Assembly (NCBI GenBank): GCA_017428635.1
Contig: JAFRQK010000004.1
Span: 1-52,835, forward strand
Direction: 5' to 3'
From: Clostridia bacterium
Lineage (GTDB): Bacteria > Bacillota > Clostridia > Oscillospirales > CAG-272
DNA length: 52,835 bases
Below the pieces are notes generated by a model. That model was not told where the DNA came from, did not search any database, and saw nothing but the letters and a program-made list of their open reading frames with translations. Each line of letters begins with the position of its first letter. The stretch's first letter is position 1. The translations under genes and the position numbers were made by a program. This document shows, piece after piece, positions 1-52,835 of this stretch.

Positions 1-714
1 GTATAAGCGGCGGCGGCGGGGGTGGTCGGGTCGCCCGCTTCGGCGGGGGGGGTCGCTCCCGCTTCGGTCGCCGTATAAGCGGCGGTGCGGGGGCGGGTGC
101 TGTCTATATAACTACGAAATGAGCCGTGCTCTGTTCCGCTCCGTGCGTGCGTGCCGTGCCGTGCGGACGGCGGTTTCCGTGCCGTCCGTATAACTACGGA
201 ATGAGCGGTACGGCGGTTTTCCGCTCCGCTCCGTGCGTGCCGTGCCGTGCGGACGGCGGTTTCCGTGCCGTCCGTATAGAACGGAACGAGCCGCCCCGTG
301 CGTGCGTGCCGTGCGGACGGCGGTTTCCGTGCCGTCCGTATAGAACGGAACGAGCCGCCCCGTGCGTGCGTGCCGTGCGGACGGCGGTTTTCCGCTCCGT
401 CCGTATAACTACGGAATGAGCCGTTTCCGCTCCGCCGTATAAGCGGCGGCGGCGGCGGGGCGGGTGCTGTCTATATAACTACGGAATGAGCGTTGCCCGT
501 TCCGTCCGTATAACTACGGAACGGCTGTACCCGCTTTTCCGCGTGTGCGTGCGTGCCGTGCGGACGGCGGTTTTCGTGCCGTCCGTATAACTACGAAATG
601 AGCCGCCCCGTGCGTGCGCGCGTGGGCGCGCGCGGACGGCGATTCCCGTGACATCCATATAACTACGGAATGAGCGTTTTCCGCTTCCGTCCCTCTCTAT
701 TTAAGCGCGGGTGG
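1..714. repeat. GC-rich degenerate tandem repeat region with paired hairpins
   Basis: No credible gene is visible here. The sequence is built from imperfect repeats. One block runs CGGACGGC, a short G/T-rich loop, GCCGTCCG, then CCGTATAACTACGGAATGAG. This gives two hairpins per unit: CGGACGGC/GCCGTCCG (for example 164-171 with 181-188) and CCGTA-TAAC-TACGG (186-199). The TATAACTACGG or TATAACTACGA core recurs near 106, 189, 402, 475, 508, 586 and 658, and a variant TATAGAACGGAACGAG occurs at 275 and 339, exactly 64 bp apart. A second block, GTATAAGCGGCGG, recurs at 1, near 73 and near 438. The array probably continues beyond the left edge. Function unknown. Confidence 0.8.
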
Positions 715-823
715 CGGAGGTGCGGGGGTCGCCGTCGTTGATTCAAACAATAAATAGAACTCTTTTAGTGTTTTCTTCGCTTTATTTAGAACGTAATTTG
801 TGTTTCGCTTACTCCACCCAAAA
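715..823. other. AT-richer intergenic stretch, no gene seen
   Basis: The composition changes abruptly from the GC-rich repeats to AT-rich sequence. I see no open reading frame with a ribosome binding site and no RNA gene. It lies between the repeat region and the tandem terminators of the leftward ABC transporter gene. Confidence 0.5.
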
Positions 824-858
824 CAAAAAAAGCGCGTTTGCTTCATTGCAGCAAACGC
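824..858 (-). terminator. Second terminator-like hairpin after the ABC gene
   Basis: GCGTTTGCT (834-842) pairs with AGCAAACGC (850-858) around the loop TCATTGC. Reading leftward it is followed by a run of T. It backs up the terminator at 889-925. Stem and loop are almost the same as in the terminator at 3845-3879. Confidence 0.7.
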
Positions 859-888
859 ACCTTAACTTATAACTTAAACTCATAACTC

Positions 889-925
889 AAAAAAAGCGAG
901 CCGAAAGATCGGCTCGCTTTTTTTA
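889..925 (-). terminator. Rho-independent terminator of the XRE-ABC operon
   Basis: AGCGAGCCGA pairs with TCGGCTCGCT around the loop AAGA, with A and T runs on both sides. It lies directly after the stop codon of the ABC transporter gene and could act in both directions. Confidence 0.85.
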
Positions 926-2650
926 TCTTTCGGATACGGTATAGAGCGAATAGAAGTATCCCTTTTGCTCCATCAGTTCGTCGAACGTTCCGCGCTCCGT
1001 TACGCCTCCGTTTTTCAGGGCGAACAGGCCGTCGCAGCGGCGAAGGACGTTCTCGTCGAGGTCGTGCGTGACGATCACGCGGGTGAAGCCGTCGAGGTTC
1101 AGGATCGCGTCGAGCACCTCGAAGGACGTCTCGGCGTCGAGGGACGCCGTCGCCTCGTCAACGAACAGGACGGGCGTCTTTCGCAGGAGCGCTCTTGCGA
1201 TCGAGATCCTCTGCCTCTCCCCGCCGGAGAGCCCCGAACCGTTTTCGCCGCAGAGGTAGTCGGCGCCTTTTTCCGCGATCAGCTTTGAGAGCCCGGACAG
1301 GCGAACCGCGCGGTCGATCTCCTCTGTCGGGAACTCGGAGAACATCGTGATATTGTCGAGTATCGTGCTGTTAAACACGAACACGTTCTGCTGGATGATC
1401 GATACGAGGTCGTAAAGGGAGGAGGGGGAGACGTCTCTGAGTTCCTTCCCGTCGTAGAGGATCTCGCCGCCGTAGTCGGAAGACGACGCCATCAGCAGAT
1501 TCAGCAGCGTCGACTTGCCGCTCCCGGAGCCGCCGACGAGCGCATAGCATCCGCCGGAGCGAAGATCCATATCGACGTTTTTCAGCACGGGCTTGTTCTC
1601 TTCATAAGCGAATCCGAGATCGCGGATCGCGATCCCGCGGGTCAGCTCCGGGACGATATGCTCGCCCTCGTCCGGGACGTTTTTGCTGAGTGCCTCCGCC
1701 AGTTTGTCGATCAGCCCGAAAGAGGACTTCGTACCGGACCAGAACGCCGGGAACGTCCTGATCGGCGCGAGAACGTAGTTCAGAAGCTGAACGAAAACGA
1801 TCGCGGTACCCGCCGTGATCCCGCCTCTGCCCGAGAGCGCAAGAGCGGCGGCGACGAAGAACACGCCGAACTGAAGGATCCCGCCCGCGATGCCGGACGC
1901 ATAGGCCACGAGCACGGTGATCCGGGTCCGCTTTTTCGACGCGTCGGCGACGTCGCCGTTGCTTTTTCCGTGGATTCGCGCGATATTGTTCTCAGCTTTG
2001 AAACTCTTTATCACCGCGAAACCGGTTAGGACGTCTTTCAGAAGCCCGGTATAATTTTCCTTTTTATCGGAAACGTCCTTTTCCGCGGCCGCAGACTTAT
2101 TGCCGAGTATGACGGAAACGATAATCGGCAGCAGGGAGAACCCGATCGCGATCAGCGTCAGGAGCGGACTGTACCAGATCATAAGCCCGAGAGCGCCGAG
2201 GAACGAGACGGCGACCTCTATCGTCGTCTGAAGCTGGTTAACGAAATCACGCTCGATCGTGTTCACGTCGTTTGAGAGAGCGGAGATGTACAGCGACGAG
2301 TTCTCGCCGGAGAACGCCCGGATGCCCTTTCCCATGAGCCGGTCGAACACGTATCCGCGGTACTGCTTCATCGCCTTCGCGCGGAACGCGGAGAGAAAGG
2401 CGCGGTCGATCGCCCACGCGATCAGAAGCAGCGCGAACGCAGCGGCGCCGATGATCAGAAGCGTCGCGAAGCCGTACGCCTGCTCCCCGGAGATCAGATC
2501 GGAGATCGCCTTGATCAGCCACGAGATCACGAGATTCGCCGCGGAATTCAAGAGAGCCGCGATCACGGTCAGGGTGAGGTTGAATTTGTTCTTTCTGAAC
2601 AGTTCTTTGATAAACGGGCGGCGCAGCGTCCGGAGTTCTTTCTTATTCAC
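923..2650 (-). CDS. ABC transporter, fused permease and ATPase
   Basis: A 575-aa half-transporter of the ABC exporter type. Residues 1-320 form a six-helix membrane domain and residues 340-575 an ATPase domain. Visible motifs are Walker A GGSGSGKS (373-380), the Q-loop near 421, the signature LSGGE (474-478), Walker B VLFVDE (494-499) and the switch histidine H529. It should work as a dimer that exports a lipid, peptide or drug; the substrate cannot be read from the sequence. The start is GTG, whose GTGAATAA overlaps the stop of the upstream XRE-TPR regulator by 8 bases, so the two are translationally coupled and probably functionally linked. Two hairpin terminators follow. Confidence 0.9.
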   Translation of the reverse strand: MNKKELRTLRRPFIKELFRKNKFNLTLTVIAALLNSAANLVISWLIKAISDLISGEQAYGFATLLIIGAAAFALLLIAWAIDRAFLSAFRAKAMKQYRGYVFDRLMGKGIRAFSGENSSLYISALSNDVNTIERDFVNQLQTTIEVAVSFLGALGLMIWYSPLLTLIAIGFSLLPIIVSVILGNKSAAAEKDVSDKKENYTGLLKDVLTGFAVIKSFKAENNIARIHGKSNGDVADASKKRTRITVLVAYASGIAGGILQFGVFFVAAALALSGRGGITAGTAIVFVQLLNYVLAPIRTFPAFWSGTKSSFGLIDKLAEALSKNVPDEGEHIVPELTRGIAIRDLGFAYEENKPVLKNVDMDLRSGGCYALVGGSGSGKSTLLNLLMASSSDYGGEILYDGKELRDVSPSSLYDLVSIIQQNVFVFNSTILDNITMFSEFPTEEIDRAVRLSGLSKLIAEKGADYLCGENGSGLSGGERQRISIARALLRKTPVLFVDEATASLDAETSFEVLDAILNLDGFTRVIVTHDLDENVLRRCDGLFALKNGGVTERGTFDELMEQKGYFYSLYTVSER

Positions 2651-3731
2651 CGTTTTTTTCCTCCCGTTCTTCTTTTACCGATCTCCACAGAGCGGAGAAA
2701 TCTTCGTTTTCGAATCCTTTTACGGCAACCTCGACGGCGTCCGCCGCCGTCGCCCCTATATCGTCGTACGCGCCCGCGCCTTCTATTCGGTCGATAAAGC
2801 GGATGTCGCTTTCGTCGTAACTCGGCGACGCGTCGAAGAACGCCGCGGTTTCTTTCGCCCTTATCAGCGTATCGCGCGCCTCGTCGGGTCTTCCCGCCAT
2901 GAACCTGGCGCCCGCCAAAGCCGCGAGGAACGCGGCGGTCACCTTATCGAGAAAGTTCGGCCGGTCTCCCTTACGGAGCCCGAGAAAGAAGTTTATACTC
3001 AGGTCCAGTATCGCCTCAGCCGAGTCGCAGTCGCCGCGCGTGAGGAAAACGTTCGAATAACCGATGACGATATCGCACAGGGACTCGATAAGCGTCGCCG
3101 TCGCCTCCGAAAGATACGGCGCCGCCTCCTCCGCGCGATCGCTCACGGCAAGAACGTGGCCGATCTTGTGAGTGAAGAGTCCGCCCGCATTATGCTTTTT
3201 ATACAGTTCGATCCCGCGGTCGGTCTCGCCTAGCCCCAGATACGTTTCCGCCATTTTTCCGTACAGAGTCTGTTCGCTGATCCGGGGGTCTTCGTTCTGA
3301 CCGAGCAGAAGCAGTGACGCCTCAAGAAGCTCGAGCGCGCGTCGGAGCATGGCGCGGTCTCCGCTCTCGAATCCGAAAGCGCCGTACATAGAGGCGGATT
3401 CCCGCACTATGGGGAACGAGTGCGGGTACTTTCTGAGCGCCGTCTCCGCCTCGGTGAGGCCCGCCCGGTCCTTGTTCCTTCTGTATTCCTGCAAACGCTT
3501 CACCGTCGCGTCGAGGCGGTTGTCAACCATACGGTAGCCGAGCAGAACGTCCACGGACGTGTCGAAAAAGTTCGCCATCCCGACGATCATTTCGAGTTCG
3601 GGAACGGAGAGCCCCGCTTCCCATTTATATACGGCTCCCGCCGTCACTCCGAGTACCTCGGAGAGCTGTTCCTGCGTCAGCGACCGTTCCTTCCGGAACG
3701 CGCGGATATTCTCGGACAGTTTCATTTCCAT
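2643..3731 (-). CDS. XRE-family regulator with TPR-like C-terminal domain
   Basis: A 362-aa cytoplasmic protein. The first 65 residues are an XRE/Cro helix-turn-helix (around LTQEQLSEVLGVTAGAVYKW). The rest is helical and TPR-like (YLGLGETDRGIELYKKH, ARFMAGRPDEARDTLIRAKE). This architecture is typical of regulators whose helical repeats bind a peptide or partner. An in-frame ATG lies further upstream, but a strong promoter (3760-3788) would start transcription downstream of it. The start at 3731 is preceded by AAAGGAG with 10 bases spacing. Its stop overlaps the GTG start of the ABC exporter, so it probably controls its own operon. The ligand is unknown. Confidence 0.85.
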   Translation of the reverse strand: MEMKLSENIRAFRKERSLTQEQLSEVLGVTAGAVYKWEAGLSVPELEMIVGMANFFDTSVDVLLGYRMVDNRLDATVKRLQEYRRNKDRAGLTEAETALRKYPHSFPIVRESASMYGAFGFESGDRAMLRRALELLEASLLLLGQNEDPRISEQTLYGKMAETYLGLGETDRGIELYKKHNAGGLFTHKIGHVLAVSDRAEEAAPYLSEATATLIESLCDIVIGYSNVFLTRGDCDSAEAILDLSINFFLGLRKGDRPNFLDKVTAAFLAALAGARFMAGRPDEARDTLIRAKETAAFFDASPSYDESDIRFIDRIEGAGAYDDIGATAADAVEVAVKGFENEDFSALWRSVKEEREEKNGE

Positions 3732-3759
3732 TTTTTTCGAGCTCCTTTCCGTTTGCTCC

Positions 3760-3788
3760 ATTATACCGCGCAAACCGGCCCGTGTAAA
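3760..3788 (-). promoter_or_regulatory. Sigma-A promoter of the XRE-ABC operon
   Basis: TTTACA (3788-3783) and TATAAT (3765-3760) with a 17-bp spacer, reading leftward. Transcription would start near 3753, which fixes the regulator's start codon at 3731. Confidence 0.8.
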
Positions 3789-3844
3789 CAGATTATTCAT
3801 ACTAATGGGATTTTATTTTCTCTACTGTCAGTATGAATGGCTGC

Positions 3845-3879
3845 AAAAAAAAGAGCGTTTGCCTCATTGCGGCAAACGC
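3845..3879 (-). terminator. Terminator of the glycosidase-like/Gfo-Idh operon
   Basis: GCGTTTGCC (3855-3863) pairs with GGCAAACGC (3871-3879) around the loop TCATTGC, followed on the minus strand by a run of T. It lies just past the stop of the oxidoreductase and is nearly identical to the hairpin at 834-858. Confidence 0.8.
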
Positions 3880-3893
3880 CCGTCTTTTTTCTT

Positions 3894-5135
3894 TCAGCCT
3901 CTCGATTCCCACTCTTTGCGTACGCGTTCGTAGACCTCGTCCGGGACGTCGGGCGTGCCGCCCTTCGCCGTGGGCAGAAGTGCGTCTCCCGCGACGGCGG
4001 GATCGGTGCAGGCGACGTCGTTTCTCCATTTCTCGCGCTCGGCGGGATCGCGCAGGTCGGGCACTTCTACGGGTACGGACCCGTTGAGGATCGATCTGTA
4101 TGCGAAGAGGCCGGGCAGGAACATATCGAGCGCCTCGTAAACGTCGATGACCTCGCCGTAATCGCGGCCGAGGATCTTCTCGACGAAGAAGAACATCGAG
4201 TAGAAGTCTGAACCGCCGTGGCCGAACGCCTCCGCCGCGGCGGAGTTGTCGTCCTTGGGCTCCCAGTTCGTCGCCGGTCTGTCGGCGTATTCGCCCGGGT
4301 ACTCGTCGCACTTGAGGTAGATCCTGTCGACGTCTCCGGCGATCGCGTCCTCGCGCGCCGACTCCATTCTGCCCTTTGATCCGTAGACCGTGTACCAGAT
4401 GGAGTTCTCGTAAAGCTCGCCGTGGATGCTCTTGACGATCGCGCCGCCCTCCAGCGTGACGATCTCCATTCCGAGACCCGCGCCGCGTCTGCCGACGCCG
4501 AGGGGACGGTCGTTCATCGTGCTCTCGACGCCGATGACCGAGACGGGACGGAGGCCCGTGATGTGGATCAGCGGACCGAGAGAGTGAGTTACGTAATAGG
4601 TGGAGTAAAGGCGGTTGCGCCAGTGATCTGGTTCGCCGTAGGTGATGTCCGGCCAGATCGGAGCGCAGTTGTGGACGTACTCGCCCTCGCCGTACTCGAA
4701 CTCGCCGATCTTGCCCTCGCGGTAGAGTTTTCTCATCTCGCGCGGAGCGCCCATATAGCAGTAGTTCTCTCCGTACGCGTAGATCTTGCCGGTGCGCTCG
4801 ACGCACTCGATCAGCTCGACCGCCTCTTTCATCGTCTGACAGGGCAGGACCTCCGAGAAGACGTGCAGACCGCGCTCCATGCAGCGGATGGCGAAAGGAG
4901 CGTGCTCCGTCGCGTAGTTCGCGAGGACGACCGCGTCCATATCGTGCTTGATGAAATCTTCAAAATCCGAATAATACGTAACGGAATCGTCGTTGATCTC
5001 TTCCTTGATCTTTTTAAGCGCTCCGGGATACTTGTCGCAGACCGCGACGAGCTGAGCGTTCGACGCCTTTTCGCAGTACTCGATCATCGTGCCTCCGCGG
5101 TACGCGCCGAGAACGCCTATTCTTACTTTGTCCAT
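3894..5135 (-). CDS. Gfo/Idh/MocA family oxidoreductase with an altered EKP motif
   Basis: A 413-aa protein with an N-terminal Rossmann domain (MDKVRIGVLGAYRGG) and a C-terminal alpha/beta domain, as in NAD(P)-dependent sugar or inositol dehydrogenases. The start at 5135 has AAGGAGGA 8 bases upstream; an upstream in-frame ATG is not used. In most family members the motif after the nucleotide-binding domain is EKP, whose lysine is catalytic or binds cofactor. Here the same place reads SEVLPC, without the lysine. The later HxxG region reads THSLGPLIH. It lies downstream of a large glycosidase-like gene in the same orientation, separated by a hairpin array without a clear promoter, so the two may act on one glycoside. 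Substrate unknown. Confidence 0.85.
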   Translation of the reverse strand: MDKVRIGVLGAYRGGTMIEYCEKASNAQLVAVCDKYPGALKKIKEEINDDSVTYYSDFEDFIKHDMDAVVLANYATEHAPFAIRCMERGLHVFSEVLPCQTMKEAVELIECVERTGKIYAYGENYCYMGAPREMRKLYREGKIGEFEYGEGEYVHNCAPIWPDITYGEPDHWRNRLYSTYYVTHSLGPLIHITGLRPVSVIGVESTMNDRPLGVGRRGAGLGMEIVTLEGGAIVKSIHGELYENSIWYTVYGSKGRMESAREDAIAGDVDRIYLKCDEYPGEYADRPATNWEPKDDNSAAAEAFGHGGSDFYSMFFFVEKILGRDYGEVIDVYEALDMFLPGLFAYRSILNGSVPVEVPDLRDPAEREKWRNDVACTDPAVAGDALLPTAKGGTPDVPDEVYERVRKEWESRG

Positions 5136-5160
5136 TGTTGTGATCCTCCTTGTATACCAT

Positions 5161-5347
5161 GAACGCGGAGCGTTCAATTCATGATCGCGAAGCGATCAAT
5201 TCATGCAGCGGAGCTGCAATTCATGAACGCGAAGCGTTCAATTCATTGATTCAAATGAATTGTCCCTTCGGGACGTGAATTGATTTTGCGCTGCGCGCAA
5301 AACCGTGAATTGCGCCGTTCGGCGCGTGAATTGTCCCCTTCGGGGAC
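5161..5347. repeat. Array 1: eight GNA-loop hairpins with AATTCA linkers, in two opposed halves
   Basis: Four hairpins read on the plus strand: GAACGC-GGA-GCGTTC (5161-5175), GATCGC-GAA-GCGATC (5183-5197), GCAGC-GGA-GCTGC (5205-5217) and GAACGC-GAA-GCGTTC (5225-5239). Each is followed by AATTCAT. After a near-palindromic centre (5240-5261) four more read on the minus strand, with stem starts at 5262, 5282, 5312 and 5333, each followed on that strand by AATTCAC or AATTCAT. Loops on the reading strand are GAA, GCA, GAAC and GAA. Stems differ from unit to unit but stay self-complementary, while the linker is fixed. It lies between two co-oriented genes. A second array is at 45832-45930. Confidence 0.9.
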
Positions 5348-5382
5348 ATAAATATTTGCCGGGTATTTGCCGGAATATGTTT

Positions 5383-8274
5383 TTACAGAGTGATACGCTC
5401 TTCGGTCGCCTTGCCGTCTTTGAGCGTTATGATGAGCGCTTCCCTCTCTCTGACCGGAGTCAGGTATGAGTCGTCGCCTGTGCAGACCTCGACGAGTTTT
5501 GAATTCCCCGCCTCGGTCCAGTCGGTGTTGAGAAGCATCAGGATCTCGTCGTCGCCGTCAACGTATCTCGTCCAGAACACCTCGCCGGACGGGTCGAAAA
5601 CGTACGTGCCGTCGAGCGTCTCTTCGGCGAGCGCCGCGAGGACGGACGCGCTGAATTCGCGGAACAGCTCGTGACCGGGGTACGCCCAGAGGGTGAGCGT
5701 GTAAACGTATCCGTCGCCGACTTTGTTGCGGACGAGCATCGGCTCGCCGGTGAAGGCGTCCCACGCGACGACTTCCGCGCCGCAGAGTTCTATCCGGGCG
5801 AGATACGCTTTTCCGTCCTCGGTTATATCGTCGCTCGGGAGCGCGGAGAGGTCGGGCTCCGGATATATCTCTTTGTCCTTCACGTTGAACTGTCCGGAAT
5901 ACTCCGTACCGCGTCCGAGAACGCGGATTCCGCAGAGCTCGGAAAGATCGCCGCCGCGGATAAGATCGAGATTCTCCATGTCGCGCAGAAAGTCTCTCTT
6001 CACGTGGCGCGAGAACTGCGGGATACCGGTGAGAAGGACGCCGCCGTCTTTCACGAATTCCGTGAATTTCGCTTCGTCTTCCTCATTCGCCGTATGCCAT
6101 CCGAGGTTGGCGATCAGCTCGTAGTTCTTGTAAAAGTCGGCGTTCGCCTCGACTGGCAGACAGTCGAAATCGCCGTAAGGCGTGCCCGCGAAGAAGAATC
6201 TTCTCTTGTCGAATCGCTGGCGCAGCGGATGAGTGGACGCGCCGGGCATCAGAACGTCGATGACCTGACGCGATTTCTCCGGCTGACCGTGGCCCCACTC
6301 GGGTGCGGAGTTACCGTAAAGGCCCCAGACCGCGTAATGCGGATCCTGCTCGACGTCGCAGATGAACCCGTTGAACGGAGCAGCCCAGCGTCCCTCAAGG
6401 AACGCGATCTTGCGGACGTTTTTGCCGCGGCGCGGATGCGTCGATACGAACCGGAAGAAGCTCCTCGTCATATCGCGCTTGCCCTTGGTGAGCGCGTCGT
6501 CCCAGCACTGTCTTTCCTCTTTGTAAAGCTCGAAGAGCGAGTCCTCTTCGTAGATCGTGTTCGCTCCCATCATCCACGGCTGGAAGATAGAGAGAAAATA
6601 CTGACCGAGATGGTATTCGTGATACGGCTGCAGGCAGTGCTGGATCGCGATGTGCGCGCCCCAGCGCCCCTTGCCGAGCGCTTCCGCCGCAGGTCTCGCC
6701 TGAGTGAGAAGCGTCATCGTGTTGGGGACCATCGTCTCCGCGCGTACGAAATCCGCGCCGGAGAGGAAGCTGTACCTGATTCCGCCCGATGCGTCGCCGA
6801 ACGCGGCGCAGGAGCACACCTTGTGAGCGCGGTCGATCTCGATCTTGAGATCCCTCATGTATTTCTCCGCCGCGGTCTTCATGTCCTCCGAGGCGTAGGG
6901 TTCCTCGGGATCGCATGCGTAGACCTTGCCGGGGTATTCGTGCGGCCCGACGTCGGAGAGCATATCGCCCGCCGCCGTCGTCAGGGCGCCGCTGTCGTAC
7001 TCGTTGCACGCGGAGACCCAGATGCCGTGCTCGCGGCAGAACTTCGCCCAGCGGGCGAGAAGTTCGTCGGGAACGGGCTTTTCCATGAAGTTGCGGAATA
7101 CGACGTAGTTGCCGAGACGCGTGCGCGCCGTGTAGTCGATCAGCCAGTCCATGAAGCCCGCGTCGTCGTGCGGAACGACGGTCATGTCGTATCCGACCCT
7201 GACCGGATCCGCCTCGGGCTCAAAGTCGAGGACCTCGACTTTCGCCTCGCCCGCCGCGCGGAAGACCGCCTCGCCTGGCTCGGTGAGCGTGAAGTTGAAT
7301 TCGTTCCAGCCGGGGACGCAGTCGAGGTCGATCCGCCCGCCAGGGTACGTGACCGTTATCTTGTCCTCGCGCACGGCGTAGACTCTGCCGAAAAACGGCT
7401 CGTTTTTGAGGACCCACTCGGGAACTGAGAGCTGACCGTGATCGCGGACGCTCTGTCTCCATTTCAGACGGCTGACGGCGAACCAGAGGTCGGAGAGATT
7501 TTTCATCTCGATCGTATGCTTCCCCGCGGGGATGACGGCTCTGACCCAGTCGTCCTCTAAAATCTGCATGAAATAGTCGTGATGGCGGTAGTACTTTTTA
7601 TATCTTTTGAGTTCGACCCCGTCGCAGATCAGCGCGGTCTGCACGTAACCGTTAGCCATCGTGTTCTTTTCGGGATCGTAGCCGGTCGACGCCATTCCCT
7701 GCGTGTGGAAAAGCGTCTCCTCGTAGTCGTGCGTCTTCTCGGGTATCTCGACGTCGAACTTGAGCGACTCGCCGGGACCGACCCACGCGACGTCCATCCT
7801 GTGCCAGTTGTGAACGGGGAGACCCATGTCGTACGCCTCGAGCGCGCACTCTCCCTCGGCGGGCTCCGGTCTGAACCAAAGGTAACGATCACGGGTGACC
7901 ATGACCGAGCACCCGAGGTATTTCGGACCGACCGGAAAATCGAGCCTTCCCTTCTCGATCACGTCTTTCGCCGTGAAGTCAAGATCGAAACTCTTTGTTC
8001 TGAGATGGAATACGGCGTCCTCGCCGACTTCCGTCTCGAAGCGCACGCCCGCGACGCCGCGTTTTGTTCGGATCTCCCATTCGGGAGAATCAAGCGGAAT
8101 CTCCTTCGCCGTGTGGCCGGGTCCGAACCAGATCACGGGGTAGTCGAGCCGTACCGATTTTTCGATCTTCCCACCCTCGCAGGTGAGCGATCCGTCCCAG
8201 ATATACTGCGGATGGTAATGCCTTCTCGAATACAGATAAAGGTATCCGAAATCTATTCTGAAATCAAGCTTCAA
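5383..8274 (-). CDS. Large glycosidase-like protein, family not recognised
   Basis: A 963-aa protein. The start chosen is TTG at 8274, preceded by GGAGGG with about 8 bases spacing and a promoter at 8308-8336; the longer open frame would run back into the upstream gene. There is no signal peptide, so it is probably cytoplasmic. The first 370 residues look rich in beta strands. Residues of roughly 400-700 resemble a TIM-barrel glycosidase (aromatic and acidic clusters such as WVSACNEYDSG and HEYHLGQYF). A later part (DGGVLLTGIPQFSR) recalls the GATase-like domain of multi-domain beta-galactosidases. I cannot name the family or the catalytic residues. The Gfo/Idh neighbour suggests breakdown of a plant or host glycoside. 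Confidence 0.6.
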   Translation of the reverse strand: MKLDFRIDFGYLYLYSRRHYHPQYIWDGSLTCEGGKIEKSVRLDYPVIWFGPGHTAKEIPLDSPEWEIRTKRGVAGVRFETEVGEDAVFHLRTKSFDLDFTAKDVIEKGRLDFPVGPKYLGCSVMVTRDRYLWFRPEPAEGECALEAYDMGLPVHNWHRMDVAWVGPGESLKFDVEIPEKTHDYEETLFHTQGMASTGYDPEKNTMANGYVQTALICDGVELKRYKKYYRHHDYFMQILEDDWVRAVIPAGKHTIEMKNLSDLWFAVSRLKWRQSVRDHGQLSVPEWVLKNEPFFGRVYAVREDKITVTYPGGRIDLDCVPGWNEFNFTLTEPGEAVFRAAGEAKVEVLDFEPEADPVRVGYDMTVVPHDDAGFMDWLIDYTARTRLGNYVVFRNFMEKPVPDELLARWAKFCREHGIWVSACNEYDSGALTTAAGDMLSDVGPHEYPGKVYACDPEEPYASEDMKTAAEKYMRDLKIEIDRAHKVCSCAAFGDASGGIRYSFLSGADFVRAETMVPNTMTLLTQARPAAEALGKGRWGAHIAIQHCLQPYHEYHLGQYFLSIFQPWMMGANTIYEEDSLFELYKEERQCWDDALTKGKRDMTRSFFRFVSTHPRRGKNVRKIAFLEGRWAAPFNGFICDVEQDPHYAVWGLYGNSAPEWGHGQPEKSRQVIDVLMPGASTHPLRQRFDKRRFFFAGTPYGDFDCLPVEANADFYKNYELIANLGWHTANEEDEAKFTEFVKDGGVLLTGIPQFSRHVKRDFLRDMENLDLIRGGDLSELCGIRVLGRGTEYSGQFNVKDKEIYPEPDLSALPSDDITEDGKAYLARIELCGAEVVAWDAFTGEPMLVRNKVGDGYVYTLTLWAYPGHELFREFSASVLAALAEETLDGTYVFDPSGEVFWTRYVDGDDEILMLLNTDWTEAGNSKLVEVCTGDDSYLTPVREREALIITLKDGKATEERITL

Positions 8275-8307
8275 GGTTTTGCCCTCCGTCTTTATTTGTC
8301 TTACTAA

Positions 8308-8336
8308 ATGATACCATATCGGGCGGAAGAATTCAA
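8308..8336 (-). promoter_or_regulatory. Sigma-A promoter of the glycosidase-like gene
   Basis: TTGAAT (8336-8331) and TATCAT (8313-8308) with a 17-bp spacer, just upstream of the TTG start at 8274. Confidence 0.65.
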
Positions 8337-8340
8337 TAAA

Positions 8341-8373
8341 AAAATAAGCCGTTCCGCCTTTCGGCGAAACGGC
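8341..8373 (-). terminator. Terminator of the DUF4153-like gene
   Basis: On the minus strand GCCGTTTCGCC pairs, with one mismatch, with GGCGGAACGGC around GAAA, followed by TTATTTTTTT. It ends the upstream membrane-protein gene just before the next promoter. Confidence 0.75.
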
Positions 8374-8395
8374 CACGACGCTCTTCTGAACGTCT

Positions 8396-10354
8396 TTAAT
8401 AATAGTGATATCCGTAATCTTCAAAATCCAGGATCGCGAGCTTTGCGTTCTCACGGTCGTAAAGGCAAACGGATGAGGAACTGCCGGATCCGTCGAAGTG
8501 GACGTAAAATCTTCCTTCGTCAGAGAGATCTTCCGTTCCGAACGGCAAAATGCTCTCTTTCCCCAAATATTCGCACATATCAAGGTATTTGCCGATCTTA
8601 TCGAGGACGGCCGCGCGCGAACTTATCCCGAAGGGTTTGTATTCGGGATTATCGGTAATTACCTTTTCCTCGTTTTTGTCATACTGACAGACCGATACTT
8701 TACAGAAACGGTAATCGCCGTCCTTGACGGACTGTTCTTCAAGGGAGATGAAGACGTGAGGGAATAATCCGTCGTAGGCGACGGCGGCTTGCAGCTGCGT
8801 CTCACGGTCGAGAGCGGCGTACGCCTTTTCGGCCTTCAGTTCGGGAAGATTGAACGGGCGGACGTCCCGCGCCGCGTATCCGCCCAACTCGCGAAGCGCA
8901 GCGTCGCGAATACTGTCCGGAAGATCTTCGTTTCCGTATACTTCGCAGAGCACGGGGACCGACGAGGGCGACAGTTGACCGAGATACTCGACGTCAAGGG
9001 AGTACTCGGTGTCCGCAAGCTGACAGTTGTAATTGTGACGGGCTATTATCGCATCGGCGTCCGGAACGGCGAGAGCAGCGAAGCAGAGTACGAAAACGGT
9101 GACCGCCGTGGCGGCGAACGGGAGTTTTTCGATAAACTGTTTGAGGATCGCGACAATAAAGATCAGTATCAGCAGCGCCATGAACCACAGCGTGTATAGG
9201 CGAAGTCTGGTCAGACCGTAATTCGAGACGTACATGATCATCTGCGAGATCGCGGTCCCCGAGATGACCACGGTGACAAGCGATAAAACGACGGTGTATA
9301 CCTTCACGACGGGAGAGATCTTCCCGCTATTCGTTTTTTTCGAAAAGACGCGCAGGGCGATCAGCGCAAGCGCGTTGATCGCGGCGACGGCACAAAGACG
9401 GAAAAATCCGTTCCGGGCAAAATCGGCGAACGTGTACGCGTCAGGCAGGGTGGACGTGAAGACCGCCGCGAAGTATCCGCGCTGCGCGATGATGAAAACG
9501 ACGTAGAGAAAAAGCAAAGGAGCGATTGCCACGGCGCCGACGAGCGGCGGAGCGAACTTCATACCGTTTTCGATACGTATGCACGCTTCCTCATTGAACG
9601 AGTCGGGGCGCGGGTGCGCCGACTCGTACAGCGAGGAGTAAATAAACATCCCGATCGGAACGCCGAACAGGATCGACGCGACGTGAGTCAGGATCTTATC
9701 GAAGATCGCCTTGCGGATCGCTTCAAGGCTGTCGGTGAAATTGCCGTCGAACGAGAGCAGAGCGAACACGATCAGCGTCGGTATCAGAGCGATCCCGAGT
9801 CCTGAGAGAATTATCAGAAGAGTTTTTCCGCCTTTTTTTGCTCCCTTGTTCGTAAAAGCCGCGCCGACCGCCGCTCCGATGCTCTTGAAGGGGGCAACAA
9901 AGAACGCTTTGACGGTCTCAAAGACGTAAAGCTGTCCCGCGCGCCTCTCGAGCGCCCCCTCGGAACCGGTCTGACAGAAGAGCAGAAACGCAGAACAGAT
10001 ATATATAAACGTAAAAAACAGCAGCGAGGGGCTTGAAGAGAAAAAGAGGGCGCTCGAGAGGATCAGAGCGGAAACGGGGTAAAAAAAACATCTCGCTTTT
10101 CTTTTCCGTTTACCGAAAAAGACGAATCCGAATGCGAAAAGGCATACGGTGAACAACAGTCCGATCTCAGGCTTCTGCCAGACCCAGAACGTCCGACAGA
10201 ACAGGTATCCTATCAAAGCGGAGCCCCAGGCGAGCACAATTTCCTTTTTTGAATACTCTCTTTTCGGTTTTGAGGGGACCTGTACGGGAGGCGTCCCGGC
10301 CGCCCCGGCGATCGGCTTCCCAGTCATAGGATCAAAGTTGTAAGAACCGTTCAT
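8396..10354 (-). CDS. DUF4153/DUF4173-like polytopic membrane protein
   Basis: A 652-aa protein. After a soluble N-terminus of about 40 residues (MNGSYNFDPMTGKPIAG) come roughly 12 hydrophobic segments up to about residue 440. The motif YVSNYGLTRLRLYTLWF is characteristic of the DUF4153/DUF4173 group of membrane proteins. The last 210 residues are soluble, with an HNYNCQLADTEYSLDVEYLGQL region that probably faces the outside. The role is unknown; some relatives sit near two-component systems, which is not the case here. AAAGGA lies 8 bases before the ATG, and a consensus promoter and a terminator make it a single-gene unit. Confidence 0.8.
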   Translation of the reverse strand: MNGSYNFDPMTGKPIAGAAGTPPVQVPSKPKREYSKKEIVLAWGSALIGYLFCRTFWVWQKPEIGLLFTVCLFAFGFVFFGKRKRKARCFFYPVSALILSSALFFSSSPSLLFFTFIYICSAFLLFCQTGSEGALERRAGQLYVFETVKAFFVAPFKSIGAAVGAAFTNKGAKKGGKTLLIILSGLGIALIPTLIVFALLSFDGNFTDSLEAIRKAIFDKILTHVASILFGVPIGMFIYSSLYESAHPRPDSFNEEACIRIENGMKFAPPLVGAVAIAPLLFLYVVFIIAQRGYFAAVFTSTLPDAYTFADFARNGFFRLCAVAAINALALIALRVFSKKTNSGKISPVVKVYTVVLSLVTVVISGTAISQMIMYVSNYGLTRLRLYTLWFMALLILIFIVAILKQFIEKLPFAATAVTVFVLCFAALAVPDADAIIARHNYNCQLADTEYSLDVEYLGQLSPSSVPVLCEVYGNEDLPDSIRDAALRELGGYAARDVRPFNLPELKAEKAYAALDRETQLQAAVAYDGLFPHVFISLEEQSVKDGDYRFCKVSVCQYDKNEEKVITDNPEYKPFGISSRAAVLDKIGKYLDMCEYLGKESILPFGTEDLSDEGRFYVHFDGSGSSSSVCLYDRENAKLAILDFEDYGYHYY

Positions 10355-10394
10355 TTCGATCGTCCTTTCTATATGGATTTATGGTTTGAACAGG

Positions 10395-10423
10395 ATTATA
10401 CCACCCGATGAAATATTTGTCAA
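10395..10423 (-). promoter_or_regulatory. Consensus sigma-A promoter of the DUF4153-like gene
   Basis: TTGACA (10423-10418) and TATAAT (10400-10395), 17-bp spacer, a perfect consensus match. Confidence 0.85.
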
Positions 10424-10493
10424 TGCTTTTTATCGAAAAACAATAATCTTTTTTCGATATGCATAAGTTTTACATCGTTTTGGAATACTCACG

Positions 10494-10544
10494 CAAAAAA
10501 AGATCCGCGGATCCTTCATCTTAATGAATGGGAACCGCGGATCT
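10494..10544 (-). terminator. Terminator of the TIM-barrel/acyl-CoA-ligase gene
   Basis: AGATCCGCGG pairs with CCGCGGATCT (10501-10510 with 10535-10544) around a partly structured 24-base loop, followed leftward by seven T. It lies 16 bases past the stop. The stretch 10434-10459 beyond it is an AT-rich inverted repeat of unknown role. Confidence 0.8.
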
Positions 10545-10560
10545 ATTTCTTATTGTTTTT

Positions 10561-13092
10561 TTATGCCGTTACGATACCCGCGGCCTCGGCGAATTCGGGA
10601 AGCTTCGCCGCCTCCTCGCGCATCTTGTATTTGAGTATCTTCCCCGCCGCGTTCATCGGGAAAGAATCGACGAACGTGACGTAGCGCGGCGTCTTGTGCT
10701 TAGCCATATGATCGCGGACGTAGTCCTTGATCTCGTCGGCGGTGCACTCCTCTCCCTCCTTCAAAATCACGCACGCCATGATCTCCTCGCCGTACGCCTT
10801 GTCCGGCACGCCGATGACCTGAACGTCGCTCACTTTAGGGTGGGTATAGATGAAATCCTCTATCTCCTTCGGATAGATGTTCTCGCCTCCGCGGATTATC
10901 ATATCCTTGATGCGGCCGGTAATCTTGTAATAACCGTTTTCGTCACGGCGGGCGAGGTCTCCGGTGTGGAGCCATCCGTCAGGGTCGATCGCGAGAGCCG
11001 TCGCGTGGGGCATCTTGTAATAGCCCTTCATGATGTTGTACCCGCGGGCGACGAATTCGCCGTCGACGCCGTCGGGCAGATCCGCCCCGGTCTCCGGATC
11101 GACGATCTTGCACTCGACGCCGAAGATCGCCGCGCCGACCGTGTTGACGCGGGTCTCAAGGCTGTCCGTCGTCTTCGACATCGTCGTCGCGGGGGACGCC
11201 TCCGTCTGACCGTAAGTGATGCAGATCTCGTCCATGTGCATCTTCTCGACGACCTCTTTCATGACCTTTATCGGGCATGGAGAGCCCGCCATGATGCCGG
11301 TGCGCATGTGGGAGAAATCGGTTTTCTCGAACAGCTCGTGGCCGAGCATCGCGATGAACATCGTCGGCACGCCGTGGAAGGCGGTGATCTTCTCTTTATT
11401 GATGCACTCGAGCCCCTTTCTCGGCGAGAACGCGGGGATCGGGCTCATCGTGGTGCCGTGAGTCATCGAGGCGGTCATCGCGAGGACCATCCCGAAGCAG
11501 TGGAACATCGGGACCTGGATCATCATTCTGTCGGCGGTCGAGAGGTCCATGCAGTCGCCGATCGCCTTTCCGTTATTGACGATATTGTAGTGGGTGAGCA
11601 TGACGCCCTTCGGGAATCCGGTCGTTCCGGACGTGTACTGCATATTGCAGACGTCGTGCTTGTTTATCATCGCCGCGCGGCGGTATACCGATTCGATCGG
11701 CGTTCTGCCCGCCTGCTCCATCGCCTCGTCCCACGTGTAACAGCCCTTCTGCTTCGACTCGCACGTGATGATGTTACGCAGGAAAGGAAGGCGCTTGAGG
11801 TGAAGCGGCTGATGCTCCGGCGCCGTCTCGAGTTCGGGGCAGAGCTCCTTCATTATAGCCACGTAATCGGAGTCCTTATATCCGTCGATCATGACGAGCG
11901 TGTGGGTGTCCGACTGGCGGAGCAGATACTCCGCCTCGTGGATCTTGTAAGCGGTGTTGACCGTGACGAGGACCGCGCCGATCTTGACCGTCGCCCAGAA
12001 GGTGATATACCACTGTGGCACGTTCGTCGCCCAGATCGCCACGTGGTCGCCCTGCTTGACGCCTAGCGAGATCAGGGCGCGGGCGAACGTATCGACGTCG
12101 TCGCGGAATTCGGGATACGTGCGCGTGTAGTCGAGCGTCGTGTATCTGAAAGCGTACTGTTCGGGAAACTCCTCACAGACGCGATCGAGTACCTGCGGGA
12201 AGGTCAGGTCGATCAGATGCTCTTTCTCCCATATATATTTACCGTCGCCGCGGATCGAGGTCTGAAGGCGGCCGCCTCCGGCGGTCTCCTCGATGTAGCG
12301 ACCCATATAATGGACGAAATGCGGGAAGACTACGGCGGCGTCCGACAGATCGGGCGTGTACTGTTTCAGCCACTCGAGGGAGACGTAACCCTCGTAGTTG
12401 ATCGAGCGCAGCGCGCTCATGAAATCGTCGATCGGCAGATCGCCCTCTCCCATCATCCGGTACTTGACCTCGCCGTTCTCCGTCACGGAGTCCTTGACGT
12501 GGGTGTACTTGATGAACGCGCCGAGATTTTGAATAGTCGTCTCCGCGCTCTCCCCCGCGAAACGGAACGGGTGGTGCATATCCCAGAGCGCGCCGACGGC
12601 GTCGCTGCCTATCGCCGCGAGGACGGAGGCGAGGCGGTCGGTGTGGGAATACACGCCGTTCGTCTCGATCAGGAGCGTCACTCCCGCCGCCTCGGCGATC
12701 GGGGCAAGTTCCTTCATAGGCGCGATGACGTACTCGTCGTCGAAATCGGTCGTCACGTCAGCGGTCCTGTCGCCCAGGACTCTGATGTATTTGCATCCGA
12801 CGGCTGCGGCGACCGTTATATATCTTTTCAGTTCGGCGATCGACTCTTCATGATGCTCGGGAAAACGCAGAGCGCACCCGGAGGACAGACAGCTGATCTC
12901 GAGCTTCATCCGCTCGAGAGTCTCCCTCGTTTTCGCGAGGTTCTCGTCGCGGAACGGGCCGGACGAGGCGGAGAACTTCGTCCCTCCGAGCCCTCTCATC
13001 TCGATCCCGCCGAAGCCGAGGTCCTTCGCCATCGACCATATCTCGTCCCACGTGAAGTCGGGCGTGCCGAGCGTTGAAAAAGCGATCTTCAT
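10561..13092 (-). CDS. Fusion of a sugar-isomerase-like TIM barrel and an AMP-forming acyl-CoA ligase
   Basis: An 843-aa protein. Residues 1-275 are an AP-endonuclease/xylose-isomerase-type TIM barrel with likely metal ligands in LLIETNG, ALWDMHH, YTHVKD and SLEW. Residues 290-843 are an ANL-superfamily ligase: P-loop YTSGTTGFPKG (486-496), TYGQTEA, HTGDL and the C-terminal catalytic lysine K818 in AAGKILKYK. The ligase part should convert a carboxylic acid, ATP and CoA into acyl-CoA; the acid is unknown. The start at 13092 has AAAGGAGA 8 bases upstream. The frame runs through both domains without interruption. A T-box leader with a probable Leu specifier precedes it, an unusual regulator for this enzyme class. 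Both domains look catalytically intact. Confidence 0.85.
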   Translation of the reverse strand: MKIAFSTLGTPDFTWDEIWSMAKDLGFGGIEMRGLGGTKFSASSGPFRDENLAKTRETLERMKLEISCLSSGCALRFPEHHEESIAELKRYITVAAAVGCKYIRVLGDRTADVTTDFDDEYVIAPMKELAPIAEAAGVTLLIETNGVYSHTDRLASVLAAIGSDAVGALWDMHHPFRFAGESAETTIQNLGAFIKYTHVKDSVTENGEVKYRMMGEGDLPIDDFMSALRSINYEGYVSLEWLKQYTPDLSDAAVVFPHFVHYMGRYIEETAGGGRLQTSIRGDGKYIWEKEHLIDLTFPQVLDRVCEEFPEQYAFRYTTLDYTRTYPEFRDDVDTFARALISLGVKQGDHVAIWATNVPQWYITFWATVKIGAVLVTVNTAYKIHEAEYLLRQSDTHTLVMIDGYKDSDYVAIMKELCPELETAPEHQPLHLKRLPFLRNIITCESKQKGCYTWDEAMEQAGRTPIESVYRRAAMINKHDVCNMQYTSGTTGFPKGVMLTHYNIVNNGKAIGDCMDLSTADRMMIQVPMFHCFGMVLAMTASMTHGTTMSPIPAFSPRKGLECINKEKITAFHGVPTMFIAMLGHELFEKTDFSHMRTGIMAGSPCPIKVMKEVVEKMHMDEICITYGQTEASPATTMSKTTDSLETRVNTVGAAIFGVECKIVDPETGADLPDGVDGEFVARGYNIMKGYYKMPHATALAIDPDGWLHTGDLARRDENGYYKITGRIKDMIIRGGENIYPKEIEDFIYTHPKVSDVQVIGVPDKAYGEEIMACVILKEGEECTADEIKDYVRDHMAKHKTPRYVTFVDSFPMNAAGKILKYKMREEAAKLPEFAEAAGIVTA

Positions 13093-13125
13093 TTTTGTAA
13101 TCTCCTTTCGCGAAGCGGCGGCGGG

Positions 13126-13404
13126 GAACAAAAAAACCCCCGTCTCATCCAAGAGACGAAGGTAAACTCCGCGGTACCACTCCCGTTGACGCCGAAAGGC
13201 GCCCTCTTTTAAGGCACTTCCATGCCCTGCCCCTGATAACGGCGGGCGTCCCGTCCGGCGATACTCGATCTCTCTCGAGATCTTTCCCGCGGCTGCTCGG
13301 GGGTGAGACGGATACCGCGCCGCCCTCTGCCTTGCACCGACCGGCAGCTCTCTGTTGGCGTCGGGAGTATCTTATTCCCCGTCATAGCATTTCGCGATTT
13401 GACG
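13126..13404 (-). promoter_or_regulatory. T-box riboswitch leader, probable Leu (CUC) specifier
   Basis: Reading leftward it has Stem I with AGAGAG (13353-13348) and an apical GGTCGGTGCAA loop, a specifier loop, the T-box AGTGGTACCGCGG (13181-13169) and a terminator (13158-13130). The base of Stem I reads TGAC-GGGG on one side and CCCC-CGAG on the other, matching TGAC-GAAG and CTTC-CGAG in the leader at 41886-42158. The triplet followed by A just before that helix is CTC (13307-13305), a leucine codon. The TGGT of the T-box would pair with an ACCA tRNA end. Uncharged tRNA should allow read-through into the ligase fusion. The specifier is an inference from alignment. Confidence 0.88.
13130..13158 (-). 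terminator. T-box attenuator terminator (Leu-type leader)
   Basis: CGTCTC (13158-13153) pairs with GAGACG (13146-13141), followed by GGGGTTTTTTT. The 5' side is part of the region that would be sequestered by the antiterminator. The CGTCTC/GAGACG stem is identical in the second T-box. Confidence 0.9.
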
Positions 13405-13410
13405 TAGGAT

Positions 13411-13439
13411 ATGGTATCACATCATTTTCGCCGTGTCAA
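13411..13439 (-). promoter_or_regulatory. Sigma-A promoter of the Leu-type T-box transcript
   Basis: TTGACA (13439-13434) and TACCAT (13416-13411) with a 17-bp spacer. It is divergent from the promoter at 13477-13505. Confidence 0.75.
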
Positions 13440-13476
13440 GAGCAAAAACGAAAAAAATACGCCTTTTGGGTTTTTA

Positions 13477-13505
13477 TTGCAAACGTCCCGAAACTGTGTT
13501 ATACT
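13477..13505 (+). promoter_or_regulatory. Promoter of the HExxH membrane protein gene
   Basis: TTGCAA (13477-13482) and TATACT (13500-13505), 17-bp spacer. The whole segment 13441-13530 is a diverged copy of the tRNA-Trp promoter segment 14525-14615. Confidence 0.75.
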
Positions 13506-13552
13506 TTTGATATATTCTCAAAAAGGAATATTTTTGTGTGAGGTGAATCAAC

Positions 13553-14428
13553 TTGACCAAAACGAATAAAAGCAGCAGGCTCTTTCTGATCCTGAACTGC
13601 TTGGCGCTGGGGATCATCGCGATGAACCTGACGGCGCCGGTACACGAGGCAACACATCTGCTGACGCAAATGATCGCGGGAGCAAAACCCGAGGTATTGG
13701 CATTCGGATGCGCCGGTACCGTCGACCCGACCGCGAATATCGGCTCCGTTTTCTGGAAGGTGATGTACACCGGTTCGGCGGCGCTGATGAACATCGTGAT
13801 CGGTATCATCCTGCTGATCGTTCTGAAAAAAGCGAAGCTCGGTCCTCTGAGCAGACCGCTCGTACTGATGACGACTATGATGCACTTCAGCATGGGTTTC
13901 GGTTATTTTCTCAGAGACTTCTTCCTTTATGATCCCAACCCCGATCCTGACGTTCAGCAGGGCGACTGGGCTAAGGTGTATGAGAATTTCGGCGGCAATA
14001 TGGCGCTCAGGATCACGATGCTGGTCATCGGCTGCATCGGCATCCTGCTCGTATTCTATATCGCCTACCGTCAGGCGTTCCACTTTATCAGCGACAATAA
14101 CGATAAAAAAGAGCGGGGTCGCGTTGCCTCGGCGATCTATCTGTTCCCCTATCTTCTCAACGCTGTCGTGTTCACACTGGTCGAGCTGAGAGGACCGGTC
14201 GCGCAAGCGAATATCGAATCCTTCCTGATAATAAGCCCGCTCATCAACATCTTCGGCATGATCGGCTTCTTCTGGGGCTATATGTTCGTCGCGCATATGG
14301 TCAAGCCGAGAAAAGAGAACGTTTACTACTTCTCTCCCTGCGCAGAAAAGAAGATCATTCTGTGGATCGTCGCGCTGGTGTTGATCGCATTTGACGCGTT
14401 CGTCCTCTGCCCGGGGATCTGGTTTTAA
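13553..14428 (+). CDS. Polytopic membrane protein with HExxH motif, putative zinc protease
   Basis: A 291-aa protein with about six hydrophobic segments. The first ends in APVHEATHLLTQ: H31, E32 and H35 form an HExxH motif inside or next to a membrane helix, as in M50-type intramembrane metalloproteases. A partner motif providing the third zinc ligand is not certain; the DPNPDPD segment near residue 125 is one candidate. The start is TTG at 13553 with GAGGTG upstream. The gene stands alone with its own promoter and a strong hairpin terminator, between the divergent T-box gene and tRNA-Trp. It could instead be a non-proteolytic membrane protein. Confidence 0.7.
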   Translation: MTKTNKSSRLFLILNCLALGIIAMNLTAPVHEATHLLTQMIAGAKPEVLAFGCAGTVDPTANIGSVFWKVMYTGSAALMNIVIGIILLIVLKKAKLGPLSRPLVLMTTMMHFSMGFGYFLRDFFLYDPNPDPDVQQGDWAKVYENFGGNMALRITMLVIGCIGILLVFYIAYRQAFHFISDNNDKKERGRVASAIYLFPYLLNAVVFTLVELRGPVAQANIESFLIISPLINIFGMIGFFWGYMFVAHMVKPRKENVYYFSPCAEKKIILWIVALVLIAFDAFVLCPGIWF

Positions 14429-14445
14429 TTCTCTTTAGTGAAAAC

Positions 14446-14494
14446 AAACGCCTGAGATCGTATGGGGTGTTGCCCGGAACGATCTCAGGCGTTT
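14446..14494 (+). terminator. Terminator of the HExxH membrane protein gene
   Basis: AAACGCCTGAGATCG (14446-14460) pairs perfectly with CGATCTCAGGCGTTT (14480-14494) around a 19-base loop. Confidence 0.8.
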
Positions 14495-14563
14495 ATACGT
14501 TTTCCGAATGATCGCTCTGTCAATAGCAAAAACGAAAAAAATCCCGGTTTTGCTTTTTTGGTA

Positions 14564-14592
14564 TTGCAAACAGCGGGAAACTGTGATATACT
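14564..14592 (+). promoter_or_regulatory. tRNA-Trp promoter
   Basis: TTGCAA (14564-14569) and TATACT (14587-14592), 17-bp spacer, ending 26 bases before the tRNA. Confidence 0.8.
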
Positions 14593-14618
14593 ATGATACG
14601 CTTTCAAAAAAGGAATAC

Positions 14619-14691
14619 AGGGGTATAGCTCAGTTGGTAGAGCAGCGGTCTCCAAAACCGCGTGTCCTGAGTTCGAGTCTTAGTGCCCCTG
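14619..14691 (+). tRNA. tRNA-Trp (anticodon CCA)
   Basis: A full cloverleaf of 73 nt. The acceptor AGGGGTA pairs with TGCCCCT, the anticodon arm is GCGGT-CTCCAAA-ACCGC with anticodon CCA, the T-loop is TTCGAGT and the discriminator is G73 as expected for Trp. The CCA end is not encoded. A long hairpin starts at its last base. Confidence 0.95.
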
Positions 14692-15060
14692 AATGGAAAA
14701 GGACCCATCCGGGTCCTTTTCCATTCAGCGAGACTTCGTCTCGGACTCAGTGAAAAATCCCTGCGGGATTTTTCCGGCGTGTTGCGGACAGTATCTTACA
14801 CACCCGCTCAACGAACGCGCAACACGGGGTTCGAGTCCTGTTCGAAATGAAGCATTCTTCATCAGGAGCGCCCGCAGGCTTTTTCCGCCGCGTTGCTTTC
14901 TTACGCATTCGGTTTCTCCCCGGGTATCGAGCGTAAAAAACCCGCAAGGGTTTTTCGGCGCTTTGCTCGCAAAGCGAGAGTTCGAGTCGCAAGATGCGGT
15001 GTCTTTATCAGGAGCACTTTCCGGCGCTCCTCTTTTCGTCGTTCCCGATAAAAAAACGGC
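14691..15060 (+). repeat. Hairpin-rich tail of tRNA-Trp with tRNA-like fragments
   Basis: No gene is supported here although a frame stays open into the next CDS. It starts with GAATGGAAAAGGACCC-ATCC and its complement (14691-14726), a likely tRNA terminator. Further hairpins are CGAGAC-TTC-GTCTCG (near 14730), GAAAAATCCC-TGC-GGGATTTTTC (14752-14774), AAAAACCC-GCAA-GGGTTTTT (near 14936-14957) and CGCTTTG-CTCG-CAAAGCG (near 14961). Two pieces, GGGGTTCGAGTCCTG near 14826 and GAGAGTTCGAGTCGC near 14977, look like tRNA T-arms without the rest of a tRNA. The region looks like a mosaic of small duplicated elements. Confidence 0.65.
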
Positions 15061-15157
15061 GCTTTTCAGCCGTCAGATTCTTGCGTTTTCCGTTCTACTT
15101 TGTTATTATATAATCAAGAATATATCCAATCTCTCAATGCAAGGGGGGTACCGGAAA

Positions 15158-18100
15158 ATGAAAATAAGAAGACTTATCGCTTCCGTACTCGCGGCGCTGA
15201 TGTGCATCGGCACGCTGCCCGCCGCGGTGTTCGCGGAAGGAAGTTACGTCGTTTCTTATCTGGATGAGGAAGGAAACGTCACGTATCCCACCGTCTACAC
15301 TTATATTGACCGGGACAGCGTATCGCTGAACTTCGGCTGGTACGTCGTCGACGGATACGTGCAGGTGGATGAACGCATAGAGGTCAACGACGTTGTGAAC
15401 CTCATTCTCCTTGACGGCGCGACTCTCGACGCGAAGCAGGGCGTCAGCGTGCCCGAAGGGGCGGGACTGACCGTCTGGGCTCAGCAGGGCGGCACCGGCG
15501 TTCTCAACGCAAAGGCGGGAGAACTGCCCGGCATCGCCGGCATCGGAGGAAACGAATGCGGAGCCGCGGGTTCCGTCACTATAAACGGCGGTAACGTCAC
15601 CGCGATCGGCGGCGAGAACGCCGCCGGCATCGGCGGAGGCCTTTCCGGCGCGGGCGGCGCGGTCGTCATAAACGCAGGCACCGTCACGGCGAGCGCGGGA
15701 AGTTTCGCGCTTGCGATAGGCAACGGTTTCGACGAGGCGTACTGGTTCGGAGAATCCGACGAGCAGCTCGACCCCGGCACCGTGACCATAGCGACCGGCC
15801 TCGCGGCCTCGTACGGAGACGGTACGGACGAGATGACCCCGGCGGACGAGTCCGTCACACCGGACGCCAGAGAATACGCCTGCACCTTCCCCAAGGTGAA
15901 GATCGAACCGTGTCCCGAGCACGATATGACCGCTCTCGGGATACCGAACGACGACGGGCTGACACACACTTGCATCTGCCGCCGGTGTCTTGAACCGGGC
16001 GACAGCGAAAACCACGTCTACAGTTTCTATGAACTCGTCGACGACAACACGCACGTTTCCTACTGCGATAAATGCTACGAACAGTCGCCTCTCTCTGAGC
16101 ACGTTTACGTAAACCACGTGTGCGAATGCGGCGCCGTTCAGCCCGCCTTCTCCGTTACGTTCAACGCGAACGGCGGCAAGGGGACGATGGATCCTCAGAC
16201 CGTTTACGACGGTGAGGAGACGGCGCTCGATGCGAATATATTCACCCGCCGCGGTTACTCCTTTGCCGGATGGACAACTGAGGAGTCGGGAGGCGGGACC
16301 GGTTACGCCGACAAAGCGAAGGTCACGCTTGCGGCAAACCTCGAGCTCTTCGCTCAGTGGACCCCGACCCCGCTCGTTCCTGATGAGATCGAATCCGTGA
16401 CTTTCGACGGCACGGATCTGACCCCGGATATCACCGTCAGGTCGGCGGACGAGGTCCTGACGGCGGGCGAGGACTATACCGTCGGCATAACGAAGGACGG
16501 CGAGCCCGTCGACGCGGTCGTCGACGCGGGAGATTACCTCATAACGGTAAACGGCGCTGGCGACTTCAAAGACGCCGCGCCGGCGACGGTCACCTTTACC
16601 GTCGAGCCGAAACAGATCACGGTCAAGGCGGAGAGCCGCGAGTTCACGTACGACGGCACGGCGCAGTCCTGTCCCGAATACACGGTAGAGGGACTCGTCG
16701 GAGACGACGCGATCTCGGCGACAGTCTCCGGCTCGGTCACGTTCCCGGGCGACACCGCGGAAAACAAGATCGAAGAATACGAATTCACCTCCGGCACGCC
16801 CGGCAACTATTCCGTCTCGACCGAAAGCGGCGAGCTGACGATGACAGCTGCGAGCGCAGCGATCACGATCACGGCTGGAAGCGGCTCGTGGACGTACGAC
16901 GGATCAGCGCATACGAATAATGAAGTCACCGTCACGGACGGCGAACTCTTCGAAGGCGACCGGCTCGTAGCGGAGACGACGGGAAGCGTCAAGAACGTCG
17001 CCGACACGGAGGACGGCAACAACGGGATAACTCCCGGATACAAGATCATGCACGGCGACGTCGACGTCACCGAAAACTACGTTATTACCCCCGCCGCCGG
17101 AACGCTGACGGTCACCGCTCTGTCGGGCGTCGAGGTAACGATCACCGGTCACAACGCCAAGGCCGTCTACGACGGCGCGCAGCACACGGTCACCGGATAC
17201 GACGTGGGGATCAGCGACCCGCTCTACACGGCGGACGACTTCACGTTCAACGGAAGATCGACGGCGAAGCGTACGAACGCCGGAACGACTCAAATGGGCC
17301 TCGGGGAGGATCAGTTTACAAACAGGAATACGAACTTCGAGGGCGTGAAGTTCAAAATCACCGACGGATATATGACGGTCGAACCGAAACCGGTCACCGT
17401 CACGGCAAAGAGCTTTGAGTTCACGTATAACGGCGAGGCGCAGACCTGTCCCGAATACACGGTCGAGGGTCTCGTCGGAGACGACGCGATCGAGGCGACC
17501 GTGTCGGGCTCGATCACGTTCCCCGGCGAAGGTCCCGTGGAGAACAAGGTCACCGGATACAAGTTCACCTCCGGCACGCCCGGAAACTACTCCGTCACGA
17601 CCGAGGACGGCGAGCTGACGATGATTAACGCGAGCGCCGCGATCACGATCACGGCGGGCAGCGGCTCGTGGACGTACGACGGGACGGAGCATACGAACGG
17701 CGAGGTCACCGTCACGGAAGGCGAACTCTTCGACGGCGACGTGCTCGTCGCGGAGGCGGCGGGCAGCGTCACGAACGTCGCCGACACGGAGGACGGCAAC
17801 AACGGGATAACTCCCGGATACAAGATCATGCACGGCGACGTTGACGTCACCGACAACTACGTCATCACCCCCGCCGCCGGCACGCTGACGGTCGAACCGA
17901 AATACGTGACCGTCAAAGCGGACAACGTATTCAAGACGGTCGGGGCCGACGATCCTGCGTTCACGGCGACGGTCACCGGCCTCGTGAACGAGGGCGACAA
18001 GATCGAATTCTCCTATTTCCGCGAGGACGGAGACGACGTCGGTGTTTATACCGTCACCCCGGACGGAGAGTCCTTACAGGGCAACTACAGGGTCGCTTAC

Positions 18101-20692
18101 GAGACCGGCACTCTGACGATCAGAAAACTGTGCGCGGACGGCCACACGCTCGTGCTGACCGAGGCGGCGGTGCCCACCTGCACGGAACCCGGCAACCGCG
18201 CGTACTACACCTGTACGGTCTGCGGAGGGTATTTCGCGGAAGACGGCGAGACCGAGATCGCTCCTGACAGCTGGGTCATCCCCGCGGCAGGCCACAAACC
18301 GGGCGCCGCGGTAAAAGAGAACGAGCATCCCGCCACCTGCACGGCGGACGGCAGCTACGACACGGTCGTTTACTGCACCGCCGGCGGCGACGAGATCTCG
18401 CGAGAGACGACGGCCATCCCCGCGACGGGTCACAGCTACGGAGCGCCCGATTGGGAATGGGAAACCGACTACAGCGCGGCGTCGGCGAAGTTCACCTGCT
18501 CGAAGTGCGGCGACGTAAAAGTCCTGAACGCCGATATAACGTCCGAGACCACGAATCCCACCTGCACGGTGGACGGCAAGACCGTCTATAACGCGAAGGT
18601 GACGCTCGGCGAAGACGATTACAGATCGACGAGGACCAAGATCCTGACCGCGCCGGGTCACAAACCGGGCGATCCGGTCAAAGAGAACGAGACCGCGCCG
18701 AAATGCGAGGAGACCGGCAGTTACGACGAGGTGATATACTGCACCGCCTGCGAGGAGGAGCTGTCGCGCGAGACCGTAACGGTCCCCGCGAAGGGCCACG
18801 CATGGGGCGACTGGGTCGAGACCGCGCCCGCGACCTGCGAGGAGGCGGGTGAAGAAAAGCGCGTCTGCGGAAACGATCCGACTCACGTCGAGACGCAGCC
18901 GATCCCCGCGAAGGGTCACAGATGGGGAGACTGGATCGTCACCACCGAGCCGACGGAAGATGAAGAAGGCGTGGAAACGCGTTACTGTCAGAACGATCCC
19001 ACCCACTTCGAAACGAGGCCGGTCCCCACGCTCAGTCACGTGCATAACGTGAGCCGCGTCGGCGCGAACGCTCCGACGTGTACGGAACCCGGAAATTCCG
19101 AATACTACGTCTGCGAAAACTGCGGCAGATTGTTCACCGACCCCGCGGGCGAGCATGAGATCTCCCTTGAAGACACGGTCATCCCCGCCGCGGGCCACAA
19201 CCTGAAGATAACGGAAGCGCACGATCCGACCTGTACGACGGCCGGAAATTCCGAATACTACGTCTGCGACAGATGCGGCAGATTCTTCTCCGACGACGCG
19301 GGACAGCAGCCGATCGACGAGAACAGCTGGGTCATCCCCGCGAAGGGGCACAATTACGTAGAACACGTGACAAGACCCGCTACGTGTACAGAAGACGGCT
19401 TAATGACGTACGTCTGTATGAACGATCCTACCCACACCTATAATGAGACGATCCCCGCGACGGGTCACTTGCTCATTCCGACGAACGCCGTCGCTCCCAC
19501 GTGCACGGAGCCCGGCAACTCGGCGTACTATACGTGCGAACACTGCGGCGCGTACTTCTCGGACGAAGCCGCAACCTACGGGATCCAGGAGAACAGCTGG
19601 ATCATACCCGCCGCGGGCCACAGATGGGGCGACTGGATCGTGAACACCGAACCCACGGAGGAAGCGGAAGGTTCCGAGATACGGACCTGCACCGTCTGCG
19701 GCGCCGTTGAGACCCGGAGCATCCCGGTACTGGGTCACGAACATTCCCTGATCCTCACCGAAGCCGTTCCCGCCACCTGCACCGAACCCGGCAATATTCA
19801 ATACTACGTCTGCACCGGCTGCGCAAGATATTTCACCGACGTGGCGGCAGAGCATGAGATCAACCTCGAGGACACCGTCGCCCCGGCGCTCGGCCACAAC
19901 TGGGGCATGTGGTTCACCGTGAGGCCGGCTACGGAGTACCATAGCGGTCTGCAGGAGAGGATCTGCCTCAACGACGTTGACCACGTGCAGACTCACGTGA
20001 TCCCGCAGCTGCCGCACACCGACTGCCCGTGCGCTGAGTTCGCCGACGTCAGCGTAGACGACTGGTACCACGAGGATCTGGACTTTGTTATCGCAGACGC
20101 ATTCATGATGGGCGTCACGCCGTGGTCCCCGATTCCCGACAAAGGCGGCGCGGCGACACGCGCCGCGGCGCCGTCCTCCGCCCTAATGTTTCTCCCCGAA
20201 AGCAATATGACCCGCGCCATGGCGGTGGTCGTGCTGTGGAGGGTCGAGGGCAAGCCCGACGCTGTGCGCTCCGCATTCAAAGACGTCAAAGCGGGAAGCT
20301 GGTATGAGGCGGCCGTCAACTGGGCAGCGTCCTGCGGTATCGTCCTCGGAGTATCCGCCGACAGGTTCGACCCGAACGCCCCGATCACGAGAGAACAGTC
20401 TGCGGCTATTTTCTACCGGTACGCAAAATACAAAGGCGTCGACGTCAGCGTCAGCACGTCGCTCGATCGGTTCGTTGACGCGGGCAAAGTCGCCTCCTGG
20501 GCGCGCGACGCGCTCGCGTGGATGAGCGAGACACAGATCGTCATCGGAGTCGGCGGAGATCGGCTGGCTCCGAAAGATGCGACTCTGAGATGTCAGTTCG
20601 CCGCCATGACCCACCGCTTCTGCGTAGGGATCCTCGGCATGCCGGACGTCGGCGAGATCAAGCATCTCGACGAGAACTGGACCGAGGACTGA
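15158..20692 (+). CDS. 1844-aa secreted SLH-domain surface protein with MBG and Cys-rich repeats
   Basis: A signal peptide (residues 1-26, ending PAAVFA) is followed by a Gly-rich beta-helix-like part (GIGG and INGG repeats, about 100-190), an InlB/Flg_new-type repeat (VTFNANGGKGTMD, about 331-410), MBG-like domains (about 485-915) with a 260-residue internal duplication, about a dozen Cys-containing repeats (about 990-1625) and three SLH domains (about 1628-1844) that should anchor it to the cell wall. The Cys repeats follow the pattern PTCTEPGN..YY.C..CG....IPA.GH. The first SLH domain has an insertion. The start at 15158 is chosen for the signal peptide and the AAGGGGGG site upstream; a TATAAT lies at 15109-15114. 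Probably a cell-surface adhesin or scaffold. Confidence 0.85.
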   Translation: MKIRRLIASVLAALMCIGTLPAAVFAEGSYVVSYLDEEGNVTYPTVYTYIDRDSVSLNFGWYVVDGYVQVDERIEVNDVVNLILLDGATLDAKQGVSVPEGAGLTVWAQQGGTGVLNAKAGELPGIAGIGGNECGAAGSVTINGGNVTAIGGENAAGIGGGLSGAGGAVVINAGTVTASAGSFALAIGNGFDEAYWFGESDEQLDPGTVTIATGLAASYGDGTDEMTPADESVTPDAREYACTFPKVKIEPCPEHDMTALGIPNDDGLTHTCICRRCLEPGDSENHVYSFYELVDDNTHVSYCDKCYEQSPLSEHVYVNHVCECGAVQPAFSVTFNANGGKGTMDPQTVYDGEETALDANIFTRRGYSFAGWTTEESGGGTGYADKAKVTLAANLELFAQWTPTPLVPDEIESVTFDGTDLTPDITVRSADEVLTAGEDYTVGITKDGEPVDAVVDAGDYLITVNGAGDFKDAAPATVTFTVEPKQITVKAESREFTYDGTAQSCPEYTVEGLVGDDAISATVSGSVTFPGDTAENKIEEYEFTSGTPGNYSVSTESGELTMTAASAAITITAGSGSWTYDGSAHTNNEVTVTDGELFEGDRLVAETTGSVKNVADTEDGNNGITPGYKIMHGDVDVTENYVITPAAGTLTVTALSGVEVTITGHNAKAVYDGAQHTVTGYDVGISDPLYTADDFTFNGRSTAKRTNAGTTQMGLGEDQFTNRNTNFEGVKFKITDGYMTVEPKPVTVTAKSFEFTYNGEAQTCPEYTVEGLVGDDAIEATVSGSITFPGEGPVENKVTGYKFTSGTPGNYSVTTEDGELTMINASAAITITAGSGSWTYDGTEHTNGEVTVTEGELFDGDVLVAEAAGSVTNVADTEDGNNGITPGYKIMHGDVDVTDNYVITPAAGTLTVEPKYVTVKADNVFKTVGADDPAFTATVTGLVNEGDKIEFSYFREDGDDVGVYTVTPDGESLQGNYRVAYETGTLTIRKLCADGHTLVLTEAAVPTCTEPGNRAYYTCTVCGGYFAEDGETEIAPDSWVIPAAGHKPGAAVKENEHPATCTADGSYDTVVYCTAGGDEISRETTAIPATGHSYGAPDWEWETDYSAASAKFTCSKCGDVKVLNADITSETTNPTCTVDGKTVYNAKVTLGEDDYRSTRTKILTAPGHKPGDPVKENETAPKCEETGSYDEVIYCTACEEELSRETVTVPAKGHAWGDWVETAPATCEEAGEEKRVCGNDPTHVETQPIPAKGHRWGDWIVTTEPTEDEEGVETRYCQNDPTHFETRPVPTLSHVHNVSRVGANAPTCTEPGNSEYYVCENCGRLFTDPAGEHEISLEDTVIPAAGHNLKITEAHDPTCTTAGNSEYYVCDRCGRFFSDDAGQQPIDENSWVIPAKGHNYVEHVTRPATCTEDGLMTYVCMNDPTHTYNETIPATGHLLIPTNAVAPTCTEPGNSAYYTCEHCGAYFSDEAATYGIQENSWIIPAAGHRWGDWIVNTEPTEEAEGSEIRTCTVCGAVETRSIPVLGHEHSLILTEAVPATCTEPGNIQYYVCTGCARYFTDVAAEHEINLEDTVAPALGHNWGMWFTVRPATEYHSGLQERICLNDVDHVQTHVIPQLPHTDCPCAEFADVSVDDWYHEDLDFVIADAFMMGVTPWSPIPDKGGAATRAAAPSSALMFLPESNMTRAMAVVVLWRVEGKPDAVRSAFKDVKAGSWYEAAVNWAASCGIVLGVSADRFDPNAPITREQSAAIFYRYAKYKGVDVSVSTSLDRFVDAGKVASWARDALAWMSETQIVIGVGGDRLAPKDATLRCQFAAMTHRFCVGILGMPDVGEIKHLDENWTED
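16621..17895 (+). repeat. 780-bp (260-aa) internal tandem duplication within the SLH protein gene
   Basis: The segments around 16621-17118 and 17395-17895 repeat at an exact offset of 780 bp where checked (GGACGGCAACAACGGGATAA at 17011 and 17791). Both encode an MBG-like pair with FTYDG/FTYNG, GSWTYDG and TEDGNNGITPGYKIM. Low divergence points to a fairly recent copy or to ongoing gene conversion. Confidence 0.85.
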
Positions 20693-20713
20693 TAAAGCTT
20701 GAATAAAACGGAT

Positions 20714-20746
20714 GACCCCTCCCGCTTCGCGGCGGGAGGGGTCCCG
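20714..20746 (+). terminator. Terminator of the 1844-aa surface protein gene
   Basis: GACCCCTCCCGC pairs with GCGGGAGGGGTC around TTCGCG, followed by CCGTTGTTTT. The tail overlaps the -35 box of the next promoter. Confidence 0.75.
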
Positions 20747-20775
20747 TTGTTTTAAGGGCTGGACTGTGATATAAT
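20747..20775 (+). promoter_or_regulatory. Promoter of the methyltransferase-GNAT-kinase-GNAT run
   Basis: TTGTTT (20747-20752) and TATAAT (20770-20775) with a 17-bp spacer. The -10 context GACTGTGATATAATGGTCAA resembles the tRNA-Trp promoter. Confidence 0.7.
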
Positions 20776-20798
20776 GGTCAAAAAGGAAGTGAACGAAA

Positions 20799-21596
20799 AT
20801 GAGCACAAGAGAAGAGATAGTAGCAGGGTTTTACGGGCAGTTCGACGAAGACGGACGGCTTCAAAGGACCCGCCACGGTCAGCTTGAATACAGAACGACC
20901 ATGGCTTACATTCTCCGATATATACCGAAAGGATCGAAGATCATCGAGATCGGGGCGGGTACGGGCAGATATTCCGTCGCTCTCGCGAAAGACGGGATGG
21001 ACGTGACCGCCGTCGAACTGACCGAGAAGAATCTCGCCGTTCTGAGAGAAAACGGCAGAGGAATCGACAACCTGAGAGCGTATCAGGGCGACGCCACGGA
21101 CCTCGGCAGGTTTGAGGACGGCGCGTTTGACGCGGCGCTCGTTTTCGGTCCGATGTACCACCTGTACGACCCCGACGAGGTAAACCGCGCGATCGACGAG
21201 GCGATCCGCGTCACGAAGCCGGGCGGCGTTCTGATGTTCGCGTTTCTGTCGATCTTCGCCATCATGTACTCAAACTACGCGTACGGCAGATGGGCGTTCG
21301 GGCAGAATGAGAACTTCACCGAGGACTACCGCGTCAGGCATTACAAGGAACAGCTTTTCACCGGATACGACGTGACCGAGTTTGAGGAACTTTTTTCCAC
21401 CAAGCCTGTCGACCCGATCACGACGGCGGGAGTCGACGGGATCCTCGAGCCGATAGAGGAGAGGCCCGATTTCTCCTTCTCCGACGAGGATTTCGACGCG
21501 TTTTCCGAGTGGTATCTGCACTTTGCCGAAAAGCGCGAGCTGCTCGGCCACGCGAGCCACCTTTTGTATATCTGCAGGAAAAAGCGGGAGGTCTGA
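20799..21596 (+). CDS. Class I SAM-dependent methyltransferase
   Basis: A 265-aa cytoplasmic protein. Motif I IIEIGAGTGRYS (about residues 48-59) and the acidic end of strand 2 (VTAVELTEKNL) bind S-adenosylmethionine. The segment FDAALVFGPMYHLYD is motif IV, followed by KPGGVLMF. The substrate is not evident; related proteins methylate small molecules. A ribosome site AGGAAG precedes the ATG. It opens a closely spaced plus-strand run with a GNAT, an APH-like kinase and a second GNAT, a set that recalls small-molecule tailoring or detoxification genes. Confidence 0.85.
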   Translation: MSTREEIVAGFYGQFDEDGRLQRTRHGQLEYRTTMAYILRYIPKGSKIIEIGAGTGRYSVALAKDGMDVTAVELTEKNLAVLRENGRGIDNLRAYQGDATDLGRFEDGAFDAALVFGPMYHLYDPDEVNRAIDEAIRVTKPGGVLMFAFLSIFAIMYSNYAYGRWAFGQNENFTEDYRVRHYKEQLFTGYDVTEFEELFSTKPVDPITTAGVDGILEPIEERPDFSFSDEDFDAFSEWYLHFAEKRELLGHASHLLYICRKKREV

Positions 21597-21604
21597 GGAA
21601 CCGT

Positions 21605-22132
21605 ATGGATAAAGAAATAATTGGAAAGAAAATCATACTTCGCGAGCAGAGAGAAGAGGACGCCCCGTTTTTCGCATATTGGTTCAATCAGCCGGACGTT
21701 ATGTTCCGCTGCGCTTTCACGGAGCCGACGAACGAGGAAAACGAGCGGTCGATAATCAGAAACGGACACAAATCGGAAGATTCGGTCTGGTATACGATAA
21801 CGGATAAGGACGGCGCGATCATCGGGGAGACCGGACTGCTGCGAATGTGGCCCGCGTGGCACTGCACCGATCTTTCGATCATCATCCCCGATCCGGAAAT
21901 GAGGCGGCGGGGATACGGGACCGAGGCGATCCGGCTCATGCTCGATACGGCGTTCGGCAAGTACGAAATGAACCGCGTCGCCATCGGCGTCGTGGGGCTG
22001 AATCCCGAAGCGCTCGCTTTCTACCGGAAGATCGGCTTCAAAGAGGAAGGAATACAGGAGCAGGGATACCTCTGGGGCGGAGAGTACAGCGACTTCATAA
22101 TGATGCGCATCCTCCGCGAGGAGTGGAAATAA
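21605..22132 (+). CDS. GNAT N-acetyltransferase (RimJ/RimL type)
   Basis: A 175-aa acetyltransferase. The start at 21605 lies 8 bases after the methyltransferase stop and has GGAGG/GAGGAA upstream; the longer frame would overlap that gene. The acetyl-CoA loop is PDPEMRRRGYGTEAIRLML and the C-terminal beta-bulge region is LNPEALAFYRKIGFKEEG. By family it transfers an acetyl group from acetyl-CoA to an amine; the acceptor may be a protein N-terminus or a small molecule. Cotranscribed with its neighbours. Confidence 0.85.
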   Translation: MDKEIIGKKIILREQREEDAPFFAYWFNQPDVMFRCAFTEPTNEENERSIIRNGHKSEDSVWYTITDKDGAIIGETGLLRMWPAWHCTDLSIIIPDPEMRRRGYGTEAIRLMLDTAFGKYEMNRVAIGVVGLNPEALAFYRKIGFKEEGIQEQGYLWGGEYSDFIMMRILREEWK

Positions 22133-22145
22133 GGAAAAGTCTTAT

Positions 22146-23138
22146 ATGACAGAAGACCTGATCGTAAAACTGTTTGCTAAAACAGGCATGGGGACGGTCT
22201 CGTCCCCGATCACGCCCGTGACCGGCGGCCTTTTGCACAGAACTTACAAAGTGAATACCGAAAACGCTTCCTACGCGGTAAAACACCTCAACCCGAACGT
22301 CATGAGGCGTGCCGACGCCATGGGTAACCTGAAACGCGCCGAATCCTACGAAAAACTGCTCGAGGACGCGGGGATACCCGTCATCCCGGCGATTGCGGTA
22401 AAAGGCGAAAAAATGAGAGAGACCGACGGGGAGTATTTCTATATTTTCCACTGGCAGAACGGCAGTATCACCGATCCGAACGGTATCATCGCCGATCAAT
22501 GCCTCAGGGTCGGTAATATCCTTGGAAGAATACACGCCGTCGACCCGCGGGAAGTCCCGAAAACCGAGCCGGAGATATTCACCGCAGACCCGGCCGGATA
22601 CGCGGCTGCCGCCGCGTCGCAGAACGCGGAAATCGCATCGCTGCTCGGCGAAAACGAAGAACTGCTCCGTCACGCCGAGCGAAGGCTGAACGAAGCGCGC
22701 GCCGCGCTTCCCCCGATAGAGTGCGTGACAGACGGGGATATGGACCCGAAAAACGTCATGTGGGAGAGGGGCGAACCGTTCGTGATCGACCTGGAGTGTC
22801 TCGACCGCGGCAACCCCGTATCGGACGCTCTGCTGCTCTCTCTTGCGTGGTCCGGCGTCGAGACGCTTGATCTCGATACCGACAAACTGAAAGCGTTTTT
22901 CGACGGTTACCTTGAAGCGTACGATAACGGTTTCAGAGACTACGGATCGGTCTTCGGCCTCGCGTATACCCGGCTCGAATGGCTCGAATACAACGTAAGA
23001 AGAGCGCTCGGAGAATGTGAGGACGAGGCGGAACGGGCTCTCGGCGTCTCGGAAGTCAAAAGTTCCCTCAGGATAATCGCTTATATCCGCAGCGTCGAGA
23101 ACGAGACCGCCCGTCAGCTCGATCTTTGGTTCAAATAA
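22146..23138 (+). CDS. Phosphotransferase of the APH/choline kinase family
   Basis: A 330-aa kinase-fold protein. The N-lobe contains VTGGLLHRTYKV and YAVKHLN, with K the probable ATP-binding lysine. The catalytic loop is TDGDMDPKNVMW and the metal-binding segment is VIDLEC. These are hallmarks of aminoglycoside phosphotransferase, choline kinase and hexosamine kinase relatives. The order of motifs and the length also fit N-acetylhexosamine 1-kinases, but the sequence does not decide the substrate. The ATG is preceded by AAGGAAA. The 13-base gap to the upstream GNAT and 19 bases to the next GNAT suggest one operon. Confidence 0.8.
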   Translation: MTEDLIVKLFAKTGMGTVSSPITPVTGGLLHRTYKVNTENASYAVKHLNPNVMRRADAMGNLKRAESYEKLLEDAGIPVIPAIAVKGEKMRETDGEYFYIFHWQNGSITDPNGIIADQCLRVGNILGRIHAVDPREVPKTEPEIFTADPAGYAAAAASQNAEIASLLGENEELLRHAERRLNEARAALPPIECVTDGDMDPKNVMWERGEPFVIDLECLDRGNPVSDALLLSLAWSGVETLDLDTDKLKAFFDGYLEAYDNGFRDYGSVFGLAYTRLEWLEYNVRRALGECEDEAERALGVSEVKSSLRIIAYIRSVENETARQLDLWFK

Positions 23139-23157
23139 ACTGCACGGGAGGCCGCTT

Positions 23158-23604
23158 ATGGATTTTTTCGACACGTTGTCCCTTGAGGACGGCGAGATTA
23201 AACTCGTCCTCGACAGGACCGCGGACGCGGATCCCGTAAAGGGGTGGGTCCCTGCGTATTATTTCGGGATCTGCTCGGCGTCGGGCGTCAGGATGGGAGA
23301 GTGCGACCTGAGGGTCGGTCAAAACGAAGGCCTTTACTACGGAGGCCATATCGGATATACCGTATACGAAGAATACAGAGGTCACCGTTACGCCGCAAGG
23401 GCGTGCCGGCTTCTGTTTTCGCTCGCGAAAAAACACGGAATGGATCACCTGTTCATCACGTGTAATCCCGACAACACGGCGTCAAAAAGAACGTGCGAAC
23501 GCCTCGGCGGCGAGCTTGTTGAGATCGCCGAGCTGCCCGAAGACAACGATATGAGATTAAGAGACGGCGAGACCGAAAAGTGTATTTACCGATTCGATCT
23601 GTAA
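23158..23604 (+). CDS. GNAT N-acetyltransferase
   Basis: A 148-aa acetyltransferase. GHIGYTVYEEYRGHRYAARACRLL carries the acetyl-CoA pyrophosphate loop (RGHRYA), and CNPDNTASKRTCERLGGELVE is the usual C-terminal region. GGGAGG lies 6 bases before the ATG. It is the last gene of the plus-strand run that begins at 20799 and is followed by a strong terminator. Acceptor unknown. Confidence 0.85.
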   Translation: MDFFDTLSLEDGEIKLVLDRTADADPVKGWVPAYYFGICSASGVRMGECDLRVGQNEGLYYGGHIGYTVYEEYRGHRYAARACRLLFSLAKKHGMDHLFITCNPDNTASKRTCERLGGELVEIAELPEDNDMRLRDGETEKCIYRFDL

Positions 23605-23621
23605 CGTTAGGCAATAAAATC

Positions 23622-23657
23622 CCGCGGCATCCAGAAAAAGGATGCCGCGGCTTTTTT
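23622..23657. terminator. Bidirectional terminator between convergent genes
   Basis: CCGCGGCATCC (23622-23632) pairs with GGATGCCGCGG (23640-23650) around AGAAAAA and is followed by CTTTTTT. It separates the plus-strand run from the minus-strand nitroreductase operon. Confidence 0.85.
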
Positions 23658-23670
23658 GTCCTTTGAATAT

Positions 23671-24156
23671 TCAGCGCGTAAGGATCATTCTAAGTTCCGT
23701 CTCCTTCGCTCCGGGCGAAAGAGGTTTTTGCGCTCCGTCAAAGACGAAGCCGTTCTTTTCGTAAAAACGGATCGCGCGGGCGTTGCCCCTGAGGACCCAA
23801 ACCGCGACGCACGGTCGATCGAGGATACCGAGGGCGGCGTCCATCAGCTTTTGACCCGTGCCCGTGCCGTAATATCCGCTCAGAACGTAGATCGCGACGA
23901 CCTCGCCCGCGTCGGGCAGATCTTCGTCCCTGCAATCGGAGTAAACGACGAAGCCGACGACGTTTTCACCGTCCTTCGCGACGAGAATATTGTCGGGCCA
24001 CCGATACGCGGCCTTTTCACATTTCTCGAGCGTCACCGAGTCGAGATAGGCGGGATCCATCAGTCCGCGGTACGCTTCCTGCCACGCTCTGTAGTGAACG
24101 TACGCCTTCCCGCGAATCTCTGCGTCCGTCTGCATTTTTTTGATAACGATATCCAT
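23671..24156 (-). CDS. GNAT N-acetyltransferase
   Basis: A 161-aa protein. EVVAIYVLSGYYGTGTGQKLMDAAL contains the acetyl-CoA loop, and LRGNARAIRFYEKNGFVFDG is the classic C-terminal GNAT segment. The start at 24156 is chosen because the N-terminus MDIVIKKMQ begins the fold and lies 17 bases after the upstream stop; the longer frame would overlap that gene. No clear ribosome site is visible, so it may depend on coupling with the upstream gene. Last gene of the nitroreductase operon. Confidence 0.85.
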   Translation of the reverse strand: MDIVIKKMQTDAEIRGKAYVHYRAWQEAYRGLMDPAYLDSVTLEKCEKAAYRWPDNILVAKDGENVVGFVVYSDCRDEDLPDAGEVVAIYVLSGYYGTGTGQKLMDAALGILDRPCVAVWVLRGNARAIRFYEKNGFVFDGAQKPLSPGAKETELRMILTR

Positions 24157-24173
24157 TTTCGATAATACCGCCG

Positions 24174-24488
24174 TCAGTCCGCGTCTTCCTCCGTCGCTTC
24201 GAGGAGGAAGCTGACCGGGCGGAAGCCGTCGTTGCACGAAATCATCGCGGACTTTTTGTTCTTCATCCAGCCGTCGTAAAAGTTCTCCGCGCCGTGCGCG
24301 AGCGCCATGACGAACGGCGATACCGTCTCCCACGCGCTGTCGCAGAAGCCGTCCGGCCTCTCCCATCCGTTCGCGACGAAGACCTGCCCTTCTTTCATAT
24401 CGCAGGCGTGCTCGAGCGGGTTTTCGTATTTTTCGATAAGATCGTCATAGCGCGCGGTTCGCATGACCGTGATCCTGATCTTTTTCAT
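24174..24488 (-). CDS. TIGR04076-like small protein
   Basis: A 104-aa protein with the pattern of the TIGR04076 family: an N-terminal strand (MKKIRITVM), a conserved CDMKEGQVFV segment, an aromatic GWERPDGFCDSAW region, and ISCNDGFRPVSF near the end. The biochemical role of this family is unknown. AAAAGGA precedes the ATG. It lies 13 bases after the nitroreductase stop and 17 bases before the GNAT start, so the three genes form one operon. Confidence 0.75.
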   Translation of the reverse strand: MKKIRITVMRTARYDDLIEKYENPLEHACDMKEGQVFVANGWERPDGFCDSAWETVSPFVMALAHGAENFYDGWMKNKKSAMISCNDGFRPVSFLLEATEEDAD

Positions 24489-24501
24489 ATCAGCGTCCTT
24501 T

Positions 24502-25023
24502 TCAGATATAGAACACTCTGCCGTCTTTGCGCGGAGCCGGGTCGGGGGTCGGGCAGTCGGCGTAGCCGATAGCGCAGTGGCCTATACCCTCGTACTCGCC
24601 CTCGACGCCGAGATCCTTCAGGAGTTTCTTGTATTCTTCCGTCTCGAACTCCTCCTTCGCGCGGTGGATCCATATGCTCCCGAGCCCGAGAGAATGCGCG
24701 GCGAGGAGCAGATTCCCCATCACGAGAGAGCCGTCGTAGACTTCGGTCATGACGTCCTTTCTCGCGAGGACGATGAGGACCACGGGCGCGCCGTAAAACG
24801 GGTCGCCCCCTTCCCTTCCCATGACTTTTCCGTTGTCGGCGGCGAGTTTGTCGCGGAACTCTTTGTCCGTCACGGCGACGATGATCGCCGACTGGCGGTT
24901 CATCCCGCTCGGCGCGTAGAGACCCGCCTCGATTATCGCGTCGATATCTTCTTTTTTCGGCATATCGGGTTTGAATTTGCGCACGCTCCTTCTCCCGAGC
25001 ATCGCCTTTATGACTTCGTTCAT
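24502..25023 (-). CDS. Nitroreductase family FMN enzyme
   Basis: A 173-aa protein. GRRSVRKFKPDMP at the N-terminus, YAPSGMNRQS and LGLGSIWIHRA are typical FMN- and NAD(P)H-binding segments of the nitroreductase fold, which acts as a homodimer. It probably reduces nitro compounds, quinones or enoates; the true substrate is unknown. The start at 25023 has AAAGGA 6 bases upstream, better than the ATG nine codons earlier. First gene of the minus-strand operon with its own promoter. Confidence 0.88.
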   Translation of the reverse strand: MNEVIKAMLGRRSVRKFKPDMPKKEDIDAIIEAGLYAPSGMNRQSAIIVAVTDKEFRDKLAADNGKVMGREGGDPFYGAPVVLIVLARKDVMTEVYDGSLVMGNLLLAAHSLGLGSIWIHRAKEEFETEEYKKLLKDLGVEGEYEGIGHCAIGYADCPTPDPAPRKDGRVFYI

Positions 25024-25059
25024 TTCGTTTCCTTTCTTATTTTCTATCATTCCGCTTAT

Positions 25060-25088
25060 ATTTTACCGCCCCTGCCCGCCTCAGTCAA
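25060..25088 (-). promoter_or_regulatory. Promoter of the nitroreductase operon
   Basis: TTGACT (25088-25083) and TAAAAT (25065-25060), 17-bp spacer, reading leftward. Confidence 0.75.
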
Positions 25089-25114
25089 GGGAAACGCCCT
25101 GATTTTAATATAAC

Positions 25115-25143
25115 TTGAATAAATTCTTTATATATGCTATTAT
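25115..25143 (+). promoter_or_regulatory. Promoter of the 2684-aa surface protein gene
   Basis: TTGAAT (25115-25120) and TATTAT (25138-25143), 17-bp spacer, divergent from the nitroreductase promoter. It leaves a leader of about 60 bases. Confidence 0.7.
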
Positions 25144-25212
25144 ACATTTAGATATATTATCAAAAAACCAGCCATCTCGCCGGCGCTCTGCCGGAATAAT
25201 CGGAGGACGGTC

Positions 25213-28200
25213 ATGAAATACTTCAAAAAACTCGTTTCGGCTGCGCTGATCCTGTCTATGCTCGCGGCGCTCGTCCCCGCGACGGTCTTTGCGGCGGGCG
25301 GCCGCTGGAGCGTCTCCTACGACGCGGACGCGTACGGTGAGGGGACGCTGTCGGTCGTTCTGTTCGACGCGGGCGCCGACGCGACGGTCGCGACCGAATG
25401 GACCGATACGGGCAGTTCGATACGTGCGGGCGCGACGGCTGACGAGTTGTTCCGGCGCGGCGCCGACTATTACGCCGTCGTGTCGTACACTCCTTCGGAG
25501 AGCGGCGGCTCCGGGTCGAGCGGCTCGGGCGGCTCGGGCGGGTCATCCGGTCTCACCGACGAACAGATAGAGGCGGAGTTCGACCTTTACTACGCCGCCG
25601 TGTACGGAAAGGAACCTCCGACGCTCGGGATCCCCGACGAGGGTGCGGCAGCCGAGGAGTTGTTCTCATGGTATGAGGCGCTGCTCGAAGAGAACGCTTT
25701 CTGGGTCTGGAACGACGACGAGGAAGAGGGCGCATGGCTCGACAAACTGTCGGTTGAAGAGATCCAAGCGACCGTCAACGACTGGTACGATCCTGACTGG
25801 GACGACTACGACGAGATCGCCCGCGAGTGCGTCGGCGAATACGTTGACGCGTATCTTTATTACTGTTCCGGGTACTTCTCATACGATATATATACCAAGC
25901 GAGCCATAATCGAGGAGTATATCCTGCATCCCGAATACGCGCCTCCGGGATACACGCCTCCGTCCGCCCCGGGCGGCGGGAGCGGAGGGGACGAACCCTC
26001 CGACACGGACAAAACGTGGCGCACCGTTCTGCGCCGTCTGTCCGGATCGGATCTGACGTCGGGCTTCACCGTCGGGGCGAACTTTTTCGACGCGTGCTCG
26101 CCGCTCGAGGTCACGCCCGTTTATGCCGGCCTGAGCTACGATCAGACGACCGGGGCGCAGGTCGAAAGATATTCCGACGTCCGGGCTTACTTCATCGCGG
26201 ACGGTTATACGATACCGGCTCTTCCCGAAAGAGAGGAACCGGACGATGAAGAAGAATACGAACTCGGGGGCGACCCCGAAGAATTGGGATCGGATATAGG
26301 AACGTTCGGCAACCCCTGCGGCACGCTTCCCGCGAACTCTCCGCTTTACGTCTCGCAGGGCGAGATGCTCGTCACGACCGCCTCTGACGCGTGCTCGGAG
26401 ATCATAAACGGTATCGACGCCGATCCTTTCGTCGACTGGGAAAAAGTCACGGTCGGACAGTCCGGCGCGTCGGTCGATTTCACCTCGGGCAGAAGATTCG
26501 TGACGCTGACTGCGGGCGAAGACGGCCTAGGCGACGACTATACCGTATCGCTGACGGTATATCTCACGGGAGGCGAACTCGGATCCGCTGCGGTTTCGGC
26601 CCAGGCAGTCTGTTACGATTTCGATATGACCGACTATTCGATGTCCTACGTAACGCGCCCCCTCAAGGTAAAACCGGGCAGCTACGGCAAAACGCGTCTG
26701 GTCGTGGCGGGCGGCGATCTTTACGAATCGAAGATCATGTTCTGGGAAAAAGAGATCGGGGCGATCCGGAGCGCCGTCTCCCTCACCGTTCCCTCCCGCT
26801 CTCTCGGCGCGGACGCATACACGTCGGAGCTCGTATTCACGTCGCTTGAAACGGGAGAACAGGGACCGTTCTCGGAAGGCGAGACCGTCCGCGGCGATCT
26901 GTTGCTGACGGTCGGCGATTACCGTCTCGTAGGCATAGCTCACGTCAGCGAAGAATCCGTCACGCTCATGACGACGGAGGCGGTCTGGGGCGACGGCGGT
27001 GCTGTGACGGACGCCGGTACAGTCCCGTACTTCACGTTCCAGGCGCCGTCCGCCTCGAAAGAGATGACGGCGACTGCATCGTTCGGAGAAGACTCGCCCG
27101 ACGGGTTCACCGCGTCGGCAACCGCAACCATCCCCGTGGGGGGCGCCGTCGCCGAGACTCCGACGGGATTTTCGGCGACCGCCGAAAACAATACGGTAAC
27201 GTTCTCGTGGGATCCCCTGTCGTTCGACGGGCTCGCGGGTTTCAATATTTACAGAACGGACGCCGACGGCCGGAACAGAGTTCCCGTCGCGACCGCGGCA
27301 AAGAACGCGACGGGCGTATCAGTTTCGATCGACCGCGCCTCGTGGGGACAGAGTCCCTGGTATTTCACGCTCACTGCGGCTGCGGGAGAGAGAGAATCTT
27401 CCGACGCGGGTCCCGTACGCGTGAACGACCCGCTCGCCCCTTTCCGCGGCGTCGGCTCATATACGCTGAAAGACGCGTCGCTCGAAAGCGGTAAAGTCAC
27501 GGTCGCGGAGGGCAAGACCGGCGCGCTCGCGCTTACGTTCACGCCCGACGCCGACGTGACCGCCGACGTGACATCCGTCACGGCGACGCTCAGATATACC
27601 GACATCTCCGGCGCGGCGAAGTCAACTTCCGCGTCGCTCTCGAAAGCGGGCGGCTTCAAGGCGGATCTCGCGATACCGGAAGACGCCGCCGTCCTTCTGT
27701 CCGTCACTTTTACGTGCCGGATCGACGGGACGCCGCTGACGCTCGATACGGCAGACCTCGGAGGTCTTCTCGTCGCGTCCGTATACTCGCTCGTCCTGCC
27801 GACGGGCGACTATCCCCTCTCGGCGTCGTTCGACCGGGCCGTGGCAAAATTCGACCGCGACTCCTATGCGTTCTCTCTGTCGGAAGGCGTACTGAAAGGC
27901 GAAGTCGAGAGAGACGTTCTCGCAAAAGCGAAAGTGACCTTCTATATCGGAAGCGAACCGTTCGCGATGACGGGCGCGCTTTCCGGCCTCAGACGCGACG
28001 GCGATTCGATCTTCGTCACGCCGTCCTCGCTGCCCGACAAGCTGAGACTGACCGCGACCGTCGACGACGGTGCGTCCCCGCTCTCGGGTTCGGCGCATTT
28101 CAAAAACTCACCTGCGGGCGAACAGCCCGTAGTGACCGCGGCGGCGTCCGCCGACGGAGTATCAACGTTCTACGTCGAGAGGACCGGCGGGAGTTCGGCC

Positions 28201-31200
28201 AATATCGTGCTTTCCGTTCTCCCTGTCGAAGGAGCGTATTCGTTCATCCCGTCCGAAGGTGAGGCGATCCTCTCGGAAGACGGGATCCCGTTCGCGCCCG
28301 GCGCCGATCTGTCCGTGTCCGGGACGATCGGGGTCAAGGGTCTCGGCGACGGTTTCGTTTACCTCAACGTCGTGAACGCCGAGGACGGTACCGTCCCGTC
28401 GTTCGACGTCGATTTTGAGATCGTAAAAAACGGCCGCTACGCGCGAACGACCTGGTACCACAGGACCGGGCAACTCGATCTGCTCGATCTTGAACCCGGC
28501 GATGAATGTACGCTGAAAGCGGTCGGATCCCCCGACATGGGTCTGGTCGGAGATCCCGTGGAGTTCCGCGTTCCCGAAAGAGGAACGGGACCCGAAGGAC
28601 TGCCGACCGTAACGTTCATGCGTTCGGTACGCATAGAACTCGACGTGATGCTCTACACCGACGAGCTCGGGACCGGCGCGACCGCGTATGAGCGCGGGAT
28701 CACCGCCGACTTCGACGTGTACTATACGGACCGCGTCACCGGCGAGTGGACGCGAGTCGACGGTTACGTCGTGAGATCTGCGGACGAATCGCTGTACGGT
28801 AAAAAAGGATTCTCCCTGAATTTCACGTCGGACGACGTGGCCTTCCCGAACGTCGATACGGACAAAGGACTCAAACTCGTCTTCGGAACCGAAGCCCGCG
28901 CGACGGGGATGTCGCAGCTTGAAACGATGCGCGATTACCCGTACGAGGGCGAGCGGATAAACCTCGTTTCGGGTCAGACGTTCTACACCGTTCCGTGCGA
29001 TGAAAACGGTGGGATCGAGGCGCGGGGACTGTCCTCTCAGCTCAGGATCACCGGAAACGGCAAGGGAAGCGCCGTCTGGACGGTCAGCGCGATCGAAGAG
29101 GGCGACGGTGCCGTCGTTCCCGCCGAGATCAAGGGTCTGCGCGTCGCGGACACGCCGCGCGTCGAACTGCGCACCGGACGCGCCGTCAGGGGCGACTTTG
29201 TTACCTACGTGTTCAGAAACACGGCGAACGGCTCGCTTCTCAGTCAGTCGTTCGAACTTCCGTACAGAAACGACGGGGCGATCCTGTCGCATATCATAGA
29301 CGGTCTTACCTACGGGGAATACGATATGCTCATGTACGTGGGCACGGGCGACGCGCAGGCGCAGCTTGAAAGACAGTTCGCGTCGGGAGGCGCCGTTTCG
29401 GTGCCCGCTGCGGTCTGCGGAGCCGTCGTCCGCGGCGCGACGCTGACGGAAACCGACGCCGCCGTGCGGCTCGATCTGCCCGCGGAACCCGTAACGAACG
29501 CCCCGGGCATCGGATCGATCACGGTAACGCCCGACAAGGACGCCGCGGTCGCGGGCGAAAGAGTGACGTTCGCCGTTCACCTCGCATGCGTCCCGGGCGG
29601 AACTCTCACGGAAAGAACGCTCGACTTCAACACGTCCGGAAGCCGCTTTGAGATCGACTCGGTCAGCTCGTCACTGCGCGACGGGTCAGGCAGGATCGTC
29701 ACTCCGACGGTAAACGGCACGGATAATCTGATCGTTCCCGAGACCTCGTCCGTCGTCTCCGGCGTCGTGATGGTGTCGGGCAAAGTATCGGCAGCGGGCT
29801 CCGGTATCTCCGCTCATCTCGACGCGGAACGCGGAGCGGTCGATCATTCAAAATACAATTACTGCCGCGGCGTCTGCACGGTCGAGGAGTTCACGTTCTC
29901 TGTCAGAGCGACGACGCTGAGACCCACGGCCGCCGCGTCCGGGCGCGGCGCCGGCAACCGCGACATAACGGCGACGGTCACGTCCGAGACCGATCCCGGC
30001 AGGACCTCGACGCAGACGATCCCCGTCTCCAGATACGGGTACTGGAAAGCGATGATCGAATATCCGACGAACGGGCAGTCCGATACGTTCACGGTAACGT
30101 TCCGCGATTCCGACGGAGTCGTTCTCGGCGAGGGAAGGACCGAATACGTGTCCTCCGGCGTCGTGCCGTCGTGCGTCAGGATCGCATGGATCTTCAACGA
30201 AAAGAGATGCGAGCTGACCGGATTTCCGGACGAGACGGGATCGTTCCCCGCGCTCGACTCCGGTATCCTCACGTTCGACTCCGGCTTCAACCGGACGGGC
30301 GTCTGCGTTGAGATCGAATTCGACGACGAAAACGAGGACGCGTACGGTCTGACCGATGCGAGAAGAGTTCGCGACCCGTATCTGACGGTCACCCCGGAGA
30401 ACGGCAGGTTCTCGTTCGAATACGACTTTTTCGCGCTCGATAAGGAAACTTTCGATCTTTCGATCCCGGAGCTCGGGATCGACGAGAAGGACGTTCCGTA
30501 CGCCACGCGGTACTACACGGTATATAACGCGGCGAACTTCGGCGCGATGTCGATAGACTACGATCTTACCCCCGTTTACGAGCCGGCGACCCGCGACGAC
30601 GGAGCCGCGTCGTTCGGCGGTACCGCGGCACAGGACGCCGAGTTCCGCGAGTTCGGCCGCGCAGTCTCCGCAATGGAAGAGCCGTACGTCGGGGTCGGCA
30701 CGCTCGAGTGCGATTTCGCGGAATTCAACTTCGAGGGCCTTTACCTCAGCGATATCGAGGATGCATACGATCCTCTGACCGATGAAGACGTGCCCGTCAT
30801 CCTGCCCTACTCGGGCGAGGCGCACTTCTCGATCGAAAACGAGATCGAGATCAAACCGGTCGCGCCGTCGGGTACGGCTGAGGCGATCGCAGAACTCTCT
30901 GAAAACGGCGGTTCGCTCTCGCGCTCGTTCGGCGGCGGCAGCTTCATCAAATACGCGGGAGCCGACGAAAAAGCGTACGTCGTCTTGGGTGAAGACGGTA
31001 CCTCCGATCTCGTTCTCGAGACAACGTGGTCGATGCTCGTCGACGTATCGGCGATCCCCGACGGCGCCTCGTCAAGCTCTCCCGTACTCCGTGCGGTCCG
31101 CGCCGCGGCAACGCGCGCGGGAGGCGGCGACGGAGGTATATTCAGCGTCAGCCAGAGCACGAAGGAGACGGTCGGGGGCGTTATGCTCGACATAGCGACC

Positions 31201-33267
31201 AACGCACCGGAGAAACTCATCGACTCGGGCCGTCTTCTCGCGAAAAACGCCGAAGCCGCAAAGTTTGCGAAGGGCTTTGCCGAGGGATTCGGTAACGTGC
31301 TCAACGTCGCCTCCGTCGGAATGACCGCGGCGCTCGAACGCAAAGAGGACAAACAGGCAGAGTCGGCGATGGAAAAACTCATCGCCGAACTCAAGGGCAA
31401 TCTCGACAAGTCGCTCGCTTATTACAACTCGAAACTGACCTGCTACAAGGGAGGCGCGGGAGCCGTTCAGTCCTCTCTCGCAACAATAAGAAAGATGGCG
31501 GACTTCGACTTCGCCGAGATCCTCTCGAACAGCAAGATCAGCAACAAGGCGCTGTCGGGGTTCAATATCGCCGTCTCCGCGACGGGTTTCATTCCGATCC
31601 CGTTCGCAGGGACGGTCATAGGCGCGATCAACGATAAGAACAAAGATCTCGCAAGAGACAATCAGAAGTTCTTCGACGACACCGCCGCATGGCAGGCGTA
31701 TTACAAAGCCGAGACGGCGATGAGAAAAGCGTACGGAAAATACGATCCCGACGCGTGCGAAGAACAAAAACCCGATCCGGTCGACCTGACCGACTGGCTC
31801 AAGGAGAGATCGAAGAACTATTCGCTCGTCGACCCCCCGGCTCCGGTCAAGATCAGATCGAAGAGGATCATCGACCCGTCCGGTACGGTTTACGAGGGAC
31901 TGCTCTCGAATCCTCTCGCGGGCGTCACCGTCTCGATCGAGTATCTCGAAGGCGGCGAATGGAAACTCTGGGAAGAGGCGCCCGACTACAACGATCAGCT
32001 CCCTGAGTACGTCACGGACGCGAGCGGTTTCTACCGCTGGGACGTTCCGGACGGCACGTGGCGCGTCAAATACTTCAAAGAGGGCTACAACGGGAACGAA
32101 GCCGTATACTCGGATGAGATGGACGTTCCGCCCGTGTGGCTCGACGTCAATCAAAACATGATAAGCGCCGATCCGTTCGAGCTGACTTCCGTGCTTACGG
32201 AGACCGGACTGCGTCTTGAATTCTCGAAACCGGTCAAGGCTTCGGATATCGAGGCCGGACTGATTACGCTCGAGTGCGACGGGCAGACGCTCGACGGCGT
32301 CTCCTTCGTTCCGCTCGGAATCGAAGAAGGTCTGACGATGGCGGCGGAGGCGGAAGTACCGCTCGACAGAAATTCATCGTACAGGGTGCGCGTCAACGGA
32401 GTCGCGACGTACGCGGGAACCGTCTGCGCGTTCTTCTGCGACGTCGACGTAACGGCTGCGCCCGAGCGCCTCGTTTGCGCGGCGGTCGCGGCAAGCGTTG
32501 AGGACGGAAGCCGCGTGCCATACGGTACGAAGATCGCGCTGACCTGCGCGACCGAGGGCGTCCGGATCTACTATACGCTCGACGGAACGTGTCCGTGCGA
32601 CGACGAGAGCACGTCAAGGGTGCTTTACACGGAACCGATCACCGTCACCGGGGACACGACGCTGAGAGTTTACGCCGTCCGCGCCGGATATCAGGATTCG
32701 GCGGTCAGGACGTACTCGTTCCTCTGCGACGCGCCCGCCCCGTCGTTCACCGACGTTTCCGAAAACGCGTACTACGCAGCTCCCGTCGCGTGGGCGGTCG
32801 CGAACAGCATAACGAACGGCACGAGCGCGACGAAATTCTCGCCCGACAAAGGATGTACGCGCGGTCAGGTCGTCACTTTCCTGTGGCGCGCGGTGGGGTG
32901 TCCGGAACCCGAGGGATCCGATAATCCTTTCCGCGACGTGGACGCAAAGGACTACTTCTACAAAGCGGTACTGTGGGCGGTCGAAAACGGCATCACCAAA
33001 GGAACGGGCGCAAACACGTTCTCTCCGGGCCAGACTTGCACGAGAGGACAGATCGTCACGTTCCTGTGGCGCGCGTCCGGTTCGCCGTCCGCGGGCTCGG
33101 CGGCCAATCCGTTCGTCGACGTGAGATCCGGAGACTACTTCCGCGACGCCGTTCTCTGGGCGGTCGGGAAAGGTATCACACTCGGTACGGACAAGACTCA
33201 CTTCTCGCCGAAAAGCACGTGCACCAGAGGTCAGGTCGTGACCTTCCTTTACAGAGCGAAAAACTGA
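25213..33267 (+). CDS. 2684-aa secreted SLH-domain surface protein
   Basis: A signal peptide (1-28, ending ATVFA) and a Gly/Ser linker (about 98-113) precede an acidic, Tyr-rich region. A fibronectin type III-like domain begins near 649 (TPTGFSATAENNTVTFSWD). A long beta-rich region follows, with a helical stretch around 2000-2180 (AEAAKFAKGFAEGFGNVLNV), a carboxypeptidase-regulatory-like fold (about 2218-2298), a chitobiase C-terminal-like domain (about 2420-2505) and three SLH domains (2510-2684: FTDVSENAYY, FRDVDAKDYF, FVDVRSGDYF). GGAGG lies 6 bases before the ATG. The SLH domains should bind secondary cell-wall polymer, making it an S-layer-type surface protein. No catalytic motif was recognised. 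Confidence 0.87.
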   Translation: MKYFKKLVSAALILSMLAALVPATVFAAGGRWSVSYDADAYGEGTLSVVLFDAGADATVATEWTDTGSSIRAGATADELFRRGADYYAVVSYTPSESGGSGSSGSGGSGGSSGLTDEQIEAEFDLYYAAVYGKEPPTLGIPDEGAAAEELFSWYEALLEENAFWVWNDDEEEGAWLDKLSVEEIQATVNDWYDPDWDDYDEIARECVGEYVDAYLYYCSGYFSYDIYTKRAIIEEYILHPEYAPPGYTPPSAPGGGSGGDEPSDTDKTWRTVLRRLSGSDLTSGFTVGANFFDACSPLEVTPVYAGLSYDQTTGAQVERYSDVRAYFIADGYTIPALPEREEPDDEEEYELGGDPEELGSDIGTFGNPCGTLPANSPLYVSQGEMLVTTASDACSEIINGIDADPFVDWEKVTVGQSGASVDFTSGRRFVTLTAGEDGLGDDYTVSLTVYLTGGELGSAAVSAQAVCYDFDMTDYSMSYVTRPLKVKPGSYGKTRLVVAGGDLYESKIMFWEKEIGAIRSAVSLTVPSRSLGADAYTSELVFTSLETGEQGPFSEGETVRGDLLLTVGDYRLVGIAHVSEESVTLMTTEAVWGDGGAVTDAGTVPYFTFQAPSASKEMTATASFGEDSPDGFTASATATIPVGGAVAETPTGFSATAENNTVTFSWDPLSFDGLAGFNIYRTDADGRNRVPVATAAKNATGVSVSIDRASWGQSPWYFTLTAAAGERESSDAGPVRVNDPLAPFRGVGSYTLKDASLESGKVTVAEGKTGALALTFTPDADVTADVTSVTATLRYTDISGAAKSTSASLSKAGGFKADLAIPEDAAVLLSVTFTCRIDGTPLTLDTADLGGLLVASVYSLVLPTGDYPLSASFDRAVAKFDRDSYAFSLSEGVLKGEVERDVLAKAKVTFYIGSEPFAMTGALSGLRRDGDSIFVTPSSLPDKLRLTATVDDGASPLSGSAHFKNSPAGEQPVVTAAASADGVSTFYVERTGGSSANIVLSVLPVEGAYSFIPSEGEAILSEDGIPFAPGADLSVSGTIGVKGLGDGFVYLNVVNAEDGTVPSFDVDFEIVKNGRYARTTWYHRTGQLDLLDLEPGDECTLKAVGSPDMGLVGDPVEFRVPERGTGPEGLPTVTFMRSVRIELDVMLYTDELGTGATAYERGITADFDVYYTDRVTGEWTRVDGYVVRSADESLYGKKGFSLNFTSDDVAFPNVDTDKGLKLVFGTEARATGMSQLETMRDYPYEGERINLVSGQTFYTVPCDENGGIEARGLSSQLRITGNGKGSAVWTVSAIEEGDGAVVPAEIKGLRVADTPRVELRTGRAVRGDFVTYVFRNTANGSLLSQSFELPYRNDGAILSHIIDGLTYGEYDMLMYVGTGDAQAQLERQFASGGAVSVPAAVCGAVVRGATLTETDAAVRLDLPAEPVTNAPGIGSITVTPDKDAAVAGERVTFAVHLACVPGGTLTERTLDFNTSGSRFEIDSVSSSLRDGSGRIVTPTVNGTDNLIVPETSSVVSGVVMVSGKVSAAGSGISAHLDAERGAVDHSKYNYCRGVCTVEEFTFSVRATTLRPTAAASGRGAGNRDITATVTSETDPGRTSTQTIPVSRYGYWKAMIEYPTNGQSDTFTVTFRDSDGVVLGEGRTEYVSSGVVPSCVRIAWIFNEKRCELTGFPDETGSFPALDSGILTFDSGFNRTGVCVEIEFDDENEDAYGLTDARRVRDPYLTVTPENGRFSFEYDFFALDKETFDLSIPELGIDEKDVPYATRYYTVYNAANFGAMSIDYDLTPVYEPATRDDGAASFGGTAAQDAEFREFGRAVSAMEEPYVGVGTLECDFAEFNFEGLYLSDIEDAYDPLTDEDVPVILPYSGEAHFSIENEIEIKPVAPSGTAEAIAELSENGGSLSRSFGGGSFIKYAGADEKAYVVLGEDGTSDLVLETTWSMLVDVSAIPDGASSSSPVLRAVRAAATRAGGGDGGIFSVSQSTKETVGGVMLDIATNAPEKLIDSGRLLAKNAEAAKFAKGFAEGFGNVLNVASVGMTAALERKEDKQAESAMEKLIAELKGNLDKSLAYYNSKLTCYKGGAGAVQSSLATIRKMADFDFAEILSNSKISNKALSGFNIAVSATGFIPIPFAGTVIGAINDKNKDLARDNQKFFDDTAAWQAYYKAETAMRKAYGKYDPDACEEQKPDPVDLTDWLKERSKNYSLVDPPAPVKIRSKRIIDPSGTVYEGLLSNPLAGVTVSIEYLEGGEWKLWEEAPDYNDQLPEYVTDASGFYRWDVPDGTWRVKYFKEGYNGNEAVYSDEMDVPPVWLDVNQNMISADPFELTSVLTETGLRLEFSKPVKASDIEAGLITLECDGQTLDGVSFVPLGIEEGLTMAAEAEVPLDRNSSYRVRVNGVATYAGTVCAFFCDVDVTAAPERLVCAAVAASVEDGSRVPYGTKIALTCATEGVRIYYTLDGTCPCDDESTSRVLYTEPITVTGDTTLRVYAVRAGYQDSAVRTYSFLCDAPAPSFTDVSENAYYAAPVAWAVANSITNGTSATKFSPDKGCTRGQVVTFLWRAVGCPEPEGSDNPFRDVDAKDYFYKAVLWAVENGITKGTGANTFSPGQTCTRGQIVTFLWRASGSPSAGSAANPFVDVRSGDYFRDAVLWAVGKGITLGTDKTHFSPKSTCTRGQVVTFLYRAKN

Positions 33268-33279
33268 AGGCGATCATCA

Positions 33280-33318
33280 AAAATCGCCCCGCGGGACGGG
33301 CCCGCGGGGCGATTTTTT
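33280..33318 (+). terminator. Terminator of the 2684-aa surface protein gene
   Basis: AAAATCGCCCCGCGGG (33280-33295) pairs with CCCGCGGGGCGATTTT (33301-33316) around ACGGG, ending in TTTTTT. Confidence 0.88.
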
Positions 33319-33331
33319 CAAGTCGGTCAGA

Positions 33332-33361
33332 TTGACACGGGCGAGGGCTGTATGTTATACT
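33332..33361 (+). promoter_or_regulatory. Promoter of the zinc-ribbon/TPM/GH36 operon
   Basis: TTGACA (33332-33337) and TATACT (33356-33361), 18-bp spacer, about 80 bases before the first start codon. Confidence 0.75.
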
Positions 33362-33442
33362 CATAATGAAATAATAGATCATAACGCTTCGGACGTTTGC
33401 CGTAAAAGCAGCTCCGGGAAAAAGCGGAAAGGATGACAGACG

Positions 33443-34522
33443 ATGAGTGAGAGACTTGAATCGTACAAGTGTCCGTCCTGCAGCGCGCCTCTGAGGTACG
33501 ACCCCTCGGGCAAACTCGTATGCGACTCGTGCAGCAACGAGTACGATCCCGAAGTCATCGAACTGATGGACTCGTACGACAGACAGCAAGCGGAGTTCGA
33601 TTGGGGCGACTATAAGCAGAAACTCGCGGAAAACGCCGAGAGGATCGAAAACAGCGTCGTTTACGTGTGCCGTTCGTGCGGCGCGACCGTCGAAACGGAC
33701 GCTACGACCGCGGCGACGCACTGTCCGTACTGCGATAACGAGATAGTCATTACCGACCGTCTCGAGGGCGGACTTAAACCGGGCGGAGTGATCCCGTTCA
33801 AGATCGACAAGAACCGCGCCATCGATTCGGTCCTGGCGCATTTCAAAGGAAAGAAACTCCTTCCCGGGAACTTCAAGGACAGACACACTCTCGAAAAGAT
33901 CCGCGGCGTGTACGTCCCGTTCTGGCTCTTTGACGCCGGAGTGGACGGTACGATGGTCATGGACGCGACGAAGGTCAGAATGTGGTCCGATTCGCGTTAC
34001 GATTACACTGAGACGAAACACTATCTGCTCTCCGTCAGCGGATCGATGGATTTCGCGGGAGTTCCGGTCGACGCTTCGACGAAGATGGACAACGACGTGA
34101 TGGACGCGCTCGAACCGTTCGACTATTCCGAGATGAGAGACTTCGATCCCGTGTATCTTTCGGGCTTTCTCGCCGACCGCTTCGACGAGGATCCCGACGT
34201 GAGCATACCCCGCGCCAACGAGAGAATGGAAAACAGCGCGGAGAGCGTGATCCGCTCGGAAGCGAGCGACTTCACCACCGTCAGCGTGAGGAAGAGTCTT
34301 ATGCGCCTGACCCATCCTACGGTCAGATACGTGATGCTCCCCGTTTACGTTCTCAACGTGAAATACAATGAAAAGAATTACAGATTCGCAGTCAACGGAC
34401 AGACCGGGAAGGTCGTCGGAGAACTGCCGATAAGCAAACTGAAATCGTGGCTGTACTTCGGCGGCTGGCTGGTAGGCCTCGGCGCGATAGTTTCGCTTAT
34501 TGCGTATTTCTTATTCAGGTGA
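33443..34522 (+). CDS. Double zinc-ribbon protein with a C-terminal membrane anchor
   Basis: A 359-aa protein. Two zinc ribbons occupy the N-terminus: CPSC...CDSC (about 10-30) and CRSC...CPYC (about 75-97). The central 200 residues resemble a family of bacterial TFIIB-zinc-ribbon-like proteins (VIPFKIDKNRA, RGVYVPFWLFDA). A single transmembrane helix (about 336-357, YFGGWLVGLGAIVSLIAYFLF) ends the chain, so the bulk is cytoplasmic and tail-anchored. Function unknown. The stop is 13 bases before the TPM-domain gene; such pairs suggest that the two proteins act together at the membrane. Confidence 0.8.
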   Translation: MSERLESYKCPSCSAPLRYDPSGKLVCDSCSNEYDPEVIELMDSYDRQQAEFDWGDYKQKLAENAERIENSVVYVCRSCGATVETDATTAATHCPYCDNEIVITDRLEGGLKPGGVIPFKIDKNRAIDSVLAHFKGKKLLPGNFKDRHTLEKIRGVYVPFWLFDAGVDGTMVMDATKVRMWSDSRYDYTETKHYLLSVSGSMDFAGVPVDASTKMDNDVMDALEPFDYSEMRDFDPVYLSGFLADRFDEDPDVSIPRANERMENSAESVIRSEASDFTTVSVRKSLMRLTHPTVRYVMLPVYVLNVKYNEKNYRFAVNGQTGKVVGELPISKLKSWLYFGGWLVGLGAIVSLIAYFLFR

Positions 34523-34535
34523 GGGGGTGACGTTG

Positions 34536-35531
34536 ATGAAAAAGATGATTTGCCTTCTCTTCTCGGCAGCGCTTCTCTTCACTCTCTGCATCGTTGTTTT
34601 CGCCGACACGCCGCTGCTGAACCCCGATAAATCGGACAACGAAAACGGTATGCCGTACTGGTATCCGCTCGACACGGACGGATTTGAGGACTTCCACGGG
34701 GAAGATCTTCCGTACGTCGTCGACGACGCCGATATCATGACCGACGCAGAAGAAGCGCAGCTGAGCGCAAAGATCGAATCGATAGTCAGAAAATACGGGA
34801 TCGGGTACGTCGCCTTCACCGACGACGATCTGCACGGTCTTTCGCCGGAATACTATTCATCCGATTTTCTGCACTTCAACGGATACGGCACGGGGGACGA
34901 ATACGGAGCCGTGACGTTCTTCCTCTGCTTCGATCCGGGCGATCGCTGCTGGAGAACGACGGCGATCAACTCCTGCGAGGATTACTTTACCGAAGAAATA
35001 ATGTACGAGATCGACGAGACGGTCGATTCCGCGATACGGTCGGGCGATTATTACGATGCGTTCATGCTGCACGCGAACTACGTCGAGGACCTCTTCGAGG
35101 AGATCGCGACGACCGAAAACTGGACGCCGGAGGATCACGACTTCAAATACACGTATGAAGATGAAGACGACTACGATCCCTATTACGAAAACTACGGATA
35201 CAGAAACGGCAGATCGAAGGAAGGTCCGTCTGCCGTTACGGTCGTCGGGGCGGGCCTCATCGTCGGTCTGATCGGAGGAGGCATACGCGTAGCTTCGCTC
35301 AGAAAGAAAATGAAGATCAACCCTCCGCGAACCGCAAACAACTATCTGATCCACGACAGTTACTTCGTCCGCGACCGCAGATGCGACTATCTGTATACCA
35401 CCCTGACGCGTCATGAAAAGCCGAGAGAACCGTCGTCGTCGGGCGGAGGCGGCGGAAGCCACGGCGGATCCTCGTTCTCAAGCGGCCACTCCTCGGGAGG
35501 CAGTTTCTCGAGCGGCGGAAGAAGTTTCTGA
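34536..35531 (+). CDS. TPM-domain (DUF477-like) membrane protein
   Basis: A 331-aa protein. A hydrophobic signal/anchor (MKKMICLLFSAALLFTLCIVV) is followed by a TPM domain (about 45-185: VVDDADIMTDAEEAQLSAKI, with YGIGYVAFT). A second membrane helix lies near 240 (VVGAGLIVGLIGGGI). The end is a low-complexity Gly/Ser/His tail (SSGGGGGSHGG and SSGHSSGGSFSSGG), the usual tail of bacterial TPM proteins. The start at 34536 has GAGGGGG 8 bases upstream; a longer frame overlaps the upstream stop. TPM proteins have been linked to photosystem repair in plants, but the bacterial role is unclear. Confidence 0.82.
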   Translation: MKKMICLLFSAALLFTLCIVVFADTPLLNPDKSDNENGMPYWYPLDTDGFEDFHGEDLPYVVDDADIMTDAEEAQLSAKIESIVRKYGIGYVAFTDDDLHGLSPEYYSSDFLHFNGYGTGDEYGAVTFFLCFDPGDRCWRTTAINSCEDYFTEEIMYEIDETVDSAIRSGDYYDAFMLHANYVEDLFEEIATTENWTPEDHDFKYTYEDEDDYDPYYENYGYRNGRSKEGPSAVTVVGAGLIVGLIGGGIRVASLRKKMKINPPRTANNYLIHDSYFVRDRRCDYLYTTLTRHEKPREPSSSGGGGGSHGGSSFSSGHSSGGSFSSGGRSF

Positions 35532-35543
35532 CGGGAGGCGTAC

Positions 35544-37217
35544 GTGAAGAACATTCTGGTAAAAATCGAAAAAAGAGGCGCGGAGTCGGTCGCGCTCGTG
35601 ACGAACGTCGGCGACGCTCCGATAAAACCCGAACAGATCGCCGTTCTGAGCGTCGATCACGGGTATTCTCCCGACGCGCCGATCTACGGCGAAGGCTATC
35701 AGATGCTCAGCCAGTACAGAGGGACCGTCGGCGAGCCGAGGAACATAACGTATCTGTCCGACAAAGACCATTACAGAATGCCTCAGCGCGACGGTTTCAA
35801 CACGGTATACAATCTCTTAGCGGTGAAAACCACGCAGGGGAGATGCGATCTGTACGTATTTACCTCGTGCAGGCGGTTCAACGGCAAGATACAGTGGAAC
35901 GGGGTCACGCTTGAAATGACCCTCGACCTCGAAAACGTCGAGATCGCCCCGGGCGAGACGGTCGAGACCGAATTTTTCAGCGTAATGAAAGACTTCGACT
36001 CGTCTTTCGCGTTTTCCGAAGCGGGTCGGCTTATCAGCGCGCATCATCCGAGGCGAGAACTCACCGAAAGGCCCGCCGGGTGGTGTTCGTGGTACTGCTT
36101 CGGTCCGAAGGTCACGAAGGACGACGTCGACCGCAACACCGATTTTATCTCGAAGAATCTGCCCGAACTGAAATACATACAGATCGACGACGGATATCAG
36201 GAATACATGGGCGACTGGCTGTACGTCAGCCCCAAGTTCGGCGATCTTGATTCCGTTCTGGCGAAGATAAACGAAAACGGCTGCGAATCGGCGATATGGG
36301 TCGCCCCGTTCATCGCGCAGGCGGAATCGCGCGTGTTCAGAGAACATCCCGAGTATTTCGTCAAGGACGATAAGGGCGCGCCGCTCTCCTCGGGCGAGTT
36401 CACCTACGAGGGATGGCGGTACGGTCCGTGGTATATGCTCGACGGATCGAACCCCGGCGCGCGCGGATATCTCACTCGCGTCTTCCGGACGATGAGAGAG
36501 AAAATGAATATCAAATATTTCAAGCTCGACGCGAACGTGTGGGGCTGTTTCAAGAACGGCGTCAGATACAGGAGGGACGCGACGTCGGTCGAGGCGTACC
36601 GCGAGGGGATGGAAGCGATCTTCGAGGGAGCCGGCGAGGACGCCGTAGTCCTCGGGTGCAACGCCCCGATGTGGCCGTCGATCGGCTCCGTCAACGCGAT
36701 GAGGATATCGGGAGACCTCGCAAGGCATTATAAGACGATCACCATGCTTCAGCAGGAGATCACGCTTCGCGGTTGGATGAACGGCGTATTCTGGGTCAAC
36801 GACCCCGACGTGTTCACGCTGATGAATCAGCTCGGCTCGGATATCCCGGACAATGAGATACGCGTCCACAAGTGCCTTATGTTCGTCTCCGGCGGTATGA
36901 TGCTGTCGGGCGACGATATGACGGAGTACACGGAGGAGGACCTCCGCGACGCCATGATCCTTCTCGGCACGCCCGACGCGGCGCCCGAGGTCGACCGCTT
37001 CGACACCTCCGTCGTCAGGATAAGGGACGGCGGCGGCGAGTACGTCGGTATCTTCAACGTAACGGACGAGGAGAAAGAGTTCGAATTCGACTCGCGCGGC
37101 GCGGAATTCGGCGAGAGCATCTGGGGCCTTCGTTCGGTCAGGGCGGAGAACGGATCTGTGAAGATAACCCTGCCCGCCCGCGACGCGGACGTGATAAGGT
37201 TCCCCGCTTCAAATTGA
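35544..37217 (+). CDS. Alpha-galactosidase, glycoside hydrolase family 36
   Basis: A 557-aa cytoplasmic enzyme, shorter than the 700-aa family average because the N-terminal beta domain is reduced. The barrel carries RPAGWCSWYCFG, IQIDDGYQ, the nucleophile D329 in YFKLDANVWG and the acid/base D391 in MRISGD. It should release terminal alpha-galactose from raffinose-type oligosaccharides or galactolipids. The start is GTG with GGGAGG 5 bases upstream and lies 12 bases after the TPM gene, which is an odd operon partner. No terminator was found after it. Confidence 0.88.
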   Translation: MKNILVKIEKRGAESVALVTNVGDAPIKPEQIAVLSVDHGYSPDAPIYGEGYQMLSQYRGTVGEPRNITYLSDKDHYRMPQRDGFNTVYNLLAVKTTQGRCDLYVFTSCRRFNGKIQWNGVTLEMTLDLENVEIAPGETVETEFFSVMKDFDSSFAFSEAGRLISAHHPRRELTERPAGWCSWYCFGPKVTKDDVDRNTDFISKNLPELKYIQIDDGYQEYMGDWLYVSPKFGDLDSVLAKINENGCESAIWVAPFIAQAESRVFREHPEYFVKDDKGAPLSSGEFTYEGWRYGPWYMLDGSNPGARGYLTRVFRTMREKMNIKYFKLDANVWGCFKNGVRYRRDATSVEAYREGMEAIFEGAGEDAVVLGCNAPMWPSIGSVNAMRISGDLARHYKTITMLQQEITLRGWMNGVFWVNDPDVFTLMNQLGSDIPDNEIRVHKCLMFVSGGMMLSGDDMTEYTEEDLRDAMILLGTPDAAPEVDRFDTSVVRIRDGGGEYVGIFNVTDEEKEFEFDSRGAEFGESIWGLRSVRAENGSVKITLPARDADVIRFPASN

Positions 37218-37228
37218 CTTTTTTGCTA

Positions 37229-37257
37229 TTGCAATACGCGAGGCGTTGTTGTATAAT
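37229..37257 (+). promoter_or_regulatory. Promoter of efp
   Basis: TTGCAA (37229-37234) and TATAAT (37252-37257), 17-bp spacer. Confidence 0.8.
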
Positions 37258-37296
37258 TAAAAAAGTAAAAAAATAACCCGAAAGGATTTTTTGATT

Positions 37297-37854
37297 ATGG
37301 TAGTAGCAGGCGATTTCAAAAACGGCGTAACGTTCGATATGGACGGAGCGGTCATGCAGGTCATCGAATTCCAGCACGTCAAACCCGGAAAGGGCGCGGC
37401 TTTCGTCCGCACGAAACTCCGCAACGTCATCACCGGAGCGGTCGTTGAGCGCACGTTCTCCCCCACCGATAAATATCCCGAAGCGCGCATCGAGCGCAAA
37501 GAGATGCAGTATCTCTACAACGACGGCGATCTGTTCTACTTTATGGATATGGAAACGTACGAGCAGACTCCGATCGGCCGCGACCTCATCGGCGACAACT
37601 TCAAGTTCGTAAAAGAAGAAATGATCTGCAAGATCATCTCCTATAAGGAAAAACCGTTCGCGGTCGAGCCGCCGATGTTCGTCGTTCTCGAAGTAGCGGA
37701 CACCGAGCCCGGCGTAAGAGGCGATACCGCTCAGGGCGCGTCGAAGAACGCAACGGTCGAGACCGGCGCGGTCATCAGAGTCCCGCTGTTCATCAACGTC
37801 GGCGATCAGGTCAAGATCGACACGCGTACCGGCGAGTATCTTGAAAGGGCGTAA
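37297..37854 (+). CDS. efp: Translation elongation factor P
   Basis: A 185-aa protein, the normal length. It binds ribosomes stalled at polyproline stretches and speeds peptide-bond formation. Three beta-barrel domains are expected. The tip loop reads KPGKGAAF with K32 at the position that is modified in other bacteria. The ATG at 37297 is chosen over an in-frame TTG at 37291 because AAAGGA lies 10 bases before it and the length fits. It is followed after 4 bases by a CD1247-like gene, an arrangement known from Clostridia. Confidence 0.95.
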
Positions 37855-37858
37855 GACA

Positions 37859-38293
37859 ATGAATATGAAAGAAAAATCTTCCTACATCAAGGGACTGCTC
37901 GAGGGTCTCGATATCGACGCTTCGAAGCCCGAGGGAAAACTCATAAAGGCGCTCGTCGAGGCGGTCGACGAGATGGCTGCCGAACTCGAAGAGCTGAAGC
38001 AGGACGTTGAGGATTACGGCGAATACATCGAGGAGATCGACGAAGATCTCGGATTCCTCGAGGATATCGTTTACGACCTCGACGACGAAGACGACGAGTA
38101 CGACTGCGACGGAAACTGCGACGAGTGCGACGACGAGGAGTGCGATCTGAGAGAAGGCGGCTTCCGCTGCGCTCTGTGCCCGAACTGCGGCGAAAAGATC
38201 TACTTCGACGAGTCGACCGATCCCGACGAAGTCGTCTGCCCGTCGTGCAAGAAACCGCTCTTCGGAGACGATGAGGAAGAAAAAGCGGAATAA
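37859..38293 (+). CDS. CD1247-like coiled-coil protein with C-terminal zinc ribbon
   Basis: A 144-aa acidic protein. Residues 1-65 (KEKSSYIKGLLEGLDID, then a long Glu/Asp-rich coiled coil) match the CD1247 N-terminal family of Clostridia. A Cys- and Asp-rich stretch (YDCDGNCDECDDEEC) follows, and the end has CPNC...CPSC, a zinc ribbon. The start at 37859 follows the efp stop by 4 bases, so it is probably cotranscribed and coupled with EF-P. Function unknown. Confidence 0.82.
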   Translation: MNMKEKSSYIKGLLEGLDIDASKPEGKLIKALVEAVDEMAAELEELKQDVEDYGEYIEEIDEDLGFLEDIVYDLDDEDDEYDCDGNCDECDDEECDLREGGFRCALCPNCGEKIYFDESTDPDEVVCPSCKKPLFGDDEEEKAE

Positions 38294-38310
38294 AGTCTGA
38301 AGGAAACAGA

Positions 38311-39333
38311 ATGAAGGAAAAACTGATTGCTCCTCAGATCATGCGCGGCGTCGCCGCAATTCTGATCGTGATTGGGCATGCTACGGTCCTTGTCGGATCC
38401 GCTGCGGCGGTTGAACTCTTTTTTATTATCTCCGGTTTCATGATGATGCTCACGTCCGAAAACGGTCTTCAAAGGTTTTTTACGAAGCGGATCATTCGTA
38501 TAATTCCTTTATACTGGATCGTGACCGCTGCATTCGTCCTTTTTGTGAGGCCGACAACTTTTACCGTTTCTTATTTTATTAAATCTCTGTTTTTCATCAA
38601 CTGGAACAACCCTCCGATCCTTAACGTCGGATGGACGCTGAACTGCGAAGTCCGGTTTTACGTATTTTTCTGGCTATCCGCTAAGATCAACCGGAAATTC
38701 AGGGGTTTGATCGCTTCCTCCGTATGTATCATCTGGTGTCTGATCAATTATTTCTTCTTCCGAGGCGCGTTTATAGTACCGTCAATGCCTCTTGCTTTTG
38801 TTTTCGGTATCGCCGCGTACTATCTCTATAAGATACTGAAAGACAGACTCGTAAAGATATATCACAAGATCATCTGCGGATGCCTCATAGTTCTGTCCGC
38901 AGTAGCGGTACATACGAATTTCGTCGATCAGCTGGTCTGGAACGTCAACGCCGGGACTTGGTCGCTGAAGCGGCCCGTCGTTTACGGTATTCCCGTGCTC
39001 GTGATCTTTCTGTCCATGCTGGTGATAGTAAAAAAGGGTACGTCAAAACCCGTTCGCGCGTTCGCCTATGTCGGAGATATAAGTTATTCGCTGTATCTTT
39101 GGCATACGGTAATACAATCTCTTCTGGTGATCTTTTTCGAAAAAACGGGTTACGTTGTCACTTTCCCGTCAACGTATAGGTTTATGGCGTTGACCCTCAC
39201 GGTATCTCTTATGGCATCGCATTTTTCATTCAAGTACATTGAGAAACCACTCGGCGATTTCCTTAAGCAGAAACTGATCCGTCCGAAAAAAGAAAAACTC
39301 TCAGACGGTTCGGCGTCACCGGATCTCAAATAA
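38311..39333 (+). CDS. Acyltransferase 3 family membrane protein (OafA/YrhL-like)
   Basis: A 340-aa integral membrane protein with about ten hydrophobic segments. The conserved start of the family is present (RGVAAILIVIGHATVLV, with H in the first helix), and FIISGFMMM and RIIRIIPLYWIV follow the usual order. Such enzymes transfer acyl groups to cell-surface sugars or peptidoglycan, or succinylate membrane glycans. GAAGGA precedes the ATG. The gene is clearly richer in A and T than its neighbours, which suggests later acquisition. A palindromic terminator follows. Confidence 0.88.
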   Translation: MKEKLIAPQIMRGVAAILIVIGHATVLVGSAAAVELFFIISGFMMMLTSENGLQRFFTKRIIRIIPLYWIVTAAFVLFVRPTTFTVSYFIKSLFFINWNNPPILNVGWTLNCEVRFYVFFWLSAKINRKFRGLIASSVCIIWCLINYFFFRGAFIVPSMPLAFVFGIAAYYLYKILKDRLVKIYHKIICGCLIVLSAVAVHTNFVDQLVWNVNAGTWSLKRPVVYGIPVLVIFLSMLVIVKKGTSKPVRAFAYVGDISYSLYLWHTVIQSLLVIFFEKTGYVVTFPSTYRFMALTLTVSLMASHFSFKYIEKPLGDFLKQKLIRPKKEKLSDGSASPDLK

Positions 39334-39344
39334 TAGTCAATCAG

Positions 39345-39375
39345 AAAGGCAAGCGCATATGCGCTTGCCTTTTTT
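39345..39375. terminator. Bidirectional terminator
   Basis: A near-perfect palindrome from AAAGGCAAGCGCAT to ATGCGCTTGCCTTT (39345-39372), followed by T. It separates the acyltransferase from the convergent sigma/anti-sigma genes. Confidence 0.85.
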
Positions 39376-39377
39376 CG

Positions 39378-40493
39378 TTAATCGAAATACTTGCTCACAA
39401 GCTCTTCCATTCGCTCAGCGAAGACGTCGCCGTCAATAAGCCGGAGTTTGTCACGAAGAAAGTCCGTCATCTCGAAGCTGTCGGCAAATTCCGATCCGTC
39501 GTCTACGATAACGTGAATGCAGGGTTCTGACGTCAGGGTCGGAAAATCGGTAAGTGTGAGATATTTCCCGTCGTCCGTCTTCGTTATCTGCGGGAAACCG
39601 TACGGAAAAATCGATCCGTAAGGAGATTCGTATTCCGTATCGCCCGTGATCTCGCTGTCGATCCTCGGTTTTTGAATGACCAACTCATTCAATTCATATC
39701 CGTGATTTATAACCGGTATAACGTAGGTCCTTCCCACTCTGTAAGTCATAATCGGATCGCAAGTTGAGATCTCGTCGTCCTCGAGCAAAAACGTTTGTCC
39801 GACTTCAAACCCGTCGCCGTACCACACTTTTTCGATTTTTATCTCATAGAGGACGGTATTTGTATAGGCAATTGTGTTCCACTGTTCCCCGGTCCAGTGA
39901 TATTTGCTCGTATAGCGCTTCGGAGTGACTCCCGTCACCGTTCCCTCAATGATCGTACAACAGCAACCCACCGCTTCCTCTTTGAAAGGAGCGATATCCG
40001 CCTCCCTGCCGCCCGCTGTGACCCCGGGAGCGATATCCGCCTCGGGTATCAGAAGACTGCTGAGATTCACCGGGCTGTAGTCTCGTTCCTCATCCGGCAC
40101 GGCGACCGACTCCGTAGGAATATCATCGCTCTCAGGCGCGGCGACCGACTCCGTGGGAATAGCACGCTCCGTTTCGGTATTCAAGTCTCCGTTTCGCGTT
40201 GCTATCCCCAGTGCAGCCGCGGCAGTCGCCACGAGGATCATGATGACTGCCGCGGCGATCACGGCAAATCTGATCTTCGTCATACGGGCACGTCGCGCGT
40301 TCGCTGCTGCAACTGATTTTACGACGCTTTCTTTTGCCTTTTCGTTTACCTCAAACCGAGAATCGAGTGAGGAAAGCTCGGACAGACACTTCTCTATGAG
40401 GCGGTCGTCCCTCTCTTCCTCCGACTTTTCAAGTTCACGGTCCATCAAGTCCATCCACAAAAGGATCCGTGCGTTTTTTTGTTCTTTAGTCAT
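39378..40493 (-). CDS. Membrane protein partner of an ECF sigma factor, putative anti-sigma factor
   Basis: A 371-aa protein with a charged, helical N-terminal cytoplasmic part (about 1-70), one transmembrane helix (about 72-95, FAVIAAAVIMILVATAAAALG) and a large external domain. The external part starts with a Pro/Ser/Thr-rich linker with a duplicated IPTESVA motif. It contains CCCT near residue 180. The start at 40493 has AGAGGAG 5 bases upstream and lies 11 bases downstream of the sigma stop. The topology and position fit an anti-sigma factor that holds the ECF sigma at the membrane, but there is no zinc-binding anti-sigma motif, so this is an inference. Confidence 0.7.
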   Translation of the reverse strand: MTKEQKNARILLWMDLMDRELEKSEEERDDRLIEKCLSELSSLDSRFEVNEKAKESVVKSVAAANARRARMTKIRFAVIAAAVIMILVATAAAALGIATRNGDLNTETERAIPTESVAAPESDDIPTESVAVPDEERDYSPVNLSSLLIPEADIAPGVTAGGREADIAPFKEEAVGCCCTIIEGTVTGVTPKRYTSKYHWTGEQWNTIAYTNTVLYEIKIEKVWYGDGFEVGQTFLLEDDEISTCDPIMTYRVGRTYVIPVINHGYELNELVIQKPRIDSEITGDTEYESPYGSIFPYGFPQITKTDDGKYLTLTDFPTLTSEPCIHVIVDDGSEFADSFEMTDFLRDKLRLIDGDVFAERMEELVSKYFD

Positions 40494-40504
40494 TTTTACT
40501 CCTC

Positions 40505-41050
40505 TCACATCAGAATAAGCGTCAGAAAGTTCTTATCCTTCGCTTTTTTTCTGATTTTGCGTCTAAGACGAAAAAGTTTCATTCTGACGCTGTCGTACGA
40601 CGCTCCGAATCTTGCCATAAGCTCGCCGTACGTCATACGCTTTCCGAAATAGGAAGCGAACAGTTCTTTTTCTTCATCGGATAATGAATCGATTATGTGT
40701 CTTCTCGCCTCTTCGATCTCTTCGTCCGTGACTCTGAAATACTCGTCCGTAACGGGGATATATAAATCTTCCATATCACTTGAAACAGCGGTACGTTTAC
40801 CGCGCCGCGCGCGCTCGCGAAGGTACTCGTGCGTCTTGTTCCTCGTGACGGCGGAGAGCCATCCGCCAATATTCTCGCGCGTAAGCTCATCCCATTTTTC
40901 AACGAGAAAAAGAAACGTTTCCTGAGCGATCTCATCCGCGGCGTCCGTGTCTCCGCCGGAAAGAAACAGCGCGAGGGACCTGACGTAACCGTAATAATTC
41001 ATTACTGTTTCGTCAACTTCAACGCTATTCTTCTTTTTCTCTGATTTCAT
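40505..41050 (-). CDS. ECF-type RNA polymerase sigma factor
   Basis: A 181-aa protein with sigma region 2 (YYGYVRSLALFLSGG, ADEIAQETFLFLVEKW) and region 4 with its helix-turn-helix (MTYGELMARFGASYDSVRMKL). It lacks regions 1 and 3, as ECF sigma factors do. AGGA lies 4 to 8 bases before the ATG. The neighbour in the same operon is a membrane protein with the layout of an anti-sigma factor. The regulon cannot be inferred from the window, but surface proteins or envelope stress would be common targets. Confidence 0.9.
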   Translation of the reverse strand: MKSEKKKNSVEVDETVMNYYGYVRSLALFLSGGDTDAADEIAQETFLFLVEKWDELTRENIGGWLSAVTRNKTHEYLRERARRGKRTAVSSDMEDLYIPVTDEYFRVTDEEIEEARRHIIDSLSDEEKELFASYFGKRMTYGELMARFGASYDSVRMKLFRLRRKIRKKAKDKNFLTLILM

Positions 41051-41160
41051 TTCGTCCTCCCGGGATTTTTCGACGTCTACTTAATAATGACGCAATTATC
41101 CGAATGTTTCTCTTTTTTTGTAAATTTTATATTTGTTTTTTTATTGCGAGCAAATATAAT

Positions 41161-41198
41161 AGAAAAGCGACCCGCGGTTGAACTTCGGGTCGTTTTCT
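41161..41198 (-). terminator. Terminator of the uracil-DNA glycosylase gene
   Basis: AGAAAACGACCCG pairs with CGGGTCGCTTTTCT (one mismatch) around an 11-base loop, reading leftward. The T tract is short. The AT-rich stretch 41051-41160 upstream of the sigma gene holds no gene; a promoter there is not clear. Confidence 0.6.
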
Positions 41199-41218
41199 GA
41201 ACCATCGGTTGAGTTGCG

Positions 41219-41767
41219 TTATTTTCCGTCGAGGAATTCCTTGATCCGGAGCATATCCCGGTACATATCCTCTTTCTTGCGCGGGTCGCGCAGGAGGGCG
41301 GCGGGATGGTAGACCGCGGTCAGGGTGAAATTCCCCTTTTTCACGAACTGCCCGTGCTCCGCTGTGATGCGGTAATCGGGTTTGATGAGGCGCATCGCCG
41401 ATATCCTGCCGAGGCAGACGATGATCTCCGGTCGGATCAGGCGTACCTGTTCGCGAAGATATCCGATGCAGCGGTCCTGTTCCTCGGGATTCGGATCGCG
41501 GTTTTTCGGCGGGCGGCATTTGAGGATGTTAGCGATATAAACGCTGTCGCGGTCGATGTCGACCGCCGTCAGATATTTATCGAGCAACTGGCCCGCCGCG
41601 CCGACGAACGGGATACCGGAAAGATCCTCTTTCTCCCCCGGCGCCTCGCCGACAAACATCAGGCGCGCCTCGCGGTTCCCCACGCCGAACACGCAGTTCG
41701 TCCGCGTCTCGGAAAGAGAGCAAAGCGTACACTCTTTACACGTTTTTTCAAGTTCTTCCCAGGTCAT
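41219..41767 (-). CDS. Uracil-DNA glycosylase, family 4 (iron-sulfur type)
   Basis: A 182-aa DNA repair enzyme that removes uracil from DNA. The family signature GEAPGEKEDLSGIPFVG is present, along with CxxC (C13 and C16 in CKECTLC), the later cysteines expected for a 4Fe-4S cluster (CRPPKNRDPNPEEQDRC) and the VYHPAALLR motif. The start at 41767 has GGGAGG 5 bases upstream; a longer frame begins at 41806 near the promoter. It is a monocistronic unit. Confidence 0.92.
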   Translation of the reverse strand: MTWEELEKTCKECTLCSLSETRTNCVFGVGNREARLMFVGEAPGEKEDLSGIPFVGAAGQLLDKYLTAVDIDRDSVYIANILKCRPPKNRDPNPEEQDRCIGYLREQVRLIRPEIIVCLGRISAMRLIKPDYRITAEHGQFVKKGNFTLTAVYHPAALLRDPRKKEDMYRDMLRIKEFLDGK

Positions 41768-41796
41768 ACTGTCCTCCCGGATCGTCCTTTTTGATA

Positions 41797-41825
41797 ATTT
41801 TAACATACGGACGCGGTTTTTTCAA
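41797..41825 (-). promoter_or_regulatory. Promoter of the uracil-DNA glycosylase gene
   Basis: TTGAAA (41825-41820) and TAAAAT (41802-41797), 17-bp spacer. It is divergent from the T-box promoter at 41850-41879. Confidence 0.75.
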
Positions 41826-41849
41826 CTTATCCTTTTATAAATATAACTG

Positions 41850-41879
41850 TTGACAAACGATCCTTTCGTATGGTAAAAT
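41850..41879 (+). promoter_or_regulatory. Promoter of the Ile-type T-box transcript
   Basis: TTGACA (41850-41855) and TAAAAT (41874-41879), 18-bp spacer. Confidence 0.8.
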
Positions 41880-41885
41880 CGGGAA

Positions 41886-42158
41886 CAGTTGAAAGACTGT
41901 GACGAAGACTGCGCACGACAGGTCCTGTCCCAAGAGAGTCCGCGGCGGTGGAAAGCGGACGGCAAGGCGTCGCGCCGCTATCACTTCCGAGTCGGGAAAG
42001 GAAAGGCCGTCTGCTGCGGCTGAGTAATAGTTCCCCGTTGACCGCGACGTCAGAGCGGAGGGCTTGTCAGAGCCCGCAGAGAGGCGCCGACACCGGCGCA
42101 ATTTGAGTGGTAACGCGGGCGATCGCTCGTCTCAAAGATGAGACGGGCTTATTTTTTT
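41886..42158 (+). promoter_or_regulatory. T-box riboswitch leader, probable Ile (AUC) specifier
   Basis: Stem I base TGAC-GAAG pairs with CTTC-CGAG. The AGAGAG motif follows CCTGTCCCA, and the apical loop is GGCGGTGGAAA. The specifier loop holds ATC followed by A just before the CTTC helix (ATC at 41980-41982), an isoleucine codon. The T-box GAGTGGTAACGCGG lies at 42105-42118 and a terminator at 42125-42158. TGGT would pair with an ACCA tRNA end. It controls the XRE-cupin-ligase fusion 20 bases downstream. The specifier is inferred from alignment with the leader at 13126-13404. Confidence 0.88.
42125..42158 (+). terminator. T-box attenuator terminator (Ile-type leader)
   Basis: GCTCGTCTC (42125-42133) pairs with GAGACGGGC (42140-42148) around AAAGAT, followed by TTATTTTTTT. 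Confidence 0.9.
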
Positions 42159-42177
42159 CCACTCCAAGGAGGAAAAA

Positions 42178-44463
42178 ATGGAAAACATTCTGAAAGACGT
42201 AGCTTCGAGGATCAGGACCCTGCGCGAGATCCGAGAGATCTCGCCGGAGGAAATGGCGACCGCGACCGGTACGACGGTTGAGGCGTACCGCGCCCTTGAG
42301 GAGGGAAACACCGACTTCTCCTTCACTTTCATTTACAAGTGCGCCGCCCGGCTCGGCGTCGAGACGGTCGACCTGCTCGCCGGCGAGAGCGCGACGCTGA
42401 ACGCGTACTGCGTCAACAGAGCGGGGACCGGTCTGCCTATCGCCCGCCGTCAGGGCTTTTCATACAACAATATCGCTCCGCTCTTCCGCGGAAAGATCGC
42501 CGAGCCGTTCGTCGTCAAGGCGCCGTGGATCCCCGAGGAAGCCGATCTTCCGATCAAACTCGCTCACCACGAGGGGCAGGAGTTCGACTACGTCCTTAAG
42601 GGAACGCTCAAGGTCTCCGTCGACGGAAGGATCGAGATCCTCGGTGAGGGCGACTCGATCTACTACGACTCTTCCCTGCCGCACGGCATGATCGCGTGGG
42701 GCGAAGACTGCGAATTTCTCGCCGTTACGATCTCCTCGGGCGGAGCGGCTTACGACTACCCGGACGAGTTGACGGAGAAACCGACCGTCAGAGAAAAAGT
42801 CGTCATCCCCGATCTTCCCGACAATCCGGTCGCGCTCCGGTATATCTCCGTTAAAGAGGACAACGGGTTCCCCGTCGGGATAGAATTCAAGAACTGTGAA
42901 AACTATAATTTCGCGTACGACACCGTCGACGCGATCGCCGAAAAGACGCCCGACAAGCTCGCGATGGTCCACCTCGACGCGGACAAGAACGAGACGCGGT
43001 TCACTTTCGGCGATATGAAGCGCCTTTCGAATAAAGCCGCGAACTACTTCACCTCGCTCGGCATCCGCCGCGGCGATACCGTCATGGTCGTGCTCAAACG
43101 CCACTGGCAGTTCTGGGTATCGTTCCTCGCACTGCACAAGATCGGCGCGATCCCGATCCCCGCGACGAACATGCTCGTCGAAAAGGATTTCGACTACCGT
43201 TTCAGAGCGACCGACACCCGGGCGATCCTCTGCACGGCGGACGGCGATACGGCGCACCAGGCGGAACTCGGCGCGCGCGACGCAGGTCTCGGAGATATGA
43301 TAAAAGTATCCGCCCACGGCCACGTCGACGGATGGCACGATTTCGACCGTGAGTTCGAGTCGTTCCCCGACGTATTCGAGCGCGTCCCGGGCGTCGGCGG
43401 AAACGAGACGATGTTCATGCTTTTCACTTCCGGCACGACCGGATATCCGAAAGTTGCGGCGCACGCGTTCACGTACGCGCTCGGCCACTATCTCACCGCG
43501 CGTTACTGGCACGTCGTCGAGCCGGGCGGACTTCACCTTACGATCTCCGATACCGGCTGGGGCAAGGCGTTGTGGGGCAAACTCTACGGCCAGTGGCTCT
43601 GCGAGGGAGCGATCTTCGTCTACGACTTCGACAGATTCCACGCGGAGGATATCCTGCCACTCTTCAAAAAATACAATATCACGACGTTCTGCGCGCCGCC
43701 CACGATGTACCGCTTCTTCATAAAAGAGGATCTGTCAAAGTACGATCTGTCCACCCTGAAGCATACGACGATAGCGGGCGAGGCGCTCAACCCGGAAGTC
43801 TACTACAAGTGGTACGAGCACACCGGTCTGCGTCTGATGGAAGGATTCGGTCAGACTGAAACGACGCTGGTTATCGCGAACTACGCGGGCGAGATCCCGA
43901 AACCGGGCTCGATGGGTCATCCGTCCCCTCAGTACAAGGTCGACATCCTCCTGCCCGACGGCAAGCGCGCCGAAGCGGGTCAGACGGGCGAGATCGTCAT
44001 CGACATCAAAGACGGCAAACCGTTCGGTCTCGTGAAAGAGTACTTCCGCAATAAAGAGGCGACCGACGAGGTAATGAGAGACGGGTACTACCACACCGGC
44101 GACACCGCGTACCGCGACGAGGACGGAAACTTCTGGTACGTCGGCAGAGTCGACGATCTGATCAAATCGTCCGGTTACCGCATCGGTCCGTTCGAGATCG
44201 AGTCGGTCATCATGGAACTTCCGTACGTCCTCGAATGCGCCGTCACCGGCGTGCCCGATCCGCTCCGCGGTCAGCTCGTCAAAGCGTCCGTCGTTCTCGT
44301 CAAGGGCAAAGAGGGCTCGGAAGAACTCAAAAAAGAGATCCAGAATTACGTCAAGGAGCACACCGCGCCGTACAAATATCCCCGTATCGTGGAATTTCTT
44401 TCTGAGATGCCGAAGACGATAAGCGGAAAGATCCGCCGCGTCGAGCTGCGCGGAAGACAGTAA
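42178..44463 (+). CDS. Fusion of XRE regulator, cupin and AMP-forming acyl-CoA ligase
   Basis: A 761-aa protein. Residues 1-65 form an XRE helix-turn-helix (TLREIREISPEEMATATGTT). A cupin domain follows (about 115-185: KLAHHEGQEFDYVLKG, LPHGMIAW). From about 230 it is an ANL-family ligase: P-loop TSGTTGYPK (417-425), GFGQTET, YHTGDTAYRDEDG, and the catalytic lysine K751 in TISGKIRR. The enzyme part resembles medium- or short-chain acyl-CoA synthetases. The first 190 residues look like a complete XRE-cupin regulator fused in frame. AAGGAGG lies 5 bases before the ATG. It is preceded by a T-box leader with a probable Ile specifier. The substrate is unknown. Confidence 0.85.
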   Translation: MENILKDVASRIRTLREIREISPEEMATATGTTVEAYRALEEGNTDFSFTFIYKCAARLGVETVDLLAGESATLNAYCVNRAGTGLPIARRQGFSYNNIAPLFRGKIAEPFVVKAPWIPEEADLPIKLAHHEGQEFDYVLKGTLKVSVDGRIEILGEGDSIYYDSSLPHGMIAWGEDCEFLAVTISSGGAAYDYPDELTEKPTVREKVVIPDLPDNPVALRYISVKEDNGFPVGIEFKNCENYNFAYDTVDAIAEKTPDKLAMVHLDADKNETRFTFGDMKRLSNKAANYFTSLGIRRGDTVMVVLKRHWQFWVSFLALHKIGAIPIPATNMLVEKDFDYRFRATDTRAILCTADGDTAHQAELGARDAGLGDMIKVSAHGHVDGWHDFDREFESFPDVFERVPGVGGNETMFMLFTSGTTGYPKVAAHAFTYALGHYLTARYWHVVEPGGLHLTISDTGWGKALWGKLYGQWLCEGAIFVYDFDRFHAEDILPLFKKYNITTFCAPPTMYRFFIKEDLSKYDLSTLKHTTIAGEALNPEVYYKWYEHTGLRLMEGFGQTETTLVIANYAGEIPKPGSMGHPSPQYKVDILLPDGKRAEAGQTGEIVIDIKDGKPFGLVKEYFRNKEATDEVMRDGYYHTGDTAYRDEDGNFWYVGRVDDLIKSSGYRIGPFEIESVIMELPYVLECAVTGVPDPLRGQLVKASVVLVKGKEGSEELKKEIQNYVKEHTAPYKYPRIVEFLSEMPKTISGKIRRVELRGRQ

Positions 44464-44467
44464 ACGC

Positions 44468-44496
44468 TTGATTATCCGCGTCTTTTGAGGTAATAT
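44468..44496 (+). promoter_or_regulatory. Promoter of the metY-like gene
   Basis: TTGATT (44468-44473) and TAATAT (44491-44496), 17-bp spacer, starting 5 bases after the ligase stop. Confidence 0.65.
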
Positions 44497-44540
44497 ATAG
44501 GAAGAAAAGGAGCGAAGTGCTCCGGGGGAGGACTTGAAAT

Positions 44541-45821
44541 ATGGAATTCGGACTCGGTACGAAATGCGTACAGGCGGGATATACGCCTAAAACGGGCGAA
44601 CCGCGCGTGCTTCCGATAATTCAGAGCACGACCTTCAAATACGATACGAGCGAGGCGATGGGCAAACTCTTCGACCTCGAGGCGGCGGGATATTTCTACA
44701 CCCGTCTCGCCAATCCGACGTGCGACAGCGCCGCCGCGAAACTTTGCGCCCTCGAGGGCGGCACGGCGGGCATGCTGACGTCGTCCGGTCAGGCGGCTAA
44801 CCTATTCGCGGTGTTCAATATCGCGAGCGCGGGCGATCACGTCGTCGCGTGCTCCGCGATCTACGGCGGCACGTTCAATCTCTTCGCCGTCACAATGAAG
44901 AAGATGGGCATCGATTTCACGTTCGTGAAACCCGACGCCACGAAAGAGGAACTCGACGCGGCGTTCAGACCGAACACGAAGGCGGTCTTCGGCGAGACGA
45001 TCGCGAATCCCGCGCTCGCCGTTCTCGATATCGAACTGTTCGCGGACGCGGCGCACAGGCACGGAGTGCCGCTGATCGTCGACAACACGTTCGCGACGCC
45101 GATCAACTGCCGTCCGTTCGAGTGGGGCGCGGATATCGTCACTCACTCGACGACGAAATATCTCGACGGCCACGCGACGTCGGTAGGCGGCGCGGTCATC
45201 GACGGCGGCAAGTTCGACTGGATGGCTCACGCCGACAAGTTCCCGGGTCTCACGACGCCCGACGAGAGTTATCACGGCATCGTCTACGCAGAGCGGTTCG
45301 GCAAGGAAGGCGCGTTCATCTACAAGTGCGTGGCGCAGCTGATGAGGGACTTCGGCTCCTCTCCCGCTCCGTTCAACGCTTTCCTTCTCAATCTCGGCAT
45401 GGAGACGCTCCACGTCCGCGTCCCGCGTCACTGCGCGAACGCGCAGGCGGTCGCGGAATACCTCTCGGGGCACGACAAGGTCGCGTGGGTACAGTACTGC
45501 GGCCTGCCCGGAGACAAATACTACGAACTCGGCAAAAAATACCTTCCGAACGGCTCGTGCGGCGTCCTCTCCTTCGGAGTGAAGGACGGCCGCGCCGCGG
45601 CGGAGACGTTCATGAAGAACCTGAAACTCGCCGCGATCGTCACGCACGTCGCGGACGCGCGGACCTGCATCCTCCACCCGGCGAGCTCGACTCACCGTCA
45701 GCTGACGGACGAGGAGCTGATCGCCTGCGGGGTCGGTCCCGACATGATGCGTCTCAGCGTCGGCATCGAAGACGTGAAGGATATCATCGCGGATCTTGAG
45801 TCGGCTCTTCAAAGTATTTGA
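44541..45821 (+). CDS. O-acetylhomoserine aminocarboxypropyltransferase (MetY-type)
   Basis: A 426-aa PLP enzyme of the Cys/Met metabolism family. Motifs: YFYTRLANPTCD, EGGTAGMLTSSGQAA, PLIVDNTFATP, the PLP lysine in HSTTKYLDGHA, and the C-terminal HPASSTHRQL. The length fits O-acetylhomoserine sulfhydrylase (homocysteine or cysteine synthase) rather than the shorter MetB/MetC group. It should use sulfide with O-acetylhomoserine to make homocysteine. GGGGAGG precedes the ATG. I see no S-box or T-box in its short leader. A hairpin array lies just downstream. Confidence 0.88.
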   Translation: MEFGLGTKCVQAGYTPKTGEPRVLPIIQSTTFKYDTSEAMGKLFDLEAAGYFYTRLANPTCDSAAAKLCALEGGTAGMLTSSGQAANLFAVFNIASAGDHVVACSAIYGGTFNLFAVTMKKMGIDFTFVKPDATKEELDAAFRPNTKAVFGETIANPALAVLDIELFADAAHRHGVPLIVDNTFATPINCRPFEWGADIVTHSTTKYLDGHATSVGGAVIDGGKFDWMAHADKFPGLTTPDESYHGIVYAERFGKEGAFIYKCVAQLMRDFGSSPAPFNAFLLNLGMETLHVRVPRHCANAQAVAEYLSGHDKVAWVQYCGLPGDKYYELGKKYLPNGSCGVLSFGVKDGRAAAETFMKNLKLAAIVTHVADARTCILHPASSTHRQLTDEELIACGVGPDMMRLSVGIEDVKDIIADLESALQSI

Positions 45822-45831
45822 CTTTAATAAT

Positions 45832-45930
45832 GAACGCGAAGCGTTCAATTCATGACGGCGCAGCCGTCAATTCACGAACCCCTCGCCGCAAGGCGAGGGG
45901 TTCAATTCATGCGACGAAGGCGCAATTCAT
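45832..45930. repeat. Array 2: four GNA/GNRA-loop hairpins with AATTCA linkers
   Basis: Four units on the plus strand: GAACGC-GAA-GCGTTC (45832-45846), GACGGC-GCA-GCCGTC (45854-45868), a 12-bp stem with a GCAA loop (45876-45903) and a short imperfect GCGAC-GAA-GGCGC (45911-45923). Each is followed by AATTCAT or AATTCAC. The first unit is identical to one in array 1 (5225-5239). The array lies between convergent genes (metY-like and the hydrolase). No gene is visible between it and the hydrolase stop. Confidence 0.88.
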
Positions 45931-45969
45931 CCAATATGCTTTTTCGTTCTGCGCTGAATGCGGCGGCCC

Positions 45970-46713
45970 TTAGCAATCACACAAAAAATCACAGACCGGA
46001 GTCGGATCTTCAAGACTGTGCGGGTGGTGGTCGCAGCCCGGTTTGGGGATAAAGAGCTGCTTCATCCCGCGCTCCGCGTAAACGTTGTGCAGGTGCTCCG
46101 CGTTCTCGAGATGCGGAACGTCGCGGTCCGAATCGCCCGCGACCGTGACGACCGGGATGCCGTCGTCCGCCAGTTCGTAAAGGCGGTCGACCGGATTCTC
46201 TCGGAACGCGAGGACGGACGATCTGTCAAGGCCGTAGCACTCGAGCGCTTCGGCGTATTCCCTCTCCGCTCCGAGACCGACGCCGAGCCCGCCGGGCCAG
46301 CTCTTTATATCGAGAACGGGCGCGTCGAGGTAAAGCGCGCGGACGATGCCGGGATAGCGGAGGGCGAAGTTCACCGAGTAAAGACCGCCGCGGCTGAAGC
46401 CGAACAGGATCGTCTTTTTGTCAAGGCCGAGCTCGCTCACGATGAAATCGTAGAACTTTTTCATATAACCGATCGACTTCGGGCAGCCGTACATATCGGA
46501 AACCTTGTAGTAAACGAGGAAATACCCGCGGCGGACCATCTCGACGTCGACCGTGTCGAATCCGCCGAGAAATTCCGCGCGCCAGATCCAGCGTTTCAGA
46601 TAATCGGGCTCTTTCGGAAAGATCACGTTCGCTTCCCTGCCCTCGAACTCAAACACGCGCCACTCGAACCCGTGGTAGTCGCGGAGTTCTCCGTTTTTGA
46701 TAAGGTCGTTCAT
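45970..46713 (-). CDS. Alpha/beta-hydrolase
   Basis: A 247-aa cytoplasmic protein. The nucleophile elbow is GFSRGG (serine of the triad), the probable acid is in GDSDRDVP and the histidine lies in DHHPHS near the C-terminus. It may be an esterase, acylhydrolase or deacylase; the substrate is unknown. AAGGAGA lies before the ATG. It starts right after the terminator of the ribosomal protein operon and has no clear promoter of its own, so some read-through is possible. Confidence 0.82.
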   Translation of the reverse strand: MNDLIKNGELRDYHGFEWRVFEFEGREANVIFPKEPDYLKRWIWRAEFLGGFDTVDVEMVRRGYFLVYYKVSDMYGCPKSIGYMKKFYDFIVSELGLDKKTILFGFSRGGLYSVNFALRYPGIVRALYLDAPVLDIKSWPGGLGVGLGAEREYAEALECYGLDRSSVLAFRENPVDRLYELADDGIPVVTVAGDSDRDVPHLENAEHLHNVYAERGMKQLFIPKPGCDHHPHSLEDPTPVCDFLCDC

Positions 46714-46730
46714 TTTCGTCTCCTTACTTG

Positions 46731-46759
46731 AAAAACACCCGCCGTAAAAAACGGCGGGT
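46731..46759 (-). terminator. Terminator of the rplA operon
   Basis: ACCCGCCGT pairs with ACGGCGGGT around AAAAA, followed leftward by GTTTTT. It separates rplA from the hydrolase gene. Confidence 0.8.
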
Positions 46760-46770
46760 ATTTCTGTTAA

Positions 46771-47460
46771 TTAACCAAGCTTTGCACCGTTGACACGGAT
46801 GCCCGGGCCCATCGTGGAAGCCACGACGCAGCTCTTGATGTACTGACCCTTTGCGGCGGCCGGCTTCGCCTTGATGACGGCGCCGACGAGAGCGTCAAAG
46901 TTCTCGCGGAGTTTCTCCGGACCGAAGGACGCCTTGCCTATCGGGCAGTGGATGATGTTCGTCTTGTCAAGACGGTATTCGATCTTACCGGCTTTAGCCT
47001 CGTTGACGGCTTTTGCGACGTCCATCGTGACCGTACCCGCCTTCGGGTTCGGCATAAGTCCCTTAGGACCGAGCACACGGCCGAGACGGCCGATCGTACC
47101 CATCATGTCGGGAGTCGCGATAACGACGTCAAATTCAAACCAGTTCTCTTTCTGGATCTTTTCGACCAGATCCGCTTCGCCGACGTACTCGGCTCCGGCG
47201 GCCTTCGCCTCTTCCGCGCGGTCGCCCTTGGCGAATACGAGGACTCTGGCGGTCTTACCGGTACCGTTCGGAAGAACGATAGCGCCTCTGACCTGCTGGT
47301 CTGCGTGACGGGAGTCAACGCCCAGCCTCATATGAAGTTCGATCGTTTCGTCGAACTTTGCCTTGGAGGTCTCGCAAACGAGAGCGAATACCTCGTCGGG
47401 ATCGTAAAGCTTACCTTTTTCGATCAGCTTGCGGCTGTCAGTATATTTCTTACCTTTCAT
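46771..47460 (-). CDS. rplA: Ribosomal protein L1
   Basis: A 229-aa large-subunit protein of the L1 stalk; in other bacteria it also represses its own operon. The conserved blocks [41 protein letters not shown] and MGPGIRV are intact. It has a GAGGAGG site and lies 13 bases after rplK. It is the last gene of the operon here; rplJ and rplL, which usually follow, are not in this place. Confidence 0.96.
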
Positions 47461-47473
47461 CTTCTGCCCCTCC

Positions 47474-47899
47474 TCACTCTTCGACGACGACGCCCATGGA
47501 ACGGGCAGTACCGGCGATCATGCTCATTGCGGCTTCGATCGAACCCGCGTTCAGGTCTTTCATCTTGATCTCGGCGATCTCTTTGACCTGCGCCTTGGTG
47601 ATCGTAGCGACCTTGGTCTTGTTCGGGGTGGGGGAAGCAGTCTCGATCCCGCACGCCTTCTTGATCAGATTGGCAGCCGGGGAAGTCTTGGTGATGAACG
47701 TGAACGAACGGTCAGCGTAAACGGTGATGACGACCGGGATGATCATGCCGATGTCGTTCTTCGTTCTCTCGTTGAATTCCTTGGTGAAGTTAGCGATAGC
47801 GACGCCGTACTGACCGAGGGCGGGACCCACGGGCGGCTGAGGAGTCGCTTTCCCTGCGGGAAGCTGGAGTTTTACGTAGCCGAGTATTTTCTTTGCCAT
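47474..47899 (-). CDS. rplK: Ribosomal protein L11
   Basis: A 141-aa protein with the usual N-terminus ([28 protein letters not shown]) and the rRNA-binding C-terminal domain ([22 protein letters not shown]). It forms part of the GTPase-associated centre. GGAGGT lies 10 bases before the ATG. The 105-base gap upstream, between it and nusG, contains a GGGAGAA...TTCTCCC stem-loop on the minus strand that might be a processing or attenuation site. Confidence 0.96.
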
Positions 47900-48004
47900 T
47901 GTCTTTTATACCTCCGAATGTGGTGTCTGACGGGAGAATGTGTGAAAAATTTTCTCCCTCCCACGTTTTGGACGGCTCAAGGCGCCGACCGTGCCTCGCC
48001 GCTT

Positions 48005-48556
48005 TTACTGCGCGGCTTTCTTGCGGATATTCTTCATATCCAGTTTAACGGGCATATCGCGTCCCGCCATCGGGACGGTGACGGTGACTTCGCTGCCTTC
48101 GGGCGAGATCTCGGACAAGATCCCGGAAAAGCCCGCCATGACTCCGTCGACGATATCCACCTCGTCCCCGATATTGAAAGCGGAGACGCTTACTACCTGA
48201 CCTTCGTCCGCTATGATAGCGGCGACTTCCGCATCGGTGAGCGGAACGGGTTTCGACCCGGGGCCGACGAATCCGGTAACGCCGCGCACGTTGCGCACCA
48301 CGTGCCAGGACTCGTCCGTCATGACCATCTTAACGAGAACGTACGAGGGGAACAGTTTGCTCTCGATCTCCTTCTCCGATCCGCCGTCCGTCTCCACTAT
48401 CGTTTCGGTGGGGATGCGGACCTCGGCGATCAGATCGGAAAGACCCCTGTTTTCCACTATCTTCTCAATGTTCGCCATGACCCGGTTCTCATAGCCGGAA
48501 TAGGTGTGGACCACGTACCAGCGCAGTCCTTCGTTCATTTCGTTAATGTCGCTCAT
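48005..48556 (-). CDS. nusG: Transcription termination/antitermination protein NusG
   Basis: A 183-aa protein. The NGN domain (LRWYVVHTYSGYENRVMANI, LFPSYVLVKMVM) is followed by a KOW domain (FNIGDEVDIVDGVMAGFSG). It associates with RNA polymerase and affects elongation and pausing. It lies 4 bases after the secE stop, in the standard secE-nusG order. The start at 48556 is accepted; M7 is an alternative. Confidence 0.96.
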   Translation of the reverse strand: MSDINEMNEGLRWYVVHTYSGYENRVMANIEKIVENRGLSDLIAEVRIPTETIVETDGGSEKEIESKLFPSYVLVKMVMTDESWHVVRNVRGVTGFVGPGSKPVPLTDAEVAAIIADEGQVVSVSAFNIGDEVDIVDGVMAGFSGILSEISPEGSEVTVTVPMAGRDMPVKLDMKNIRKKAAQ

Positions 48557-48560
48557 ACCG

Positions 48561-48830
48561 TCAGAATATCCTGCTCAGTCCGACGATCCCCTGAGTGAGA
48601 AGATAGTCGACTACGCCGATGGCGATAGCGAGGACGACGACCACGACGATAACGATAAAGGTGTTCTTGCGAACCGACTTCCATGTAGCCCATGATATCT
48701 TCTTTCTCTCGGAATTGAGAGATTTGAACCACGTTCCGATCCTTTTGAATACGGACGGCTTGCCGGAAGCCTTCGCAGGCTTTTTGGCGGCTTTCTCCGC
48801 CACAGCCTTCTTTTCTTCTTTGTCAGCCAT
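48561..48830 (-). CDS. secE: Preprotein translocase subunit SecE
   Basis: An 89-aa protein with a Lys/Ala-rich N-terminus, the conserved EKKISWATW-type amphipathic segment (RKKISWATWKSVRKNT) and one transmembrane helix (FIVIVVVVVLAIAIGVVDYL). It belongs to the SecYEG channel. AAAGGA precedes the ATG. It lies between rpmG and nusG as in most Bacillota. Confidence 0.95.
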   Translation of the reverse strand: MADKEEKKAVAEKAAKKPAKASGKPSVFKRIGTWFKSLNSERKKISWATWKSVRKNTFIVIVVVVVLAIAIGVVDYLLTQGIVGLSRIF

Positions 48831-48845
48831 TTCGGATTCCTTTCC

Positions 48846-48995
48846 TTACTTCGTTTCCTTGTGCAAGGTATGCTTGCGGCAGAAACGGCAGTATTTGTTG
48901 AGTTCAAGCCTGTCCGGATCGTTCTTTTTGTTCTTCATCGTGTCATAGTTGCGCTGTTTGCATTCGCTGCACGCCAGAGTGATCTTAACTCTCAT
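48846..48995 (-). CDS. rpmG: Ribosomal protein L33
   Basis: A 49-aa protein starting [19 protein letters not shown]. Two CxxC pairs (CSEC and CRFC) make it the zinc-binding form. AGGAGGT lies 7 bases before the ATG. It is the first gene of the rpmG-secE-nusG-rplK-rplA operon and is followed by secE after 15 bases. Confidence 0.95.
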
Positions 48996-49156
48996 TTTCG
49001 GCACCTCCTGTTTTATTTGGCCTCACCGGCCTTTTTGTACCTCCCTCAAACCGCGGCCGAACGGTTCTCTGCCGCTCTTCCGGGAACGGCGGATCCTGCC
49101 CTTGCGCCGAGAACAAAACAGCGCAAAAAAAGAACCCTCCTTTTGAGGTAATGATG

Positions 49157-49185
49157 ATTATACCATATTATTATAATCGTGTCAA
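49157..49185 (-). promoter_or_regulatory. Consensus promoter of the rpmG-rplA operon
   Basis: TTGACA (49185-49180) and TATAAT (49162-49157), 17-bp spacer, a perfect consensus. The leader of about 150 bases (48996-49150) is GC-rich with weak inverted repeats; no known leader class was recognised. Confidence 0.88.
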
Positions 49186-49228
49186 CACGTACGGCAATAT
49201 TTTTTCGACGTTTTTTCGGGTTCTATAA

Positions 49229-49257
49229 TTGAAAGAAAACCGGCCGTTTGGTATAAT
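49229..49257 (+). promoter_or_regulatory. Promoter of the thuA-like/Gfo-Idh pair
   Basis: TTGAAA (49229-49234) and TATAAT (49252-49257), 17-bp spacer. Confidence 0.8.
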
Positions 49258-49284
49258 TAAGAAAAACGGCCCGGAGGCGACTGT

Positions 49285-49938
49285 ATGAAAAGAGCGATCA
49301 TCACGAGGGACGGAGGCGCAGGGGATTTTCACGACCCCGTCCGCACCACGGACAGATTCGAAAGGCTTCTGCACAAAAACGGTTTCGAGACGGAAAAGTT
49401 CGATACTCTCGACAGTTTCACTGACGTTGATTTTCTCAAAACGTTCGATCTGATCGTCTTCAGCTGGACGCTCGCCGCGCCGAACGGCGCCGCCGCGTCC
49501 GCGATCATCGAGGCGGTGAAGTCCGGCGTCGGTCTCGCCGGATGTCACGGCGGGCTCTGCGACGCGTTCAGAGAAAACACCGACTGGCAATATCTGACCG
49601 GCGGTCAGTGGGTCGCGCATCCCGGAAACGACGGAGTCCTGTACCGCGTCAATATAACGAAAGAGCATCCGATAACGGCAGGGATCGGCGATTTCGACGT
49701 AAAGAGCGAACAGTATTACCTGCACGTCGACCCCGGCGTCGACGTCCTCGCGACGACCGTTTTCAGGGACAATATCTGCGGGCGCGACGTCGTCATGCCC
49801 GTCGTATGGACGAAGGGATACGGCGAGGGGCGCGTGTTCTACATCTCCGTCGGTCACACCGACGAGGTATTTCGCGACTCGCCCGAATCGGAACTGCTGA
49901 TGGAACGCGGGATGATCTGGGCGGGCAGAGCGTTTTGA
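49285..49938 (+). CDS. ThuA-like domain protein (GATase-like fold)
   Basis: A 217-aa protein of the ThuA family, named after a trehalose-utilisation gene and built like class I glutamine amidotransferases. Segments FDLIVFSWT, GVGLAGCHGGLCDAF (with C and H in the nucleophile region) and VVWTKGYGEGRVFYISVGHT follow the family order. The related proteins are often next to Gfo/Idh dehydrogenases in sugar-catabolic operons, as here. GGAGG lies before the ATG. The reaction is unknown. Confidence 0.85.
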   Translation: MKRAIITRDGGAGDFHDPVRTTDRFERLLHKNGFETEKFDTLDSFTDVDFLKTFDLIVFSWTLAAPNGAAASAIIEAVKSGVGLAGCHGGLCDAFRENTDWQYLTGGQWVAHPGNDGVLYRVNITKEHPITAGIGDFDVKSEQYYLHVDPGVDVLATTVFRDNICGRDVVMPVVWTKGYGEGRVFYISVGHTDEVFRDSPESELLMERGMIWAGRAF

Positions 49939-49950
49939 AAGGTGATAAAA

Positions 49951-51054
49951 ATGAGGAAAATGAAGATCGGATTCGTCGGAGTCGGCGATATCAGCGGCAT
50001 CTATCTTGAAAACCTGACGAAAAAATACAAGGAAGTCGAGATCGCGGGCGTCTGCGACCTCGTGAGAGAAAAGGCGGAACGCGCGGTCAAAAAGTACGGT
50101 ATACCGAAACTGTACGAAGATATGTACGAGCTCTTCGCGGACGAAGAGGTCGATATCGTTCTGAATATCACACGCCCGGACGAACACTACGAGGTAACGA
50201 AGGCGGCGCTGCTCGCCGGAAAGAACGTTTACAGCGAAAAACCGCTCGCCACGTCGCTCGAAAAAGGCAAGGAACTCGTCGCGCTCGCGAAGGAGCGCGG
50301 ACTCGCGCTCGGCGGCGCGCCGGACACGTTTCTCGGCGGGGCGATACAGACGGCGCGCGAGATGATCGACAGAGGCGATATAGGCGTGATCGTCGGCGCG
50401 GCAGGATATATGAAATGCCGCGGTCACGAGAGCTGGCACCCGGACCCCGAGTTTTACTACAAGAGGGGCGGCGGTCCGATGCTCGACATGGGCCCGTACT
50501 ACGTGACTGCGTTCGTCAATCTCTTCGGGTCGGTCGAGTGGGTCACGTCGATGTCTCGGATCACGTATCCCGAAAGGACGATAACGAGCGAGCCCAAAGC
50601 CGGTCAGGTCATAAAAGTCGACGTCCCGACGCACGTCTCGGGCATCATGCAGTTCGAGAACGGCGCGATAGGCACGCTGACGACGTCGTTCGACGTTTAC
50701 CCCGCCGGGTCTTACGATCTCATCGAGGTCTACGGTTCGGAGGGCACGATGATCGTTCCCGACCCGAACAACTGCGGCGGGAAGATCAGGATACGCGGCA
50801 AGGGCGACTGGGAGGAAAGAGACCTCACGTTCGACTACGGGTGGAACTGCCGCGGGCTCGGTCTGTGCGATATGGCGAACGCGATAAGGGACGGCAGAAC
50901 GCCGCGCGCGAACTGCGGGCTGACTTATCACGCGCTCGAGGTGATGCTCGCTCTGGCGAACGCCGAGGGCAGTCGCGAACACGTAAGGATCGAATCACAC
51001 TATGACAGGACAGCGCCGATGTGCAGGGGGCTCGAAGAAGGAATATTGGACTGA
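49951..51054 (+). CDS. Gfo/Idh/MocA family oxidoreductase
   Basis: A 367-aa protein with an N-terminal Rossmann fold (MKIGFVGVGDISGIYL) and a full EKP motif (NVYSEKPLATS), unlike the relative at 3894-5135. The second domain carries GGGPMLDMGPYYVTA, in place of the usual D-x-G-x-H-x-x-D. The ATG at 49951 has AAAGGTG before it; an upstream GTG is less likely. It forms a two-gene operon with the ThuA-like gene and probably oxidises a sugar or cyclitol with NAD(P). Substrate unknown. Confidence 0.88.
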   Translation: MRKMKIGFVGVGDISGIYLENLTKKYKEVEIAGVCDLVREKAERAVKKYGIPKLYEDMYELFADEEVDIVLNITRPDEHYEVTKAALLAGKNVYSEKPLATSLEKGKELVALAKERGLALGGAPDTFLGGAIQTAREMIDRGDIGVIVGAAGYMKCRGHESWHPDPEFYYKRGGGPMLDMGPYYVTAFVNLFGSVEWVTSMSRITYPERTITSEPKAGQVIKVDVPTHVSGIMQFENGAIGTLTTSFDVYPAGSYDLIEVYGSEGTMIVPDPNNCGGKIRIRGKGDWEERDLTFDYGWNCRGLGLCDMANAIRDGRTPRANCGLTYHALEVMLALANAEGSREHVRIESHYDRTAPMCRGLEEGILD

Positions 51055-51062
51055 AAAATATC

Positions 51063-51096
51063 GGCTCCGCGGGACACGCCCGCGGAGCCTTTTTTT
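51063..51096 (+). terminator. Terminator of the ThuA/Gfo-Idh operon
   Basis: GGCTCCGCGGG (51063-51073) pairs with CCCGCGGAGCC (51079-51089) around ACACG, followed by TTTTTTT. The complement probably also ends cotJC. Confidence 0.88.
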
Positions 51097-51703
51097 ATCT
51101 CGCGCGTTTTTTGTCGAACGCGGGATTGTAACCGTAAAAGTTTCTGAAGTCCATATTGTCCTGCGCGATGCGGAGCCCGTCTCCGAACCGCTGATAGTGA
51201 ACGAGTTCCCTCTCCCGGAGGAATTTCAGCGGGTCGCAGACGTCGGGGTCGTCGATCAGGCGCAGAAGGTTGTCGTAGGTCACTCTCGCCTTCTGCTCGG
51301 CGGCGAGGTCTTCGTTCAAATCTGCGATGACGTCGCCTTTGACGCCGACGTATTTCGCGTCGAACGGAACGCCCGCGGCGGAGGCGGGATAGACGCCCGC
51401 GGTGTGGTCGACGAAATACGCGTCGTAGCCCGTCCTTTTGATCTCCTCGGGCGTCATCTCGCGAGTCAGCTGATGAAGGATCGCTCCGATCATCTCCTGG
51501 TGCGAGATCTCCTCCGTGCCAACGTCGGTCAGGATCCCGGCGACCTCCTTGTATGGCATGCTGTAACGCTGATTCAGATATCGCGTCGCCGCGCCGAGTT
51601 CCCCGTCAGGCCCGCCGAGCTGGCTGACGATGATCTTCGCCAGCGCGGGATTCGGCTTTCTGATCTTCACGGGGTATTGAAGTTTTCTTTCATAAATCCA
51701 CAT
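51095..51703 (-). CDS. cotJC: Spore coat protein CotJC, manganese-catalase family
   Basis: A 202-aa protein with the ferritin-like manganese catalase fold: MWIYERKLQYPV, GELGAATRYLNQRY, TEEISHQEMIGAI (metal ligands E and H), EDLAAEQKARVTYDNLL and ELVHYQRFGDGL. It is part of the spore coat polypeptide group with CotJA and CotJB. It is the last of three genes on the minus strand in the canonical order. Confidence 0.92.
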   Translation of the reverse strand: MWIYERKLQYPVKIRKPNPALAKIIVSQLGGPDGELGAATRYLNQRYSMPYKEVAGILTDVGTEEISHQEMIGAILHQLTREMTPEEIKRTGYDAYFVDHTAGVYPASAAGVPFDAKYVGVKGDVIADLNEDLAAEQKARVTYDNLLRLIDDPDVCDPLKFLRERELVHYQRFGDGLRIAQDNMDFRNFYGYNPAFDKKRAR

Positions 51704-51724
51704 ATCGGATCCCGGATTCCTTTC

Positions 51725-51979
51725 TTAAATTGAGTCGTATTCCCACGGCCACGGCGTTGCGGTCCACGTCCATTCATCCGCTCCTCCAGCGCCGTAGACG
51801 GTCAGGGGACCGTATCTCTTTTCGTATCTGTTCGTCGCGTCCTTCAGTTTTTCGTTGTATTTAGCGTAGTACGTGAGCGCGCGCCTGTCGTCCGGGTGGC
51901 CGTCGAGGTACAGAGCGGTCTCGTACACGGCGAAGGAGTACGCTCTTATCATTTTGAATAGTTTTTTCTGTTCGTTCAT
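51725..51979 (-). CDS. cotJB: Spore coat protein CotJB
   Basis: An 84-aa protein with the CotJB pattern: MIRAYSFAVYETALYLDGHPDDRRALTYY, YEKRYGPLTVYGA, and a Trp-rich tail (WTWTATPWPWEYD). AAAGGAG precedes the ATG by about 10 bases. It lies between cotJA and cotJC, 21 bases from both. Confidence 0.9.
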   Translation of the reverse strand: MNEQKKLFKMIRAYSFAVYETALYLDGHPDDRRALTYYAKYNEKLKDATNRYEKRYGPLTVYGAGGADEWTWTATPWPWEYDSI

Positions 51980-52000
51980 GTCGGGATGCGCTCCTTTCGC

Positions 52001-52360
52001 TTACCTTCCCCTGCCGCACGAGGCGCAGCCGGTCGGGTAGAACGGGAAGTCGAGGTCGCGGAAGATCGTTCCCGCCTCGAGCCCTTCCTCGGGGTCGTAA
52101 AGGTTGTCGAACCGCTGAGCGGGCGAGTACACCATGGCGAGCGGCGCGCCGTAAAGGTCGGGAAGCGAGAAAGTCGCGCCCGCGGCGCCCTGCCCGGCGC
52201 GTTCTCTGCCCGCGTTCTGCGCGCCCGATCCGCGCGTTGCCGCCGCGCGGCGGGAGTTGCGCGCCGTCGCGACGCCGTCCGGTTCGCCCCCGAGCATCAT
52301 GCGGAGCACGTTCTCGTCGATACGGTCGAACGGACTCCCGCAATCTCTTTGTTGATCCAT
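52001..52360 (-). CDS. cotJA: CotJA-like spore coat-associated protein
   Basis: A 119-aa protein. The C-terminal half LAMVYSPAQRFDNLYDPEEG then TIFRDLDFPFYP is the CotJA core. The N-terminal half has an Ala/Arg/Gly-rich insertion (about 33-68), which makes it longer than typical CotJA. It ends in a CASCGRGR tail. The start at 52360 has AAAGGAGG 12 bases upstream, a rather long spacing; a longer upstream frame lacks support. CATATAAT at 52417-52410 on the minus strand could be a sigma-E-type or sigma-A -10, but no clear -35 is seen. The leader carries CGAGGAGA-GA-TCTCCTCG (52387-52404). Confidence 0.82.
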   Translation of the reverse strand: MDQQRDCGSPFDRIDENVLRMMLGGEPDGVATARNSRRAAATRGSGAQNAGRERAGQGAAGATFSLPDLYGAPLAMVYSPAQRFDNLYDPEEGLEAGTIFRDLDFPFYPTGCASCGRGR

Positions 52361-52537
52361 AAGTTTTATGAACCTCCTTTTCAAATCGAGGAGAGATCTC
52401 CTCGTCTTGATTATATGAAGAGGGCTTTGACGCGGGCACAAAAAGTTTCGCTCCCGCAAACGGAAAGCAGTCGGAAACCGGTTTGAAAAAGCGAAAAAAG
52501 GTCCGTCGGAGCACTCAAAAAAATTGAAAGAAAAGTG

Positions 52538-52566
52538 TTGACAAAGAAAAATCGATATGATATAAT
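52538..52566 (+). promoter_or_regulatory. Promoter of the tRNA cluster
   Basis: TTGACA (52538-52543) and TATAAT (52561-52566), 17-bp spacer, a perfect consensus 40 bases before tRNA-Val. Confidence 0.88.
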
Positions 52567-52607
52567 GGTCTCCGTCGCGAGGCACAGGGAATCGCCTTCG
52601 ATGCTGA

Positions 52608-52680
52608 GGAAGCATAGCTCAGCTGGGAGAGCACCTGCCTTACAAGCAGGGGGTCACAGGTTCGAGCCCTGTTGTTTCCA
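52608..52680 (+). tRNA. tRNA-Val (anticodon TAC)
   Basis: 73 nt. The acceptor GGAAGCA pairs with TGTTTCC, the anticodon arm is CCTGC-CTTACAA-GCAGG with anticodon TAC, the T-loop is TTCGAGC and A73 is present. The CCA end is not encoded. Confidence 0.93.
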
Positions 52681-52688
52681 CTTCACAC

Positions 52689-52765
52689 GGCCCGGTAGTT
52701 CAGTTGGTTAGAACGCTAGCCTGTCACGCTAGAGGTCAGGGGTTCGAGTCCCCTTCGGGTCGCCA
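52689..52765 (+). tRNA. tRNA-Asp (anticodon GTC)
   Basis: 77 nt including the encoded CCA. The acceptor GGCCCGG pairs with TCGGGTC, the anticodon arm is CTAGC-CTGTCAC-GCTAG with anticodon GTC, and G73 fits Asp. Confidence 0.95.
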
Positions 52766-52768
52766 ACC

Positions 52769-52791
52769 TTCCCCCGGATCATCCGGGGGAA
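52769..52791 (+). other. Hairpin between tRNA genes
   Basis: TTCCCCCGGAT pairs perfectly with ATCCGGGGGAA around one base. There is no T tract, so it may be a processing or spacer hairpin rather than a terminator. Confidence 0.6.
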
Positions 52792-52797
52792 CGGGAT

Positions 52798-52835
52798 GCC
52801 TTTGTAGCTCAGTTGGTAGAGCAGAGGACTGACAA
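52798..52835 (+). tRNA. tRNA gene cut by the window edge, probable anticodon GAC (Val)
   Basis: The 5' half only: acceptor GCCTTTG, D-arm GCTC...GAGC, anticodon stem GAGGA and loop CTGACAA. This gives anticodon GAC. The amino-acid call is provisional because the 3' half lies outside the window. Confidence 0.7.

Follow-up and report, generated by a model that had tools for sequence, protein, structure and literature searches.

Acyl-CoA ligases behind T-boxes with branched-chain amino acid specifiers in a Clostridia bacterium: a candidate branched-acid salvage regulon

Why should acyl-CoA ligase genes stand behind T-box leaders that read codons for leucine and isoleucine? The question is raised by a 52,835-nucleotide stretch of DNA (the window), which is contig C26 of a 2.27-Mb draft genome (G000; 96.19% complete, 3.08% contamination) of a Clostridia bacterium. 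According to a regulon survey, T-boxes usually control synthetases, then biosynthesis, then transport (PMC3766115), and branched-chain biosynthesis is a known T-box target in Firmicutes (Wels et al. 2008, PMC2494555). The leaders described here belong to the same RNA class as the branched-chain T-boxes of Firmicutes, but what they precede is not a synthetase, a transporter or a classical biosynthesis gene: each stands before an acyl-CoA ligase gene, and neither IlvC nor IlvD has a match in the genome. The term acyl-CoA is absent from the main text of both PMC3766115 and PMC2494555, and the literature searched, which did not take in two T-box surveys, contained no prior report of T-box-controlled acyl-CoA ligases.

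Two leaders and two ligase fusions in the window

The first-pass annotation of the window described two AMP-forming ligase fusions, each behind a T-box leader. Domain searches agree with the first description, one protein being a TIM barrel joined to a ligase and the other an HTH-cupin unit joined to a ligase, and a covariance search with RF00230 recovered a T-box before each (E 1.2e-20 and 2e-13). The features of the Leu locus are as follows.

13411..13439 (-): promoter-like site TTGACA-17-TACCAT upstream of the Leu leader (consensus match only)
13149..13394 (-): Leu T-box leader (RF00230), 91.6 bits, E 1.2e-20
13307-13305 (-): Leu specifier CTC, then A (Rfam alignment and specifier rule)
13171..13180 (-): T-box core GTGGTACCGC of the Leu leader (motif)
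13130..13158 (-): Leu leader terminator, CGTCTC/GAGACG stem and T run (stem, fold, scan)
10561..13092 (-): Leu-type ligase, 843 aa; xylose-isomerase-like TIM barrel (PF01261), AMP-binding and AMP-binding_C

The Ile locus is on the other strand.

41850..41879 (+): promoter-like site TTGACA-18-TAAAAT upstream of the Ile leader (consensus match only)
41890..42137 (+): Ile T-box leader (RF00230), 63.3 bits, E 2e-13
41980-41982 (+): Ile specifier ATC, then A (Rfam alignment and specifier rule)
42107..42117 (+): T-box core GTGGTAACGCG of the Ile leader (motif)
42128..42157 (+): Ile leader terminator, CGTCTC/GAGACG stem and T run (stem, fold, scan)
42178..44463 (+): Ile-type ligase, 761 aa; HTH (XRE-like), Cupin_2, AMP-binding and AMP-binding_C

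Both leader scores lie below the Rfam gathering score for RF00230 (93 bits), which is a search threshold and not an anatomical feature, so that a default Rfam scan misses the two leaders and a permissive scan detects them. The anatomy expected of a T-box is present: a Stem I with an AGAGA motif and a specifier loop, a UGGN core, and alternative antiterminator and terminator structures. The CGTCTC/GAGACG stem, which the first-pass annotation had found to be identical in the two leaders, is indeed shared by them and also by the Val leader described below, and it forms the terminator. When the Ile and Val leaders were folded, the 5' half of this stem was found to pair in the antiterminator as well; in the short Leu piece that was folded, the antiterminator pairing appears only in part. 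Promoter-like matches numbered 3 for the Leu leader (0.2 in shuffles) and 2 for the Ile leader (0.1 in shuffles), and terminator-like matches 2 (vs 0.7) and 1 (vs 0.6), respectively.

Specifier codons were read with a rule anchored in Stem I, where the codon is followed by one base, a four-base helix strand and then GAG, and where the four-base strand is required to pair with its 5' partner. Elsewhere in the genome, the control readings were UGG before a TrpB-like gene, UUC before pheS and GUC before valS. Applied to the window leaders, the rule gave CUC (Leu) and AUC (Ile), the usual specifiers for these amino acids (TBDB, PMC7778990). The initial assignment of CTC and ATC, each followed by A, therefore stands, and the leaders of most relatives specify the same amino acids.

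Membership of the AMP-binding family (PF00501 and PF13193) was established, with both domains above the curated cut-off and the SGTTGxPK motif present. The C-terminal lysine motif is present in the Ile ligase and, with the pattern used, was not found in the Leu ligase. An OAH sulfhydrylase gene (44541-45821) follows the Ile ligase and was considered as a conserved partner. Within the flanks examined it adjoins an Ile-type ligase in 2 of 80 named loci, in one of them at 44% identity, and it is therefore not counted as part. The window also encodes two very large proteins with S-layer homology domains (14693-20692 and 25213-33267 (+)).

A third ligase and the candidate pathway genes of the genome

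An RF00230 search of G000 (E up to 0.001) found six T-boxes, three upstream of pheS, valS and the TrpB-like gene and three upstream of acyl-CoA ligases. The third ligase, of the kind that the first-pass annotation had thought worth seeking, lies on contig C44 and had gone unseen because it is outside the window. It has cupin and ligase domains, is 57% identical to the Ile-type ligase and stands behind a T-box that reads GUC (Val). Each branched-chain amino acid thus has its own T-box ligase, and the salvage system is larger than first proposed, with valine included. Between the Val T-box terminator and the ligase start lie about 280 bases that look repeat-like by eye (L010:2380-2650).

These counts bear upon one rival explanation, in which there is nothing special about the T-boxes and their targets are fatty acyl-CoA ligases of general function that acquired a starvation signal. 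The AMP-binding family is broad, and the genome has ten PF00501 matches, as this explanation would have it. Of these ten, however, only three are preceded by a T-box (six T-boxes were found in all), and each of the three has a different branched-chain specifier; moreover, the pairing of T-box and ligase recurs in relatives, where Val-type and Ile-type proteins separate with their codons. We regard this explanation as highly improbable.

The Trp T-box (UGG) is a separate observation. It lies upstream of a TrpB-like enzyme (676.3 bits, cut-off 366; G000 C41, L007:10831-12300 (-)), an arrangement for which indole salvage is a possible role.

Classical branched-chain biosynthesis appears to be incomplete. 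IlvC and IlvD had no match in G000 (96% complete), and each was present in 14 of 14 control genomes. LeuC was judged by match size, as no match in any of the 20 genomes passed the family cut-off; by this measure it is lacking in G000 and in 11 of the 13 other ligase genomes tested and present in all six comparison genomes. The single place in G000 that matches LeuC encodes a 642-aa protein that scores as an aconitase. G000 retains CimA and a canonical LeuA (628.8 bits, cut-off 598.7), which the salvage reading leaves unexplained if the classical route is gone.

The genes expected for the alternative route were found. A 2-oxoacid:ferredoxin oxidoreductase, which the first-pass annotation had named as a necessary partner, is represented by three POR-domain matches, among them a VorBAC operon and IorAB; VorB scores 549.6 bits against a curated cut-off of 399 (NF005507). 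One class IV aminotransferase passes the branched-chain cut-off (409.2 bits, equivalog cut-off 250.05, TIGR01123). VorBAC is on another contig than the window ligases, and the pathway parts are scattered in this genome. Directly upstream of VorB is a gene for a P-loop NTPase-like protein of about 220 aa (L025:4620-5171 (+)), which has the same position in several relatives' clusters (for example L167:10050-10739 (-)), with 48% identity between the G000 protein and those of relatives. Beside IorAB are genes for a PaaK-type ligase and one more acyl-CoA ligase (G000 C11, L024:2454-7764 (-)), an arrangement that might be expected for the formation of aromatic amino acids from aryl acetates.

Leaders, gene order and IlvC in relatives

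The leaders of related ligases were read in samples of named loci. For the Ile type, 80 named loci were used, the best 80 of at least 538 from the Ile/Val alignment, which by title are largely from gut Clostridia, many of them from ruminants. AUC is among the readings before 72 of these 80 ligases and is the sole reading in 65; six other loci were unread (three cut by contig ends) and two were without the motif (one at a contig end). Locus L099 has no leader upstream of its ligase. The best 30 Val-type and best 30 Leu-type loci each include the G000 locus. Of the 30 Val-type loci, 28 gave a Val codon (GUA 25, GUC 3), ten of them alongside other readings; of the remaining two, one is cut and one was read otherwise. 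CUC is among the readings in 21 of the 30 Leu-type loci, five with other readings too. The AGAGAG motif is present in 24 of these loci and the T-box core, as searched, in 18; three gave no reading or a different one, and six of the ligases had no visible leader. With a stricter motif, 28 of the 48 Leu-type rows lacked a core within 650 bases of the ligase, which is partly explained by a LeuA-like gene that stands between. Three loci (L125, L129 and L131) have a Stem I with CUC upstream of the ligase but the usual T-box core was not seen, and their leaders are either decayed or of another type.

How these readings depend on the rule deserves comment. A first version that needed A or G after the codon was abandoned, since 19 of the 76 leaders with the motif gave no reading under it and five more were read as other codons. 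In most of 21 leaders inspected by eye, AUC is followed by C, and the rule on that base was loosened for this reason. A later automatic chooser departed from AUC in 4 of the 81 leaders that had no Val reading (some of the four lie before Val-type ligases) and from CUC in 2 of 18 Leu-type leaders. Its Val group (21 leaders: GUA 19, GUC 1, GUG 1) is defined by the codon itself and is thus no independent test. The bases that flank the codon vary in Ile and Leu leaders. In Val leaders they are nearly invariant (U before the codon in 19 of 21, G after it in 20 of 21), so the flanks do not fix the frame, and the Val frame rests on the anchor and the valS control.

Two further analyses support the assignments. 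Rfam found a T-box in all 12 loci submitted (nine Leu-type and three Val-type, chosen as likely positives and with the named Ile-type loci left out), and five of the 12 reach the gathering score. In a quick tree of 124 ligases, labelled Ile if AUC was among the readings and Val only without AUC, the 30 Val-labelled rows fall in one 33-row branch (SH-aLRT 100), in which the other three rows are unread and none is labelled Ile.

Many of the 295 genomes of the order have Ile-, Val- and Leu-type ligases close together. Ten such clusters (L166-L175) were chosen by ligase closeness alone. A T-box reading AUC was found before a cupin ligase in all ten and one reading GUA in nine; a CUC T-box was read in six. 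Some leaders gave other readings as well. VOR subunit genes are present in nine of the ten clusters (VorB of L167, 546.8 bits, cut-off 399), and three of nine neighbour proteins checked by Pfam, from three clusters, are class IV aminotransferases; the one tested further (L173) scored 396.1 bits, above the TIGR01123 cut-off of 250.05. Genes for all three steps of the proposed pathway (ligase, oxidoreductase and aminotransferase) can therefore lie near one another. Within the flanks examined, VOR genes adjoin none of the 80 named Ile-type loci.

A LeuA-like gene precedes the Leu-type ligase in the ten clusters (in L167 at 5710-7098 (-)), and it stands behind the Leu T-box where a CUC T-box was read (six of ten). 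We considered whether it encodes a working isopropylmalate synthase and rejected this possibility: the RDGxQ and HxH motifs, which we take to be the catalytic motifs of LeuA, are both gone in ten of ten copies. One copy was tested for the LeuA_dimer domain and retains it, and the protein is perhaps a leucine sensor.

The same gene bears on a different account of the Leu branch, in which isobutyrate gives 2-ketoisovalerate, LeuA and downstream enzymes then make leucine, and the TIM-barrel ligase uses another acid. Consistent with this account, G000 keeps canonical LeuA and CimA, the Leu-type ligase is nearest to a curated model other than the one that best matches its two counterparts, its TIM barrel has no assigned role, and the LeuA-like gene precedes the ligase in relatives' clusters. 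It is countered by the loss of both motifs from every cluster copy of the LeuA-like protein and by the lack of LeuC, by match size, in G000 and most of the other ligase genomes tested. On balance, we consider this account unlikely and favor isovalerate as the acid of the Leu ligase.

Loss of IlvC goes with the ligases across the order. IlvC is missing from 117 of 156 genomes with a Leu-type match vs 36 of 139 without, and from 96 of 129 genomes with a cupin ligase vs 57 of 166 without, comparisons whose P values overstate independence because the genomes are related drafts. The proportion is 37 of 40 in genomes with two or more cupin ligases. When only full Leu-type fusions, selected by hand, were counted and a cupin ligase had to be present as well, IlvC was missing from 80 of 96 genomes vs 73 of 199. 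Among genomes at least 90% complete, a hand count (error about three, from rounding of listed values) found IlvC in about 30 of 104 with a Leu-type match vs about 100 of 122 without. In a set of 50 named ligase genomes, whose completeness is not given, 42 lack IlvC and eight keep it; Neglectibacter timonensis SN17 (L102, genome G335) is one carrier with no IlvC match.

Substrates, control and the proposed pathway

Clues to the substrates come from characterized relatives. The solved structure closest to the Ile ligase is 3ETC (641.6 bits; the next scores 339.3), which is MacsMa of Methanosarcina acetivorans, an enzyme that prefers 2-methylbutyrate (PMC10455477). MacsMa is the nearest solved structure over the ligase part of the Ile ligase; it differs in being archaeal, and the match excludes the HTH-cupin part. 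We know of no T-box for MacsMa. Among curated models, the best match of the Ile and Val ligases is MbcS (NF047394; 422.4 and 419.7 bits), again over the ligase part only, with the HTH-cupin part outside. These scores are half of the equivalog cut-off of 850, and the two ligases are therefore not filed as MbcS. MbcS is described as activating 2-methylbutyrate and isobutyrate, and isovalerate poorly (PMC10026030). The Leu ligase has a different best curated model, and the poor activity of MbcS on isovalerate would fit a separate enzyme type for leucine. By analogy with these relatives, alpha-branched acids for the Ile and Val ligases and isovalerate for the Leu ligase would fit.

In Staphylococcus aureus, the role of MbcS is in membrane lipid synthesis (PMC10026030), which suggests a further explanation: the ligases could supply branched acyl-CoA primers for fatty acid synthesis, so that free acids spare scarce amino acids in lipids. 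The idea is favored by MbcS being the closest curated model for two of the ligases, but primer supply alone does not explain VOR genes in nine of ten clusters, the aminotransferase genes or the missing IlvC and IlvD. We judge it quite unlikely as the main role.

Amino acid synthesis from the same acids has a precedent in physiology. Allison and co-workers reportedly described, in 1962 and 1966, how rumen anaerobes form amino acids from branched acids by reductive carboxylation. As cited in PMC7356843, rumen anaerobes including ruminococci make leucine from isovalerate, isoleucine from 2-methylbutyrate and valine from isobutyrate, and branched volatile fatty acids are growth factors for rumen bacteria. 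That work, as cited there, is physiology, and what is proposed here is candidate genes, a gene order and RNA control.

Taken together, the specifiers, the oxidoreductases, the absence of IlvC and IlvD matches, and the VOR genes in nine of ten clusters support the branched-acid salvage first suggested for the window. Two of the outcomes that the first-pass annotation named as refuting it, specifiers for other codons and a genome with no 2-oxoacid oxidoreductase, were checked, and neither was observed. We consider it likely that the three ligases belong to a T-box regulon that makes leucine, isoleucine and valine from isovalerate, 2-methylbutyrate and isobutyrate, an account in which we infer which acids are used, that VOR works reductively and that uncharged tRNA is the inducer. 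In the proposed pathway, uncharged tRNA-Leu, tRNA-Ile or tRNA-Val would cause its own T-box to allow read-through into one acyl-CoA ligase, which would form the CoA ester of the matching acid (isovalerate, 2-methylbutyrate or isobutyrate). A VOR-type ferredoxin oxidoreductase would then carry out reductive carboxylation of the CoA ester to the 2-oxoacid, and a branched-chain aminotransferase would convert the 2-oxoacid to leucine, isoleucine or valine. VOR enzymes can run oxidatively as well. The RNA class is known, the target class is apparently new and the pathway is coherent, and genome context gives the interpretation good support.

A broader version can be offered tentatively. Gut Clostridia that have lost the classical pathway could commonly have a complete branched-chain regulon based on reductive carboxylation of environmental acids, in which every ligase has its own T-box while VOR and the aminotransferase are common to all three acids. 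In some relatives it could also include a LeuA that is catalytically dead but retains its regulatory domain, and this protein may sense leucine for the isovalerate ligase.

The proposed regulon provides candidate genes for the branched-acid activation step and a control mechanism for the growth-factor physiology of the rumen. It would add acyl-CoA ligases to the targets of T-boxes and would help substrate assignment in a large ligase family. The T-box specifier before a ligase is a test that can be made on sequence, and it may predict which acid a species can use.
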